Assembly (NCBI GenBank): GCA_016286575.1
Contig: JAEETB010000002.1
Location: 1-64,000, forward strand
Length of the DNA stretch: 64,000 nucleotides
Direction: 5' to 3'
Source: Prevotella sp.
Lineage (GTDB): Bacteria; Bacteroidota; Bacteroidia; Bacteroidales; Bacteroidaceae
Shown: positions 1-64,000 of the stretch, piece after piece
How positions within the stretch are numbered: position 1 is the first letter of the stretch
Layout of the letters: the number at the start of each line of letters is the position of its first letter
Translations under genes and position numbers: made by a program
Notes under the pieces: generated by a model
The model's database searches: none
Seen by the model: only the letters and a program-made list of their open reading frames with translations
Told to the model about the DNA's origin: nothing

Positions 1-2
1 GT

Positions 3-446
3 GCCCAACAGCAGTTCGACGAGGAGGAGGCCAAGCGTCTGGAGAAGAAGATCCGTAAGAACAAGTTCGACTTCGACGACTTCATGGGTCAGATTCAGCA
101 GATCAAGAAGATGGGTAACGTGAAGGATCTTGCTGCGATGATTCCTGGTGTGGGCAAGCAGATCAAGGATCTCGACATCGACGATAATGCCTTTAAGGGT
201 ATCGAGGCCATCATCAACTCGATGACACCTAAGGAGCGTGCTAATCCCGATATCATTAATCAGAGTCGCCGTCGCAGGATCGCTGCCGGTTCTGGTACGA
301 AACTGGAGGATGTGAATCGCTTGATGAAGCAGTTCGACCAGACGCGTAAGATGATGCGTATGGTGACGGGCATGGGTTCCTCGAAGATGGCCCAGATGGC
401 TAACGCTATGAAGGCCATGAAGGGTGGTGGCATGCCGAAATTTTAA
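3..446 (+). CDS. ffh: Signal recognition particle protein Ffh, C-terminal part (5' truncated by window edge)
   Basis: Frame open from base 3; M-domain sequence PGVGKQIKDLDIDD..INSMTPKERANPDIINQSRRRRIAAGSGT..VNRLMKQFDQTRKMM..GMPKF is typical of Ffh. Confidence 0.96.
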   Translation, partial: AQQQFDEEEAKRLEKKIRKNKFDFDDFMGQIQQIKKMGNVKDLAAMIPGVGKQIKDLDIDDNAFKGIEAIINSMTPKERANPDIINQSRRRRIAAGSGTKLEDVNRLMKQFDQTRKMMRMVTGMGSSKMAQMANAMKAMKGGGMPKF

Positions 447-480
447 ATCGAAAATCGAAATTCGTAAATCGTAAATCAAT

Positions 481-1101
481 ATGGCATTTGGTAAATGGAT
501 CAACAACCTGAAGGGACTCTTCGAGGAAGGTCCTATGAAGGAATTGACAGAGCATGTGTCTGCTCAGTCGCAGACAAAGCTCTCTGCTGAGAATGTGGTG
601 ATTACGGATGAGTTCCGCAACACGTTCAACGTCAATTCTCCTGTTCGTGAGAATATCCGTAACAGTTTCCTGTTCTCCATGCTCACGATGGCTTCTTATA
701 TCGTGATTGCTGATGGTAAGGTGGAGCCTCAGGAATATGACTTTCTGGGTAAGTTCCTGCGTGACACCTTTAGTGAGGAAGCTGAGGTAGAGGGCATGGA
801 CGTCGTAAAGAAACTGATTGCCAAGCACGATGAACTGGAAGCCTATAAACCGATGGCTTTCCTGCAGTTGATAGGTGATTGTGGCAGTCAGATTGCCAGT
901 ACCCTGAATGAGGATCTGCGTTATCAGATGTTGTCGATGCTGGCGCTGATTGTCAAGTCGGATGCCAATATCTCAGATAAAGAGATTGAGTCGCTGAAGG
1001 AGGTGGCCGTGTATATCGGTATGAAAGCCACGGATGTCGATGCTCTGATGAATCTTGATCCAGAGAAGGCCAAGGATGAGTGGCAGTGGATGAAAGGATA
1101 G
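481..1101 (+). CDS. TerB-like (tellurite resistance TerB family) domain protein
   Basis: 206 aa ORF; '[23 protein letters not shown]' and '[26 protein letters not shown]' resemble the acidic TerB repeats. Confidence 0.6.
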
Positions 1102-1123
1102 TCCGTTGCAAAAATTATTATAT

Positions 1124-2002
1124 ATGCAGTTAATTGATGGAAAGGCAACAGCAGCAGCTATTAAGGCTGAGATTGCTGAAGAGGTAAAAGAGATTATTTC
1201 AAAGGGTGGCAAGCAGCCCCATCTGGCAGCCGTATTGGTAGGTCATGATGGCGGCTCAGAAACCTATGTAAAGAATAAGGTACTCGCGTGCGAGGCTTGT
1301 GGCTTTAAGAGCACACTGATTCGTTTTGAAGAGGATGTGACGGAGGCTGAGCTTCTGGCCTGTGTGGATAACCTGAATCGCAATGGCGATATCGACGGAT
1401 TCATTGTACAGCTGCCCTTACCGAAACATATTGACGAGCAGAAAATCATCGAGGCCATCGACTATCGTAAGGATGTCGACGGTTTCCATCCCATCAATGT
1501 AGGTCGCATGGCCATTGGTCTGCCGTGTTTTATCTCAGCGACACCTTTGGGTATCATCACCCTGTTGAAGCGTTACAATATCGAGACCAGTGGTAAGAAG
1601 TGTGTTATTCTGGGTCGCTCGAATATCGTGGGTAAGCCCATGGCTCAGCTGATGATGCAGAAACAGTATGGCGATGCCACGGTGACCGTATGTCACTCAC
1701 GCTCAAAGACTTTGAAGGAAGAGTGTCGTGCTGCAGATATCATCATCGCTGCTATCGGACAGCCCGACTTCGTGACGGCTGATATGGTCAAGGAGGGTGC
1801 TGTCATCGTTGACGTTGGTACCACCCGTGTGCCTGATGCTACTCGTAAGAGTGGTTTCCGTCTGAATGGCGACGTGAAGTTCGACGAAGTGGCTCCTAAG
1901 TGCAGTTTCATCACGCCAGTTCCTGGTGGAGTAGGTCCCATGACCATCTGTTCGCTGATGAAGAATACCCTCGCCGCTGGCAAACATGAGTATTATATTT
2001 AG
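1124..2002 (+). CDS. folD: Bifunctional methylenetetrahydrofolate dehydrogenase/cyclohydrolase FolD
   Basis: [17 protein letters not shown]..; [55 protein letters not shown] at 1124 preferred over the upstream in-frame start at 1106. Confidence 0.97.
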
Positions 2003-2093
2003 GCACAGATTAACACGGCTTTATAAATAAAGACACGGCTGGTTGTTGATAAAAGCAGTGTTTCTCTAAAAGAGAGCCGTGTAAATCCGTGCC
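2002..2093. repeat. Imperfect palindromic intergenic repeat (ggcacagattaacacggct ... agccgtgtaaatccgtgcc)
   Basis: 19-nt arms at 2002-2020 and 2075-2093 are reverse complements with 2 mismatches; a related element lies at 10914-10990. Confidence 0.75.
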
Positions 2094-2107
2094 AAAAAGA
2101 ATAGAAG

Positions 2108-2287
2108 ATGACTGCACAAGAGTGGTACGAAAAAGGTAACGCCTTTCGGAAAGAGTCAAAATGGCACGAGGCCATCAACTGCTATATCCAGGCTATTGCG
2201 CTTGACCCAGACAGTCCGGCTGTTGAGGCCAAGCGCATGCTCGATGATATCATGGCCTTCTACTGTAAGGATATGTATAATCCCTGA
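2108..2287 (+). CDS. Small TPR-like protein (59 aa)
   Basis: MTAQEWYEKGNAFRKESKWHEAINCYIQAIALDPDSPAVEAKRMLDDIMAFYCKDMYNP*; TPR signature; below the ORF-track length cutoff. Confidence 0.7.
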   Translation: MTAQEWYEKGNAFRKESKWHEAINCYIQAIALDPDSPAVEAKRMLDDIMAFYCKDMYNP

Positions 2288-2311
2288 TAACAACAAAAAC
2301 TAAAAAAGACT

Positions 2312-3673
2312 ATGAATAAGGAGGAGAATAATCAAAAGAATGTGAGTCGCAGGGAGTTCCTGCGCCGTTTGGGTATGGGTGCTGGAGCCGTTATGGCTTC
2401 GAGTGTGATGGGACCTTTGGGCGTGTTTGCTCAAGAGGATCAGAAGAAAGTGGGGGAGAACCGCATGACCTATCGTGTACAGCATGGTTCGGGTGAGCAG
2501 ATCTCACTATTGGGATTTGGTATGATGCGTCTGCCTAATGATCAGGACGAGGTGAACCAATTAGTGGACTATGCCATCGAACATGGGGTGAACTACTTCG
2601 ACACGGCACCGATGTATATGGGTGGACGTTCGGAGGTGTTGACAGGTAATGCCTTGAGCCGTCATCCGCGTGAGAAATACTATGTGGCCACGAAGATGTC
2701 TAACCAGCGAAATAATCTGTGGGACTTCAAAGAGGCCCAGAAGATGTACTATCAGTCGTTCCAGCGATTGAAGGTGGATCATATCGACTACTATCTGTTG
2801 CACAGCATCGGAGGTGGTGGTATGGACACGTTGAACGCCCGGTTCTTTGATAACCATCTGCTTGAGTTCCTGTTGAAGGAGCGTGAGGCAGGACGGATTC
2901 GTCATCTGGGTTTCTCATATCATGGTGATGTGCGTCCCTTCGACTACTTGTTGGATCATCAGGACGAGTATCACTGGGACTTCGTGCAGATACAGATGAA
3001 CTTCCTTGACTGGCGACATGCTTCGATGGGTAACGGCTGGCGAAAGGATGCCGATGCGGAGTACCTCTATAATAAATGTGAGAAGACAGGTGTACAGTGT
3101 GTTGTCATGGAACCGCTACGTGGTGGTGCCTTTGGTAAGATGGCCAAGGAACTGACGAACCAGTTGAAGGCTGTGCGTCCCAATGACAGTACGGCCCGTT
3201 GGTCATTCCGTTGGGTGGGCTCTCACCCCAATATCCTGACCACGTTGAGTGGTATGAACAAGATGGAACATGTGAAGGAGAATGTGGAGACCTTCTCACC
3301 GCTTGAAATCTGTACAGAGGCTGAGAATACGCTGCTGGCAGAGATTGCCGACCAGATGGCAGGCTATCCGACGATTCCCTGTACAACCTGTGCCTATTGT
3401 ATGCCTTGTCCTTATGGTGTCGATATTCCAGGCAACTTCGCTTATTATAATGACGCAGTGAACAGTCATGTCTTGCCTCTGCCTGAAAAACAGGCTGCAG
3501 ACTATGCCGAGAGGAAACAGCAGTTTGCCGATGGATTACGCAAAGCGTTACCCAATGTCGAGTCATGGGCCAGAAGTTGTGCGGACTGTGAAGAGTGTCT
3601 GCCGAAGTGTCCGCAGCAGATTCGTATTCCGAACCAGATGGCACGAATCGTTGAATTGTTGCGTAAAAGATAG
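2312..3673 (+). CDS. Aldo/keto reductase with N-terminal Tat-like signal and C-terminal 4Fe-4S cysteine motifs
   Basis: SRREFLRRLGMGAGAVMAS twin-arginine-like start; AKR motifs 'NYFDTAPMYMGGRSE', 'DYYLLHS'; CTTCAYCMPCPYGVDIP and CADCEECLPKCPQQIRIP. Confidence 0.88.
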   Translation: MNKEENNQKNVSRREFLRRLGMGAGAVMASSVMGPLGVFAQEDQKKVGENRMTYRVQHGSGEQISLLGFGMMRLPNDQDEVNQLVDYAIEHGVNYFDTAPMYMGGRSEVLTGNALSRHPREKYYVATKMSNQRNNLWDFKEAQKMYYQSFQRLKVDHIDYYLLHSIGGGGMDTLNARFFDNHLLEFLLKEREAGRIRHLGFSYHGDVRPFDYLLDHQDEYHWDFVQIQMNFLDWRHASMGNGWRKDADAEYLYNKCEKTGVQCVVMEPLRGGAFGKMAKELTNQLKAVRPNDSTARWSFRWVGSHPNILTTLSGMNKMEHVKENVETFSPLEICTEAENTLLAEIADQMAGYPTIPCTTCAYCMPCPYGVDIPGNFAYYNDAVNSHVLPLPEKQAADYAERKQQFADGLRKALPNVESWARSCADCEECLPKCPQQIRIPNQMARIVELLRKR

Positions 3674-3710
3674 GTTTTCTAACAAAAATGAAAGAAAAAA
3701 GCGTTTTTCT

Positions 3711-3741
3711 TTTGCATTTTGCTTACTAATTACTATCTTTG
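3711..3741 (+). promoter_or_regulatory. Candidate Bacteroidetes promoter TTTG-N19-TATCTTTG upstream of the kor operon
   Basis: TTTG at 3711-3714 and TATCTTTG at 3734-3741 (consensus TAnnTTTG), 19-nt spacing. Confidence 0.7.
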
Positions 3742-3781
3742 CACCCCGAATTCAGGATTTAATGCATTAAACTATAATAAT

Positions 3782-4012
3782 ATGGCAAAAATGAAAGGCG
3801 CCATTGTGGTAGATACTGAGAGGTGCAAGGGATGTCAGTTGTGCATCATCGCTTGTCCTCAGAAGGTTATCGCCCTGGCCAACAAAGTGAATCTTCACGG
3901 CTACCCATACGTAGAGGCTGCCAACGAGGAGGCCTGTGTAGGCTGTGCTTCGTGTGGCATCGTCTGCCCGGATGGATGTATCACCGTGTATCGTAAAAAA
4001 GTGGAGGAATAA
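3782..4012 (+). CDS. korD: 4Fe-4S ferredoxin-type delta subunit of 2-oxoacid:ferredoxin oxidoreductase
   Basis: CKGCQLCIIACPQ and CVGCASCGIVCPDGC; first gene of the operon. Confidence 0.85.
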   Translation: MAKMKGAIVVDTERCKGCQLCIIACPQKVIALANKVNLHGYPYVEAANEEACVGCASCGIVCPDGCITVYRKKVEE

Positions 4013-4015
4013 GCT

Positions 4016-5101
4016 ATGGCAGAAAACAAGGAAGTTGTATTGATGAAAGGCAACGAGGCTATTGCCCACGCTGCTATTCGTTGCGGATGCGACGGCTATT
4101 TCGGCTATCCTATTACTCCGCAGAGTGAAGTGATTGAGACGCTGGCTGAACTGAAGCCTTGGGAGACCACTGGTATGCAGGTGGTGCAGGCTGAGAGTGA
4201 GCTGGCTTCGATTTACATGGTCTATGGTGCCGCTGGTGCTGGTAAGCGTGCGATGACATCCAGTTCGTCTCCTGGTATCGCCCTGATGCAGGAAGGTATC
4301 ACCTACATGGCCGGTGCTGAGGTGCCTGGTGTGTTTGTGAACGTTCAGCGTGGTGGTCCCGGTCTGGGAACCATTCAGCCTTCACAGGGTGACTATTTCC
4401 AGGCTACCCGTGGTGGCGGTAATGGTGACTACAAGGTGATTGTGTTGGCTCCGTCTTCAGTACAGGAGATGGCCGACTTCGTGGATCTGGCCTTTGAGTT
4501 GGCCTTTAAGTATCGTAACCCCGCTATGATTCTGAGCGACGGCGTGATCGGTCAGATGATGGAGAAGGTGGTGCTGCCTCCGTTCAAGCCCCGTCGTACG
4601 GACGAGGAGGTGATCAAGCAGTGTCCTTGGGCTTCTACTGGTAAGCCAAAGAACCGTGAGCGTGTGGTCATTACTTCTCTGGAGCTGAAGCCTGAGATTA
4701 TGGAGCAGCGAAACATCGCCCTCCAGGAGAAGTATGCTAAGATTCAGGAGAATGAGGTGCGCTTTGAGGAGCAGCAGATGGACGATGCCGAGTATGCTAT
4801 CGTAGCCTTCGGTTCTGCAGCCCGTATTGCTGAGAAGAGTGTAGAGATTGCTCGTGAGCAGGGTATCAAGGTCGGCTTGTTCCGTCCTATCACACTGTTC
4901 CCTTTCCCAACAAAGCAGATTGCTGAGTTGTCGAAGAAGGTGAAGGGTATCCTCGTGGCTGAGATCAATGCCGGACAGATGGTACAGGATGTTCGCCTCG
5001 CCGTGAACGGCGCCATCCCCGTTGAGCAGTTCGGCCGCTTAGGTGGTATCGTTCCCGATCCCGAAGAAATCGTAAATGCGCTTAAAGAAAAAATAATGTA
5101 G
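4016..5101 (+). CDS. korA: 2-oxoacid (2-oxoglutarate type):ferredoxin oxidoreductase alpha subunit
   Basis: GYPITPQSEVIETLAEL; QAESELASIYMVYGAAGAGKRAMTSSSSPG; operon context. Confidence 0.9.
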   Translation: MAENKEVVLMKGNEAIAHAAIRCGCDGYFGYPITPQSEVIETLAELKPWETTGMQVVQAESELASIYMVYGAAGAGKRAMTSSSSPGIALMQEGITYMAGAEVPGVFVNVQRGGPGLGTIQPSQGDYFQATRGGGNGDYKVIVLAPSSVQEMADFVDLAFELAFKYRNPAMILSDGVIGQMMEKVVLPPFKPRRTDEEVIKQCPWASTGKPKNRERVVITSLELKPEIMEQRNIALQEKYAKIQENEVRFEEQQMDDAEYAIVAFGSAARIAEKSVEIAREQGIKVGLFRPITLFPFPTKQIAELSKKVKGILVAEINAGQMVQDVRLAVNGAIPVEQFGRLGGIVPDPEEIVNALKEKIM

Positions 5102-5103
5102 CA

Positions 5104-5874
5104 ATGGATAGAAATCAAATAGTTCAACCAGAGAACATCGTCTGCAAGAAGCCGACGCTGATGAACGACAACAATATGCACTACTGCCCAGGCTGTAGTC
5201 ATGGTGTGGTGCATAAGCTCATTGCCGAAGTCATCGAGGAGATGGGTATGGAAGACAAGGCTGTAGGTGTATCACCTGTAGGCTGTGCCGTCTTCGCGTA
5301 CAATTATATAGATATAGACTGGCAGGAGGCTGCCCACGGTCGTGCACCCGCACTGGCTACGGGTATCAAGCGCTGCTGGCCTGACCGTCTGGTATTCACC
5401 TATCAGGGTGATGGTGACCTGGCTTGTATCGGTACCTGTGAGACCATTCACGCCCTGAACCGTGGTGAGAACATCGTGATTATCTTCGTCAACAATGCCA
5501 TCTATGGTATGACGGGTGGTCAGATGGCTCCAACGACCCTGATTGGTCAGAAGACTTCTACTTGTCCTTATGGCCGTGATCCTCAGTTGCATGGTTATCC
5601 CTTGAAGATGGCTGATATCGCTGCTGGACTCGAGGGTACTTGCTATGTGACTCGTCAGAGTGTTGAGTCTGTAGCCTCTATCAATAAGGCTAAGAAGGCG
5701 CTGCGCAAGGCTTTCGAGGCTTCGATGGCTGGTAAGGGAAGCTCTCTTGTAGAGTTTGTATCAACCTGCAACAGCGGTTGGAAACTCACACCTGCTAAGG
5801 CTAATGAATGGATGAAGGAGAATATGTTCCCCTTCTATCCCAAAGGTGACTTAAAAGATACGACAGACAAATGA
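5104..5874 (+). CDS. korB: 2-oxoacid:ferredoxin oxidoreductase beta subunit (TPP binding)
   Basis: YCPGCSHGVVHKL; ATGIKRCWPDRLVFTYQGDGDLACIGTCETIHALNRGENI; NNAIYGMTGGQMAPTT. Confidence 0.92.
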   Translation: MDRNQIVQPENIVCKKPTLMNDNNMHYCPGCSHGVVHKLIAEVIEEMGMEDKAVGVSPVGCAVFAYNYIDIDWQEAAHGRAPALATGIKRCWPDRLVFTYQGDGDLACIGTCETIHALNRGENIVIIFVNNAIYGMTGGQMAPTTLIGQKTSTCPYGRDPQLHGYPLKMADIAAGLEGTCYVTRQSVESVASINKAKKALRKAFEASMAGKGSSLVEFVSTCNSGWKLTPAKANEWMKENMFPFYPKGDLKDTTDK

Positions 5875-6416
5875 AAAAGGAAATAATTATCAGTGGTTTC
5901 GGAGGTCAGGGCGTGCTCTCGATGGGTAAGATTCTGGCCTATAGTGGACTGATGGAGGATAAAGAGGTGACTTGGATGCCTGCTTACGGTCCTGAGCAGC
6001 GCGGTGGTACGGCCAACGTGACGGTCATCGTCAGTGACGAGCGTATTTCTTCGCCTATCCTTAGCAAGTATGATATTGCCGTAGTACTGAACCAGCCTTC
6101 GCTGGAGAAGTTCGAGCCGAAGATCAAGCCCGGTGGTATTCTGATTTATGACGGCTTTGGTATTATCAACCCGCCAACGCGTAAGGATATTACTGTTTAT
6201 CAGATTGCCGCTATGGACAAGGCTGCTGAGATGAAGAACAGCAAGGTCTTCAATATGATTATCCTTGGTGGACTGCTGAAGGTCGCTCCCGTAGTGAGTG
6301 ACAAGGGTGTTGAGAAGGCACTGAAGAAGACATTGCCCGAGCGTCATCACGGACTGATTCCTCTGAATATGGAGGCCCTGCAAGAAGGTGCCAAGATTAT
6401 TGAGGAAGTGAAATAA
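5871..6416 (+). CDS. korC: 2-oxoacid:ferredoxin oxidoreductase gamma subunit
   Basis: ISGFGGQGVLSMGKILAYSG; YGPEQRGGTANVTVIVSDE; 4-nt ATGA overlap with korB. Confidence 0.9.
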   Translation: MKKEIIISGFGGQGVLSMGKILAYSGLMEDKEVTWMPAYGPEQRGGTANVTVIVSDERISSPILSKYDIAVVLNQPSLEKFEPKIKPGGILIYDGFGIINPPTRKDITVYQIAAMDKAAEMKNSKVFNMIILGGLLKVAPVVSDKGVEKALKKTLPERHHGLIPLNMEALQEGAKIIEEVK

Positions 6417-6421
6417 AAACT

Positions 6422-6456
6422 GAATCCCCTGCCGATTGGTAGGGGATTCGTTTTTT
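6422..6456. terminator. Rho-independent terminator between converging korC and GH2 gene
   Basis: gaatcccct-gccgattggt-aggggattc followed by gtttttt. Confidence 0.85.
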
Positions 6457-8935
6457 ATTGTACGGTGATGTCAATGGATTTACTGATCTTCAGCTTTTCA
6501 TCCGTTACTTTCAGTGTAAGCGTGCCAGGTGTTTTCCCACTGCGCACAACGACGACTAATTGGCCGTTGAAGAGTTTCATCGTAGGCTGTTTGAAGGATT
6601 CCAGACTGGTGGCATCACCATTGCAGACGGCCTCGTAAGAGCCTGCGCCAGTGACTTCGAAGGTGAGCTGGTTGTCAGCCTGGGGAATGAGTGTGCCCTC
6701 GGCATCGGTCAGAGAGACGGTGATGAAGGCGAGGTCGTCAACAGTGGTTAGTGGTGAGGGGTGAGTGGTTAGAGATGTGTTCTGAGTCCAGACATCTAAT
6801 TTTAAATTGGCGGGGGTGCCGGCGGTCTTGAGGATTTGTTCGCCAGCGGCGTTGCCGTCAGCGTCATAGACGATGACTTTGAGTTCACCCGGTTCGTATT
6901 TGACGTTGTTCCAACGCAGACGGTAGCGGTCAAGACGGCTGGAGGGATCCTTGGTCATCCGACCCTGACTCTTGCCGTTGACGAAGAGTTCGCCCGAGGG
7001 GTAGTCGGTATAGCAGTAGACAGGTGTCACCTTGCCGATACGGTTCCCCTTGTCCTTCTTAGAGAGTCCCCAACTCCAATGGGGTAGGAGGTGGATGGTA
7101 TGTTCCGCTGTGTTCCAACGGGAGCGGTAGAGATAGTAGCGGTCCTTGGGCAGTCCGGCGAGGTCGCAGATGCCGAAGTAGCTGGAACGAGAGGGCCAGT
7201 ACTCGTCGTAGGGAGTCGGTTCACCGAGATAGTCATAGCCCGTCCACACGAATTCACCGATGACCCAGTCCTTGTCGTCCTGCCATACCCAGTCATCGTC
7301 GGGCAGGTTGCTCCATGAGCAGTATTCCAGATCATAGGAAGAACACTGTCCGTCAGCCTTCTTGATGGCATCGGGGATGTAGTTGGGCGACCACGAGGCG
7401 TATTGTGAGTTGTCCGTCACCTCCACAGGGAACTTATACACACCACGCGAGCTGACCGTTGAGGCTGTCTCTGAACCCAGGAGGAACCCCTGAGGCAGTT
7501 GTTGGATACTGTTCCCGTATTTGTGTACACGGTAGTTAAAGCCTGGTACGTCCATCACCTTGGCGACACCACTCTCAATGGATTTCTCGGCATGGTCGAG
7601 GCCCTGAGTGACAGGTCGGGTGGGGTCGAGGGTGTGACAGGCCTCCTGCAGTTGTTCACTCAGTTGGCGACCTTCAGCACCGCCTTGTTCGGGAATCTCA
7701 TTGCCGATGCTCCACATGATGATGCTCGGATGGTTGCGATTGGCGAGGATGAGGTGTTCGATATCCTGGTACCACCAGTCGCTGAAGAAACGGGCATAGC
7801 CGTTCTTGCACTTGGGATAGACCCACATGTCGAAGCTCTCAGCCATGACCATCATACCCAGAGAGTCACAGATATCCATCTGCATCTGTGAAGGCATATT
7901 ATGAGATGTACGGATGGCGTCGCAACCCATATCCTTCATGGTCTTGATCTGTCGGATAAGGGCAGCCTTGTTGATGGCAGCGCCAAGAGGCCCAAGGTCG
8001 TGGTGCAGACAGACGCCCTTGATCTTACGGGTGACGCCATTGAGTTGGAAACCGCCTTCCTTTGATACCTTGACGGTGCGGATGCCGAACTTCTGTGAGG
8101 TGGCATCGAGCAGTTGACCGTTCTGCATGTACTTGATGTGCGCCTTGTAGAGATAAGGAGACTCAGGCGACCACTGTTGCGGGTTGCTGATCTCGAAGGA
8201 GAGATGGCTCTCGCCGTTATGGTTGATATCCGAGGCGTGTTCATGGCCAACCAACTTGCCGGAAGCATCACGGAGTTCTACTTCGAAGCCCAGTTTGGTA
8301 TCCAATGGACTGCCAGCGCCTACGGTGACGTCGATGATGGCCTTGTTATCATGGATTTCCCGGGTGCGGATGAAAGTCTTCCAGGGATCAATCCAGTTGC
8401 TGCCCGTGGTGATGAGTGTGACGGGACGGTAGATGCCGGCACCGGGATACCAGCGCGAACTCTCCTCGACATTCTGGAGGTCAACCTCCAAGAGATTATC
8501 GCCTGCTTTCATAAAGGGCGTGATATCCACACGGAAGGTGTTGTAACCGTAGGCCCAGTAGCCCGCCTTCTGACCGTTGAGATAGACGGTAGGCTCTGCC
8601 ATCGCACCGTCGAAGAGCAGTTCAGCGTGTTGGCAGTCGGCGGGGATGGTGATGGTGCGCTTGTAGTGGCCCTCACCAATCCAGGGAAGGGCTCCTGAAC
8701 GGCCACTCTTCTCTGTGGCCTCCTTCTCACCATTCTGTTCGATGGCCACCATCTGCAAGTCCCATTTCTTATCGAAAGGACCGGCAATGGCCCAGTCGTG
8801 GGGTACGCTGACGGTCTGCCACGTCTGTTTGTCGTGTGAAAAAAGCCAATTGTCAGTGAGGATGGTCTCCTGACGTGTCTGTGCGAAGACTGAAAGTGCC
8901 ATCGCACAAGAGAGCATAAGTAGTTTGATTCTCAT
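6455..8935 (-). CDS. Secreted glycoside hydrolase family 2 protein (beta-galactosidase-like)
   Basis: 826 aa; signal peptide MRIKLLMLSCAMALSVFAQ; GH2 features 'VSVPHDWAI', 'GVCLHHDLGPLG', 'HNMPSQMQMDICDSLGMMVMAESFDMW', 'NRNHPSIIMWSIGNEIPEQ'. Confidence 0.92.
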   Translation of the reverse strand: MRIKLLMLSCAMALSVFAQTRQETILTDNWLFSHDKQTWQTVSVPHDWAIAGPFDKKWDLQMVAIEQNGEKEATEKSGRSGALPWIGEGHYKRTITIPADCQHAELLFDGAMAEPTVYLNGQKAGYWAYGYNTFRVDITPFMKAGDNLLEVDLQNVEESSRWYPGAGIYRPVTLITTGSNWIDPWKTFIRTREIHDNKAIIDVTVGAGSPLDTKLGFEVELRDASGKLVGHEHASDINHNGESHLSFEISNPQQWSPESPYLYKAHIKYMQNGQLLDATSQKFGIRTVKVSKEGGFQLNGVTRKIKGVCLHHDLGPLGAAINKAALIRQIKTMKDMGCDAIRTSHNMPSQMQMDICDSLGMMVMAESFDMWVYPKCKNGYARFFSDWWYQDIEHLILANRNHPSIIMWSIGNEIPEQGGAEGRQLSEQLQEACHTLDPTRPVTQGLDHAEKSIESGVAKVMDVPGFNYRVHKYGNSIQQLPQGFLLGSETASTVSSRGVYKFPVEVTDNSQYASWSPNYIPDAIKKADGQCSSYDLEYCSWSNLPDDDWVWQDDKDWVIGEFVWTGYDYLGEPTPYDEYWPSRSSYFGICDLAGLPKDRYYLYRSRWNTAEHTIHLLPHWSWGLSKKDKGNRIGKVTPVYCYTDYPSGELFVNGKSQGRMTKDPSSRLDRYRLRWNNVKYEPGELKVIVYDADGNAAGEQILKTAGTPANLKLDVWTQNTSLTTHPSPLTTVDDLAFITVSLTDAEGTLIPQADNQLTFEVTGAGSYEAVCNGDATSLESFKQPTMKLFNGQLVVVVRSGKTPGTLTLKVTDEKLKISKSIDITVQ

Positions 8936-9057
8936 TATAAAACTTGTTTTAGTGACTATTTTGCTGCAAAATTACGAAAATATTTCGAAATAGTTGGCTA
9001 TTTGACGAATTTAGTTTAATTTTGCAGCTAAATTTCGAAATTTAAATACTTTATGAT

Positions 9058-10908
9058 ATGAAGCATCAGTTGAGAAGTGCAGTCTGCACCGAAGGCCGTC
9101 GAATGGCTGGCGCCCGTGCCCTGTGGGTGGCTACAGGTATGAAACATGAGCAGTTTGGTAAGCCGATTATTGCGGTGGTCAACTCGTTTACCCAGTTTGT
9201 ACCTGGTCATACTCATTTGCACGAGATTGGTCAGATTGTCCGTGAAGAGATTGAGAAGATGGGCTGTTATGCCGCTGAGTTCAATACCATCGCCATTGAC
9301 GACGGTATTGCGATGGGGCATGACGGTATGTTGTATTCGTTACCCTCACGCGACATCATTGCCGACAGCGTAGAGTATATGGTCAATGCCCATAAGGCTG
9401 ATGCGATGATCTGTATCTCCAACTGCGATAAGGTGACGCCAGGAATGCTGATGGCTTCTATGCGACTGAATATCCCGACGGTCTTCTGTTCGGGCGGTCC
9501 GATGGAGGCAGGCAAGTGGCGCGGTGAGAATGCCGACCTGATCACGGCGATGATCAAAGGAGGTGACCCCACGGTGAGCGATGAGGAACTGGCAGAGATC
9601 GAACAGTGTGCCTGTCCTGGCTGTGGTGCCTGCTCAGGTATGTTCACAGCCAATTCGATGAACTCTCTGACGGAGGCCATCGGTCTGTCATTGCCTGGCA
9701 ACGGTAGTATCTTGGCCACCCATAAGAACCGAATCCAACTGTTCCGCGATGCTGCCAAGCTCATCGTGAAGAACGCGCTGAAATACTACGAGGAGGGTGA
9801 CGAGAGCGTCTTGCCCCGTAGCATTGCGACCCGTGATGCCTTCCTTAACGCCATGACCCTCGACATCGCCATGGGTGCTTCTACGAACACCGTTTTGCAT
9901 CTGTTGGCTGTGGCGCAGGAGGCAGAGGTAGACTTCAATATGAAGGATATCGACGCCTTGAGCCGTAAGGTGCCCTTCCTCTGCAAGCTCGCCCCCAACT
10001 GGCAGAAGTACTCCATTCAGGAGGAGAACCGTGCCGGTGGTATCCTTGGTATCATGGGTGAACTTGCCAAGGGCGGTCTGCTGAATCTCGACTGCAAGCG
10101 CGTGAATGGTGCTACTCTTGGAGAAGACATTGTCAAATACAGCATAGTGGGATTGGAATGGGCAGACGGTAAAATCGTAAATGGTAAATCAGTAAATCGT
10201 AAATCAATTGATCCCGAGGCAGAGCGCATCTATCGCAGTGCCCCTGGTGGTAAGTTCTCTACGGTGATGGGTTCTCAGGATGCCCAGTGGGAGACACTTG
10301 ATACCGACCGTGAGAACGGTTGTATCCGTGATATCGACCATGCCTACACCAAGGATGGCGGTATGGCCGTACTCTTCGGTAATATCGCACAGGACGGTTG
10401 TGTTGTGAAGACGGCTGGTGTTGATGAGTCGCTTTGGCATTTCGAGGGCCCGGCCGTAGTCTTTGATTCACAGGAAGATGCCTGCGAGGGCATCCTGGGT
10501 GGAAAGGTGAAGAGCGGCGACTGTGTGGTCATCACCCACGAAGGTCCGAAGGGCGGTCCTGGTATGCAGGAGATGCTCTATCCCACAAGCTACATCAAGT
10601 CGATGCACCTCGGTAAGGAGTGTGCGTTGATTACTGACGGACGTTTCTCGGGCGGAACCAGCGGTCTGTCGATTGGACATATCTCACCTGAGGCTGCCAA
10701 TGGTGGCAACATCGGTAAGATCAAGGATGGCGATATCATCGTCATCGACATCCCCTCGCGCTCTATCAATGTAAAATTGAGCGATGAGGAGCTTGCAGCC
10801 AGACCTCAGCAGCCGCTGAAGCGCAACCGCGTGGTCAGCAAGGCGCTCCGTGCATATGCCCAGAGCGTATCCTCTGCCGACAAAGGTGGCATCAGATTGA
10901 TTGATTAA
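9058..10908 (+). CDS. ilvD: Dihydroxy-acid dehydratase
   Basis: [75 protein letters not shown]. Confidence 0.97.
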
Positions 10909-10913
10909 TTTAA

Positions 10914-10990
10914 GGCACGGATTCCACGGATTAACACTGCCTTATCTGTGTATGGAATAAAAAGCCGTGAAAATCCGTGAAATCCGTGCC
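10914..10990. repeat. Imperfect palindromic intergenic repeat (ggcacggattccacggattaacactgcc ... agccgtgaaaatccgtgaaatccgtgcc)
   Basis: Arms 10914-10941 and 10963-10990 are reverse complementary with about 5 mismatches in 28; same family as 2002-2093. Confidence 0.75.
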
Positions 10991-11001
10991 AATAAATATA
11001 A

Positions 11002-12714
11002 ATGAGAATGAGAGATAGAATAACAGGATCGAAGGCGCTGATGCGGGCATTGCAGGCTGAGGGGGTAAAGACCATTTTTGGATACCCCGGCGGATCGATT
11101 ATGCCCGTCTATGATGCCCTTTTTGATTATACACGAGGAGAGAAGAAATGTTTCGACCACATTCTGGTGCGTCACGAACAGGCAGCGACCCATGCCGCAG
11201 AAGGCTATGCCCGCGTCTCGGGTGAGGTCGGTGTGGCCTTGGTGACCAGTGGTCCTGGTGTGACGAACACATTGACGGGTATTGCCGATGCGATGCTCGA
11301 CTCCACACCGATTGTCGTGATTGCCGGTCAGGTGCCCATCTCGGCCCTGGGAACCGATGCCTTCCAGGAGGTAGACCTCGTGGGTGTGGCCCAACCTATC
11401 TCGAAGTGGAGTTACCAGATCCGTCATGCCGAGGATGTAGCCTGGGCCGTGAGTCGTGCGTTCTATATTGCCCGTACCGGTCGTCCGGGGCCTGTAGTCC
11501 TCGACTTCGCTAAGAATGCACAGGTCGAGGAGATTGACTGGGAACCGATGAAGGTGAACTTCGTGAGATCTTATGTCCCTTATCCGAAACTCGACGAGAA
11601 GGCCGTCCGTGAGGCTGCTGATCTCATCAACAATGCCAAGAAGCCCTTGGCACTGGTAGGGCAGGGTGTCGAACTCGGTAATGCCCAGAAAGAACTGAAA
11701 ACTTTCCTCGAGAAGGCTGATATCCCTGCTGGTCGTACGATGCTCGGACTGTCGGCACTGCCCTCGAACCATCCTTTGAACGTCGGTATGCTCGGTATGC
11801 ATGGCAACTACGCCGTGAACCTGAAAGAACAGGAGTGCGACGTACTCATCGCCATCGGTATGCGTTTCAGTGACCGTGTGACCGGTAATCTGAAGACCTA
11901 TGCCAAGCAGGCGAAGATTATCCACCTCGACATCGACCGCAGTGAGATAGACAAGAACGTGAAGACCGACGTGGCTGTGGTGGCCGACTGTAAGGAGTCG
12001 TTGCCCGCCATTACCGCTCTGTTGAAGGAGAATGGTCATCAAGGTTGGCGCGATTCGTTCAGAGAGCTCGACAAGAAAGAGCGTCAGAAGGTGATCGAGC
12101 CTGCCATCCATCCGAAGAAAGGACCGCTGTTGATGGGAGAGGTCGTGAACACCGTGGCCGAACAAAGTCCCGACGATACGATCCTCGTTACCGACGTGGG
12201 TCAGAACCAGCTCTTTGCCACCCGTTATTTTAAGTACCACCACCAGCGTAGTATCTGTACCAGTGGTGGTCTGGGAACGATGGGTTACGGTATGCCTGCT
12301 GCCATCGGTGCCACCTTTGCTGCCCCCGAACGTATGGTCTGCTGTTTTATGGGTGATGGCGGATTCCAGATGTGCATCGAGGAACTCGGCACCATCATGG
12401 AACAGAAGGCACCCGTAAAGATGATTCTGATGAATAACCACTATCTCGGCAATGTGCGTCAGTGGCAGGATATGTTCTGGCTGCGCCGCAAGTCGTTCAC
12501 GAAGATGATGAATCCCGACTACTCACATATTGCCAAAGGATATGGTATACCCTATGAGGCTGTCATTGAGCGTCAGGATCTGGCTGCCGCCGTTGAGAAG
12601 ATGCTCAAGACCGATGGTCCGTATATTCTGGAGTGTGCGATCCTGGAGGAGGATAATGTATTGCCGATGACGCCTCCGGGAATGAATGTTGATGATATGA
12701 AGTTGGAGATTTGA
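11002..12714 (+). CDS. ilvB: Acetolactate synthase large subunit
   Basis: FGYPGGSIMPVYDAL; HEQAATHAAEGYARVSGEVGVALVTSGPGVTN; GLGTMGYGMPAAIGA; CFMGDGGFQM. Confidence 0.97.
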   Translation: MRMRDRITGSKALMRALQAEGVKTIFGYPGGSIMPVYDALFDYTRGEKKCFDHILVRHEQAATHAAEGYARVSGEVGVALVTSGPGVTNTLTGIADAMLDSTPIVVIAGQVPISALGTDAFQEVDLVGVAQPISKWSYQIRHAEDVAWAVSRAFYIARTGRPGPVVLDFAKNAQVEEIDWEPMKVNFVRSYVPYPKLDEKAVREAADLINNAKKPLALVGQGVELGNAQKELKTFLEKADIPAGRTMLGLSALPSNHPLNVGMLGMHGNYAVNLKEQECDVLIAIGMRFSDRVTGNLKTYAKQAKIIHLDIDRSEIDKNVKTDVAVVADCKESLPAITALLKENGHQGWRDSFRELDKKERQKVIEPAIHPKKGPLLMGEVVNTVAEQSPDDTILVTDVGQNQLFATRYFKYHHQRSICTSGGLGTMGYGMPAAIGATFAAPERMVCCFMGDGGFQMCIEELGTIMEQKAPVKMILMNNHYLGNVRQWQDMFWLRRKSFTKMMNPDYSHIAKGYGIPYEAVIERQDLAAAVEKMLKTDGPYILECAILEEDNVLPMTPPGMNVDDMKLEI

Positions 12715-12716
12715 TT

Positions 12717-13253
12717 ATGGAGAAGAAACTATATACATTGTTGGTGTATTCAGAGAACGTAGCCGGTATTCTGAATCAGGTGACGGCAGTGTTTACGCGT
12801 CGTCAGGTGAATATCGAGAGTCTGAACGTGTCTGCCTCCAGCATCCCTGGTGTACATAAGTATACCATCACCGCCTGGAGCGACGAAGACCAGATTATCA
12901 AGATTGCTCGTCAGATTGAGAAGAAGATCGATGTCATCAAGGCCAACTATTTCACTGACGACCAGTTGTTTATCCGTGAGTCTGGCCTCTATAAGCTTGC
13001 CACTCCGATGGTTTTGGAGAACTCAGAGATTTCGCGTACCATCCGCCGTTTTGATGCCCAGATTATTGAGGTGAACCCCACCTATACCATCGTGATGAAG
13101 CACGGTGTTACCGAGGACATCATCTCCCTCTTCCGTGCCCTCGATACCTTCGGTTGTGTACTTCAGTACACCCGCTCTGGCCGCATCGCCGTTACCCGTG
13201 GCATGCAAGAGCAAGTCAGCGAGTTCCTCGAAGAACGCGAGCAGCATGGATAA
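12717..13253 (+). CDS. ilvN: Acetolactate synthase small (regulatory) subunit
   Basis: ACT domain 'YTLLVYSENVAGILNQVTAVFTRRQVNIESLNVS'; directly follows ilvB; ATG at 12717. Confidence 0.93.
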   Translation: MEKKLYTLLVYSENVAGILNQVTAVFTRRQVNIESLNVSASSIPGVHKYTITAWSDEDQIIKIARQIEKKIDVIKANYFTDDQLFIRESGLYKLATPMVLENSEISRTIRRFDAQIIEVNPTYTIVMKHGVTEDIISLFRALDTFGCVLQYTRSGRIAVTRGMQEQVSEFLEEREQHG

Positions 13254-13275
13254 ATGAAAAACTCCCACAAAATAA

Positions 13276-13299
13276 AAGCCCCGCCAACCGGCGGGGCTT
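13276..13299. terminator. Bidirectional hairpin terminator between ilvN and converging LruC gene
   Basis: aagccccgcc-aacc-ggcggggctt. Confidence 0.8.
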
Positions 13300-13304
13300 C
13301 ATTA

Positions 13305-15209
13305 TTAGTAAACCTTTCCTGTAACAGGTTTTGTATACCAGTCGGTGGACGTCACAGAACTCTGTCCCCAGTTGTTAAATTCCGAATAGGCCTCCTTGAT
13401 ACAAGTTTTCTCCAAAGGATATTTGAAGTCGTTAGGAATCATGATACCATGTGGATCCTCACCCGTTCTCGACAAGTAAATCTCAGTCTTTGTTGTAGCG
13501 TCATAGAGATATGGTGCTGTCGTTGGATCAATGAGACTGAACGATTTTTCAACTTGCTTAGTCACTTTGTATGGCGAAGCTGTTTGGCCACCCTTCTGAG
13601 TGTTGATAAATACCTTCGTATCAGAAGAATTAGTTAAGAGCTTATGCACCTCATTATTATCAATGCCAATACCCTTGATGTAGATTTCATCGTAAGCACC
13701 ACAGGCTGTGACATAGTATTCTACAGTGGTCTCGCTCTTTCTGACAGCCTTGATGACCACGTCGTTCAAATCGTAGTCGCCCACAGGGGTATCCTCAAAG
13801 CAATAAGTATAGTTCTTGTATTCCGGATCAACAGGAACGAAGGGAATTTCGATGCCACCCTCAACGTCAATAATGATGTCGTTGAAATCAGCGTCAGTGC
13901 CCGACTCCCAGCACATAAGCTTCCTGCCATTCAGTGTCAGCCATGCTACACGAGGCCCATCGGTATCCAGTTTGGAGCTACTGAAATTTAATACAGGGTC
14001 ATTGTTGATGTCATTATTCAAACGACCGTCTCCGTAAAGTTCTCCCTGCTTTCTTATTTTTTTAACAGGGTCTCCTGGTTTGGTTTCCTCAAACTCGGTG
14101 TTGGCACGAACCATGAAACCAATGCTTAAGCCCTTGGGGAAAGTGAAACTTCCTTCTGTGCCGATAGCAGGAGTCTTCGAATCACCAAAATACATAAGTG
14201 CATAGGCGGCAGTTCTCCTGATGATATTGTCTTCACTATCCGTATAATACTCGTTGAATGGGAACGCTTTGTATTTAGGCAGACTCTGCAGGAATGCCAC
14301 CGGATTACTCTGATACTCAGGGGCATTTGTGTCAAAATAATAGTAATACAGGTCGGAGTTGTATATTTCGTTTCCGTATTTTGAACCAGAGTCCCACTTG
14401 AAGGCCGGCATCACAATAATCGGTTTGTCTCCTGTTGTGATGGGATATACCTTGTCATTATATAGACCGCTACTCTTTACTTTTTGCAGATTCCGCTGCT
14501 TGTTCTGGAAATATGAAAGTACCATCGAATTAAAGGCGGTTTTCATTCCCTCAGAATAGTTGGGAACTGTCATTTTCTGGGCAGTATAACTATCCAACTC
14601 ATAAAGCATTTCACCCGGAACCCAACCTCTTGTATTAGCATATGATTCGATAGACTTTCCAATAGTGAACGTGCCATTTGGTAATGTGTAGGGCGTTTCT
14701 TCCACATCGTCACCTTCGCCTCTGGTTTTGGCAACATTGTTTAATGATACGGTTTCGCCTTCTACCTTTGCTAATTGATAATTAGTATCGGAGATGAAGG
14801 CTACAAACAGTCCATTGTTGACTTTGGGCGCGTCATACGTCAAGGTGATTGAACTCCGGCCATCCACTTCTGCCGCATTCAGGACTTCCATTGATGTATA
14901 TGGTTCACCATCCTCATCAACATGTTCTAAATACACCAAAACTTGTACAGTCTTGATGGAAGAGTTCACTAGAATAGTCACCTTACCATTAACTGTTGTA
15001 CACCAGTCGTGGTTGGGGTCGAAGGTGGTACCGAATACTTTCTGTACATTGGCATTGATGTCCTCTTGTGTGATAACCTTATCCTCAGTAGGAGTCACAG
15101 GAGTGACCGGCTCCACTTTCGTGGGATCATACAAATCTGTCGATTTTGTGCAGCTGGCCAATACTAAAAGGCCGATGGCTGCAAAAGTTGTTATCCTTTT
15201 CATATACAT
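13305..15209 (-). CDS. LruC domain-containing lipoprotein (paralog 1)
   Basis: Lipobox LLVLASCTKS; 'DADFNDIIIDVEGG'; LruC-like 'YTYCFEDTPVGDYDLNDVVIKAVRKSE'; C-term ANDPHGIMIPNDFKYPLE-like / NNWGQSS. Confidence 0.8.
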   Translation of the reverse strand: MYMKRITTFAAIGLLVLASCTKSTDLYDPTKVEPVTPVTPTEDKVITQEDINANVQKVFGTTFDPNHDWCTTVNGKVTILVNSSIKTVQVLVYLEHVDEDGEPYTSMEVLNAAEVDGRSSITLTYDAPKVNNGLFVAFISDTNYQLAKVEGETVSLNNVAKTRGEGDDVEETPYTLPNGTFTIGKSIESYANTRGWVPGEMLYELDSYTAQKMTVPNYSEGMKTAFNSMVLSYFQNKQRNLQKVKSSGLYNDKVYPITTGDKPIIVMPAFKWDSGSKYGNEIYNSDLYYYYFDTNAPEYQSNPVAFLQSLPKYKAFPFNEYYTDSEDNIIRRTAAYALMYFGDSKTPAIGTEGSFTFPKGLSIGFMVRANTEFEETKPGDPVKKIRKQGELYGDGRLNNDINNDPVLNFSSSKLDTDGPRVAWLTLNGRKLMCWESGTDADFNDIIIDVEGGIEIPFVPVDPEYKNYTYCFEDTPVGDYDLNDVVIKAVRKSETTVEYYVTACGAYDEIYIKGIGIDNNEVHKLLTNSSDTKVFINTQKGGQTASPYKVTKQVEKSFSLIDPTTAPYLYDATTKTEIYLSRTGEDPHGIMIPNDFKYPLEKTCIKEAYSEFNNWGQSSVTSTDWYTKPVTGKVY

Positions 15210-15360
15210 TTTTGTGTTTATGTTGATAATTTAGTTTTTTTTGAATATGCAAAGTTACGAATAGACACGTGATTCTTACATATAATTGATAAATAATTAA
15301 GTAATATTAACAGAATAATGCCAAATGTATGTCATTTTGTTGGGCGACTCGGTGTCGGGA

Positions 15361-15745
15361 CCTCTCAAAATAAAAATCCCCGCCAATCGGCGGGGATTTT
15401 TAATTATTACTCGTAAACCTTTCCAGAAACAGGTTTCTTATACCAGTCGGTGGAGGTGACAGAACTCTGTCCCCAGTTGTTGAACTCCAGATAGGCGTCC
15501 TTGATGCAGACTTTCTCCAATGGATATTTGAAGTCGTTAGGAATCATAATACCATGAGGATCCTCACCTCTTTTCGACAATTCAATCTTTAAATTGTTTG
15601 TCGCATCGTTGATATAAGGTGCTGTATTAGGATCAGCGATGCTAAAGGTCTTATCCACAGTCTTAGTCACTGTATATGCTGGATAAGTTGTGCCGCCCTT
15701 TTCGGTGTTAATGAATGTCTTGGTGTCTGTTACTCCGAAGAGACT
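15361..15745. repeat. Direct duplication copy A of the 3' end plus terminator of the downstream LruC gene
   Basis: Aligns without gaps to 16666-17050 at a constant 1305-bp offset with only scattered substitutions. Confidence 0.92.
15372..15401. terminator. Hairpin terminator, duplicated copy
   Basis: aaaaatccccgcc-aatc-ggcggggattttt. Confidence 0.75.
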
Positions 15746-15770
15746 CTTGACTTCAGCGGTTTTAACATTT
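15407..15770 (-). pseudogene. Decayed C-terminal fragment of an LruC-domain paralog
   Basis: Encodes ..TAEVKSLFGVTDTKTFINTEKGGTT..TVDKTFSIADPNTAPYIN..SKRGEDPHGIMIPNDFKYPLEKVCIKDAYLEFNNWGQSSVTSTDWYKKPVSGKVYE; in-frame TGA just upstream and no signal peptide or N-terminal part. Confidence 0.8.
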
Positions 15771-15843
15771 CAGAGAGGTTGACTCTCTTGAAACCCCTAT
15801 AAACAGGAAATTCTGCATGATGACTTGGGTGACTCAGGAAATG

Positions 15844-16344
15844 CTATATAACGGTGATGACGATAGTGCTTTTGCCCTTGACTGCATGGAGAGTAATGGT
15901 TTTAGGCCAAGGACCGCTTAGAAACAACTCCTTGTAGCCTTTGAGGCTTGCAATACAAATCTCACTGGGATGGTCGGCAGCGTAGACAGTGATGGCCTCC
16001 TCAACATCAGTGATGCTAACATCTTTCCCTGCCACCGCTTCCTCCGCCAACACCCCTAGGGCTCTGGCAAGCGGCTTGGCATTAAGCGAATAGTAGCGGG
16101 TATAAGAACTTCCGATTCCCTTGGGTGTTATCGTCTTGCGAAGTGTAGGTAGATGATGCTTCAAATGCATCTGAATCATGTTAAAGATGGCGCGACGTTT
16201 TTTGGCTGCTGGAGTGGTATAGACGTGTGCGGGCATAGTGGGCGTGGATCGCGCAAAGGTTACATCCCCACGAGTTACATACGTGATGCCATCGATTGTT
16301 CCTGATGCCATCCGGCCGATGCCGACTTGTTTGATTTTTACCAT
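15844..16344 (-). CDS. Hypothetical protein, basic, 166 aa
   Basis: MVKIKQVGIGRMASGTIDGITYVTRGDVTFARSTPTMPAHVYTTPAAKKRRAIFNMIQMHLKHHLPTLRK..; no confident family. Confidence 0.7.
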   Translation of the reverse strand: MVKIKQVGIGRMASGTIDGITYVTRGDVTFARSTPTMPAHVYTTPAAKKRRAIFNMIQMHLKHHLPTLRKTITPKGIGSSYTRYYSLNAKPLARALGVLAEEAVAGKDVSITDVEEAITVYAADHPSEICIASLKGYKELFLSGPWPKTITLHAVKGKSTIVITVI

Positions 16345-16464
16345 AACTGTTATATGATTAGTTTCTACAATATTTAATTATTACTAACAAACTTGTTCCT
16401 TCACTCTATCCATACACTACTCAAGCAGTACTCTGGTTCTATCCAAGGTAATGTTAGTCTTTTG

Positions 16465-16508
16465 ACCTTGGCTACACCTTGGGTACACCTTGGGTATACC
16501 TTGGGTAG
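16465..16508. repeat. Four tandem 11-bp direct repeats (accttgg[g/c]ta[c/t/g])
   Basis: accttggctac / accttgggtac / accttgggtat / accttgggtag, exactly contiguous, upstream of the minus-strand ORF 15844-16344. Confidence 0.9.
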
Positions 16509-16665
16509 AGTATGTGAAATCCGCCACAAAAGTATAAAAAATCCATCAAATAGAAAAAGAAAAATTGATATTTCTACTGACGAGCATATCCGAAATTACC
16601 AGAATTGGCTAATTGTCGCACGTGCGAGCAGGGTGACGCATCGCCGAAGTCAGGAAATAAATAAT

Positions 16666-17050
16666 CCTCTCAAAATAAAAATCCCCGCCAACCGGCGGGG
16701 ATTTTTAATTATTACTCGTAAACCTTTCCAGAAACAGGTTTCTTATACCAGTCGGTGGAGGTGACAGAACTCTGTCCCCAGTTGTTGAACTCCAGATAGG
16801 CGTCCTTGATGCAGACTTTCTCCAATGGATATTTGAAGTCGTTAGGAATCATGATACCATGAGGATCCTCACCTCTTTTCGACAATTCAATTTTTACATT
16901 GTTTGTTGCATCGTTGATATAAGGTGCTGTATTAGGATCAGCGATGCTGAAATTCTTATCCACAGTCTTAGTCACTGTATATGCTGAATAAGTTGTGCCA
17001 CCCTTTTCGGTGTTAATGAATGTCTTGGTGTCTGTTACTCCGAAGAGACT
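16666..17050. repeat. Direct duplication copy B (3' end of intact LruC gene)
   Basis: Same as 15361-15745 at +1305 bp. Confidence 0.92.
16677..16706. terminator. Hairpin terminator of LruC paralog 2
   Basis: aaaaatccccgcc-aacc-ggcggggattttt. Confidence 0.8.
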
Positions 17051-18610
17051 ATGTACTTCTTTACTGCTAAGACCCGTATTAATATTCATGATATAAATCT
17101 CATCATAGGCACCGCAGGCAACGATGGAATATGTAACGGTTGTCTCATTCGTTCTGACAGCTTTAATGACCACGTCGTTCAAGTCGTAGTCGCCCAGTTC
17201 GGTATCCTCAAAGCAGTAGGTGTAGGTATTGTATTCCGGTTCAATGGGGACTTCGGGCACATTGAGACCACTTTCAATTTCTATGATAATGTCATTGAAA
17301 TCCGAATCTGTACCTGACTCCCAACACATGAACTTTCTTTCATTGAGGGAGAGATATGCCAAACGTGGCCCATCAGTACCCAGTTTAGAAGATTTGAAGT
17401 TACATTCAGAATAATTATTAATTTCATTGTTCAAACGGCCGTCTCCATAGAGCTCACCCTGTTTCCTGGCTTTTCCATTTTCTACAAAACTTGTGTTAGC
17501 GCGAACCATGAACCCAATCTTCAGGCCAGCAGGGAATTTGTATGTACCTATGGTACCTTCTTCAGGCTTACCTTCGCCCCAATAAATCAGAGCATAGGAA
17601 CCACGTTTATCAAGAACATCATCTTCCTTTTCAATGTATAAATCCTTAAATTGAATTGCCTTATACTTGGGCAATTTCTTCAGGAATTCTACAGGGTTTG
17701 CCTGATATTCAGAGTCGTTTTCATCGAAATAATAGTAGTAGAGGTCTGAATTATATATTTCGTATCCATAACCAGTAGTAGTTTTCAAAGAACCATCACA
17801 CTTATATACTGGCGAGATGATAATGGGCTCGTTTCCAGTGGTGAATGGATAGGCTTTTTCATTATAATAACCACTTCTCTTTACTAAAGGAAGATTCTCC
17901 TTCTTGTTTTGGAAATAGGAGAATATTATATTCCTGAACAAGGCAGCAAACTCACTTGTGTATTCTGTCGGTTCCATCTTCTGGGCTGAATAGTCGTTCA
18001 TATAATAGAGCTGTTCACCTGGTACCCATCCTCTTTGGCTGGCATAAGAATCAATACTGCCTGCAATCGTGAATTCTCCAGTTGGCAAGGTCAGACCAAG
18101 AGCTTCTGGCAGTTCCCAATCTTCACCTCTGGTTTTCGCTGCGTCTGCGATATTAACTGTGTTTCCCTCCACCTTTTTGAAAATCTGCTTGCTTCCATTG
18201 ATGAAGGCTACATAGATACCGAGATTGTCTTTAGGGGCATCATAATACAGAGTGATGGTGGTCTCACCGTTCAATTCTGCCTCATTTAAGATTCTCATCG
18301 AGGTAACTGTTTCTCCTTCCTCGCCTATTTCGCTGACGCAGACTAGAACCTGTACCTTTTTGATCGTTGAGTTGGCGATGATTTTCACCTGACCATTAAC
18401 GGTACTGCTCCAATCGTGATTGGGGTCGAAAGTAACGCCGAAGACTTTCTGGACATTAGCACTGATATCATTAGATGGCTCCGATGGAGTAGGGGTCACA
18501 GGCGTCTGAGGCTCCACGTTTGTGGGATCATACAAATCTGTCGATTTTGTACAGCTGGTCAATAATAAAAGACCTGAGGCTGCCATAACAATCAATCTTT
18601 TCATGTTCAT
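16712..18610 (-). CDS. LruC domain-containing lipoprotein (paralog 2)
   Basis: Lipobox LLLLTSCTKSTDLYDPTNVEP, same start as paralog 1; 'DSDFNDIIIEIESG'; 'YCFEDTELGDYDLNDVVIKAVRTNE'. Confidence 0.8.
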   Translation of the reverse strand: MNMKRLIVMAASGLLLLTSCTKSTDLYDPTNVEPQTPVTPTPSEPSNDISANVQKVFGVTFDPNHDWSSTVNGQVKIIANSTIKKVQVLVCVSEIGEEGETVTSMRILNEAELNGETTITLYYDAPKDNLGIYVAFINGSKQIFKKVEGNTVNIADAAKTRGEDWELPEALGLTLPTGEFTIAGSIDSYASQRGWVPGEQLYYMNDYSAQKMEPTEYTSEFAALFRNIIFSYFQNKKENLPLVKRSGYYNEKAYPFTTGNEPIIISPVYKCDGSLKTTTGYGYEIYNSDLYYYYFDENDSEYQANPVEFLKKLPKYKAIQFKDLYIEKEDDVLDKRGSYALIYWGEGKPEEGTIGTYKFPAGLKIGFMVRANTSFVENGKARKQGELYGDGRLNNEINNYSECNFKSSKLGTDGPRLAYLSLNERKFMCWESGTDSDFNDIIIEIESGLNVPEVPIEPEYNTYTYCFEDTELGDYDLNDVVIKAVRTNETTVTYSIVACGAYDEIYIMNINTGLSSKEVHSLFGVTDTKTFINTEKGGTTYSAYTVTKTVDKNFSIADPNTAPYINDATNNVKIELSKRGEDPHGIMIPNDFKYPLEKVCIKDAYLEFNNWGQSSVTSTDWYKKPVSGKVYE

Positions 18611-18762
18611 GTTGGTTAAAATTGTTCGACTATATTTGGCGCAAATATAAGAAAAATCGGGCGTATTTGTTGTATAATTGACTTCTAATTAAAGAAAATT
18701 AACTGAAATCCTTTCCTAAATTGGAAATAATACCGTATTTTTGCATCATGTTGAACCAATAG

Positions 18763-20484
18763 ATGTCTGAAATAACCGTTAATATGCTGGTGCGTAAAGG
18801 CTTCTTGATTGTTTGTCTGGTACTTGTGTCGCTGGTTGGCGATGCTCAGATTTCCTTACCCGACTCCATGCTGACCATCACGAAATCCTATGCCTGTCAC
18901 ATCACCAGTCCCGATACTGCTCAGACCATTTTGAGGACCATTCGTGAGCGTCAGACGGAACCTGCCTGGCGGATTGATTTTGCTGAGGGAGACCTGAACT
19001 ATAACATGCGCCGTTATATGAAAGCCCTTTCCTATTTCGAGCGTGTCAAGGCTGAACCCTCCCTTAAAGACAGTACTCATCTACAGTTGCTTCTCTATAA
19101 GCGGCTGATGGACTGCTATGACGTCCTCAACCTTGAAGACGACCTGATCAGAACCATTTACAACCTCCGTAAGATGGCGCGAGCCCAGGGCGACAAGGCC
19201 TTCGAGTCGATGACCGTCTTTATGAGTGGTAAACAGCATCATTTACGCGGTCAACTCGACAGGGGCTATGCCTCCTGTCTGGAAGGTCTTGAGCTCATGC
19301 GTGAGACGGAATATGTCAACAAGCATATCGAACTGCGCAACTATTATGGGGTATTATTAAAGATGTACACGCGCGATGGTCGTTTCGAAGAGGCCATCCA
19401 CATGTCCCGATATCAAGAAGCTGAGGCTCTCTATCCGTCGCCAGCCATCATGCGCAAAGCCCGTGAACGTGGTCTGCGCCAGGTATATGCCCTCCGTGCC
19501 AGCATGTATGCCCAAGCCGGCGATATGACCGAGGCCAACAAAGCCTATGCAGCCTGGAAGAAGACCACCTGCGGCAATGCCATCGACGATATGGACATTT
19601 TCGACTATCTGCAGCTCAGCCACCATAACGACGAAGCCCTGAGTACCATCGTCCATTACCGTGAATTCCTGCGCGAACAGGGTGATACCATCTCTTATCG
19701 CATGCTCTTTGCCCTTAACCGTGAGGCCTTGCTCCGTGTGGATATGGGTGACTATGAACAGGCAATAGCCTGTGGTCGTCAGGTAGCAGTCATCGCCCAC
19801 AAACTCCATATCATCAAGTCGGGCGAGCAGATGCAGACCACCTACAATCTGTTGTTGGAGCAGCAGGCCTCCGAGTCTAAGACGAAGTGGCTGATGTTGT
19901 CGGGCATTGCCATCGCCATCGTGGCTATGGTGGTGCTCATCATCCTCTATTATGCCCGCAACGAACGCCGTCATGTCCGTGATATGCGCAAATTGGCCCA
20001 TGTCCTCGAAGCCTATCGTCGGGCCGTGATCAATGGCGAACCATCCACGTCGCCCGAAGTCGTGGCAGCCATCGAAGAGCTCCGTTCCATCCAGATTCCC
20101 GAGAGCCAGCCGTCAGAAGGGGAGGAGGAACCCGACGACGAAGACCATCGCTTGTTTGTGGAGATGGACACACGGGTCACGCGCGACCGTCTGTTCCTCA
20201 AACCAGGTTTAGGACGTGAAGACCTCATGCGTCTGATTGGTGTCGACAAGAACCGTTTCGGTAAGATGATGAGCAAGTATTCGGATGCCTCCAATACCTC
20301 TGTCTATATCAACCAGAAACGAGTGGAGTATGGTGCCAAATTGTTGTTGGAACATCCCGAGTACACCATCTCAACGGTGGCCACTGAGTGCGGTATGAGC
20401 AATACGGTCACCTTTAACCGTACATTCAAAGAGATGTACAACATGACGCCCTCAGACTATCGTGAAAAAATGACCTCCATTTAG
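18763..20484 (+). CDS. TPR-rich, single-TM regulator with C-terminal AraC-type HTH
   Basis: N-terminal hydrophobic/TPR region; TM 'WLMLSGIAIAIVAMVVLIILYYARN'; C-term 'VYINQKRVEYGAKLLLEHPEYTISTVATECGMSNTVTFNRTFKEMYNMTPSDYR'. True start may be 18784. Confidence 0.88.
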   Translation: MSEITVNMLVRKGFLIVCLVLVSLVGDAQISLPDSMLTITKSYACHITSPDTAQTILRTIRERQTEPAWRIDFAEGDLNYNMRRYMKALSYFERVKAEPSLKDSTHLQLLLYKRLMDCYDVLNLEDDLIRTIYNLRKMARAQGDKAFESMTVFMSGKQHHLRGQLDRGYASCLEGLELMRETEYVNKHIELRNYYGVLLKMYTRDGRFEEAIHMSRYQEAEALYPSPAIMRKARERGLRQVYALRASMYAQAGDMTEANKAYAAWKKTTCGNAIDDMDIFDYLQLSHHNDEALSTIVHYREFLREQGDTISYRMLFALNREALLRVDMGDYEQAIACGRQVAVIAHKLHIIKSGEQMQTTYNLLLEQQASESKTKWLMLSGIAIAIVAMVVLIILYYARNERRHVRDMRKLAHVLEAYRRAVINGEPSTSPEVVAAIEELRSIQIPESQPSEGEEEPDDEDHRLFVEMDTRVTRDRLFLKPGLGREDLMRLIGVDKNRFGKMMSKYSDASNTSVYINQKRVEYGAKLLLEHPEYTISTVATECGMSNTVTFNRTFKEMYNMTPSDYREKMTSI

Positions 20485-20598
20485 GGGGGGGTAAAACTAT
20501 TTGTAAAGAATATTTGTGGTTTGTAATTTGGACAAATCTTTGCAATGTTTTTATTTTCTAACCAATTGATTTTAAGCTTATTTGACAAATTGTTGTAT

Positions 20599-20619
20599 AT
20601 ACAATTGGACGAATTGTAT
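20599..20619. promoter_or_regulatory. Perfect 8-bp inverted repeat ATACAATT-GGACG-AATTGTAT, candidate operator
   Basis: Lies in the ~320-bp AT-rich leader upstream of the pilus-like operon; neighbouring gacaaattgtt copies at 20584-20594 and 20707-20717. Confidence 0.5.
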
Positions 20620-20782
20620 TTCTGAACTATAGAGTTGATTGTCTATTATTTATCAATTTTTGTAACCTTGTTTTTGTTTTATTAGTTATTCCAAATGTTA
20701 AAATATGACAAATTGTTAGAAGAAAACGACAAAATTTAATTAAAAAAGAATCGTTCTTACTTTATTATATAAAGAAAATAAC

Positions 20783-20790
20783 TACCTTTG
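20783..20790 (+). promoter_or_regulatory. Candidate -7 element TACCTTTG for the pilus-like operon
   Basis: Matches TAnnTTTG 14 nt before the ATG at 20804; no clear -33 TTTG identified. Confidence 0.45.
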
Positions 20791-20803
20791 CATTATAAAA
20801 ACG

Positions 20804-21403
20804 ATGATCACCGTGAGAAAGTTGAAGTCTATAACCATTGCATGCATCTCGCTATTGGCTTTTGTGTGTGTTGAGAGGGTAAACGCCCAGACGTTTGCCT
20901 TCCGGAACAATCTGCTTTATGATGCAACTTTGACCCCCAATCTTGGTTTCGATGTTCGTTTGGATTCCAAATGGACGGCAGGTGCTGTCGTAGGCCTGAA
21001 TGCCTGGGATATCGACAAGGAAAAGAATAAGAAATGGCGCCATCTGCTCGTTGCCCCCAACGTCCGTCGTTGGTTGGGTGATTCCCTCTTCCATAAGAGT
21101 TACATCGAGGCCAACCTAATCTATAGCCATTACAACGTCGGCAACACAAAGATTCCTTTCGGTCTTTATAAGGGTGCTCAGGATCGTCGTTTGCAAGGCG
21201 ACCTCTTCGCTCTTGGTGGAAAATATGGATATAGTTGGATTTTGGGACGTGCTTGGCGTATCGAGGCTGAGGCTGGTGTTGCTGTGGGCTATGCTTGGTA
21301 TAAGGAGTACGAATGTCCGACCTGTGGTGCCTATTTAGGCGAGGGCAATCGTATTTTTCTCTTGCCTCAGTTGGGAATCAATGTCGTTTTGATAATTAAT
21401 TAG
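20804..21403 (+). CDS. DUF3575-family outer membrane-like protein
   Basis: Signal peptide; 'FAFRNNLLYDATLTPNLGFDVRL', 'NVRRWLGDSLFHKSYIEANLIYSHYNVG', 'GGKYGYSWILGRAWRIEAEAGVAVGYAWYKEYECPTCGAYLG'; typical in Bacteroidales fimbrial operons. Confidence 0.8.
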   Translation: MITVRKLKSITIACISLLAFVCVERVNAQTFAFRNNLLYDATLTPNLGFDVRLDSKWTAGAVVGLNAWDIDKEKNKKWRHLLVAPNVRRWLGDSLFHKSYIEANLIYSHYNVGNTKIPFGLYKGAQDRRLQGDLFALGGKYGYSWILGRAWRIEAEAGVAVGYAWYKEYECPTCGAYLGEGNRIFLLPQLGINVVLIIN

Positions 21404-21414
21404 AAAAAGAGATC

Positions 21415-23574
21415 ATGATGTCAGTACTTAGGAATATACCCCATGTTGTTTTGCTTACGATGTCATTCGCAGGCTATATGGGTATTATTTCCTGCTCATC
21501 GTCTACTGAGCATGTTGACGATGCGAATCCTGGTTATGATCCGGTGTCAGGTGAGGTCCCCATTAAGTTCCATTTCCATGTAGCCACTGGTAATACTTCA
21601 ACCACACGTATGAGTCAGTCAGACGTTCAGGCTACCTCGAGCGATGTTTTCCGTGGCATGGACCAGAGTGTCTTGATGTCATTCAATCTTCCTTCTAATG
21701 GTAAATCTGTTTCGTCTTCCATCGTGGCAGACAAGCTGAATGGTATGGGGCTTATCACCTCAGGTTCTGTTGGTCCTAACTCAGAATCGAAGTCCCGTTT
21801 TGTTGCAGATTTAGCCTTACCGGTCGGAATCAACACTCTGATGTTTTGGGGTAAGGCTATTAAGACTGGTTCGGATAATGCCCAGGGTAAGATGGAGTTT
21901 GGTGTTGCCAAGGACATTAGCAAAAATACCTTCAGACTTTGTAATCGAGTTCCTGATGATGCGTCAGAAACCTATAATAAGACCGTGTTTAGTCACTATG
22001 AATCTTTGATGGTTACTATTTTGAACACGATAGTGCAAACTCAGATATCCAAAGATGGTGTCACCATCAAATGGTCGGACTATGCATCAGTGACCAGCAC
22101 TGGTATTTTACAAGAGAAATCCAGTTCGGCCAACGATAAAGACCCGAGTAATCCTGTGGTAGCCATATGTGGTTTGGGTGAAACTCTATCCAATCTGTTT
22201 GTGACCCTGAATACAGTTTATCAGGATGAGTTCCGTGCAGGTTCAGGTTCAGCGGTACAACAGATGTTGTCAGATCTCTATCCTCATATCAATATTGCTG
22301 CATCAGCATCAGCCAGCAGTCAGGAGGAACAGACTGCCAAGGAAGTGGCAGAGGCTATCCAAGCCAATATGCTCAAAGTGCTCACCACTGATGGGAAAGC
22401 CTTTTTGCCAATCTCTACGATTGTTGATAATTTAGGTCTTTCTTCGATCACTATTCCAGCAGGTAACAATGATTTGACCAAGTTCCCCTCTGTATTTGGT
22501 TTGCCAGAAGGCAGTACCCTTTTACAGTTTGATGTTGCAGAGACTTCCTATTCCTACAGGAGTCAGGTCATCGGTAATGGCATGACCTTTGATATTGATC
22601 ATTACATGTATCCTCCTGAGCTCTGCTATTTCGGGAATAGTCCTATTCGCATTACGGATTCAACCCTGGTTTCTGCCGACTATCCTCAAGGTACGACAGA
22701 TTGGGATGCCGATGCGTCATGGATTTCCAATCATTGGAGTAAGGATTCCCGTGTATTACCTTCAACTCGCAGCGTCGCTATGCAGCATAGTATCAATTAT
22801 GGAACATCTCTTTTGAAGACGACCGTTCGTTATGGTGCGATGGATCTGGAGGACAACAACCATGCCATACAGTTGGCAAGATATGGATCTAATGAGGAAA
22901 ACGCCATCATTGATGCCACCTCATCGCCTTTTACCTTTACAGGACTTTTGATTGGTGGACAGCCTTCAGAAGTGGGTTGGAATTACTTGGCTAAAGGTTC
23001 GGTACCTTCTTTCAATGCCTTGATTTATGATCAGGCGCTGAATACCGGTGGTACCAATCAACAGACCATTCCTGCCTATGATGCTGGGGCCACCACTCAG
23101 GGTAGGTCAGAGCCTGTCTATACACTTGTTTTTGACAATTGGGATATCTCCAAAGCCGGATCCGATCAGAATGATGTCTATATTGCCCTTGAATTTGTGA
23201 ATAACTCTGGGGTTGATTTCTGGGGTCAGGATAACCTGATTCGTAAAGGTTCTACCTTCTATATCATAGGAAAATTGGATCCTGATGTGATCAAAGGCGC
23301 TACTTCTGCCCAGTTAGCAGATAAATCATACGGTATCACCTGGCCCACGAATTATGCCCTGCCGCCGTACGATGCCGATGGCAACACCCTCAAGGAACGT
23401 CGTGTGTTTATTCAAGATTATATGACGGAGGCACACTTCGTGATAGGCCAAACCTCTTTGCAGAAAGCATTTGTGTCTGTGCCTGACCTTCGTTCATCAG
23501 AGAATTCCCTAGGTCTCTCCGTTGATGTGGCATGGACGACTGGTTTAAAATTTAGTATTATATTTGGACAGTAA
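21415..23574 (+). CDS. Type V fimbrillin-like lipoprotein 1 (719 aa)
   Basis: Lipobox GIISCSSS; 'TTRMSQSDVQATSSDVFRGMDQ' shared with the following genes; C-term 'LGLSVDVAWTTGLKF'. Confidence 0.65.
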   Translation: MMSVLRNIPHVVLLTMSFAGYMGIISCSSSTEHVDDANPGYDPVSGEVPIKFHFHVATGNTSTTRMSQSDVQATSSDVFRGMDQSVLMSFNLPSNGKSVSSSIVADKLNGMGLITSGSVGPNSESKSRFVADLALPVGINTLMFWGKAIKTGSDNAQGKMEFGVAKDISKNTFRLCNRVPDDASETYNKTVFSHYESLMVTILNTIVQTQISKDGVTIKWSDYASVTSTGILQEKSSSANDKDPSNPVVAICGLGETLSNLFVTLNTVYQDEFRAGSGSAVQQMLSDLYPHINIAASASASSQEEQTAKEVAEAIQANMLKVLTTDGKAFLPISTIVDNLGLSSITIPAGNNDLTKFPSVFGLPEGSTLLQFDVAETSYSYRSQVIGNGMTFDIDHYMYPPELCYFGNSPIRITDSTLVSADYPQGTTDWDADASWISNHWSKDSRVLPSTRSVAMQHSINYGTSLLKTTVRYGAMDLEDNNHAIQLARYGSNEENAIIDATSSPFTFTGLLIGGQPSEVGWNYLAKGSVPSFNALIYDQALNTGGTNQQTIPAYDAGATTQGRSEPVYTLVFDNWDISKAGSDQNDVYIALEFVNNSGVDFWGQDNLIRKGSTFYIIGKLDPDVIKGATSAQLADKSYGITWPTNYALPPYDADGNTLKERRVFIQDYMTEAHFVIGQTSLQKAFVSVPDLRSSENSLGLSVDVAWTTGLKFSIIFGQ

Positions 23575-23592
23575 AAAAGAGTACAGTTAACA

Positions 23593-24870
23593 ATGAGTTC
23601 ATTGAATCGACATATCAGAAAGTTGTTTTCCCTGCTGATGCCGGTGGCGGTGGTATCGTGTTCAGTGATCGATGAGGACCTGAGCAACTGCGTTGTTGTT
23701 GAGCAGGCGAAGCTGGACTATGAGCTACGCCTGGTGACGAATATGACCACCGAGCTGACGACCCAGCTGACCACGCAGACAGATATCCGGCTGGCCGACG
23801 CCCTGAAGCAGCATCTCGACGATATCTTCACCGACTATGCCCACGACGTGGACTTGTCGTTCTATGATACGCAGGGCGACTCTACTCGTATTCAGCACGA
23901 CGAGCACATCATGAACGCCAACCAGGCCAGCTATACCCTGAACCTGCCCATGCGCCAGTATATGCATCTGGCGACGGCCAACATCATCGACAATGAATCT
24001 GTGACACTGGAGAACGCCCAGTATTGCCATTCGTCGATATTACGTCAGGCCGCCACAGATACCATCGACTCACATACCACGGGCGTCTTCACAGCCCGAC
24101 AGTCGATGGAGGTGTTGGAGGGTATCGATCAGAACTTCGATGTCCATCTCTATATGGCCAACTGCGCAGCCACTTTGGTGATCGACCCTAGAGGGCATGG
24201 ACAGCTCGACAAGATACGTGTTTACAGTACGGGATTCGCCACGGGCTTCAACATCTGCGACAGTGTTTATCACTATGACGTTCGTTCGCCTTATGTCAGG
24301 ACAACCCGTACGGCAACAGACAATCTGGACGAACTGTCTTTCACATCGGTGACTTTCCCGTCGAGGGAATCCAAGGAGTCGGCTACGCGCTCCGTCATCG
24401 AGACAGAGGAGCCTTTTATTGCTCAGCCCGGCGAGGAGGCACTTTGGGAGTTCCACGTCTATGTGACCCAGCCCGATGGCAGCATCACGAAGACCGTGCT
24501 CAGCGTCAAGACGCCTTTGCGTGCGGGTCAGTTTAAGATAATCAAGTGTTGGATAGGAGAGCAAGGTGAGATTAATGTTCCATCGGAAACTCCAGATCCC
24601 GGACCCGGTCCAGATCCTGGTCCTGGCCCCGATCCTGGCCCTGACCCCGGTCCTGGCCCTGACCCCGGTCCTGGCCCCGATCCCGGTCCTGGTCCCGATC
24701 CCGGTCCCGATCCCGGTCCTGGTCCTGATCCCGGTCCTGGTCCCGGTCCTGACCCCAGTCCTGGCCCTGACCCTGAACCCGGTCCTGAACCTGAACCCGG
24801 TCCAGCATCTAGTGAGGTGAGTACCTCTGTTACCCTCGACTGGCAAGAAGGTATTGAGATAGTGACTTAG
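23593..24870 (+). CDS. FimB/Mfa2-family fimbrial anchor-like protein with GPDPGP repeat tail
   Basis: CSVIDEDLSNCVVV..LDYELRL resembles FimB/Mfa2 N-termini; C-terminal (GPDPGP)n then SEVSTSVTLDWQEGIEIVT. Confidence 0.75.
   Translation: MSSLNRHIRKLFSLLMPVAVVSCSVIDEDLSNCVVVEQAKLDYELRLVTNMTTELTTQLTTQTDIRLADALKQHLDDIFTDYAHDVDLSFYDTQGDSTRIQHDEHIMNANQASYTLNLPMRQYMHLATANIIDNESVTLENAQYCHSSILRQAATDTIDSHTTGVFTARQSMEVLEGIDQNFDVHLYMANCAATLVIDPRGHGQLDKIRVYSTGFATGFNICDSVYHYDVRSPYVRTTRTATDNLDELSFTSVTFPSRESKESATRSVIETEEPFIAQPGEEALWEFHVYVTQPDGSITKTVLSVKTPLRAGQFKIIKCWIGEQGEINVPSETPDPGPGPDPGPGPDPGPDPGPGPDPGPGPDPGPGPDPGPDPGPGPDPGPGPGPDPSPGPDPEPGPEPEPGPASSEVSTSVTLDWQEGIEIVT
24594..24804 (+). repeat. Degenerate 6-bp-based (Gly-Pro-Asp-Pro)n coding repeat
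   Basis: cccggacccggtccagatcctggtcctggccccgatcc... encodes PDPGPGPDPGPGPDPGP.. PGPEPEPGP. Confidence 0.95.
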
Positions 24871-24879
24871 AAATGAAAA

Positions 24880-26673
24880 GTGAATAGTGAAAAAGTGAAT
24901 AGCGAAAAGAACCATATATGGCAGATAGGTTGGGTGAGTGTTTTGTTGCTTATCCTTCTGACTGGTTGTTCTCGTGACGACGGTGGCAGTTCTCAGTCGA
25001 TTGTGAAGACCCAGTTTAATTTCTCTTTGCCTTTGAAGAGTACGCAGTCACTGACCCGTATGGGTGGCGATGTGGTTCAGAAGGACGGAACCGATAAGGA
25101 ATTCCGTGGAATAACCGATGTCAAGTTGTTCTGTTACGACTCGGCTCCAACGGAGTCGTCCACTAATCTTGGTAATATTATTGAGGTGAAAACTTCAGGC
25201 AGTAGTGTTGTGACGGATGTGACGACCGATGACCTCTCCATGTGTCAGGAAATCAATATTCCTGTCTCCACCTCCCATTTCGGTTTCTTTGCCCGTGCCA
25301 AAGATGCTCCTACGACACATGAGGAGAAGATGAAGTATGGCATTATCGAGACCGTTGGTCTTGACAAGAGCACCTACGAGGGTAACAGTGGCATTCGATT
25401 CAAGCCCGTTCCGATATGTACTTCCGAGGCACCCTTCGGCGGAAGCACAGCAGGTCAGAACCTGCTCGACTTGCTCAACGACCTGATGAGTACCACCGGT
25501 GCCGAGTTGTCGCCTAATAATAAGTGGTCTACCGTGAACAACATGTACCTGAATGAGGCTTACCAGCGCATGACGGCCTTAAAGGCTTTGTCGTCGGATC
25601 ATGTTCAGATCATGTTAGCAGCCATCAATAGGCTCATCAATCAGGATAGTCCAGACGATCAAGGCGAATTGTTACGCTCCAACATCCTGGCCAAGATCGC
25701 TGCAGCTTGTGTCACTGCTCCACTTCCCACCAGTCCGACCATTACGTTAAAGCCTGAGTATCAGGGATTTCCTGATGATATCCATCTGCCGGCCGGTGCC
25801 GCTCGTATTGAATGGGATGCCACTCAGGAAAAATTCATCGTTCCTGATACCCATAGTTATGGAGCCAATATCCAAGTCGCTTCCATCAACGACTATGTCT
25901 ATCCGATGAACCTGCAGTATCAGGTGTATTCCGACATTGTGGCTTCTGATGATTTGGTTATCCAGACCGAAGAGGGCACCATTCCTGCAGACCAGTATCA
26001 AAACTGGGACGATTTGTTGGAATGGGGTTATAAAGGCGCCTCTAAAGAAGTGACGGAGTCCACTCAGTCAGTGGCTATGGTGAAGCAGGTAGAATATGCT
26101 GTTGGGCGCCTTGCCTTGCAGGCAGGTCTGTCTTCATCGGATATCTACGATGCCAAGAAGAATAAAGTGGACGTTGCTAATGGCTTTACGCTTAAAGGTT
26201 ATCTTGTTGGCGGGCAGCGTGAAGTGGATTATAATTTCCAGCCAGTTGTAGGTAGTAAGGAGTATGCCATCTATGATACAGACCTGAGTGTCGGACTCCA
26301 GACTTTGCAGAAATCAACGTTCACGGAACCCGACTATATCTTAGGTCTTGGAACGGATCGTAATAAAGAAGTTAATTTGGCCTTGGAGCTTGTGAATGAC
26401 TGTGATGATTTTTGGGGTGCAGATGGTTTGATAGCCCACGGTGCCACTTTCTATTTGGTGGTCTGTCTGAAACCCAGTGAAGGCACGAACTACAGTTCGA
26501 GCCTGAATCAGATTTTCAGTCGCGACCATGCCACGCAGGTAAAGTTGACCGTCACGAGCCTGTCCTCGGCAACCTACGGTCTGCCCAACCTCGAGCTTTT
26601 ACGCCCTACTGTGGGTATCAGTGTGGATCTCAGTTGGCAAAAGGGTCTTACGTATGATGAAATCATTTTGTAG
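24880..26673 (+). CDS. Type V fimbrillin-like lipoprotein 2 (597 aa, probable GTG start)
   Basis: Lipobox LLTGCSRDD; 'SLTRMGGDVVQKDGTDKEFRGITD'; C-term 'VGISVDLSWQKGLTYDEIIL'. Confidence 0.65.
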   Translation: MNSEKVNSEKNHIWQIGWVSVLLLILLTGCSRDDGGSSQSIVKTQFNFSLPLKSTQSLTRMGGDVVQKDGTDKEFRGITDVKLFCYDSAPTESSTNLGNIIEVKTSGSSVVTDVTTDDLSMCQEINIPVSTSHFGFFARAKDAPTTHEEKMKYGIIETVGLDKSTYEGNSGIRFKPVPICTSEAPFGGSTAGQNLLDLLNDLMSTTGAELSPNNKWSTVNNMYLNEAYQRMTALKALSSDHVQIMLAAINRLINQDSPDDQGELLRSNILAKIAAACVTAPLPTSPTITLKPEYQGFPDDIHLPAGAARIEWDATQEKFIVPDTHSYGANIQVASINDYVYPMNLQYQVYSDIVASDDLVIQTEEGTIPADQYQNWDDLLEWGYKGASKEVTESTQSVAMVKQVEYAVGRLALQAGLSSSDIYDAKKNKVDVANGFTLKGYLVGGQREVDYNFQPVVGSKEYAIYDTDLSVGLQTLQKSTFTEPDYILGLGTDRNKEVNLALELVNDCDDFWGADGLIAHGATFYLVVCLKPSEGTNYSSSLNQIFSRDHATQVKLTVTSLSSATYGLPNLELLRPTVGISVDLSWQKGLTYDEIIL

Positions 26674-26694
26674 AATAATTAAATATGTATATAT

Positions 26695-28752
26695 ATGAAT
26701 AAAAGACAATTCTCCGGTCTGGTGTCAAGTTTGGTGCTGATAAGTACCATTAGTCTGTCATCATGTTCTTCCAGTGACGTGGAAGACAACTCCCAAGTGG
26801 TTTACGACCCAGAAGGAAATGCTGGTGTCAAGCCCGAATTTGTTATATCCATCCCCCGTTCGGTGGTGGGTAGCACCCGTATGAGCAATGATGTGACTCA
26901 GAATGAAGGTACTTCGGAGCAGTTCCGCGGATTGGACAATATCCTTATGATTCCTTTCGCAAGTGTTCCTACGACCACCTCCTCCAGTCTCTCTGACATT
27001 ATGGGTCTCAGTAGTATCCAGGCTTTGAATAAGCAGGGTACTCTGAACTACAAGGTCTATGCCGATCAATATGTGCCATTGGGAACGAAGCATTTCCTCT
27101 TCTATGCTAAGGCCATTGACAACGACGCAGACGTAGACATCACCTCGATGTCCGACAAGTTCAAGTATGGTGTGATCCATGCTACGGGTCTGTCGAATGG
27201 CACTTTCACCAATCCTAATGGCGTGAGTTTCAGTCTGGAACAGATCAATACCAATAGTTCAGAGCAAGCAGGTAATACAGTGGGCCGTAATATTATTCAG
27301 TTGATGTCGGGACTGGCCAATACGACCGTTTCGAGCGCTTCGGCTCCCGATAATGCCTGGAGTACAACAACGAATCTCATTCTGGCCCGTCTTTATAGGA
27401 ACTTTATTGGTACGACCGTATCCTCGTCATCTAGTGTAGCTGCTATCTTGGCCATGCTCTACAACGGATTTGAGCGTGTTCCTGTCGGATCACCAGCACG
27501 TCAATTGGCTGATGCCCTCAAGAGTAAGATTAACGATGCTTGCTCGTCTACCCCCATACTCGACTCGACTCAACCAGTAAGTCTGATTAGTGACTATTCT
27601 GGTTATCCTGGCAATATCGGTCTTCCCGACGGTGCAGCTCGTGTTCGTTGGGATGCCACCAACCAGATTTTCGTTGACATAACCGCCAATTATAATCAGA
27701 ATCTGAAGATGCCGATTACCGACTACGTCTACCCAGCCGCTCTTTGGTATTATGTCAGCACGCCCTTGAAAGCTTCCAACACGATTAAATCGACGGAATA
27801 CGATGAGCAGGCCAATTGGAACAGTGTTATTTCCAACGTCTATAAAGGTGCTGCCGATGAAGTGGGGGCCTCTACGCTCTCTGTGGCATTAACAGAGCCA
27901 GTACAGTATGCTGTCGGACGTATTGAGACCAAGATAACCATGGGTACCGGCACCTTCTACGATGGTAATGGTGATGAGGTAGTTATTGGCAATGGCTATA
28001 AGCTGAAAGGTCTGTTGATAGGTGGTCAGAACAGCTGTGGCTTTGATTTCGCCTCAAGAGGCAATGAGAGTCAGACTATCTATGATGTCAACATGGCTTC
28101 ATCCATCACCGCAAAGCCAGGCGTGACTACCTCAGCCAATCAGACCTTGGCCCTTGAGACCAAGAAAGACCAGGTGATCTATGCGGCTCTTGAACTTGTT
28201 AACGGTGGTGAGCAATTCATGGGTTTCGATGGCATTATCCCTGCAGGTGGCACTTTCTATCTGCCCACCGTCCTGAATCCACAGGCAGCCGCCAATTATG
28301 TAAGTGGAACGCGAGATAAGATTGTGATGAAGGATCATGTCACCAAGTTGACCGTTACGATTAAGAATGGTACGAATACCCCACCAGACCGTAATGGTGA
28401 TGGCAATCCTGATAAGTATGTATTAGATCCCAATGATGTACCCATTGGTGTGGATGCCGATGGTGATGGTCAGGTGGATCCATACGATATCGATGGTGAC
28501 GGCTCGCCAGATGCGTTTATCACAGATCCAGAAAAGGGAGGTCCCGGCTGGGATACCGATGGTGACGGTTATGTAGATTTACCTGTCCTGCCAGACCCAA
28601 CTACGGGACTATATCCCACTTATCCGAACACCCCAGGAGGTTTGGGCAATGCCACGAATGGTATTCCCAATTTGGCTAGTCCTGGTATCGAGTTGGGTAC
28701 CTCTGTCAATCTGGATTGGCAAGAGGGTTTGATATTGACACCGAACATTTAA
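26695..28752 (+). CDS. Type V fimbrillin-like lipoprotein 3 (685 aa) with Asp-rich Ca-binding-type insert
   Basis: Lipobox SLSSCSSS; 'STRMSNDVTQNEGTSEQFRGLDNI'; 'DRNGDGNPDKY..DADGDGQVDPYDIDGDGSPDAF..DTDGDGYVDLP'; C-term GTSVNLDWQEGLILTPNI. Confidence 0.68.
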   Translation: MNKRQFSGLVSSLVLISTISLSSCSSSDVEDNSQVVYDPEGNAGVKPEFVISIPRSVVGSTRMSNDVTQNEGTSEQFRGLDNILMIPFASVPTTTSSSLSDIMGLSSIQALNKQGTLNYKVYADQYVPLGTKHFLFYAKAIDNDADVDITSMSDKFKYGVIHATGLSNGTFTNPNGVSFSLEQINTNSSEQAGNTVGRNIIQLMSGLANTTVSSASAPDNAWSTTTNLILARLYRNFIGTTVSSSSSVAAILAMLYNGFERVPVGSPARQLADALKSKINDACSSTPILDSTQPVSLISDYSGYPGNIGLPDGAARVRWDATNQIFVDITANYNQNLKMPITDYVYPAALWYYVSTPLKASNTIKSTEYDEQANWNSVISNVYKGAADEVGASTLSVALTEPVQYAVGRIETKITMGTGTFYDGNGDEVVIGNGYKLKGLLIGGQNSCGFDFASRGNESQTIYDVNMASSITAKPGVTTSANQTLALETKKDQVIYAALELVNGGEQFMGFDGIIPAGGTFYLPTVLNPQAAANYVSGTRDKIVMKDHVTKLTVTIKNGTNTPPDRNGDGNPDKYVLDPNDVPIGVDADGDGQVDPYDIDGDGSPDAFITDPEKGGPGWDTDGDGYVDLPVLPDPTTGLYPTYPNTPGGLGNATNGIPNLASPGIELGTSVNLDWQEGLILTPNI

Positions 28753-28796
28753 AGGCAAAAATAAGATAAGGTTTAAATATAATAAGGTAAGCAATA

Positions 28797-30728
28797 GTGA
28801 GAAGATTACTCATCATATGGTGCTGTATGGCTGCGATGCTTATGAGCGGCTGTAAGGAACAGGGAGAGGTGACGGAAGTTGTTCCAAAGCCTGTTCCTGA
28901 GCCTGAACCAGCCTATGTCATTGCTGATATCGCCCTGGCAGTTCCCGACGTCAGTGGCGACGATACAGGTGTATCCACCACCCGTATGTCATCAGAGATT
29001 GTCCAGGAGCATTCTTCTCGTCTTGTGCAGTTGCTGAGTCTTACGCCTTTTACCAAGAAGGGGAAGATAGAGTCTTCTGACCTCTCGACGTTGTATTATG
29101 ATGCCACAGATCTTGGTAATCGGGAGTACGGTGCCAAAACCATCAACGGCAACGCTGCCAAGTTCCTCTATTTCGAGAATTTTGCTTTAATCCCCGGTGT
29201 GGCCTCGTTCTTGACTTATGGAAAGGCTAAACCTGTGGAAAGTGGCCTCTCCGACGATATTGCCAAAAAGTCGTATAACGGCTCTCTGATTATCAGATCA
29301 GACGGTGTCTCCTCCTACAAGTTCCCGGATCTTATCAATCCCGGAAAGTTGTCGTTTGAGTTAGAACCCATCTACGACATCGACAGCAAGCCTGCAACAG
29401 AGAAGATTCCTGTCGAAGCCCAGCAGTTGGCAGATTATCTCACTTCGATCGGTAATACTAAGATAGAATATACTGATAAGGGTGTTCAGCAAACCTTACG
29501 TTGGTCAGAAACCGATGGTATGTTGCTTGGTTTGTTCAACAACTTCATCAATCTGGGTAATGATTATAAGCCAGGATTGATAGCTGGTTCTTCTGCGAAC
29601 GTCATGGCATTTGTTAATGCACTCTATCATGATATTGATCAGTTGCAACCCAATCTGTTGGCCCCTCGATCAACTCTTTGTGCAGAGATCAAGAATACTA
29701 TTCTTGCCGGTGCCGGTTTGTCGAACTTCACCCAAGATGGAACCAAGGTGACGAGTCTTGGCGTGGTCTATCCAGGCAATCTCGGCCTTCCCGATGGTGC
29801 AGCCGTGTACCAGTGGGATTCCGAAAATAAACAGTTTGCAGTGATGACGCAGACCTCCAGTACATCGAACATCACGGGTATTGGCCGATATGCCTATCCT
29901 CCGGAACTGTTCTATTATGGTAATAGTCAGATCCGGACCAGCAATACCGCCGTATCCATCCGTCAGTATAGTTCTGGAAAAACCACTTGGGAAGATATGT
30001 TGAGTCTCTATGTCGATAACGATGAGGTGACTAGAAGCACCAAGTCTCTTGCCATCAAAGATGCTCTACAGTATGGTGTTGCAAGGTTTCAGGCAACAGT
30101 CAATCCCGTGCCCTCTGTCCTGAAGGACTCTAAAGGTAATAATGTGACAGTCACCCCGACCTCTTTCCCCATCACTGGCATCATCATCAGTGGTCAGCAT
30201 CCTGTAGGCTTCGATTTCAAGATTCCTGAGAACTCAGCATCGTCAGATGATCCTACAGGCACAGGTGTTGAGTTGTTCGTCTACGATCATCATATCCAGA
30301 GTGAGGACGGTCAGATATTCCTCTCTTCCAGTACGGAAACGCCAGCGTTCAGTACGTTAGTGCTTCAGAGTCAGGATTACAAGGCAGATGCTCCCGACCA
30401 GTCCGATGTCACTGTGATCCTGGAGTTTGAGAACAACAGTGGTCAGGATTTCTATGGCGAGAACAAGATGGTTGTTTTCCAGGGAACGAAGTTTTATTTG
30501 ATTGGTAAGTTAAAGCTGAATAGTGCCGAGAATGCCGGCAGTGTCGATGATGATACCAAGAAGCGTATTTTCACGCAGGACCATACCACAGAGGTGTCCA
30601 TGACCATCAATACGTTGGCTCAGGCTTACAATGTGATGCCCAATATTCTGTCGGGTCGTATGGAATTGAGTGTAGAGATGAAGCTGAAGTGGGTTGAAGC
30701 CACTCCGACAACAGTGATATTGAAGTGA
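28797..30728 (+). CDS. Type V fimbrillin-like lipoprotein 4 (643 aa, GTG start)
   Basis: Lipobox LMSGCKEQ; 'STTRMSSEIVQEHSSR'; C-term 'MELSVEMKLKWVEATPTTVILK'. Confidence 0.62.
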   Translation: MRRLLIIWCCMAAMLMSGCKEQGEVTEVVPKPVPEPEPAYVIADIALAVPDVSGDDTGVSTTRMSSEIVQEHSSRLVQLLSLTPFTKKGKIESSDLSTLYYDATDLGNREYGAKTINGNAAKFLYFENFALIPGVASFLTYGKAKPVESGLSDDIAKKSYNGSLIIRSDGVSSYKFPDLINPGKLSFELEPIYDIDSKPATEKIPVEAQQLADYLTSIGNTKIEYTDKGVQQTLRWSETDGMLLGLFNNFINLGNDYKPGLIAGSSANVMAFVNALYHDIDQLQPNLLAPRSTLCAEIKNTILAGAGLSNFTQDGTKVTSLGVVYPGNLGLPDGAAVYQWDSENKQFAVMTQTSSTSNITGIGRYAYPPELFYYGNSQIRTSNTAVSIRQYSSGKTTWEDMLSLYVDNDEVTRSTKSLAIKDALQYGVARFQATVNPVPSVLKDSKGNNVTVTPTSFPITGIIISGQHPVGFDFKIPENSASSDDPTGTGVELFVYDHHIQSEDGQIFLSSSTETPAFSTLVLQSQDYKADAPDQSDVTVILEFENNSGQDFYGENKMVVFQGTKFYLIGKLKLNSAENAGSVDDDTKKRIFTQDHTTEVSMTINTLAQAYNVMPNILSGRMELSVEMKLKWVEATPTTVILK

Positions 30729-30749
30729 AAGTTGAAAAGTGAAATATGA

Positions 30750-31985
30750 ATGATGAAGAGTGAAAGAATGATCATAGGAATGACAGGTAAGATGATACCG
30801 CTGATGGTATTGTCTGTTCTGGCGTTGTTGCTGTGTCTGTCTTGCGGTAGCGGCAGTGATGGCAGTGGCGATGAGCCTGATGTTCCCAAGGAGCAGCCCA
30901 AGCTCCAGATTAACATCTACACTCCTGGTCATCCCGTTGTGACCCGTGCTGATGTGGGTGATGTAGAAGGTGAAAAAGCCGAGATGACCATCCATAAGCT
31001 TCAGATATGGGTTTTCGAACATTCTAATGGCGAGAAGGTAGCCTATCTCGAAGATACTAATCCGATGGCTCAACTACGTGATACGACAGGTGGTGCCTTC
31101 CTTCGTGGTACTTATCAGTTGATTGTCAGCAACAAGTTTGCTGAGGATCGACCTGCTGTCGATGTCTTTGTTCTGGCGAACGGCAATCAGACGGGTCTTC
31201 AGACGTTTGGTGAAAACACCACGCGTAATGTTCTTCAAGGTGCCTTGATGGAAGAGGGCTGCTATGGTTTGACAACGTTCCAGACGTCTGTCTCCGAAAC
31301 GCAGGGTCTCCCCCTGTCTGGCAGGCTGAATGCCGCCGAGCTGGGTGGTGTAGCCCCAGTGCTTTATGTTAAGAATACCGTCACGGTTGTTCGTTCGGTG
31401 TCGAAGATCAGGTTCATTTTCAGTCGTAACAAACCCGATGCAGAAGATGAAGGGAAGGATGATCTTCATATCACCAAGATCGATCTTGATGCAGATATGC
31501 TCCCCAATTCGGCATATTTATTCCTGTCCGGACAATATACGCCTAGAGTATATCACTTACCTGACGGTATAGCCTATAATAGCTTAAAGACCTTGGCAGA
31601 GCCCGTCAGTATGACGATCAATCAGTGTGCCACCCCGGCAAAATATGCCTTTGTCTCATCCCTGACAGGTCAGGAATATGAGAATCTGATTAACAGTGGC
31701 ATTACTCAGAACGAATTGACCCAGGTCGGACGATTCTATTTCCGTGAGTCGGATCGTCAAATGAGAGGTACGATATATTACAGAATAGAGGACAAGACCA
31801 CTAATCATGTGGATGATAGGAAAGCGACCTTCAAGATGAATTCTGCAGGTGATTTCTCCCGCAACCATACTTGGATTGTCTATGGCTATTTCGCTGGTAG
31901 TGATAACCTTCAGATTACCTCCGTGAAGATCACTCCCTGGGAAGAGGTGCCCGGTGACAATAGCCACGAAGTGTACAATTGGTAA
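30750..31985 (+). CDS. Fimbrial subunit-like lipoprotein 5 (411 aa)
   Basis: LCLSCGSGSDGS lipobox; 'HPVVTRADVGDVEGEKAEMTIHKLQIWVFEHSNGEKVAYLE' resembles fimbrillin N-domain. Confidence 0.62.
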   Translation: MMKSERMIIGMTGKMIPLMVLSVLALLLCLSCGSGSDGSGDEPDVPKEQPKLQINIYTPGHPVVTRADVGDVEGEKAEMTIHKLQIWVFEHSNGEKVAYLEDTNPMAQLRDTTGGAFLRGTYQLIVSNKFAEDRPAVDVFVLANGNQTGLQTFGENTTRNVLQGALMEEGCYGLTTFQTSVSETQGLPLSGRLNAAELGGVAPVLYVKNTVTVVRSVSKIRFIFSRNKPDAEDEGKDDLHITKIDLDADMLPNSAYLFLSGQYTPRVYHLPDGIAYNSLKTLAEPVSMTINQCATPAKYAFVSSLTGQEYENLINSGITQNELTQVGRFYFRESDRQMRGTIYYRIEDKTTNHVDDRKATFKMNSAGDFSRNHTWIVYGYFAGSDNLQITSVKITPWEEVPGDNSHEVYNW

Positions 31986-31999
31986 AAGATAAAAGAGAT

Positions 32000-33130
32000 A
32001 TGACGAAGAAAAGATATATAGAGACCCTGTTGTTTTCGGCACTAAACGCCTTTGCGTTATTGGTTGTCGGATGCTCTGACACCGATGATAGTGGGATGCC
32101 TCCAGTCATCGAGTCAGAAGGTGAACCCTTACAGGTTTCTCGTTTCACTCGTTATGGTGCTGGTGATGGGACAAATGAGACCAACTACGACAATCTGACG
32201 ATGTGGCTTTTCGCCATACCTACTAATAATCCCGCAGAGAAAGTCCAATCAGGTATTGTGAGCTTCAATGGTATCTCTGAAGACGATAATCTTCTCACAT
32301 GGAACTCTGCCATCTATGTGAAGAACTCAACGACATACGAGATGTTCGGTTTCATACCATCGTATATTGCTGGCACAGACTCTGGCATCTCCGAGAATGG
32401 CGCTAGTTCGGCAAAACTGACCCTGAAGGGGTTGCAATCGCTCTCAGATGACGATGTTTGTATTATCACAGGTGTCGTTAACGGTGCTCCTGAAAACCTG
32501 ACACCCACAGATAAGCTCTATCGGGGCGTATATGAATATCAACCTTTATACGGTAGTACTCGTTATGGTGTACGCCTGCTGGCGGATCATATCTATGCCT
32601 CGTTGAAATTTGGCATCTATATCGATGGTGATTATGATGACCGTAGGACAATCAAGTTGAAGAAGATGGAAGTGATGAGTAACCAGAAGGCTCAGGTCAA
32701 TGCGGTAATAATCTTGAACAAGGGGGCAGGTACAGAGGTAGGGGTACCTTTCACCTCATTTACCACCACATCTGTAGAATCTTCCGACAAAGCGTCACAG
32801 GTCATTTTCGAGGATACTGAAGGTCATGAGATCATGACCACAGCTGCAGTAGCTTCTATGACAGACAAACAAAAAGCTGCATATAATATGATCTCTCCGA
32901 TCTATTTCGGAGACTGGCTCAAGAACGACCTTTATCTGGTGAGCACCTACGACGTATATGATAAGAAAGGTAACCTGACGCGCGAGAACTGTACGGTAAC
33001 CAATAAGTTGCCGAGTTCAAAGACCAATATAGATATTGGCGAACAGGATTCCATAACGTTGACGGTCAATCCGTCTTACCTCTACGTGCTTTCTGATCCA
33101 GATCAGGATCCCAAGGTGGTAATTAAATGA
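32000..33130 (+). CDS. Fimbrillin-like lipoprotein 6 (376 aa from ATG 32000)
   Basis: VVGCSDTDDS lipobox; 'LQVSRFTRYGAGDGTNETNYDNLTMWLFAIPT'; same orientation and tightly spaced with the preceding genes. Confidence 0.58.
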   Translation: MTKKRYIETLLFSALNAFALLVVGCSDTDDSGMPPVIESEGEPLQVSRFTRYGAGDGTNETNYDNLTMWLFAIPTNNPAEKVQSGIVSFNGISEDDNLLTWNSAIYVKNSTTYEMFGFIPSYIAGTDSGISENGASSAKLTLKGLQSLSDDDVCIITGVVNGAPENLTPTDKLYRGVYEYQPLYGSTRYGVRLLADHIYASLKFGIYIDGDYDDRRTIKLKKMEVMSNQKAQVNAVIILNKGAGTEVGVPFTSFTTTSVESSDKASQVIFEDTEGHEIMTTAAVASMTDKQKAAYNMISPIYFGDWLKNDLYLVSTYDVYDKKGNLTRENCTVTNKLPSSKTNIDIGEQDSITLTVNPSYLYVLSDPDQDPKVVIK

Positions 33131-33140
33131 TGAAAGAGTT

Positions 33141-36100
33141 ATGAAGTTGAGATATATCATAATAAGCTATCTGATGCTCTTGGTTGCTACGGCAGTCAAG
33201 GCACAGATTACTATTGGTGGTAATGTCTATGGTGGCGGCAATGAGGGTGATGTCGGTGGTAATACTAAAGTCACGGTTCGAGCTGGCGACGTCCATCAAG
33301 TGTTCGGTGGTGCCCGTATGGCTGATGTGAAAGGCAATGCTTTTGTCAATATCGACGGCGAGCATGCCTCTGCCTATATTATTATTAATAAGGTATATGG
33401 CGGTAATGATATATCTGGAGAGATTGGTGATCCCAAGCAAGCTCAAAACCCTGTCAAAAAATTGCCTGTTGAGTTGGACATGGTAGCTACAAACAATATA
33501 ACCAAAGATTGGGATGCATTTGTAAAAATCTCTACCAAAACCGAAAAAGTTGAAGGCAAGGTTCAGGAGACTAGCAATGCCCAAAAGATCTATATCGGTC
33601 AGCTCTTTGGTGGTGGCAACGGTGATTACGACTATACCTCAAGTGGCACTTATAATGGTCTAAAAGCGCCTGATTTGCGTAAGACTTATCTCGAACTTTT
33701 GGGAGGCTCTATCGTCAATGTCTTCGGTGGCGGAAACGTGGCTACGGTGACAGAAGATGTCGTTATTCATTTGGATAATCCAAGCAAGGTGGTGAACCAT
33801 ATCAAAGTGAAAGACGGCAAAGAGGATGATGTCAATGGTACTGACCTGCTGACTGAAGATCGTTTCATAAAGATGGGTATTAACTACAAGTTCACCTATC
33901 CAAACAGCGCTTCCTTCCAGTTTGGAAACCTCTTTGGTGGCAATAACAAAGTAGATATGGCCATTCAGCCTAAGTGGAATTTGTTGGGCGGTATGGTGAG
34001 AAATCTCTACAGCGGTGGTAATGAGGGACGTATGACCTGTCCACAAGGTCTGTTGCTGCAAATTCCAGAAGAGTCTACTCTTATAGTTGACAATGTCTAT
34101 GGCGGATGCCGAAAGGCTGATGTGCGTCCGTTGGATGCTGCAGGCAAAGATGTGCCTAACGCGCAGATCCAGTTGGAGCCGAATCCAACAGGTATTCCTG
34201 CAGGCTTTTCAGCTCATACGAGAATTCTAGGCGGTAATATCAACAATGTCTATGGTGGTAACGATATCTCCGGCAATGTCTATGGTGGTAACACTGTGGC
34301 TATCCTGACTACGATTCATGGCAATGTGTATGGTGGCGGCAATGGCTCGTATGCCTATACCGACAACCCGGCATTGAAGGACGAACTCCTCTGGCGCGAC
34401 TTCTATTATAATCCTAAAGAGATATTGGGTTTAAGCGGTGATACTTTCACTGGCTTGCAGTCGGCAGAGGCCCTCAATAAGGTGCGCCCCAATGCTGAAC
34501 AGGTGTCCCTCCTTCTCCGAGGCACGGCAGATAAACCTGTTTTCGTCGAGGGCTCGGTCTTTGTGGGTGGTAACAGTGCATCACTGCAAAACCTGACAGA
34601 CATAGCCAATCGTCAGGCCCATGTGAAGATTGGATCGTATGTCACCATCGATAATCTGTTCCTTGGCAACAATGGTGAGAATATGGTAAAGACCGATGAG
34701 GAAGTACGTAACGAGGATGGTCTGGTTCAGTCAGAAGGTGTACTGCGGACTATAGCCAATACGACGATAGCAGGTTCTAAGTTCAACTCGATGGATTTGA
34801 CACAATCCGATGTCTTTGACAAGTACATGGAGGGTTGTGCCATGAAGGTGATGCCCAGCGTGGTATTCGACGATGTCGAGAATTACACACCATATTCCAG
34901 CCAATTCGGTTCCTTATACTGTGGCGGTAATGTGGGTAGTATGATGACTGATGGACTGACTGAAATTTCCTTTGTAGACAAGGCCATAATTTACGATAAG
35001 ATTGTGGGCGGCTGTAACAAGGCCAATGTTGATGCTGGAGAGTTCAATGCCGCCTATGAGGGTGGTCTTATCGGTGAGCCAGACAGCCACGGCGATAAGT
35101 TGAAGCTCAACTTCTCGGGTCTGAAGATCCAGCCCATGCGATGGAAAGATCCTAATGACAAGTCCAAGTTATTGGAGTGGAATACCGTAGTCTACAATGC
35201 CACAACGCAACAATTTGACAATGTAGAGAATGTTAAGCCTACTGAGCCAGGCCAAAATATAACAAGTACTGATGCCGATATTGTCCGTCGTCTGAAAGGC
35301 GGTAACCTCTACGGTGGTTGCTACGAGTCTGGTCATGTGAATGGTAATGTCATTCTCAACATCAACGAGACGCTGATGGAGCGTGATAAGCTCTTTGACC
35401 TCACAGATGAAGGAGATACCCTGTATGTGAATACTGAAAAGGGAAAATATACCATTACGAAGCGCAATACGGGTGTCATCCTCTCCGAACAGGGTATGGA
35501 CGTGCTTGGTGATGCACTTAATGTGTTCGGTGCTGGTTATGGTGCCGCCTCAGAGATATGGGGTAGTACCACCATTAATCTGAATAAGGGTTACGTGTTC
35601 CAGATCTTCGGTGGTGGTGAGATGGGTGCCGTCGGTAAGAAAGACGCAGACGGGAAGTATGGTAAAAAGAGGGCAGATGGAACTTATGGCCCAGATGAGA
35701 AGTACAGTACCTATATCAACCTGAAAGGTAGCGTTGCAGGTGTGTCGAGAGCTACTTCTTCCATTAACTCTGACATGGCAGAGTGTGAGTTTATCTATGG
35801 TGGTGCCTTCGAAGGTGTGATAGCAGGCGACATCCATATCAACCTCGGTAATGGCCGTATCTTTAACTCCTTTGCAGGTAGCTGTAATGCCGATGTCCTT
35901 GGTCATACAGAGACTTACATAGGTCGCAATGGTGTGGATGCAAATGGCAATGATATTGCAGGTTTCCCATGGATCCGTGACCACCTCTATGGCGGAAACG
36001 ACCTGGGAGGCCGAATTTTAGGAGATGCAAAATTCTCTTCCCGTATCCGTGACGATGTGAAGGGTATGGTAGCTGGCGACTATGGTGTTTCATCTTATAT

Positions 36101-39100
36101 GGAGTACACCCAGGGTAGGGTAAGGTATATTCTGGGCGGCTGTTTCGGTGATTATGATTATAATAACGATCCGGCATATAAGGTAGGAACGGGAGCTGAT
36201 TGTCGTGTTGCCCAAAGACCTTATCTGCACAATTCTTTTGTCAATTTCAGGCCTAACTCGAATGCCAACAACAGGGTCGAGAAAATCTTCGGTGCGGGTG
36301 AAGGCTATCCGGGCGATCGTGAAGGTGACAAGGGACAGGATCACAGCTACGTGCTCATCGATATTCCCGACAATGTTGATAACTTCGCCAATACTGAGAT
36401 TTTCGGTGCCGGTGCCTATAATGGAGTTGGCATGCGCTATACCGCAGGTGAGACATTTGCAGAAGGTTTTGACCTCAACGAAGCCACCGCTGTCATCGAC
36501 CTGTTACGAGGTAGGGTAGGAGCAGCCTATGGTGGTAGTTACGAGGAGGGTGTGACTCGTCGTACGTTAGTCAACGTGCCCGTTGGCTCCACGATCAAGA
36601 TCGGCAGTATCTTTGGCGGTGCATACGGTAGTGATGCCTATTTGCCTTGTGATGTGTATGAGGCCAATGTGAATTATCTGACCCAGAGTGAAAACGCCTA
36701 CCTGATTAGTGACCCGACTGGCAGTAACCAGCTGATGAAGGGTGCTATCTACGGAGGTAACAATCATGCGCGTCGTACCCTCTATGGTAAAGTCAATATT
36801 TCTGCCCCTGTCAGACAGAAACATCCTACTTACGGCATGACCACTGCTACCGTCTATGGTGCAGGAAGTGGTTCTCTGACCTGGAATGAGTACACTGAGG
36901 TCAACTTGAATGCTGGCGCCAGTGTATGGGAAGTATATGGCGGTGGAGAGGCCGGCGGTGTGATGAGTGCTGAGAGTGTGCAGAAATACATAAGTGATTA
37001 TAAACCTGATTATTGGCCAAAGGTTAAGGATTCTGATCCTAATGTTCCTTTCACCGCTGCTGAATGGACAGCTGCCTGGACTTTAGGTTCAGGATATGAC
37101 CCTGCGACATTGTCAACAGGTTATGTGAACAATAAATACACCAACTTGACTAACCCACTGGCAAGGAAAGCCGAGATAGATGATCGCGAGCTCACAAACG
37201 AACAGAAGGCAAGAATAGGCAATAAATACAATACCAACGTCCTGATTTATAAAGGTGCATATGTAGGTAATTATGCATACGGTGGTGGATTAGGTAATGA
37301 AAATGATGCTTTCGTCGGAAGCGGTGATGTCTACGGTACGACTTATATCGCCCTGCTCGGCGGTATCGTGAACAAAGATATCTATGCGGCGGGAACGTCA
37401 GGTGCCGTTTATAACATTTTCGGGGCTGAGAATATGACAGCCAGCACCAATGCCTTCATTGCTGGTGGTACGGTGCGTAATGTCTATGGCGGTGGTTGGA
37501 AGGGCAATGTCGGCTACCACGATGAAAAGACGACTGACACCACCAATGACATTCCTGGTGAGACTCACGTCGTTATCGGTATCCGTCGTGATCAGTCTAC
37601 AATACCTTCTGACTACGGTTTCTACAATGGTGTGCCCGCCATCCAGCGTAATGCCTACGGCGGCGGTGAGGGTGGCGCCATCTATGGCACGACCCACCTG
37701 ACCCTGAATAACGGCTATATTGGCTACGTCTACCTGCAAGCTGGTGAGACGCTTAACGAACAGGGTAAGATTGTTGCCGCTTCAGGAACAACCGAGCCAC
37801 GCTATGTAGAGAAAGTTGATGATGAGACGTATTGGACTAATGATGTGTGGAGTGGTGTTGACCGTCTGAAAGACTGCGGCAACCTGTTCGGTGGTGGCTA
37901 TGATGTGTTGAGTAGTGTTGACTTCAGCAATGTCACTATGTGGAATGGTATTGTCCGCAATAGTGTTGTCGGTGGTGGTGAGGTTGCGACTATCGGACGT
38001 GGAGCCATTGAGGCCAGTGGCCCGTCGAACTCCATCCGTACGTTGAAGGGTATCTATAAGGCCGGTAAGACCAACGTGGAGATCTACAACGGTCATGTAC
38101 TGCGCAACGTATACGGTGGTGGTAAAGGCTATAACATCTTCGGCTATGGTCAGCAAGGAACACTTTATATGGATGGTTATGTCTTCGGACAGACCGAGGT
38201 ACACGTCCATGGTGGTGAGATCGGTACCACTGAAGGCGTGGCCGAGGGCTATGGCAACGTGTTCGGCGGTGGCGATATCGGCTATGTCTACAGTCCCAGC
38301 ATCTATAGTGACAAGACTAAAGCCAAGATAGGAACGGGTTCTCCCGGTCACATCTATTATTATGGTGCTGATGGTAAGCTGACAGAAGACTGTAAGGTGG
38401 TCATTGCCCCCTATCTGCAGGTGAAGAACGGCTACACCATCACATACAATGGTAAGACCTATAACTCGTATGACTATGTGCCGACGGACTATTTGAATAC
38501 CTTGCCGAAGAAGAATGAAAGCGGCACTTATGTCGGTACCGAGTGGGAAAAGCTCTTCACCGGTGATACTGCTGGGGAGGAAGAGCGTGGTATCTATATC
38601 CGTAATGCCGTGTTCGCTGGTGGTAATGTCGCCTCAAACAGTGAACAGACTTATGCAAACGCCACAACTATCTACGGCAATACCACTGCTACGCTCTATG
38701 ATGTCTATCACCGTGATTTCATTACCGTGGGCACCGAGCATACTGGTGGTGTCTATGGTGGTGGTAACCTCTCTGTGGTGGATGGCTACCGTGAGTTGAA
38801 TATCACGAACTACGGCACTGACTACTATGGTCTGAAGCAGACCATCAGTATCGATGAATATCGTAGTCTTTCGAACCGTGAGCGTGCTTACTTCCAGCTG
38901 GAATACAAGTGTCTGGCCGATGTCACCATTGGCGGTGTGTTCTATGAGAAGGACAAGCGCCTGACAGAGGAGGAGTATCTGAAACTGTTGAGCAACGAGG
39001 CCATCGCCAGTCAGGTGAAGGCCAGCTTCGAGCCTTATGGCTTCTGTTCTATCTATGCCGGTCGTTTGTTGAATACGATCCAGCGTGCCGATCTCTGCGG

Positions 39101-42100
39101 CGTATTTGGCTCGCGCATGGTACTGCAGGGTGCCAAGGACCGTGTGGCTGAGGTAGGCGAGGCCATCGACTACACCATCAACCGTGTGGGTGAGCTGTCA
39201 CTTAACCGTCAGCATTCTGCCAGAAGCGGTGAAAAGAGCGAAGATGCCACTCACGGCAATTACTTTGGCATCTATAGTCTTGTGAACTACCTCGGTAACC
39301 TCACGAGTGACGTAAAGTTCGGTAGTGACTATGTCAACGGCGATGGCATCACTTCCACAGATGGTACGACCTATTATTCATATAAGTCGTCGAAGCATAC
39401 CAGCAGCGATCGTAACAAGGGTCAAAGCTCCAATCAGGTGGCACTGGCCTCGGGTGTGTTCCTGGAGTTGCTCACTGAGAACAGTACGAAGGAACATAAA
39501 GAATATGGCTATGTGACTGGTGTGGTTGAGCTCGACCTGATTAATGTGAAGAAAGACATGGTTGGTGGTGGTTTCGTCTATGCCAAGAACGAGCACCGCG
39601 TGCCCATGTACTATCCTAATAAGAGTAATGTGCTCCTGTCAGAGTATAACAAGCCTAAGTCAGAAGGTGGCAAGCAGCCCGATGAGGCCCGTACTTATAA
39701 GCGCTATCGGTACTCGCTCGACCAGGAAGGTGACTGGTCGGAGTCGGCTGGTTCCTATGTCATCAGTGGTGACAATTCCCATGTATACCAGACGATGGAG
39801 TGGCATACCTCCGGTAACTTCATCCATCCATCGAAGCGCATCGTTGATGACTGCTATCCTACGAACAATTCCTACGTCATCGGCTCAGCCAACTATTCCG
39901 AGGCACACTACTGGTATGTGAAGGGTGAGGTCTATATCTATGATCAGAAGGTATCTGCCTATACGGGATCGGCTAATGCCTACTCGAAGGAAGTTCACCT
40001 GCCGCTGACCATCACTGCCGCTTCGAACGGTAAGCTGCAGCTCCTCAATGTGAAGCCCAACCTCTATGCCTATAAGACCGATAAGAACGGTACGCCGGTG
40101 AAGATTGGAACCATGGGCAACGACGGCAAGCCTATCGATAAGGTCTTTGTGAATAACGAGAGTGACAGCTATGGTCTGAACGATGTCATCTCATGGTGGG
40201 ATTGGCACCAGTTGTCGGCCAGCGACCGTCAGTATTTTGTGACCGAGACCTATGTGAACTGTGTCACCGTCAATGTGGACGGTGTGGAATATGAGCCAGG
40301 CACATACGTCATGGATCAGCGCGACTACGATCTGTTCATGGCCAACAATCATGATATCCGTGATAGCAAGGGCGAAAAGTTCAAGGATGACGATGGCCAT
40401 GACATCGGCAAGACTTTCGCCTTCCGCTCATCGAACAATATCAGTCACGAGACGGGCTATCTGCTCACCTTCGATATGAACACGCCGAAGATATGGGATG
40501 ACTACTACTCACCCCAGACTGGCAGCAGCAGCGAAGGCAAGATTATGAAGAGCGAATATGAGGCTAAGTTCACCGACGGCATGAGCGATGCCCAGAGGCA
40601 GGCCGTTATCGATGCATGGCGCGAGGGTCCGACGTTCACGCCTACCGAGACGGGTGTCTATGGCAAACGGTCGTACAGAGCCGGTGAGGTAGTTACGAAG
40701 GAAACCTATGATAATGCCGGTGAAGGCAAGGAGAAGATGGAAAAGGCATACGTAGCCACAGAGACTGTCACCTATACTTATAACGGTACGACCAAGACGG
40801 TTAACGCCGGTACCGCCATCTCCAAGACCGAGTATGACAATATCGGCACCTATAAGAATTCCTTCGCCGAAGCCTGGTACTGTACGAACTCCGTGAAGCT
40901 GACCAATGAGAACTATCTGCTCTACGGTGAGTTGAAGACAGCTGCAGAGATTGCCGCATTGAAGGCCATCAGTAGCAAAGAAGCTACAGATGCCGAGATC
41001 GATGCCGCCCTCACACCGGCCTATATCTGTACACAGGATGGCGAATACGGTGGTCAGCGCTTCGATACCGGTACGAACTACAGTGCTATTCAGGCCTGGA
41101 GCTCACTGCCGACAGCTGATCGTCAGAAGTTCAGCTATAACTTCGATGCCCTCGACCTGTTGACGGATACCGATTATCTGACTGTTGATCCGAATGTCAC
41201 CACGTCTCCGTCGCATGAGGAAACGGTGGCTACCTTCCATGCACCTTACACCGACCAGGTAGATGTTGAATATCAGGCAGTGTTCAAGAAACAGGGTGTT
41301 GACGTGAAGTTCAATGGCAGCAACTTGGCCGATGGAGCCGTTCTCAGCAACAAGGAGTTTGAGACGATCCGCAACGACAAACGCCACTATACCCATGTGG
41401 AGACCAAGAACAACGGTGACGATGTCTATATCGCCAAGAATCACTTTGTCTATCTCGGTACCCCATACGGTCGTGGTCAGGTGGTTGATGCTGACGTCTA
41501 CAATGCCAATGCCAGTGATGTGGAAGCTGTCAGGTTCCCCACAGCAGGTGAGTGGTACTACTGTTACGAGGACTATGTAGCCGAGAACGGTTCAACTGTC
41601 AGCAAGGGTACTACGATAACCAAGGCCGAATATGGTGTCGTGCCCAACTACCAGCAGTACTTCATCATCCAGGGTGAGGAACCAACTGAGACTACTACGC
41701 TCTACGTCAGTCGTGAGTCAAATGCCTACGATGTGATGAAGGAGAAGATCATCACCGTGGTTTATCAATATACCTATTATGAGGATGAGGACGACGGCAG
41801 TGTGAAGCTCAACAACGAGCTGCACGTCATCAACGTCCATCTCGACTTGGAGAGCGGTGTACCGCAGATTGGCCAGCTCAGTCAGCCGGCGGTTGTACTG
41901 CCCGGCAATGTGGTGGGTCTGAAGGCACCTGAGGTGAACCCAGGACTCTACGAGGTACTCACTAGTGGTTGGGAGATCTACACATCGCAGGATGATGCTG
42001 AAAACCACCGCAATGGTGCGCCTTTCGAGAATAACAATACGCCCGTTTACTTCTATCAGAACCAGAAGCACTATGTGACCTTCTATTCGAAGACCTATCT

Positions 42101-44747
42101 GGGCAAGACCTATTCTAACGCGGTACCTCTGCGTGTCGCCAACTATCATGATCTGGCCGAAGTACTGGATGACCCGAATCTTCTCTACATCGACCGAAGC
42201 GACGTGGACCGCAACTGCAAGGTCTACATCAATGACTATAGCAAGGATGCCGAACCCAAGAACGGTCTCGATCTGTTGAAGAAACTCTTCGACGAGAAGG
42301 CCACAGGCTATATCAAGGGTTGTGACAATCTCGACATCATCCTGCGTACCGACTTAGACCATAGCGGCAGTGCATGGACCGGCATTGGCGGTGAGGGTAA
42401 CTGCTTCGAGGGAGACCTGCACGGCGACGGTCATACGATAACAGGACTTTCGAGCTCACTCTTCGGCAGCCTCTGTGGCAGTGTCTATAACCTCGGTGTC
42501 ACAGGCTCGTTTACCGGAGGTGGTATTGCCGAGCAGGGCGACGGCTATGCCGAGAACTGTTGGGTAAGCACCACAGGTACTGTCGCTGCTGGTACGAAGG
42601 CTATCATCGGTAATCCTACCCGTGGTGTTGCCGGTAGTCACCAGATGGTGAACTGCTACTATCCCGAGACGAATGCCTATACCGCTTATGACGGCACCAA
42701 GGCGATGTCACAGAAAGCCTTCTACGGTGGTGAGGTGGCCTACAAGTTGAACGGTTTCTTACTCAACAAGCGTCAATACGACAACACGTCCAGTGGCAGC
42801 TTAGACAAGAAGTATTACTATCTGCCGTTGCAGTCCGATCAGTCGTTGCCTGAAACGATGAGTGAGGGAAGCTATCCTGGCAATTACGCCATCTATCCAC
42901 TCACCACGAATCGTACAGAGCCTGTGACGGGTATCCGTGGCTATGTGGAGCAGCGCTTCTCCGACGGCGACTATCGCTATGCCGCAGGTACTATCCCTGA
43001 GACGTCAGATATCCGCATGAGGAATGTCACCATCGGTGCAGGCACCGAGGCTGAAGAGACCATGACCTATTACGTTCCTGTCTGGCCAGATGACTATCTG
43101 TACTTCGGTCAGAAGCTGACCTATGGTTATGTTGACGGACAGGCTCACCAAGACTATCCTTCTGCTTTGAGAAGAGATGGTGAACTGGTGAAACGTGATG
43201 AAAATGGCAACCGCGTCTTCCGTGCTCCGGCCTACTTCGGTAGCAGCACGATCGGCGAGGCCTTCTTCAACCAGAATGCCGTCTTTGCATCGGCCAAGAA
43301 GGACGATGAAAATGCAGTGGCCTATAAGGGTCTGACAGCCATCGACTTCTCTGGTGCCAGTGGTAATGACGGTGAGGGTCTCTACTATCCGCCATTGCTC
43401 GACGATGACGGTCTGGTAGGATTCCAGAATGTTGATTTGACCAAGAACCTCTTGGTTTACACCAAGACGACCCAAGGTGGAAATACAGCGGCAGACAAGA
43501 CGACCTCTGTCGTGGCCAATTATCTGCAGGAGCCTACCTACGATGATTATGAGACCAACGCGACGTATAAGACCGTATCCCAGGCAGACTCGAATCATGA
43601 GCATGGTCATTGGGTATGTGACGGCGTGGCCTACCGCGATCATTTCCTGGTAGATAAGGAAGACTTCAATTGTCCGATTGAGTACACCTTCACTGACGAC
43701 AAGCGGATGTGGTATCAGCGTCTGCCGGAGCGTTATGTGACGGCTGAAGGCGGTTCGAACAAGGGCTGGCTCGACATCAGTCTGCCGTTCAAGGTCGAGA
43801 CTGTCAGCACACAGACCAAGGGCGAGCTGACCCACTTCTATCAAGGCAGCACAACCGGCCATGAATACTGGTTGAGAGAGTTGACGGATGTGAACAAGGG
43901 TACGCCCGACGACCTGGGTATCTTCCAGTATCTGATGACTGATCCTTATGATGGTGACAAGGAGTATACCAACACCTATCTCTACGATCATTATTATAAG
44001 TATAGTGATTATCGCGATGCCAACAGCGATCAGTATCAGAAGGAGTATTATGCCTCAAGCCATACCTTCGTGAACTATCCACGTCAGAAGGCTGGTGTAC
44101 CTTATCTGATTGGATTCCCGGGCAAGTACTATTACGAGTTCGACCTGAGTGGTGAATGGACTGGTCCATACCATACTTACTCAAGACCCGAGAATCCAGG
44201 TCAGCAGCTGCTCACCTTCGTTTCATCGACAGGTGCGAAGATTGGTGTGAGCGACACGGAGATGAAGAAAGTGTCCTACAACGGCTACCAGTATTGTGCC
44301 AACTATGGTCATAAGACCCTGGCATCCGGCGCAGATAACTATATGCTCGACAACGAGGGCTCTAAGTATGCAGCCCTGACGGCTGAGACAACCGTTCTCC
44401 CGTTCCGTGTATACTTTACAAGGTCAGCGTCTACATCGACCCGTACTGAGGCTGCCCACAATGTGCTGATCAGTGATCTGCCACCTGATTCAAGGACCAG
44501 AGGCATCGATGACGAAAACAAGTTCAGAAGTGGTGAGCTGATTGTGAAGGCCCGTAACAAGGTCATCTTGATCACCTCGGAACTCAATTATAAGACCGAT
44601 GTGTCCATTGTCACACCAGCAGGTGTTACCTTGAGCACATTCGCTATTGCACCGGATGAAACCGTCGCTACTCGTGTTGCCAGCACCGGCGTCTATATCG
44701 TATACGCTGATAATGGCAGGTATGTGAAGAAAATCATTGTGAAATAA
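33141..44747 (+). CDS. Giant secreted GGN-repeat protein 1 (3868 aa) with T9SS-like C-terminus
   Basis: Signal peptide MKLRYIIISYLMLLVATAVKA; N-terminal half dense in VYGGGN/VFGGGN-type repeats; C-term 'GVYIVYADNGRYVKKIIVK'. Confidence 0.92.
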   Translation: MKLRYIIISYLMLLVATAVKAQITIGGNVYGGGNEGDVGGNTKVTVRAGDVHQVFGGARMADVKGNAFVNIDGEHASAYIIINKVYGGNDISGEIGDPKQAQNPVKKLPVELDMVATNNITKDWDAFVKISTKTEKVEGKVQETSNAQKIYIGQLFGGGNGDYDYTSSGTYNGLKAPDLRKTYLELLGGSIVNVFGGGNVATVTEDVVIHLDNPSKVVNHIKVKDGKEDDVNGTDLLTEDRFIKMGINYKFTYPNSASFQFGNLFGGNNKVDMAIQPKWNLLGGMVRNLYSGGNEGRMTCPQGLLLQIPEESTLIVDNVYGGCRKADVRPLDAAGKDVPNAQIQLEPNPTGIPAGFSAHTRILGGNINNVYGGNDISGNVYGGNTVAILTTIHGNVYGGGNGSYAYTDNPALKDELLWRDFYYNPKEILGLSGDTFTGLQSAEALNKVRPNAEQVSLLLRGTADKPVFVEGSVFVGGNSASLQNLTDIANRQAHVKIGSYVTIDNLFLGNNGENMVKTDEEVRNEDGLVQSEGVLRTIANTTIAGSKFNSMDLTQSDVFDKYMEGCAMKVMPSVVFDDVENYTPYSSQFGSLYCGGNVGSMMTDGLTEISFVDKAIIYDKIVGGCNKANVDAGEFNAAYEGGLIGEPDSHGDKLKLNFSGLKIQPMRWKDPNDKSKLLEWNTVVYNATTQQFDNVENVKPTEPGQNITSTDADIVRRLKGGNLYGGCYESGHVNGNVILNINETLMERDKLFDLTDEGDTLYVNTEKGKYTITKRNTGVILSEQGMDVLGDALNVFGAGYGAASEIWGSTTINLNKGYVFQIFGGGEMGAVGKKDADGKYGKKRADGTYGPDEKYSTYINLKGSVAGVSRATSSINSDMAECEFIYGGAFEGVIAGDIHINLGNGRIFNSFAGSCNADVLGHTETYIGRNGVDANGNDIAGFPWIRDHLYGGNDLGGRILGDAKFSSRIRDDVKGMVAGDYGVSSYMEYTQGRVRYILGGCFGDYDYNNDPAYKVGTGADCRVAQRPYLHNSFVNFRPNSNANNRVEKIFGAGEGYPGDREGDKGQDHSYVLIDIPDNVDNFANTEIFGAGAYNGVGMRYTAGETFAEGFDLNEATAVIDLLRGRVGAAYGGSYEEGVTRRTLVNVPVGSTIKIGSIFGGAYGSDAYLPCDVYEANVNYLTQSENAYLISDPTGSNQLMKGAIYGGNNHARRTLYGKVNISAPVRQKHPTYGMTTATVYGAGSGSLTWNEYTEVNLNAGASVWEVYGGGEAGGVMSAESVQKYISDYKPDYWPKVKDSDPNVPFTAAEWTAAWTLGSGYDPATLSTGYVNNKYTNLTNPLARKAEIDDRELTNEQKARIGNKYNTNVLIYKGAYVGNYAYGGGLGNENDAFVGSGDVYGTTYIALLGGIVNKDIYAAGTSGAVYNIFGAENMTASTNAFIAGGTVRNVYGGGWKGNVGYHDEKTTDTTNDIPGETHVVIGIRRDQSTIPSDYGFYNGVPAIQRNAYGGGEGGAIYGTTHLTLNNGYIGYVYLQAGETLNEQGKIVAASGTTEPRYVEKVDDETYWTNDVWSGVDRLKDCGNLFGGGYDVLSSVDFSNVTMWNGIVRNSVVGGGEVATIGRGAIEASGPSNSIRTLKGIYKAGKTNVEIYNGHVLRNVYGGGKGYNIFGYGQQGTLYMDGYVFGQTEVHVHGGEIGTTEGVAEGYGNVFGGGDIGYVYSPSIYSDKTKAKIGTGSPGHIYYYGADGKLTEDCKVVIAPYLQVKNGYTITYNGKTYNSYDYVPTDYLNTLPKKNESGTYVGTEWEKLFTGDTAGEEERGIYIRNAVFAGGNVASNSEQTYANATTIYGNTTATLYDVYHRDFITVGTEHTGGVYGGGNLSVVDGYRELNITNYGTDYYGLKQTISIDEYRSLSNRERAYFQLEYKCLADVTIGGVFYEKDKRLTEEEYLKLLSNEAIASQVKASFEPYGFCSIYAGRLLNTIQRADLCGVFGSRMVLQGAKDRVAEVGEAIDYTINRVGELSLNRQHSARSGEKSEDATHGNYFGIYSLVNYLGNLTSDVKFGSDYVNGDGITSTDGTTYYSYKSSKHTSSDRNKGQSSNQVALASGVFLELLTENSTKEHKEYGYVTGVVELDLINVKKDMVGGGFVYAKNEHRVPMYYPNKSNVLLSEYNKPKSEGGKQPDEARTYKRYRYSLDQEGDWSESAGSYVISGDNSHVYQTMEWHTSGNFIHPSKRIVDDCYPTNNSYVIGSANYSEAHYWYVKGEVYIYDQKVSAYTGSANAYSKEVHLPLTITAASNGKLQLLNVKPNLYAYKTDKNGTPVKIGTMGNDGKPIDKVFVNNESDSYGLNDVISWWDWHQLSASDRQYFVTETYVNCVTVNVDGVEYEPGTYVMDQRDYDLFMANNHDIRDSKGEKFKDDDGHDIGKTFAFRSSNNISHETGYLLTFDMNTPKIWDDYYSPQTGSSSEGKIMKSEYEAKFTDGMSDAQRQAVIDAWREGPTFTPTETGVYGKRSYRAGEVVTKETYDNAGEGKEKMEKAYVATETVTYTYNGTTKTVNAGTAISKTEYDNIGTYKNSFAEAWYCTNSVKLTNENYLLYGELKTAAEIAALKAISSKEATDAEIDAALTPAYICTQDGEYGGQRFDTGTNYSAIQAWSSLPTADRQKFSYNFDALDLLTDTDYLTVDPNVTTSPSHEETVATFHAPYTDQVDVEYQAVFKKQGVDVKFNGSNLADGAVLSNKEFETIRNDKRHYTHVETKNNGDDVYIAKNHFVYLGTPYGRGQVVDADVYNANASDVEAVRFPTAGEWYYCYEDYVAENGSTVSKGTTITKAEYGVVPNYQQYFIIQGEEPTETTTLYVSRESNAYDVMKEKIITVVYQYTYYEDEDDGSVKLNNELHVINVHLDLESGVPQIGQLSQPAVVLPGNVVGLKAPEVNPGLYEVLTSGWEIYTSQDDAENHRNGAPFENNNTPVYFYQNQKHYVTFYSKTYLGKTYSNAVPLRVANYHDLAEVLDDPNLLYIDRSDVDRNCKVYINDYSKDAEPKNGLDLLKKLFDEKATGYIKGCDNLDIILRTDLDHSGSAWTGIGGEGNCFEGDLHGDGHTITGLSSSLFGSLCGSVYNLGVTGSFTGGGIAEQGDGYAENCWVSTTGTVAAGTKAIIGNPTRGVAGSHQMVNCYYPETNAYTAYDGTKAMSQKAFYGGEVAYKLNGFLLNKRQYDNTSSGSLDKKYYYLPLQSDQSLPETMSEGSYPGNYAIYPLTTNRTEPVTGIRGYVEQRFSDGDYRYAAGTIPETSDIRMRNVTIGAGTEAEETMTYYVPVWPDDYLYFGQKLTYGYVDGQAHQDYPSALRRDGELVKRDENGNRVFRAPAYFGSSTIGEAFFNQNAVFASAKKDDENAVAYKGLTAIDFSGASGNDGEGLYYPPLLDDDGLVGFQNVDLTKNLLVYTKTTQGGNTAADKTTSVVANYLQEPTYDDYETNATYKTVSQADSNHEHGHWVCDGVAYRDHFLVDKEDFNCPIEYTFTDDKRMWYQRLPERYVTAEGGSNKGWLDISLPFKVETVSTQTKGELTHFYQGSTTGHEYWLRELTDVNKGTPDDLGIFQYLMTDPYDGDKEYTNTYLYDHYYKYSDYRDANSDQYQKEYYASSHTFVNYPRQKAGVPYLIGFPGKYYYEFDLSGEWTGPYHTYSRPENPGQQLLTFVSSTGAKIGVSDTEMKKVSYNGYQYCANYGHKTLASGADNYMLDNEGSKYAALTAETTVLPFRVYFTRSASTSTRTEAAHNVLISDLPPDSRTRGIDDENKFRSGELIVKARNKVILITSELNYKTDVSIVTPAGVTLSTFAIAPDETVATRVASTGVYIVYADNGRYVKKIIVK

Positions 44748-44775
44748 ATAATAATCATTTAAAATATTGAGCATT

Positions 44776-46143
44776 ATGAAAAAGGTAATGAAAAGAATGT
44801 TTCTGGTCGCCGTGCTGCTGATGGCATGCGTGGTGACGAAGGCAGAGGTAACGGTCGAGTTCGCTCGTGAGTTCACTGCAGAGACTGGTGGTACAATTAC
44901 GGTAAAGGGTCAGGCAGCCAACGCCACTGATGCTACCAGCACTGATGTTACCATTACGGTGACACCAGCCAAGGACTTTTTTATCACCAAGAATGACATC
45001 AAAGTCTATCTGACTGTTCCTGCCAGCACACGTTCGGTAGATTTTGAGAATCTGCTGACACTTAGTGGTGATGAGCCGAAGGACAAAATGGCTGCCCGTG
45101 ACTATACCTTCACGGTGCCTGCAGGCTTCGGTGCCATCATTTATGAAGCCGATTTCCAGTCAGCTGATGCACTCTACAACATCGGTGATGATTCGAAATC
45201 AGGTTCGGTGAGATGGTCGTTGAATGAAGAGAAGACGGTCATGACCATTGCCGGTACCGGACGTACCAAGGATTTCAGTCTCGGCAGTGCAGACTTTGTG
45301 GATCCGTTCGAGGCATTCAGAGCAGAAGGCTCTACCGTTAAGTCGATTGTGATCGAAGCTGGTGTCACTGCTCTTGGTGACAACATCTTCAGCGGCTTTG
45401 TAGGCCTGACCAAGATTTCCATCTTGAATAACAGTGCTTTGTTATCGCTTGGCAAGGAAGCCATCAATACGAGTGGCGTGTCTGTCGAAGTTCCCGGCAA
45501 TCTTTACAATGAGTATAAGATCACCGAGGGGTGGAGTGGTCTGACTATTGCCCCTGCTGAGGGATCTGTGGAGATGGCTATTACATTCGATAACAGTAAC
45601 TCCTATAGGGCATTTGTTAACAGTGCACAGAGTCTGATGATTCCAAGTGTGCTGAAGGCATGGGTTATCTCTGGACTGAATGCTAGCGGCACATCGTTGG
45701 AACTGTCTGAGGTGAAAGACATTCCTGCCAATGTTCCCGTCTTGCTTACGGCCTCCGGCAAAGTCAGCGATGGTTTCTATACCTCATCTGTCGCTTCAGC
45801 CGCCAGTTCAGCAGGCAAGTATCTGAAGGTTGCTCCTGAAGGAGGACTGACCGTTGGCGCAGGTCAGGTATATCTGCTTTACAATGACCGTTTCTACTTC
45901 TCTCAGGCCGGAACCCTTCCAGCCAACCGTGTATACCTGGATATGAGACAGGAACCAGCAGCCAAGACCCGTAGCAGTATCGGCATTGGTGACGATGGCA
46001 CAACGGCCATCCGTCGCATCGAAGGCGAGAACAAGCTGATCGACAAAGCCGGATGGTATACCCTTGATGGCCGTCAGCTTCAGACGATGCCAACTCGCAA
46101 GGGTGTGTATATCAATGATGGTAAAAAAGTCGTGATTAAGTAA
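44776..46143 (+). CDS. Secreted protein with shared N-terminal domain and T9SS-like C-terminus
   Basis: Signal MKKVMKRMFLVAVLLMACVVTKA; 'TVTPAKDFFITKNDIKV'; C-term 'GWYTLDGRQLQTMPTRKGVYINDGKKVVIK'. Confidence 0.85.
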   Translation: MKKVMKRMFLVAVLLMACVVTKAEVTVEFAREFTAETGGTITVKGQAANATDATSTDVTITVTPAKDFFITKNDIKVYLTVPASTRSVDFENLLTLSGDEPKDKMAARDYTFTVPAGFGAIIYEADFQSADALYNIGDDSKSGSVRWSLNEEKTVMTIAGTGRTKDFSLGSADFVDPFEAFRAEGSTVKSIVIEAGVTALGDNIFSGFVGLTKISILNNSALLSLGKEAINTSGVSVEVPGNLYNEYKITEGWSGLTIAPAEGSVEMAITFDNSNSYRAFVNSAQSLMIPSVLKAWVISGLNASGTSLELSEVKDIPANVPVLLTASGKVSDGFYTSSVASAASSAGKYLKVAPEGGLTVGAGQVYLLYNDRFYFSQAGTLPANRVYLDMRQEPAAKTRSSIGIGDDGTTAIRRIEGENKLIDKAGWYTLDGRQLQTMPTRKGVYINDGKKVVIK

Positions 46144-47168
46144 TGTCTCGCAAGATGACGATAGTACAAAGCTTAGGGCGGCTGTTACTGACAGCGCTGC
46201 TCATGGTGTGGAGTCTGGGAATGACTGCGCAGAAGGTTAGCGTGGTCACCCAGAAGTTCAAGGGCGGTACTGTCGAGGAGAAGCCTGGCCAGACAGAAGA
46301 AAAGGACGGTAGTGTCACGGTTACGCTGACCGTGACCCCCGATCCAGGCTACATGATCTCGAAGGACGACATCAAGGTGGTGGAAACCATCTCAGCCGAT
46401 GCTGAGACCCGTGCCGATGCTGAGATCAAGCTAGGCAATCCTTTGCCATTGGAGGGCGATGATCCCGATGACCTCACCAAAGAACGAAAGTATACGGTGA
46501 AGGTGGAATCGCCGTTTGGCATCTATGTCAAGGAGGCCAACTTCAAGCTGAAGGATGCCGTACAGATCGAGGCTTCTGTCTTCTCCAAGACGAGCGAGGA
46601 GAGTACTGAACAGGCCGCTATGTTCAATCCACCAACAGACCTGGGCTTAGCCGAGGGCTTGAAAGCCTATATGGTGGTAGGCGTCAATACGGACAAGGGA
46701 AAGGTCGAACTCCAGGAAGTGAAGTACTTGCCCAAAGGTCTGCCACTGCTGTTGATTGCCGACGATCCTGGCGAAGGCTTCATTTTGGAGCCGAAGTCTG
46801 ATAAAACGTCTGAAATCAAAGACGCTGATAAGGCCAGCAACCTCCTGCGGATAGGCTCGGAAACCGTACAGCCCAAGGCCTTCGAAGATTATATCTTCTA
46901 TAAGGGCCGGTTCGTGATGGTCGACGGCGGTAAGCTTGCTGATGGCAAGATGTTCCTCGATCTCAATCAGGAGCAGGCCGCCAAGACGCGCGGTGTGCTC
47001 GGTATTGGCGGTGATGATTCCGGCACCACAGGTATTGCCGATGTGGAGCGTGCTGCGCGATCTGCTCACGACACCAGCTGGTACACCCTCGACGGCCGCC
47101 GCCTCACGACGCCCCCCTCCCGCAAGGGCATCTATATCCGAAATGGAAAAAAAGAGGTCTTTAAATGA
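46143..47168 (+). CDS. Secreted protein with shared N-terminal domain and T9SS-like C-terminus
   Basis: TAATG 1-nt overlap with previous gene; 'TVTPDPGYMISKDDIKVVETISADAETRAD'; C-term 'SWYTLDGRRLTTPPSRKGIYIRNGKKEVFK'. Confidence 0.85.
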   Translation: MSRKMTIVQSLGRLLLTALLMVWSLGMTAQKVSVVTQKFKGGTVEEKPGQTEEKDGSVTVTLTVTPDPGYMISKDDIKVVETISADAETRADAEIKLGNPLPLEGDDPDDLTKERKYTVKVESPFGIYVKEANFKLKDAVQIEASVFSKTSEESTEQAAMFNPPTDLGLAEGLKAYMVVGVNTDKGKVELQEVKYLPKGLPLLLIADDPGEGFILEPKSDKTSEIKDADKASNLLRIGSETVQPKAFEDYIFYKGRFVMVDGGKLADGKMFLDLNQEQAAKTRGVLGIGGDDSGTTGIADVERAARSAHDTSWYTLDGRRLTTPPSRKGIYIRNGKKEVFK

Positions 47169-47291
47169 GAGTAGGAAGGATTATTCTCGATAAGGTATCC
47201 TTAAGTGGGTAAAAAATGGTAGTTAAGGATGAGTTATAAATGATTTTATTAAGTTCGTGGATAGTAATAATGGCCCAGGACTAAAGTTTAG

Positions 47292-50200
47292 ATGATGAAA
47301 ATGAAGACATATAGAATGACGTTAAAGCGCATGATGATGACGGTGCTGATGATGCTCACTGTATCAGCCATGAGCGCCGAGCAGAAGATTTGGCTACGCT
47401 ATTCTAGCGGAGGTAAGGCGAAGATCAGTCTCGATGGAAAGGGACTCGAGCTTGATAAGGAGAATAAGGCCACGGTGAAAGATGCCGCTGGCCTGAAGGT
47501 TGCTGTAACTGCAACACCCGACGACGGCTACACCGTATCCAGTGTAACCGCCCAGCTCTCCGTCACCCTTGATGACGGCAATTCCAAGACCCGTGGTGCC
47601 GACGATGCCTCATTCCTGGAAGTGACTAAGGAATCTGATACCGAATATGTCTTCACCATGCCTGACGCAGGCTATAATGTTGTTGTAAATGTTAATTTTA
47701 CAGTTGAATCATCAAGAAAAGGAGGAGATCTTAGTGGCATTACAATAAAAGGTGGTGATTTTTCGGGAACGTATTTTATTAAGAGTGTTAGTGTCAACAA
47801 AGAAACTACAGATGATTATTATTTGTGTCCTACGGAAGGGTGGGTTTACTATACAGGAACAAATAGTTTCACTGAGGAGGACAATGGTCAACCCTTCTTG
47901 ACAACTTATCCGTGTAAGAGTATTGAGGGTTACAATGCAACCAAGGCATTATGGAAGATTGAGAAAAGTGGCAATTACTATACTATCAAGCATGTCATTG
48001 ATGGCAAATACATGGTATATAATGGCCAAATCTCTGATGCGAATGCAAACCGTATTCGTGTACACCTTGCGGATGTTGAAACCCTTGGTGAAAATGAATT
48101 GTTTGTTATAGGTACGAATACTGCCGGCAATATCGTTATTTCACCTAAGAATGCTAGTACTAACTATTTCAACGTTTGTCAAGGTAATATAAAGGATTTG
48201 GCAGGATCTACTAAATACAAAGTTAAAGCAAAAAATGACGGTCCAACAACTCCCACTAATCATAAGAATGATATTCATGGAACGATTGGATTATACACTG
48301 ATATAAATGATTCAAATGCTCCATTTATTCTTGAAGACTACATCACCCGCCCGACAATAGATTATGATGTTAGTGACAATAACAAGATTATTATCACAAA
48401 TAAAACGACTTCATTATCTGGTACGATATATTATACCACAAATGGTGATGATCCTACTCTGGAAGCTTCAACTAGATCATCTTTTACAGATGCTTCGAAG
48501 ACGATAGATTCGTTTACTGATGGTACCATTATCAAAGCTGTGGCAAAGGTCGGTAATGATTATTCTAATGTTGTTACATTCACGTCATTTGTTCATGTGG
48601 GTAATTCAAATCAGTATTTGATTCAGACTGTTGATGGTGGTTCGTTCTATATGGTTCCACCAATTACTACAGAGACTAAAGTTACCACTACTAATATACC
48701 TCATGAAAAAATGGCTTGGTATTTTGATTATGTAGGACAAGAGTGGGGTATTCAATATTACAATATTGTAAATGTTAAGACTTCCAGTTATCTGTATTGT
48801 TCAGGAAGTAAAGGTTCTGATGGTGCATTTAAGTTAAAAGAAGATAGTGAAACAGATGCGAATCGATATACATTTGTGTTTGTTTCATCAGGAGATGGTG
48901 TTAATGTTATTCCAAATATACATTTTGCAGAAACCACGGGAATGTGTATGAGTAAGAAGAATGGCAATAATGCAACAGACAACCTGAATCTGTCTGATGG
49001 AACTGACAATAATTCTCGCTGGAAGTTTGTTGCGCTTCCTTCTGATTCAGACCCAAAGACATTGTTTGACCGCTCTTTTGCGTCGACAAGCTCGGGATAT
49101 AAGTCGTATGAAATACAGAGTGCCAGTGCAACGACAACTCATTTAGTTCCACCAGCGACGGTAGGTGGTAATCTAACTGCAAATACAACGGGTGACAATC
49201 CTGTGTGGTCTTTCGAAGATACAGGAGAGTCGGATACTTGGATTTCATATTATTATTTGAGAAACCGTACAACAGGCAACTATGTTTTCTTTGACGGAAC
49301 AGCAGGCCAAGATAATGGTAGTACATTCTTTACCAGTGCTACTATTACATCTGGTTCTGAGGATAAATTTAAGTTCATAGTTGTAAAAGCTACTAATGGC
49401 ACTTCATACAACATTATTCCAAAGTTGCTGAAAGATCAAGCAAACCAAACAAAGAATAGTTTAAGTAAAACCTCTACTACGGAATTGAAGACTCTAAACA
49501 GTAGAGCCGTAGAAGCATCTCTTTGGAACCTTGTAGAGACAAACACCTTTACTGTATTGCCTCCTACCATTGCATACGGAACAGGAGTTGTCAGCATGTC
49601 AAGTGTTACGCCAGGTGCCGTTATAAAATACACAACGAGTACTACCGATCCTTCAACAATATATGATGATGCAAATAAACCTGCCTATGCAGATGATGCC
49701 CAAATATATATAAAGGCTCTTGCTGCCGTTGGCAATAACACATCCAGTGATGTCACATTCATCAAGAACCCAGATGTTAATTTCACGGAAGGCTTTGATT
49801 TCTCTTACACAGGGTCTGCCATAGAACCGACTGTTAGCAGTGTAACGGTAACTCCAGAAGGGGGCTCTGCTATAACTATCGATGAAACAGAATATGAGAT
49901 AGCCTATAGCAATAACACAAACGTTGGTAAGGCAACCATCACCATCTCTGATGCATTGCCGGCTAACAATTTGATCATCAGCGGCATTTCTGAATTTGAT
50001 ATCACTAAGAGAAGTTTGGGTGATGGCACTACGGCAGCAGATGGTATAGTTATTACTGTGACAAAGGTTGAGGACACTCCCATTTCATATACAGTTACTG
50101 TTAAAAACGGCACAAGTATCACTTTAGTAGAGGATACCGATTATACCCTCAATGATGTAACTTCTGATGCTAGTGGTTATAGGGCTACGATTACAGCGGT

Positions 50201-50870
50201 GGAAAATAGTAACTACAGTGGAGGTGCCAAGATTATTTTTGTGAAAGCTGACTTTCCCACAGCAACTGACCCGAATAGTGGTGGGGCTGTATCCGCCTAT
50301 CAGGCTACTACTGATTTGGCAACTCCTCCAGGACTGACTGCTTATATTGTAACAGGTATTAACTTGGGTACAAGTACTGTGGAGGTGAAAAAGGTAGATT
50401 ATATACCAAATGGAAAACCTGTTTTGCTTCTGACAGATGAGGGGGATCCTCATGACGCAGATTTTACAACCTCGTTGGTAGAGGGTGTGACTGATGAACA
50501 GCGTAATACTGATACAGAAGGTAATTTATTGAAGATCTCTACAAGTGCAGAACCTGTTGCCTGTGACTGGGGACAGTATTACATTTTCTCTAAAGGTGAG
50601 TTTGTTCTCTCTATGGGTGGAAAGACAATGATGGAAGGTTTGTTCTATTTGGATAATAGCGAGTATAGTTCTGGAGGTGGATCAACACGAAATCCTAGTA
50701 TACTCCACTTGTCAAGGGGTGCTACTACAGTAATAAATGGTGTCGTCAGTCAGAAAGAGAAGGATTCAAGGTCTTCTGTATGGTATACCATTGACGGACA
50801 GAAGCTTAATCAGAAACCTACCCGCAAGGGAATTTATATATATCATGGTCATAAAATAATTATAAAGTAA
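47292..50870 (+). CDS. Large secreted multidomain protein (1192 aa) with chitobiase C-terminal-like repeats and T9SS-like C-terminus
   Basis: 'TIYYTTNGDDPT', 'VIKYTTSTTDPSTIYDD' (CHB_HEX_C_1-like); 'VWYTIDGQKLNQKPTRKGIYIYHGHKIIIK'. Confidence 0.85.
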   Translation: MMKMKTYRMTLKRMMMTVLMMLTVSAMSAEQKIWLRYSSGGKAKISLDGKGLELDKENKATVKDAAGLKVAVTATPDDGYTVSSVTAQLSVTLDDGNSKTRGADDASFLEVTKESDTEYVFTMPDAGYNVVVNVNFTVESSRKGGDLSGITIKGGDFSGTYFIKSVSVNKETTDDYYLCPTEGWVYYTGTNSFTEEDNGQPFLTTYPCKSIEGYNATKALWKIEKSGNYYTIKHVIDGKYMVYNGQISDANANRIRVHLADVETLGENELFVIGTNTAGNIVISPKNASTNYFNVCQGNIKDLAGSTKYKVKAKNDGPTTPTNHKNDIHGTIGLYTDINDSNAPFILEDYITRPTIDYDVSDNNKIIITNKTTSLSGTIYYTTNGDDPTLEASTRSSFTDASKTIDSFTDGTIIKAVAKVGNDYSNVVTFTSFVHVGNSNQYLIQTVDGGSFYMVPPITTETKVTTTNIPHEKMAWYFDYVGQEWGIQYYNIVNVKTSSYLYCSGSKGSDGAFKLKEDSETDANRYTFVFVSSGDGVNVIPNIHFAETTGMCMSKKNGNNATDNLNLSDGTDNNSRWKFVALPSDSDPKTLFDRSFASTSSGYKSYEIQSASATTTHLVPPATVGGNLTANTTGDNPVWSFEDTGESDTWISYYYLRNRTTGNYVFFDGTAGQDNGSTFFTSATITSGSEDKFKFIVVKATNGTSYNIIPKLLKDQANQTKNSLSKTSTTELKTLNSRAVEASLWNLVETNTFTVLPPTIAYGTGVVSMSSVTPGAVIKYTTSTTDPSTIYDDANKPAYADDAQIYIKALAAVGNNTSSDVTFIKNPDVNFTEGFDFSYTGSAIEPTVSSVTVTPEGGSAITIDETEYEIAYSNNTNVGKATITISDALPANNLIISGISEFDITKRSLGDGTTAADGIVITVTKVEDTPISYTVTVKNGTSITLVEDTDYTLNDVTSDASGYRATITAVENSNYSGGAKIIFVKADFPTATDPNSGGAVSAYQATTDLATPPGLTAYIVTGINLGTSTVEVKKVDYIPNGKPVLLLTDEGDPHDADFTTSLVEGVTDEQRNTDTEGNLLKISTSAEPVACDWGQYYIFSKGEFVLSMGGKTMMEGLFYLDNSEYSSGGGSTRNPSILHLSRGATTVINGVVSQKEKDSRSSVWYTIDGQKLNQKPTRKGIYIYHGHKIIIK

Positions 50871-50872
50871 GA

Positions 50873-53800
50873 ATGGAAAAATATTCACTTGATATGAGTA
50901 AAAGAAGATATATAAGTATTTTATTTACGTTACTGATTTTCCTCTTGAGTGGAGTTACTCAGGTGTGGGCTGTTGTTGATGCAAATTCTATAAAGATCGT
51001 TGTGACACCTCCTGGTGGAGATTCACCAGATTATGGCATGGTAGTGAAAGAAGTTGTTCCGACTAGTGGCGACAATAAGGTAACACTAACGGCTACTCTA
51101 GGAGCTACTCATACTATTTCAAAAACAAATATCATTGTTCAACCAGTTACAGACCCCAGTCAAACCCGAGCTCCTGGTATAGCTTCGGAACTGGAAGTCA
51201 TGGACGGAACATCACCTAATGAATTTTATTTCATTTTACCCGCAAGATATGACGGTGCCATTGTGACTGCAAACTTTATTTCGACAGAAGCTACAGAGAT
51301 TGATGATTTAAGTGGGATTACCAATCAGTTTGGAAACTATAAGTTTAGTTCAACCTTCTCTCCTTCTAAAACCCCAGCAGATGGTATAGGAACTTCAACT
51401 AAACCTTTTAGAGGTTCTCTACAGGGCTATATTGATGCAAGTGGAGAGATTAAGGTGATTAGTTTGTCTAAACCATTGTTTGACTATGTGAAGGATGCAA
51501 CTATTAAGAATATTGTTGTGGAAGGTACGATTAGTGGTTCTGGCAATGTGGGTGCTATTGCTGGAAATGCTTTAGGAGCTTCGCGCATCTATAACTGTGG
51601 TGTATTGGCCACAGGAAGTACTGTAGAAAAAGACGAAGATGGTTATGATAAGATTACCTCGTCCAGTAGTTCCGTTATTGGCACCAACTATGTAGGTAGT
51701 ATTGTGGGTTTGCTTGACGGCAGTTCGCGTATCATCAACTGCTATAGTTATGCCAATGTTTCCGGAGGTAATTATGTAGGTGGTATTGTGGGTTATAACA
51801 ACGTTGCTACCACTGCCAGCAACCTTCAGACGATGGTGATGAACTGCATGTTCTATGGTGAAGTCAGTGGTTCTTCGATAGCTCCCATATACAACGGTGA
51901 GATTATCACCAACGATGGCGATGCAGACGGCGTTAACAACTTCAACTATTTCCGCCTAGAATCATCTTACATTCAGGATAACACTATTACCAAAGTATAT
52001 AACTGTGCCCTTGGTGCCGAGACACGTTTCCTGCAGCGATTCGAATTCTACCGCCATTTGCTGAATAGTAACCGTGAATTGGCTGCTTGGTGGGCTACGG
52101 GCGATGCTGACAATAAGGACGAGATGATGAAATGGGTATTGGAGCCTAGCCAGATAGGATCCTCCACACCCTATCCTATCCTTAAGACTCCAGATAAATA
52201 TGCTTCGGTGGTCAATTATACTCCCAGCACGACAGCCTACGATGAAGCAAACCGCAACAAGGGACTTAAACTGACTCGCGAAGGCGACGGTGGTGTGCTA
52301 CAAGTTACCATACAGATGGGATCTACTAAATTCTCTGCCCCGTCAAGTGCTGGCTTTAAGTCTGGTGTAACAGGCAGTTTTGATCTCACCATTACCGATA
52401 AGGATTTTGAGCATTTCAATTATAACTACGGTAAGGTGCAATTGCCCTATTATAATGATTATTGTGATGGTAACTATACAGGAAACCGCGTGGTTACCGG
52501 CTGGAAGATTATTAGTATCACGGGTGGCACGGCGGGAAGTTACTCTACCGGAGATGATGTTACCTACAATGACAAAGGTGAATTGACAGCAACACCCTAC
52601 AACTTTGCCGACCGCAAATGTAAGAATAAAGACCTTTACTCCGAAAGTGGCCGTGTTTTCAACCAAGGTGCCTACTGGGATGTTCCCGAAGGGGTGACTG
52701 CCATCACCATCGAGCCTTATTGGGGTAAGGCGGTTTATCTGTCCGATGCCTACTGGGATGTGACCTATAAGAATGGTACTGGAACTGATCTCACTAAAGC
52801 CGGATCTACAGAAGATGCCATGACTACTGCCGCCAATGTCACTACCGTCGGCGGAGGTAAACACTATGAAAACGGCAAGAAATATAATCTTGCTACCCGT
52901 AGTCGTGATGATGCTGGTCAGATTGTCTATACTTCCATGAGCAATGCTATCTCAAGTAATGGTTCTGCACTTTTTTCGGAGAGTGTTACGAATCCCACCG
53001 TTTATGATTATGCTGTGGTGCTTGTGGGTAATTATCATCATACTGCTGCCATAGAAGCAAATAAGAACTATACAGTTACCTCTATTGACCTTGATGGCGA
53101 CAATGAGCCGGACTATTCTCTCATGCTTCGCTTTAACGGCCGTCTGGCTTTCCATCCTGTAAAATACGATTTTCTGAACCTGATAGGCCTCGGTATGGCA
53201 CAGAAGACCACCGGCGGCACAGGTTCATACAATCTTGGTATCATGCAGCCCAAGGCTTGGTTCGAGGTGACCAACACCGCCCTTTTCCGTGTTACTCAGT
53301 TTGAATACGATAAGGGTAGGACAAAGAGTCCCTATATCTTACAGGGAGGTGTTATTGAGCAGTGGGTTACCCAACAGGACAATGCCGGAGATGGGGTAAG
53401 TTACTTCCACATAGGAGGAAATGTATGGTTCAAGGAATTCCACAGAGGCTCCCACCAAGATAATGCTAACAAGAGCACTCCTCACCCCCCCTTGTCTGTC
53501 ACTGGCGGTGATTTCTCTAAGTTCTACCTTACAGGCTATTATCAGTCTCAGGCCACCATTTACGATGATAATGCCGAGTGCTATATCAACGGAGGTCGCT
53601 TCGGAGAGATTGCTGGTGCCGGTATGGAAGGTATTGGTACTTCAGATAGCAAAGGCAACATTACCTGGATTATTGATAATGCCGATATCAAGGAGTTCTA
53701 TGGCGGTGGAATCAACCATGCTAAACCTGTGCATGGTAATATTCACACCATCATCAGCAACAGCCATGTGGATGTTTTCTGCGGTGGTCCCAAGTTCGGA

Positions 53801-56800
53801 AATATGGCGGCTGGTCGCACTGTCACCACTTCTGCCACCAACTGCACTTTTGGCACTTATTTCGGTGCAGGCTACGGCGGTAACTCCTACAGCCGCGACG
53901 CACCGAGAAACCACAATAATATATTAAACTTCCCCCATAACGATAAATCTGCTGGTAACCACACTTCTTGGAACAACTGGTTGTCGGATAAATACAAGCA
54001 GAGCTATGTTGCCAATAAAGGTGGTATATCCACCCAGTTTGACTATCAGTTCTTGCCAATGTCGAGCAACACTGATAATGTGGCACGTATTTTTGTCGAT
54101 TATGTCGCCTTCTCATTGGCCACTTGTCATAACGTCACTTCTTCTTTGACAGGTTGCACCATTACAGGTCATTTCTATGGTGGTGGAAGTTTGGGAAAGG
54201 TTGATGGAAATGTTACCTCAACGCTTTCCAACTGCAAGGTAAATGGCAATGTATATGGGGCAGGCTATTCCGCTTCTTTGCCAACAGTCGATGTGATGAG
54301 TGTTGGTTTCCAGACTGAACCTTATTATTATACAGACCTCGGTACTTATCGTAAGGGAGTCTTCCCTGCAACTACCCCTTATACTTGGCAACATGGCGCT
54401 GCCATCAGTGTCGACAATGTAAATCATATCCTTTATACCACAGAAGACCTTGATGCCCTTGGCACGGTTGAGGGTAAGGTTACGTTGAACATTGAGGGAG
54501 AAAAGACTTCTGTCACAGGAAATATTTATGGAGGCGGTCAGTCGAGTGATGTGTATGGTGTTAACACTTCAAATGAAATTACTAGTGAAGTTGAGATAAA
54601 TATCAAGGATGGCTCGATGACCGATGTCTATGGTGGTGGTGAAGGTAAAAACACTATAGTCGGTGGTAATGTAGTAGTTAATATTGGTGCAAAAGCCACA
54701 AATGGAGATCTAAGTGGAAATGCTATTATTTCTGGTAATGTATATGGTGGTAGTGCCCTTGGTGCTGTGAATGCATCATCTACAAAAGATGAAAATGGCG
54801 ATGTTGCTAGTTATGTGCCACTTTCAGGAAAAACAACGGCAGTTAATATTTATGGCTGTACTAGCATTGCTAACGTCTTTGGTGGTGGATTAGGCCAATT
54901 GGAAAGTGGTACATCGGGACAGCCTAATTATAAGCCTTTCATTGCTGCTCAGAACTTCGGTGACGTGACGGTTACTATGGAAGGCGGAAAAGTCAGTACA
55001 GCCATCTATGGCGGTAGCAATGAGAATGGTGTGCTGAAAGGCAAGGCTACAGTGACACTAAAAAACGGAACAGTAGGAACAGCAGTGACATCAGGAGACC
55101 CAAACAACGTGGTCTTTGGTGGTGGTAAAGGTCAACCCACACTTGTAGAAGGTGATGTGGAAGTAAACATCGGAGAAACTACTCAGACTGAAGGTGGCGC
55201 AACTATTAATGGTAGTGTCTATGGTGGTTCTGCTTTGGGTAATGTGAATGCGACGAAGAATGGAACTGCAGTAGAAAGTACAACAAAGCAGGATCCTGCT
55301 TATCCAACGGATCCCACCAAGACAATTCCAACAGAGACAACCGTTACACTGAATAGGGGTACTGTCGGTGGTGATATTTATGGTGGTGCCCTTGGTTATT
55401 TACATACAACGTCTGAAACAGAAAGCGATGATGTTGCTGCTAACGTATATGGCCCCGTAACGGTCACAGTCAATGGTGGTACAGCCCGAAATGTGTTCGG
55501 TTGTAATAATAAATTAGGTACACCGAAGAACACGGTAGCTGTGACAGTTAACGGAACGGCAGCCCATATTGACGAAGATAATACAACCACTCCAGTAACT
55601 CCTGCCGTGTTTGCTTTGGGTGCAGTTTATGGCGGTGGTAATGAGGCTCATTATGTGCCAACGGCCAGTGGAGTTGAAGCACCTGTTGTGACCATCAACG
55701 GTTGTGCTAGTAGTATCGAATACGTCTATGGCGGTGGTAATGCTGCCAACGTACCAGCTACCAGTGTAACTGTCAATGGCGGTATCATCGGCTACGTCTT
55801 TGGTGGCGGTCATGGCGACAAGAATGCCTCTCCGGCTACTGAGGCTAATGTGACGGGTGTTGTCGATATTGACATTAATGGCGGTACCATCAGTTACATC
55901 TTTGGTGGTAGTAACAGTAAAGGAACTATCGGCGGTGATATAACTTTGGATATAAACAAGACAGGTACCTGTGCTATGAAAATTGCTGAGGTGTATGGCG
56001 GTGGTAATGAGGCAGACGGTAAGGCTGCCACTATTACCATTGGTTGCACGGGCGATCTCGTTACTGGTGATGATGGACATGCATCACATCCAGAGAATAT
56101 CGGTACCACTTTGGAAGGTATTGGAGCACTCTATGGCGGTGCCAACAAAGCCGATGTCGGTACAGCAGAAGCGGCCTCAAACATCACGCTGAACATCAAT
56201 AGTGGTATAGTTGCTAATGTGTTTGGTGGTAACAATACCAGCGGTACGATTTATGGTACAATCGAGGTTAACATTAATAAGACTTCTGAGGCTTGTGGCT
56301 GGTATGTGGGCAATGTCTTTGGCGGTGGTAATAAGGCTGAGTATAGTGGCACTCCTACTGTCAATATCCAAAATGGTAAGGTGAGCCGAAATGTCTATGG
56401 TGGTGGTAACGAAGCTGGTGTAGGTGGTTCGAAAGTAGACATGACTGGCGGTATTGTGCTGGGCAATGTATTCGGTGGCTGTAATACCAGCGGCACAGTT
56501 TCTGGTGATACCCAGGTGAATGTTACTGGCGGCACAATAGGTGAGGGTAGTATTACAAAAGATACTAACGGCAAAATTACAGCGTTTAGTCGTACTACAA
56601 AGGGTAATGTCCATGGTGGTGGTTATGGTAAGGACACTTACGTGAAAGGGAATGTAGAGGTGAATATTGGAAGTGCGACAACCGTTTCTTCAACAACTAC
56701 ATACAGTGGAACAGCAGAAATCTATGGCGATGTCTATGGTGGTGGCGCTCTGGGACATGTGAATGCTTATCTGGATGGAACGACGCTTACATACAGTTCA

Positions 56801-59800
56801 GATAAAACGACTACCGTCAATCTGAATAAGGGTACGATTTATGGTGATGCTTACGGTGGCGGTCTTGGTGATGCAAATAATGCTGCATACGTTGGTGGTA
56901 CTGTGAACGTGAATCAGAATGAGGTGGCTTATATTATTGATTATGAAAATACTACAGATGTAGATCCAACAGACCCAGACCCAACTAATCCAACCAAATT
57001 TATACAGGTGGTGAAGAGTGGTCGTATCTTTGGCTGTAACAATCTGAATGGTTATCCTTTGGAAAATGTTACAGTGACAGTTAATAAGACTGTTGCGGGT
57101 AATGTCACGAGAACCTCGGGTACTTTAGATCATACTAAGTTGGCTGATGATCCCAGTCTTTCTTATGAATTGGCAGCTGTATATGGCGGTGGTAATCTGG
57201 CTTCATTTACAGCGACAAACAAGAAGACAATTGTTCTTATCAAGGGTTGTGATGATACCAGCATTGAGACGGTCTATGGCGGTGGTAATGCCGCTGCCGT
57301 TCCTGAGACGGATGTGAAAGTCCAGAGCGCATACGAGATAGGTTCTGTCTTCGGCGGTGGTAATGGTAAAGACAAGTATTACAATGGTACAACATGGGTG
57401 GCCAATCCTGGAGCCAATGTCAGTGGCGATGCTCACACCGTGCTGTATGGCGGTATCATCCATGAGGCATACGGTGGAAGTAATAAAAAAGGTACCATTT
57501 CTGGCAATATTACCATTGATATGTCAGATACTCATCTTAATGGAGACAATTGTGATCTGCACGTTGGAAAGTTTGTGGGTGCCGGTAAGGATGCCGATGC
57601 CAATGGTGTGAAGATGATCGTTGGCTGTAAACCCAGTCAAAAGACTCCTATTATTTATTTTGGTGCTGATAATGCCAATATCAATGGTGATGTGGAAGTG
57701 ACTATCACCAGCGGTAACTATGGAAAGGTGTTCGCTGGAAATAACGCAGGGGGTGCTATCTTAGGAAAAATCATCTTGAATATTGAGGAGACTGGCAATT
57801 GTGAAACTCCCATCACTATCGATGAACTCTACCTTGGTGGTAACGAGGCTGCTTATTCTGTCTATGGCTATTATAAGGACGCTACTGACGGCAAATTGTA
57901 TCCAATAGGTAAAGATGGAAAAGACAAAGATGGAACAGCAAGAAAGCCTGTGAGGTGGGATAGCACTACCGAACAATATGTCGAGATTTCAGGAACAGGA
58001 AATGATACATTCACACCATACGCCGATCCGATACTGAATGTCATTTCTTGTACCAGCATCGGCCAGATATTTGGTGGTGGCTATGGAGAAGGTGCTGTTA
58101 TGTATGCTAATCCGACGGTGAATATTAACATGATTCCAGGGTCAAAGGCTACACTCATAGATCTTGACGGTGACGGTAATCCAGACAACGATGCCACAGC
58201 TTTGGGTGCTATCGGCAATGTCTATGGCGGTGGTAATGCTGCAGATGTCATTGGTAATACGACGGTCAACATCGGTACGGAGACAACCATCAGCATGAAT
58301 ACCGAACCGGCTCATCTTGGCGAGGGCAAATATACCTATAATACGGAAACTGGTAAATATGATGGCGTCGCTGTCATAGGTGCCAATATTACTGGCAATG
58401 TGTTTGGTGCTGGTAAGGGTTCGGAAACCGATGTCACTAAGGCAATGGTATCAGGCAACAGTATTATCGTTATGAAGGGCGGCTCGGTGAAGAAGAGCGT
58501 CTATGGCGGTGGCGAGCTGTCGCAGGTGGCAGGTAATACAGACATTACCGTTGCTGGCGGTACCATTGGTACGCCCAATGAAGGCAGTACAGTGTACGGC
58601 GGTGCTACGTATGGTAATGTCTATGGTGGTGGTCAGGGTAATACCACAACTCCCGATGCTGGTCTTATCAAGGGTAATACCAAGATTACAGTCCAAAACA
58701 CTGTTGTAGATGAGAACACGACTATAACCCCCAACATCTTACATAATATCTATGGTGGTGGTGCGTATGGTTCGGTTGGAACAATTACCCGTGATGCTAA
58801 TGGTGCGACCTATGTACCTGGAAGAACTACTAATATTTTGAACATGCCTACAGCTTGGGCAAGGAAATCAGGGAATACAGGCACTGACACAGGAAATACG
58901 GAAATTTATATCAACGGCGGACAAATCGGTACAAATGGTAACGAGAATGGTATGATATTCGGTTCGTCGCGTGGTGATGTTTCCACACCTTATGGTGCAA
59001 ACGCAGAAAATCCTTATGGCACAGATGTAGACAAGAACGACCGCTTGGCTTGGGTATATGATACTAAGGTTGTAATCGGTCAATCGGGTAATCCAGACAT
59101 CAGAGGCTCTGTCTATGGTAGTGGTGAGAACGGACATGTCTTTAACAATACTGATGTACAGATTCATAACGGAAAGGTAGGTATTGATGATACAGGGAAA
59201 ATTACCGATCCAGTGACTAATATCGAATATACGGGCGCCGACTATCCTAAACGTGGCAACGTCTATGGTGGCGGTTGCGGTGAGGATGATTATACCGTCT
59301 CTGGTGTAAAATATTTCAACCCATTGGCAGGTATTGTGCTTGGCGATACAAAGGTGACCATTGATGGCGGAAAAGTCGTCCATAATGTCTATGGTGCCGG
59401 TGCTTTAGGTTCTGTAGGTGGTAAGACCACCATCGAGATTAGTGCAGGTCAGGTTGGTGACGATGGCGTGGGTGATGGTGATGTCTATGGTGCTGCCCGT
59501 GGTAAAGTGGGTCTCACTCAAGAGAACATCGCACAGGTTCGTGAAACGAGTGTTACCATCTCGTCGACTGCTGATGTCAAGGCAAGTGTCTATGGTGGTG
59601 GTGAGGCCGGTAATGTCAGAGAGAACACGGCTGTCAGTATGACTGGAGGTACCGTTGGCGAGAATGTCTATGGCGGCGGTAACTTAGGCTACGTGGGAAC
59701 TTTTACTACTTCGACGAATACAGGAACTGGAAGCACGGAATATATTTTTACAGATACTGAAGGTAACGCCAATACCACTGCCAATAGTGACAACAAGAAT

Positions 59801-62800
59801 ACTGGTGTTTGTACTGTTACAATTTCTGGCGGTAAGGTGGGCCCTGATACTCCGACGGAGACCAAACCCGGTAATGTGTTCGGAGCTGGCAAGGGTTCTT
59901 CAGAAACATTCGAGTGTGAGCCCGCTATGGTATATAGCACGAATGTCATTATCAGCGATGGTATTGTGAATGGTACTGTCTATGGTGGCGGCGAGGTAGG
60001 CCGAGTAGAAAACAACACGGTGGTAACAATAGGAACCCAAGGAGAAACGGATGGGTCTAATAAGCCTGATATTAAAGGTAACGTTTTCGCTGCTGGTAAG
60101 GGTCTCAACACACATGGATATTCGGCTCTGGTTCGTGGCGACAGTAAAGTGACGGTTCAGGGTATAGCCCATGTCGGACACAGTGTCTTTGGTGGTGGTG
60201 AGATTGCTACGGTGGGTAGATATGTGGTCGTAGATAATCTGCCGACAACAAACACCAGTGGTGGTGATTGTATCGTAGAAATCAAAGGCAATGCCCATAT
60301 CGCAGAAGATGTCTATGGTGCCGGTAAGGGGGTTCTGCCTTATGAAGGGTATACTTCTTCAGAAACTCCCTGGAGTAAGACGTCCACTGGTTCTACGCAA
60401 TATACAGATGCCAATCGAGCTGACTACTTTAAGTATATTACTACGCTGGCTATAGTCAGTGATACCCATGTGACTGTGACAGGAAACGCTACTGTTGGCG
60501 GTTCCGTCTATGGCGGTGGTCAGAAAGGTTTTGTGCAGACAGATACTGATGTGGAGATTCAAGGTTCTTGCGCGATTGGCACGGCTAGTACGACCACGGG
60601 AGGTAACGTCTTTGGCGGTGGACTGGGTGATGCTTCTGTTGCTGGTTATGCAGAGGCAGGCCGTGTGAAGGGAAATACCAACCTCGAAGTCAGCGGTGGT
60701 AATGTGTATGGCAACGTCTATGGCGGCGGTAGCTTGGGCGACGTGGGTACCATTGTCAAGAGTGCTGATTATAATTATAAGTGGACTAACGAGACCAATC
60801 CCAGTGAGACTTACACTTACAACAATACCGGACTTTGTACTGTTGAAATTAATGGCGGTATCATAGGTGTTGATAATCCTACAAACGCTTCTGAACATGG
60901 CAATGTGTTTGGAGCTGGTAAGGGTAAAGACGACACCTACTGGTGTGAGAAGGCCATGGTGTACAAGACAAATGTCACAATTAATAAAGGTACAGTAAAA
61001 GGTAACGTTTATGGCGGTGGTCAGATTGGCCGCGTGGAAAATAACGCGGTGGTAACGATAGGACCGGCTTCAGGAGATGATGTTGCTGATATCAAAGGTA
61101 ACGTATTCGGAGCAGGTGCAGGTTTGAATACTCATGGCTATTCGGCATTGGTACGTGGTAACGCTACCGTCACTGTTCAGGGTAAAGCCCAAGTTGGACA
61201 AAGCGTCTATGGTGGTGGTGAAACAGCATCGGTGGGAAGATTTGTTGTAAATACCGAAACGTCATTACCAACAGAACCGCTAAGTGGTGGAACATGTACC
61301 GTCACAGTCAATGGTGAAGCCGCAATTACGGGCAATGTCTATGGAGCTTGTAAGGGAATCACTCCTGATTATGCTAATGCTACCATACATTGGAAGAATG
61401 ATAATAAGTCGCATAATTTTGATGATGAGGCTGATTACCTTAAGTTCCTTAAAACACTGGCCTTAACCAGCAATACCGATGTGACCATCGGTGGTAGTGC
61501 TACTATTGGTGGTGATGTCTATGGCGGTGGACAGAGAGGTATTACCTTAGGTTATGTGGAGGTCGATGTGACTGGCGGTACCATTACCAAAGATGTTTAT
61601 GGCGGTGGTGCTTTGGCAGACACGAACACCAGCAATTGGGATGGGTCGTCATTAACAGCTAAATATTATGAGGTTACTGGCCTCACTGTTGGAACGTCTG
61701 TTGTAACAGGTTTGTACACAAAGAATGGCGATAAATATACGGCGGCTACGGGTACGGCTCAATCAGGTATCAAATATTATAGGTTGACAAATACCAAAGT
61801 TAGTCTGATGGGTGGAAAAATCCTAGGTGCAGCCTATGGTGGTGGTTTAGGTCAAAAGACTGGTGTGGATAATGCAACCAGTGATGTTGAGGCTATGGTC
61901 TATGGTGACGTGCTGGTTGACCTGAACGGAACGACAACCATGAGCGACGGAAAAGCTACAGTTAATGGTGTGGCGACGACGTATGCCGCGGGTTGTGTCG
62001 TTAATGAAATATTTGGTGGTAATAATGTTAACGGTTCACCGAAGGGTGACGTGATGGTGCATGTTTATGCTACTCAGAATAAGAATGAGGAAGATATTAT
62101 AACAAAGGATGCGGGTAATTACGATGTGACAGCCGTGTATGGTGGTGGTAATCAGTCTGCGTACGTGCCTGCAACGGCTTATCATCCTACGAATGCTCCA
62201 GCCGGTTCAAAGACCCAAGTTATCATTGAGGGATGTAGCACGACCAGTATCGAGAACGTCTATGGTGGTGGTAATGCTGCTGCTGTGCCAGAGACGAATG
62301 TGGAAATCAGATCTGCTTTTGAAATCTACAACGTCTTCGGTGGCGGTAATGGATATAGTGCCACAAAGAATCACACAGATCCCACGGCAGCCAACTACAA
62401 TCCTGGTGCTGATGTTGGTACTCTTGACAAAGGAACATCGACATATGGTACAGGTAACGCTAATACGTTATTAATAGGTGGTCATATCCACGAGGCCTAC
62501 GGAGGTAGTAACCAGGAGGGTAAGATTATGGGTAATGTCAACATCAATACCAATCCAAAGGATGAATCTGAGGACGGTTACTGTGCTCTGAATGTCGAGA
62601 AGTTGGTTGGTGCAGGTAAGAATGCCGATGTCGATGGCGACTTGATTATGATTCTGGGTTGTAAGCCAACCACGAAGACTCCGTTAGTCTTTGCCGGTGC
62701 CGATAATGCCGACGTGAATGGTAACGTGGAACTGACGATTACCAGTGGAACGTTCGGACAGGTATTTGGTGGAAATAACCTGGGTGGTGTCATCAAGGGA

Positions 62801-64000
62801 CATATTAAACTGAATATCGAGGAGACAGGGTGTAACCCAATCCGTATTGATTCACTCTATCTTGGCGGTAATCAGGCTGCATACTCAATATATGGTTATT
62901 ATAATAAAGGAACGGAAGAGAATCCTGATCTTCAGCCAAGAACGGCTGAGATGGAGGCTGTAGGCAGTTCTAATCCTGGTTATATTGCGCCTGTAGGGAA
63001 TCCTTCCAATACTGACGGGAAGCATCCGTTCCCATACGCTCAGCCTGTGCTGAATGTAATTTCTGCCACCAGCATTGGAAAGGTGTTTGGTGGTGGTTTA
63101 GGTGAGGGTGCTGTTATGCATGCTGACCCGACGGTGAACATCAATATGATTCCGGGTGTATTTGCTACTCAGGAATTAGGTGGTCCTCATAAGCTTGGTA
63201 CAATCGGTGATGTCTATGGCGGTGGTAATGAGGCTGTGGTTTATGGTAAAACGACTGTAAACGTTGGAACGGCAGAAACAGTAACGATGACCTCCGTTAG
63301 TGACGATGCAACGACAACAACAGTTGATGAGAGCAAGCCATATGTCGAAGGTGCTCGTATTGTCGGTAATATCTTCGGTGGCGGTAATCAGGCTAATATC
63401 GAAGGCAGTACCGAGGTTAACATCGGTACGATGACCTATGCAAATGAAAATTATGAGGGCGTTAGTATCAAATGCTTGGAGAACAATGCTGAGCATCCAG
63501 ATAACGAAGAGAAGACTGGTATGGTATTCGGTGGCGGTAATGCAGCTGATGTGACTGGTAATACAGTCGTCAACTTTGCTGGTGGTTATGTGGAGAACCG
63601 CATCTATGGTGGTGGTAACTTAGGATCGGTAGGAACATTTACCAAAAATACTGCAGGAAAGCCTGATTCTTGGACATCAGGCGGTAAGTGTACAGTTACT
63701 GTCAGTGGCGGTAAGTTGGGTAAGGACAATATGAAGATGCCTGACGATTTCGGCTATGTTTTCGGAGCCAGCCGTGGTGAGGTAAGAGATACTACCGTAG
63801 CAGAATATGCAGATCTTCGATTTAAGACTTATGTTAAAGAGACCGAGGTGGTTATCAAGGGTGATGCCTTTATTCTTGGTGGTGTCTATGGTGGTAGTGA
63901 GAATGGCCATGTGCGTGGTGATACATGGGTGAAGATTCAAGGTGGCCAGATTGGTTGTGGCACGGGAACGACTATACCTTATGATGAAACAAAGTTTATT
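50873..64000 (+). CDS. Giant secreted GGN-repeat protein 2 (>=4376 codons, 3' end beyond window)
   Basis: ATG 50873 MEKYSLDMSKRRYISILFTLLIFLLSGVTQVWA; frame spot-checked at several points and at the window end (..VKIQGGQIGCGTGTTIPYDETKFI); all + strand ORFs listed by the track here lie in another frame; dense VYGGGN repeats; GLUG-like motifs near 51.5-51.8 kb. Confidence 0.9.
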   Translation, partial: MEKYSLDMSKRRYISILFTLLIFLLSGVTQVWAVVDANSIKIVVTPPGGDSPDYGMVVKEVVPTSGDNKVTLTATLGATHTISKTNIIVQPVTDPSQTRAPGIASELEVMDGTSPNEFYFILPARYDGAIVTANFISTEATEIDDLSGITNQFGNYKFSSTFSPSKTPADGIGTSTKPFRGSLQGYIDASGEIKVISLSKPLFDYVKDATIKNIVVEGTISGSGNVGAIAGNALGASRIYNCGVLATGSTVEKDEDGYDKITSSSSSVIGTNYVGSIVGLLDGSSRIINCYSYANVSGGNYVGGIVGYNNVATTASNLQTMVMNCMFYGEVSGSSIAPIYNGEIITNDGDADGVNNFNYFRLESSYIQDNTITKVYNCALGAETRFLQRFEFYRHLLNSNRELAAWWATGDADNKDEMMKWVLEPSQIGSSTPYPILKTPDKYASVVNYTPSTTAYDEANRNKGLKLTREGDGGVLQVTIQMGSTKFSAPSSAGFKSGVTGSFDLTITDKDFEHFNYNYGKVQLPYYNDYCDGNYTGNRVVTGWKIISITGGTAGSYSTGDDVTYNDKGELTATPYNFADRKCKNKDLYSESGRVFNQGAYWDVPEGVTAITIEPYWGKAVYLSDAYWDVTYKNGTGTDLTKAGSTEDAMTTAANVTTVGGGKHYENGKKYNLATRSRDDAGQIVYTSMSNAISSNGSALFSESVTNPTVYDYAVVLVGNYHHTAAIEANKNYTVTSIDLDGDNEPDYSLMLRFNGRLAFHPVKYDFLNLIGLGMAQKTTGGTGSYNLGIMQPKAWFEVTNTALFRVTQFEYDKGRTKSPYILQGGVIEQWVTQQDNAGDGVSYFHIGGNVWFKEFHRGSHQDNANKSTPHPPLSVTGGDFSKFYLTGYYQSQATIYDDNAECYINGGRFGEIAGAGMEGIGTSDSKGNITWIIDNADIKEFYGGGINHAKPVHGNIHTIISNSHVDVFCGGPKFGNMAAGRTVTTSATNCTFGTYFGAGYGGNSYSRDAPRNHNNILNFPHNDKSAGNHTSWNNWLSDKYKQSYVANKGGISTQFDYQFLPMSSNTDNVARIFVDYVAFSLATCHNVTSSLTGCTITGHFYGGGSLGKVDGNVTSTLSNCKVNGNVYGAGYSASLPTVDVMSVGFQTEPYYYTDLGTYRKGVFPATTPYTWQHGAAISVDNVNHILYTTEDLDALGTVEGKVTLNIEGEKTSVTGNIYGGGQSSDVYGVNTSNEITSEVEINIKDGSMTDVYGGGEGKNTIVGGNVVVNIGAKATNGDLSGNAIISGNVYGGSALGAVNASSTKDENGDVASYVPLSGKTTAVNIYGCTSIANVFGGGLGQLESGTSGQPNYKPFIAAQNFGDVTVTMEGGKVSTAIYGGSNENGVLKGKATVTLKNGTVGTAVTSGDPNNVVFGGGKGQPTLVEGDVEVNIGETTQTEGGATINGSVYGGSALGNVNATKNGTAVESTTKQDPAYPTDPTKTIPTETTVTLNRGTVGGDIYGGALGYLHTTSETESDDVAANVYGPVTVTVNGGTARNVFGCNNKLGTPKNTVAVTVNGTAAHIDEDNTTTPVTPAVFALGAVYGGGNEAHYVPTASGVEAPVVTINGCASSIEYVYGGGNAANVPATSVTVNGGIIGYVFGGGHGDKNASPATEANVTGVVDIDINGGTISYIFGGSNSKGTIGGDITLDINKTGTCAMKIAEVYGGGNEADGKAATITIGCTGDLVTGDDGHASHPENIGTTLEGIGALYGGANKADVGTAEAASNITLNINSGIVANVFGGNNTSGTIYGTIEVNINKTSEACGWYVGNVFGGGNKAEYSGTPTVNIQNGKVSRNVYGGGNEAGVGGSKVDMTGGIVLGNVFGGCNTSGTVSGDTQVNVTGGTIGEGSITKDTNGKITAFSRTTKGNVHGGGYGKDTYVKGNVEVNIGSATTVSSTTTYSGTAEIYGDVYGGGALGHVNAYLDGTTLTYSSDKTTTVNLNKGTIYGDAYGGGLGDANNAAYVGGTVNVNQNEVAYIIDYENTTDVDPTDPDPTNPTKFIQVVKSGRIFGCNNLNGYPLENVTVTVNKTVAGNVTRTSGTLDHTKLADDPSLSYELAAVYGGGNLASFTATNKKTIVLIKGCDDTSIETVYGGGNAAAVPETDVKVQSAYEIGSVFGGGNGKDKYYNGTTWVANPGANVSGDAHTVLYGGIIHEAYGGSNKKGTISGNITIDMSDTHLNGDNCDLHVGKFVGAGKDADANGVKMIVGCKPSQKTPIIYFGADNANINGDVEVTITSGNYGKVFAGNNAGGAILGKIILNIEETGNCETPITIDELYLGGNEAAYSVYGYYKDATDGKLYPIGKDGKDKDGTARKPVRWDSTTEQYVEISGTGNDTFTPYADPILNVISCTSIGQIFGGGYGEGAVMYANPTVNINMIPGSKATLIDLDGDGNPDNDATALGAIGNVYGGGNAADVIGNTTVNIGTETTISMNTEPAHLGEGKYTYNTETGKYDGVAVIGANITGNVFGAGKGSETDVTKAMVSGNSIIVMKGGSVKKSVYGGGELSQVAGNTDITVAGGTIGTPNEGSTVYGGATYGNVYGGGQGNTTTPDAGLIKGNTKITVQNTVVDENTTITPNILHNIYGGGAYGSVGTITRDANGATYVPGRTTNILNMPTAWARKSGNTGTDTGNTEIYINGGQIGTNGNENGMIFGSSRGDVSTPYGANAENPYGTDVDKNDRLAWVYDTKVVIGQSGNPDIRGSVYGSGENGHVFNNTDVQIHNGKVGIDDTGKITDPVTNIEYTGADYPKRGNVYGGGCGEDDYTVSGVKYFNPLAGIVLGDTKVTIDGGKVVHNVYGAGALGSVGGKTTIEISAGQVGDDGVGDGDVYGAARGKVGLTQENIAQVRETSVTISSTADVKASVYGGGEAGNVRENTAVSMTGGTVGENVYGGGNLGYVGTFTTSTNTGTGSTEYIFTDTEGNANTTANSDNKNTGVCTVTISGGKVGPDTPTETKPGNVFGAGKGSSETFECEPAMVYSTNVIISDGIVNGTVYGGGEVGRVENNTVVTIGTQGETDGSNKPDIKGNVFAAGKGLNTHGYSALVRGDSKVTVQGIAHVGHSVFGGGEIATVGRYVVVDNLPTTNTSGGDCIVEIKGNAHIAEDVYGAGKGVLPYEGYTSSETPWSKTSTGSTQYTDANRADYFKYITTLAIVSDTHVTVTGNATVGGSVYGGGQKGFVQTDTDVEIQGSCAIGTASTTTGGNVFGGGLGDASVAGYAEAGRVKGNTNLEVSGGNVYGNVYGGGSLGDVGTIVKSADYNYKWTNETNPSETYTYNNTGLCTVEINGGIIGVDNPTNASEHGNVFGAGKGKDDTYWCEKAMVYKTNVTINKGTVKGNVYGGGQIGRVENNAVVTIGPASGDDVADIKGNVFGAGAGLNTHGYSALVRGNATVTVQGKAQVGQSVYGGGETASVGRFVVNTETSLPTEPLSGGTCTVTVNGEAAITGNVYGACKGITPDYANATIHWKNDNKSHNFDDEADYLKFLKTLALTSNTDVTIGGSATIGGDVYGGGQRGITLGYVEVDVTGGTITKDVYGGGALADTNTSNWDGSSLTAKYYEVTGLTVGTSVVTGLYTKNGDKYTAATGTAQSGIKYYRLTNTKVSLMGGKILGAAYGGGLGQKTGVDNATSDVEAMVYGDVLVDLNGTTTMSDGKATVNGVATTYAAGCVVNEIFGGNNVNGSPKGDVMVHVYATQNKNEEDIITKDAGNYDVTAVYGGGNQSAYVPATAYHPTNAPAGSKTQVIIEGCSTTSIENVYGGGNAAAVPETNVEIRSAFEIYNVFGGGNGYSATKNHTDPTAANYNPGADVGTLDKGTSTYGTGNANTLLIGGHIHEAYGGSNQEGKIMGNVNINTNPKDESEDGYCALNVEKLVGAGKNADVDGDLIMILGCKPTTKTPLVFAGADNADVNGNVELTITSGTFGQVFGGNNLGGVIKGHIKLNIEETGCNPIRIDSLYLGGNQAAYSIYGYYNKGTEENPDLQPRTAEMEAVGSSNPGYIAPVGNPSNTDGKHPFPYAQPVLNVISATSIGKVFGGGLGEGAVMHADPTVNINMIPGVFATQELGGPHKLGTIGDVYGGGNEAVVYGKTTVNVGTAETVTMTSVSDDATTTTVDESKPYVEGARIVGNIFGGGNQANIEGSTEVNIGTMTYANENYEGVSIKCLENNAEHPDNEEKTGMVFGGGNAADVTGNTVVNFAGGYVENRIYGGGNLGSVGTFTKNTAGKPDSWTSGGKCTVTVSGGKLGKDNMKMPDDFGYVFGASRGEVRDTTVAEYADLRFKTYVKETEVVIKGDAFILGGVYGGSENGHVRGDTWVKIQGGQIGCGTGTTIPYDETKFI

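Follow-up and report, generated by a model that had tools for sequence, protein, structure and literature searches.

The window analysed here, a stretch of 64,000 nucleotides from Prevotella sp. (contig JAEETB010000002.1), contains a type V-pilus-like operon whose distal half may encode a giant T9SS-dependent solenoid fibre, stacked end to end and accessory to the pilus, a reading that we consider evenly balanced. For the distal genes, designated A to E, we infer a function as a surface system, and judging from the sequences their products may be assembled jointly with the pilus. The joint reading draws on conserved gene order, on the co-occurrence of A with the E-N region of protein E, on all-beta structure models, and on T9SS tails together with a sortase. 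It draws further on the C-termini of the E family (90 of 105), coil-first protein starts, the split pieces of E, the presence of D-like and E-N regions in the same ORF, dN/dS values and the precedent of Mfa5.

Organization of the locus

From the DUF3575 gene (20804..21403, +), the first gene of the fimbrial operon, through E, all genes lie on one strand with gaps of at most 44 bp, apart from 123 bp between C and D. Seven lipoprotein-type ORFs are located between the DUF3575 gene and A. Giant protein A (33141..44747, +; 3,868 aa) carries a signal peptide, GGN coils and a type-A-like CTD. It is followed by secreted protein B (44767..46143, +; 458 aa; TTG start, with an alternative ATG at 44776), secreted protein C (46143..47168, +; 341 aa), which has the same architecture as B, and secreted protein D (47292..50870, +; 1,192 aa), with a lectin-like region and a short T9SS CTD. 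Giant protein E (7,864 aa) occupies 50873..64000 (+) within the window and ends at 74467 in contig numbering, about 340 bp short of the contig end at 74811.

The first-pass annotation had placed five secreted genes behind the fimbrial genes, on the same strand and with short gaps. This arrangement was borne out, with 10 bp between the last fimbrial gene and A, 19 bp between A and B, an overlap of B and C, 123 bp between C and D, and 2 bp between D and E. The ORFs of A to E were confirmed as real, those of A and E being intact; E, which is cut by the window, was completed from the contig. All five proteins have signal-peptide-like N-termini by sequence. The source of the window is a metagenome-assembled genome (MAG) of 478 contigs.

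Upstream of the operon, an AraC-type (HTH_18) regulator with a TPR region (18763..20484, +; Pfam HTH_18 4.3e-12) is separated from the DUF3575 gene by 319 bp; that it belongs to the system is uncertain. A Bacteroidales promoter pattern gave two matches in the window, no more than chance predicts and neither of them at the operon, while sigma-70 and terminator scans remained at chance level; these scans do not delimit the operon. Two paralogous lipoprotein-like genes are located upstream on the opposite strand (13305-15209 and 16712-18610, both −), the second of which matches DUF4842 and DUF4114.

Fimbrial genes

The DUF3575 outer-membrane protein, a criterion for a type V pilus operon, was recognized clearly (PF12099, 151.9 bits; cut-off 21.1). 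Behind it lie fimbrillin-like lipoprotein 1 (21415..23574, +; lipobox IISC), with a relative in the syntenic genome G018, and an Mfa2-like anchor lipoprotein (23593..24870, +; lipobox VVSC), which reached 20.5 bits with PF08842, just below the cut-off of 21.2. Fimbrillin-like lipoproteins 3 (24880..26673, +; LTGC), 4 (26695..28752, +; LSSC) and 5 (28797..30728, +; MSGC) follow; number 4 has a 58% identical relative in the syntenic region of G032, and number 5 has relatives in both G018 and G032. The FimA/Mfa1-like lipoprotein FimA6 (30750..31985, +) matches NF038041 (6.7e-8) and the FimD tip adhesin (1.2e-7), both under the curated cut-offs. Lipoprotein 7 (31979..33130, +; VVGC) is the last fimbrial gene, and its relatives immediately precede A in six genomes (G018, G032, G162, G107, G074 and G141).

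A lipobox was found in six of the seven fimbrial ORFs by pattern matching rather than by a dedicated predictor, FimA6 being a near miss (LCLSC). None of the window's fimbrial lipoproteins carries a fimbrillin or anchor domain above the curated cut-off: P_gingi_FimA scored 21.0 bits (cut-off 21.4), and the Mfa1 family model NF038041 scored 32.2 bits (cut-off 130), with only 19.4 bits for lipoprotein 3. The large fimbrillin-like lipoproteins matched no family and no solved structure in the family and PDB sequence searches. The earlier likening of the operon to a type V pilus holds only in part: the DUF3575 match is clear, whereas the likeness to Mfa2 and Mfa1/FimA stays below the cut-offs and the large lipoproteins are familyless.

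Two further features of these genes were observed. The Mfa2-like protein (23593-24870) has a long proline-glycine linker of the PGPDPGP type ahead of its C-terminus. In many relatives (G561, G155, G583 and others), the frame that holds the DUF3575 match is 420-620 codons long instead of roughly 200, and this length suggests a fused second domain.

Distribution and gene order in related genomes

Among 300 genomes of the same genus, A was present in 81 and E-N in 66, and 61 genomes had the two together (p = 8e-40). Of 66 genomes checked, 55 have a DUF3575 gene 6.9-16 kb upstream of A, in the same orientation; these 55 are related and do not represent 55 independent events. Since a genome of about 3 Mb mostly has only one to five DUF3575 genes, this position is far above chance. 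Several of the 15 A loci lacking an upstream DUF3575 gene begin only a few kb from the edge where their contig starts and are therefore uninformative about its absence. The suggestion that GGN giants co-occur with DUF3575/FimB operons was accordingly upheld across the genus.

Fimbrial-type genes directly before A, followed by E, were found in G018, G032, G162, G107, G074 and G141, and the gene order fimbrial genes-A-(B/C/D)-E recurs in several genomes. In G074, the region downstream of E (C2:131978-141264) contains, partly on the other strand, relatives of genes at positions 1106-5874 of the window, which lie upstream of the operon; the chromosomal surroundings have therefore been rearranged.

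A less probable reading than joint assembly, although one to be taken seriously, is that the two halves are merely neighbours: an ordinary type V-like pilus and co-inherited T9SS adhesins that do not physically assemble together. This would agree with the 20 genomes that have only A, the 5 that have only E-N, and the 34 of 78 E-N loci that have no A within reach (some of these loci being truncated), as well as with a tree in which A-linked and A-less E-N sequences are mixed. The A-only genomes and A-less loci indicate that A and E-N are not obligate partners. However, the recurrent position of DUF3575 upstream of A and the spacing of 10 bp between the last fimbrial gene and A argue against mere neighbourhood, as does the known case of Mfa5, which is encoded in a fimbrial operon and secreted by T9SS (PMC8313007).

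Outside the genus, E-N was rare: in a sample of 395 genomes of the order it occurred in three genomes besides the window's own, from two other families. A scan of 85,488 species genomes yielded 306 relatives, of which 78 distinct loci were kept, all from Bacteroidota. Ruminant sample sets (cows, sheep, goats) gave their names to 58 of the 78 loci, a predominance that may be a sampling bias because these sets are large. Two of the relatives are named isolates, Prevotella sp. tc2-28 and the rumen commensal Xylanibacter brevis ATCC 19188, which has a simple version of the system with an E of 2,662 aa. The same architecture was found in the near-closed genomes G660 (2 contigs, with a frame of 8,245 aa) and G141 (1 contig), and proteins of the family reach about 8,300 aa.

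Repeat motif and predicted fold

The strict motif [VI][YF]GGG was found 81 times in E (shuffled mean 0.37, maximum 3) and 9 times in A (shuffled mean 0.08, maximum 2); with the looser GGN motif, 114 and 27 occurrences were counted, respectively. The description of both proteins as giants made of GGN repeats therefore stands as far as the motif is concerned, but the repeats are confined to residues ~29-1971 of A, whose C-terminal half is free of them, and ~1,127-7,837 of E. The alternation of VYGGGN turns with strands, which had also been proposed, fits the DSSP assignment of the predicted model; the coils themselves are very divergent, with identities of ~24% between coils and ~20% between adjacent ones. 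Owing to this divergence, TRF reported only two short arrays in 30000-64000.

AlphaFold2 (AF2) modelling of E residues 2441-2900 (58193..59572, +) from 31 aligned sequences gave a nearly all-beta structure with a pLDDT of 89.2 and a pTM of 0.90. The E-N region (52163..54652, +), modelled from 48 sequences, was likewise all-beta (pLDDT 84.0, pTM 0.88). Disorder of the GGN region, which would have spoken against a fibre, is thus contradicted by a prediction of ordered beta structure. Foldseek searches with the GGN model returned no match at E <= 0.001 (lowest E-values 0.39 in PDB, 0.21 in BFVD), and the E-N model had none at that threshold in PDB, the top weak match being Antigen 43 (4kh3; E = 0.003, TM 0.10). 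Neither model therefore has a significant structural match to a solved beta-solenoid or beta-helix, although beta-helical proteins are numerous among the weak ones. From the DSSP assignment, the repeat pattern and the class of these weak matches, each GGN unit is most simply read as one coil of a predicted beta-solenoid.

For perfect repeats, a bias of AF2 towards beta-solenoids is documented (PMC11795689). Together with the missing Foldseek match to a known solenoid, this bias means that the coil geometry is not established; the low identity of adjacent coils lessens the concern and does not remove it. Both the bias and the 478-contig source would fit a quite improbable explanation, namely that the giants are an artefact of repeat-driven misassembly of the MAG combined with solenoid over-prediction. 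Against it stand the same architecture in many independent genomes, including G660, G141 and the isolate X. brevis ATCC 19188, the purifying selection described below, and the divergence of neighbouring coils.

Searches of Pfam and NCBIfam gave no family for the GGN part and nothing usable for E-N, and PDB sequence searches gave only chance or very weak matches. No description of the motif or of the giant Prevotella proteins was found in a small set of searches of the open-access literature. Within these databases and searches, the earlier characterization of the system as a candidate undescribed one is sustained.

Secretion signals of proteins A to D

Mature A begins with a GGN coil right behind its signal peptide (QITIGGNVYGGGN). 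Its C-terminus matches TIGR04183 up to the last residue with 19.5 bits, under the cut-off of 23, and the GxY-K/R CTD pattern was found in 47 of 55 A ORFs. Judged by its tail, A is T9SS cargo with a type-A-like CTD, at a TIGR04183 score below the cut-off. No PDB sequence matched A at E <= 1, and hence this search gives A no sequence homology to Mfa5.

One N-terminal domain is common to B, C, D and E. Proteins B, C and D also have a C-terminal domain in common, which is ~200 residues long and has a short CTD behind it. Their tails of 43-55 aa consist of a TTGI-like cleavage site, WYTLDGR, KGxYI and a basic end. The tails of B and C were caught by a pattern compared with the motifs of short-CTD T9SS cargo in Prevotella intermedia (Ye et al. 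2025, PMC11969387); the tail of D was missed by this pattern and read by eye. In comparison with that cargo, the tails are alike and the cargo domains different. Protein D contains a ricin-B-lectin-like region (PF14200, 1.1e-11) and Fn3_assoc (PF13287, 6.8e-5), and 45 ORFs combine D-like regions with E-N.

The PorU sortase (NF033707) was found in the genome of the window itself (G000:C376) and in all seven relatives searched.

Architecture of protein E and its split forms

Protein E consists of a signal peptide, the N-terminal domain shared with B to D, the strongly conserved E-N region (residues ~431-1200) and more than 110 GGN coils, the last element being a GGN coil. The dN/dS ratio of E-N was 0.11-0.17, which indicates purifying selection. 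Long-range internal repeats occur at offsets of ~1,650-1,900 residues; these emerged from blastp only after E had been sliced, as whole E against itself gave none.

The C-termini of the E family are uniform, with 90 of 105 proteins ending 20-29 residues past the last GGN; 6 of the 15 outside this range look mis-registered by the pattern. Two signatures recur, GADIRGNVYGGGNxAEVTGNTNVxIGKxxE in the final E piece and EGNTxVxGNVFGGGDxGxVEGSTxVNIE in the E-N piece. Within the last 400 residues of E, neither TIGR04183 nor TIGR04131 was matched. T9SS-like tails had been ascribed to the complete proteins, and this is accurate for A (type-A-like) and for B, C and D (short); it is wrong for the giants as a group, since E, like its relatives, lacks a recognized tail and ends in a coil. 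This raises the question of how a giant with no C-terminal signal leaves the cell.

One answer, which we regard as improbable, would be that the conserved last coil of E is no docking surface and instead acts in secretion or sorting, as an unrecognized signal that forms a third class next to the type A and type B CTDs. The narrow signature shared by 90 of the 105 proteins and the absence of both TIGR models from the last 400 residues would agree with such a role. However, similar coils occur many times within E, which is unlike a signal, and the last coil does not have the GxY and basic end motifs arranged as in known T9SS CTDs (PMC11969387, PMC12618676).

In many genomes, E is present as several separately exported, coil-bounded pieces. 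The A proteins and most downstream pieces without E-N open with a GGN coil just past the signal peptide; exceptions include those of G008, L102 and L162, which are longer and have different N-terminal regions. Where E is split, the E-N piece terminates near residues 1271-1304 of the E in the window. In G018, L114 and L135, the following piece begins close to that position, whereas it begins far along E in L147 and L158 (~2900) and in G096 (~5890), so that the pieces do not always adjoin cleanly. Taken together, the coil-bounded ends, coil-first starts, split pieces and ORFs containing both D-like and E-N regions suggest that the E pieces may be modules associating end to end.

Proposed assembly and comparison with known systems

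In the proposed joint assembly, T9SS would carry A to the surface, where its C-terminus would be linked to LPS with the N-terminal GGN coil pointing outward. The tail-less E would dock through its last coil, which would stack onto A, whose first coil is free, or onto a further piece of E, and the fibre would grow through such end-to-end stacking. E-N and the lectin-like D would be located at the far tip and bind to a surface, which might be that of plant fibre or of neighbouring cells. The fimbrial lipoproteins would carry or anchor the assembly, comparable to Mfa5 with the Mfa1 fimbriae of Porphyromonas gingivalis. Still more tentative is the proposal of a new class of surface fibre, defined by an undescribed beta-solenoid fold of divergent GGN coils, non-covalent stacking of coil ends, an A anchor with a T9SS tail, and export of E without a known T9SS signal. 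The possible new part of the system is its fold together with the logic of the chain ends.

The nearest functional precedent is provided by the Mfa1 fimbriae, in which Mfa5 is the T9SS-secreted tip protein and the last gene of the mfa operon (PMC8313007). Both operons end in a T9SS-tailed exported protein and contain an Mfa2-like anchor and FimA/Mfa1-like lipoproteins, the window's fimbrillins being below the family cut-offs. In contrast to Mfa5, A is 3,868 aa long and has no detected VWA domain, and B, C, D and E (7,864 aa) are encoded behind it.

SprB of Flavobacterium johnsoniae is, like E, a very large repetitive surface protein of Bacteroidota exported by T9SS, a route that is putative for E. 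SprB carries a type B CTD, and the gene for the SprF shuttle lies next to its own (PMC12618676), whereas E has no TIGR04131 match and no SprF/PorP-like match was found among the scanned genes of the window, with ~340 bp after E covered. The autotransporter beta-helix adhesins Antigen 43 (4kh3) and UpaB would share with the modelled proteins an elongated, potentially self-associating beta structure; no T5SS translocator was seen at the locus, and the TM-score of 0.10 is not meaningful.

The family is present in 22-27% of the sampled species of one gut genus and has neither a family model nor a structural relative. The system connects T9SS cargo with type V-like pili on a scale undescribed in the literature searched, and it raises the question of whether solenoid ends serve as docking surfaces. 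Rumen colonization by such bacteria matters for the use of plant fibre by livestock.

Inserted genes and variant arrays in relatives

Stand-alone genes for AAA-ATPase/PDDEXK, Virulence_RhuM or YhcG (DUF1016) proteins were observed in several relatives, located between A, E-N and E pieces on the same strand. Examples of inserted genes are L059:2938-4122 (−), L074:3515-5658, L074:13089-13931 and L061:14179-15300. The A/E array in these relatives behaves as if it were a repeated insertion target.

Such nuclease-like genes, together with the great size and the repeats, could recall polymorphic toxins or contact-inhibition systems, in which the repeats would be a stalk for a variable C-terminal effector. 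We consider this very improbable: the inserted genes are separate ORFs, none was seen in the window, and the reading is largely refuted by the E C-termini, where conserved coils stand in place of a variable effector domain.

At five loci with no A within upstream reach (L118, L122, L125, L148 and L155), at least two tandem E-N proteins of ~1,100-1,250 aa are followed by a coil-rich protein. These tandem loci possibly represent a separate branch of the family.

Follow-up and report, generated by a model that had tools for sequence, protein, structure and literature searches.

Taken together, our analyses confirm that the second giant reading frame of this Prevotella sp. contig encodes a real exported repeat protein of 7,864 aa (giant 2). 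This protein belongs to a conserved pair with a second giant (giant 1) encoded just upstream, found mainly in ruminant-gut Prevotella-type bacteria. We put forward, as a tentative reading with slightly less than an even chance of being right, that the two giants form a surface fibre of beta-solenoids stacked end to end, in which giant 2 would supply the tip and shaft and giant 1 the anchor.

The complete reading frame of giant 2

The window, that is, the whole stretch of DNA analysed, comprises bases 1 to 64,000 of a contig of 74,811 bp. Giant 2 starts on the forward strand at the ATG at 50,873, 2 bp past the end of the preceding gene (50,870), and its frame continues without a stop to 64,000, giving 4,376 aa in the window. 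A sequence-only reading had described this frame as open to the window edge, rich in repeats and headed by a signal peptide, and had called it the second of its kind. Each of these points held on re-translation: the N-terminus reads by eye as a signal peptide, a repeat motif matches 108 times in the full protein, and an earlier giant frame is indeed present at 33,141-44,747 (3,868 aa). The same reading had presumed that the frame was cut by the window edge alone and had proposed extending the contig past 64,000. When the pieces were joined (the overlap was identical over 4,000 bp), a TAA stop codon was found outside the window at contig positions 74,465-74,467, with no in-frame stop or frameshift before 74,465. 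The full-length protein has a calculated mass of 812 kDa and a pI of 4.8.

The end of giant 2 looks natural, because a hairpin followed by a T run lies directly 3' of the stop (z-score -4.0; 0 of 200 shuffles equally stable). A consensus terminator scan did not report this hairpin, probably because its loop exceeds the length that the scan permits. This hairpin and the conservation of the terminal repeat led us to reject a premature stop or a cut-off C-terminus.

The sequence-only reading had also named an assembly artefact as a way in which the frame could prove false, and the joining of repeats from several genes deserves consideration, as the region is repetitive and the assembly fragmented (478 contigs, 87% complete, for a genome of 3.5 Mb, about 35 kb of which is taken up by the two giants together). 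However, the internal repeats of giant 2 have diverged, with 40-62% protein identity between the best blocks and a longest reported pair of similar DNA segments of 300 nt at 81%, and gene order is conserved in relatives. Complete frames are also present in independent genomes: the closest relative found, the uncultured Prevotellaceae RUG443 (L053), has a counterpart of 7,052 aa with the same terminal repeat, and two others have 7,926 aa (G050) and 8,065 aa (G131). Given the diverged repeats and these independent complete frames, an artefact is very improbable. Over the N-terminal 1,250 codons, comparison with L053 gave a dN of 0.16 and a dS of 0.79 (dN/dS about 0.2), and thus the codons of this part of giant 2 are under purifying selection.

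Organization and predicted fold of giant 2

The signal peptide occupies approximately 50,873-50,971 (forward strand, judged by eye from the translation), with ISILFTLLIFLLSGV as its hydrophobic core. It is followed by a conserved N-terminal module (N-module; aa 138-1090, 51,284-54,142), which shows 61% mean column identity over nine proteins. A short stretch of this module resembles the M26/GLUG N-terminal region; in a PDB search, the N-module profile matched the N-terminal region of an M26 IgA1 protease over about 130 positions (E 1.4e-13), and giant 2 itself fell just below the cut-off of the Pfam family for that region. Giant 2 was rejected as an M26 IgA1 protease, as no HExxH motif is present in it and the match is below the cut-off and confined to the N-terminal region.

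The remainder of the protein is an array of VYGGGN repeats of about 6,700 aa, which fills the window from 54,143 to 64,000 and continues outside it to the C-terminus. The motif counted above, [VILF][YF][GA]G[GSAN], recurs most commonly at spacings of 25-26 aa. At a higher level, a module of about 1,700-1,900 aa recurs, as does a block of about 520 aa present in about five copies, one of them at the C-terminus; the copy that was modelled lies at 56,993-58,552 and a further copy in the window at 62,006-63,631. In single-copy relatives, this 520-aa block forms the C-terminus, and the giant forms therefore look like products of module duplication. When 800 aa of the repeats were searched against the host genome, nothing else matched, and a search for plasmids with the end of the contig returned no match.

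No Pfam family covers the repeats. AlphaFold2 predicted the 520-aa block as all-beta with regularly spaced strands (pLDDT 91.3, pTM 0.91) and also gave a model of the N-module (pLDDT 86.8, pTM 0.88). Foldseek searches with these two models found no solved structure in the PDB at E <= 0.001, and a fold search of viral libraries likewise returned nothing at that threshold. From the repeat sequence and the predicted strand pattern, we infer that the array probably folds as a beta-solenoid.

Giant 1, the gene cluster and type IX secretion

The genes around the two giants lie on one strand (forward) in a long run. An AraC-type regulator with a TPR-like N-terminal part (18,763-20,484) is followed by six or seven lipoprotein-like fimbrillin candidates (21,415-33,130), giant 1 (33,141-44,747), three exported proteins and, in last place, giant 2. 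Matches of the fimbrillin candidates are marginal, lying just below the Pfam cut-offs (FimA, 21.0 bits against 21.4; Mfa2, 20.5 bits against 21.2), and a PDB sequence search with three of these genes gave no meaningful match. Near its C-terminus, the Mfa2-like protein (23,593-24,870) carries a long stretch of low complexity (PDPGPGPDPG). Among the three exported proteins, the first (44,767-46,143) has a tail of the form ..WYTLDGR..KGVYI..GKK..IK, the second (46,143-47,168) has a similar one, and the third (47,292-50,870), of 1,192 aa, combines a ricin-type lectin domain with a WYTLDGR-kind tail and ends 2 bp before giant 2. The interval between the giants holds other genes in some relatives: a transposase-like ORF, putatively of the REP-associated type by eye, in L126 (a 411-aa ORF just upstream of giant 2) and L036 (14,269-15,504), and in several others short genes that we take to be RhuM-like (L067, 7,128-8,033; L069; L072).

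Giant 1 has its repeats right after the signal peptide and a type IX (type A) sorting domain at its C-terminus. The match to TIGR04183 is marginal, at 25.3 bits in the genome search (cut-off 23) and 22.1 bits on the last 300 aa. The host genome encodes type IX components, namely PorV (209 bits) and SprA/Sov (SprA_N, 706 bits). For giant 2, the genome-wide search gave no TIGR04183 match at the end of the protein, and its last 199 aa matched no NCBIfam family of any kind, type A or type B sorting domains included, at E <= 1.

A signal peptide by itself leads only as far as the periplasm. Giant 2, with its signal peptide and no recognisable type IX sorting domain, could accordingly be pictured as a long periplasmic protein with a structural or spacer role that never reaches the surface. 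We consider this improbable: the operon is otherwise of a surface type, lectin-like domains occur in the neighbour, preceding or accompanying the N-module, and the estimated length of the shaft would far exceed the width of the periplasm. In addition, a protein of the same kind in one relative (L124, 7,433-22,021) carries its own type A sorting domain (37.5 bits), the only such case seen. The genome of L124 gave no giant-1 match. We considered whether this protein is a fusion of giant 2 and giant 1 and rejected the idea, because its C-terminal part matches giant 1 poorly and the sorting domain is its own. The presence of a sorting domain on the giant-2-type protein of a genome with no detectable giant 1 fits an anchoring role for giant 1.

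Distribution of the pair

Strong matches to the N-module were found in 10 of 99 relatives, and giant 1 was present in all ten; only one of the 99 genomes had giant 1 without giant 2. Wherever both genes of these ten relatives were on one stretch that was read, they adjoined each other. The co-occurrence has a naive hypergeometric probability of about 7e-13, a value that ignores shared ancestry. A scan of GTDB species genomes yielded 267 relatives, and the best 78 of these, to which the statement on habitat applies, are mostly Bacteroidales of the ruminant gut, well over half of them bearing isolate names of that origin (RUG, RGIG). The two cultured members of these 78, Xylanibacter brevis ATCC 19188 and Prevotella sp. 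tc2-28, both have giant 1 just upstream on the same contig. One relative, L063, has a giant 2 without a sorting domain and no giant 1 in its genome, the assembly of which may be incomplete; as it stands, it does not fit anchoring by giant 1.

Two further relatives show unusual forms. Giant 2 of L127 (9,404-21,307) is interrupted and resumes at 21,324, about 16 bp on, in another frame and without a signal peptide, and this interruption is a frameshift in the genome or in the assembly. A contig of genome G132 (C7; L140/L141) carries the same repeat family in a frame of 9,577 aa from stop to stop, with several more giant frames beside it.

Chain ends and split and fused forms

The chain of giant 2 ends 19-28 aa past the last repeat motif, like nearly all its relatives. 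An end 18-32 aa past the last motif was found in 59 of 64 closed giant-2-type chains, against 19% expected for random stops, in a comparison that ignores shared ancestry. The terminal repeat of giant 2 resembles the internal repeats, and in all six cases read a repeat of this kind directly follows the signal peptide of giant 1.

In many relatives, giant 2 is represented by two exported proteins, the first with the N-module and the second starting on an open repeat. About two dozen such second parts likewise have the repeat right after the signal peptide. In most split relatives, the separate tip protein stops at the position corresponding to aa 1271 of giant 2 (54,683-54,685, forward strand), and in three genomes (L072, L098 and L111) the second part begins at the position corresponding to aa 1329; in the protein studied here, the regions around both residues lie on one unsplit chain. 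Such an alternation of split and fused forms is what would be expected if the two edges meet in space. The matching end repeats are ordinary internal repeats as well, so that their match does not single out one partner.

Four relatives (L081, L086, L110 and L113) carry tandem paralogues of a short N-module protein, each ending on an open repeat edge, suggesting that these paralogues are interchangeable tips.

A proposed stacked fibre and its alternative

The stacked fibre proposed above would be arranged as follows. The N-module of giant 2 would form the distal tip, which would probably bind a ligand, and the repeat region of about 6,700 aa would form the shaft. We infer that giant 2 is exported across the outer membrane and exposed on the cell surface, where, without a sorting domain of its own, it may be held by the neighbouring giant 1: its last repeat, which is open, would pack on the likewise open first repeat of giant 1, and the sorting domain of giant 1 would be the base of the fibre. 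In split relatives, the same fibre would consist of three pieces, namely tip, middle and base. The likely role would be adhesion to feed particles, to a host surface or to other cells.

The fibre is supported by the complete and conserved frame, by the linkage and co-occurrence of the giants, by the presence of a sorting domain on giant 1 only, and also by chains that end in a fixed register and by the split and fused alternatives. It is weakened by L063, with its giant 2 lacking a giant 1, by the lack of a significant Foldseek match and by end repeats that do not specify a partner. Another explanation is that giant 2 stands alone as a giant surface adhesin or matrix protein, secreted by way of a signal that goes unrecognised; giant 1 would then be an independent adhesin encoded in the same operon, and chains would end on full repeats simply for stability. 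L063 speaks for this explanation, and short paralogues with the same end stand in tandem with no obvious sorting-domain partner on the stretch (L081, L101). However, the tight linkage and co-occurrence of giant 2 with giant 1 speak against it, as do the terminal repeat, which is like the internal ones and so offers no apparent dedicated new signal, and the lack of any NCBIfam domain in the last 199 aa. We therefore regard free-standing secretion as unlikely, though it keeps an appreciable share of the probability.

Extending the stacked fibre to the whole family, we suggest, as a possible but doubtful generalization, a modular fibre in which separately exported solenoid giants of several thousand residues, most of them without an outer-membrane sorting signal, would stack end to end on one signal-bearing base and thereby be brought to the surface or kept there. 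Evolution might then adjust its length by duplicating the modules, each of about 1,700-1,900 aa, and by splitting or fusing genes at the edge where the proteins stack.

If stacking is true, one must ask how proteins that lack a sorting domain exit through or beside the type IX system. The two cultured carriers of the pair make the model testable, and the repeat family itself, which Pfam does not call, is widespread in ruminant-gut Bacteroidales.

Comparison with known systems

Proteins of this kind are known from Giant1-5 of Apilactobacillus and from SprB; in the open-access literature searched, no description was found of the giant pair, its open-ended arrangement or its repeat family. Giant1-5 of Apilactobacillus kunkeei are extracellular proteins of 3,000-8,000 aa, parts of which are predicted to be beta-solenoids (PMC12863079). 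They are like the giants described here in being encoded by neighbouring genes, in occurring in niche- or host-associated bacteria and in their predicted solenoids; in contrast, they belong to a Gram-positive organism and their solenoid is an N-terminal domain, whereas here it would make up most of the protein, in a comparison made by description (PMC12863079). SprB of Flavobacterium johnsoniae, a motility adhesin of 669 kDa, is likewise a giant repetitive surface protein of the Bacteroidota tied to the type IX system (PMC7807042, PMC8986121). SprB, also compared by description, is itself a type IX substrate, whereas giant 2 has other repeats and no recognisable sorting domain. The N-terminal region of the M26 IgA1 proteases matches a short part of the N-module, but giant 2, without HExxH, does not belong to this protease family.

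The genes upstream of giant 1 resemble, with marginal matches, the fimbrillins and anchor proteins of the Mfa1/FimA-type fimbriae of Porphyromonas gingivalis (PMC5789003). Those fimbriae are polymers of small pilins (PMC5789003), whereas each giant is one long chain that is built of predicted solenoid repeats and lacks a fimbrillin domain. If stacking is true, surface fibres longer than one polypeptide would be formed with no need for a pilin-type polymer.
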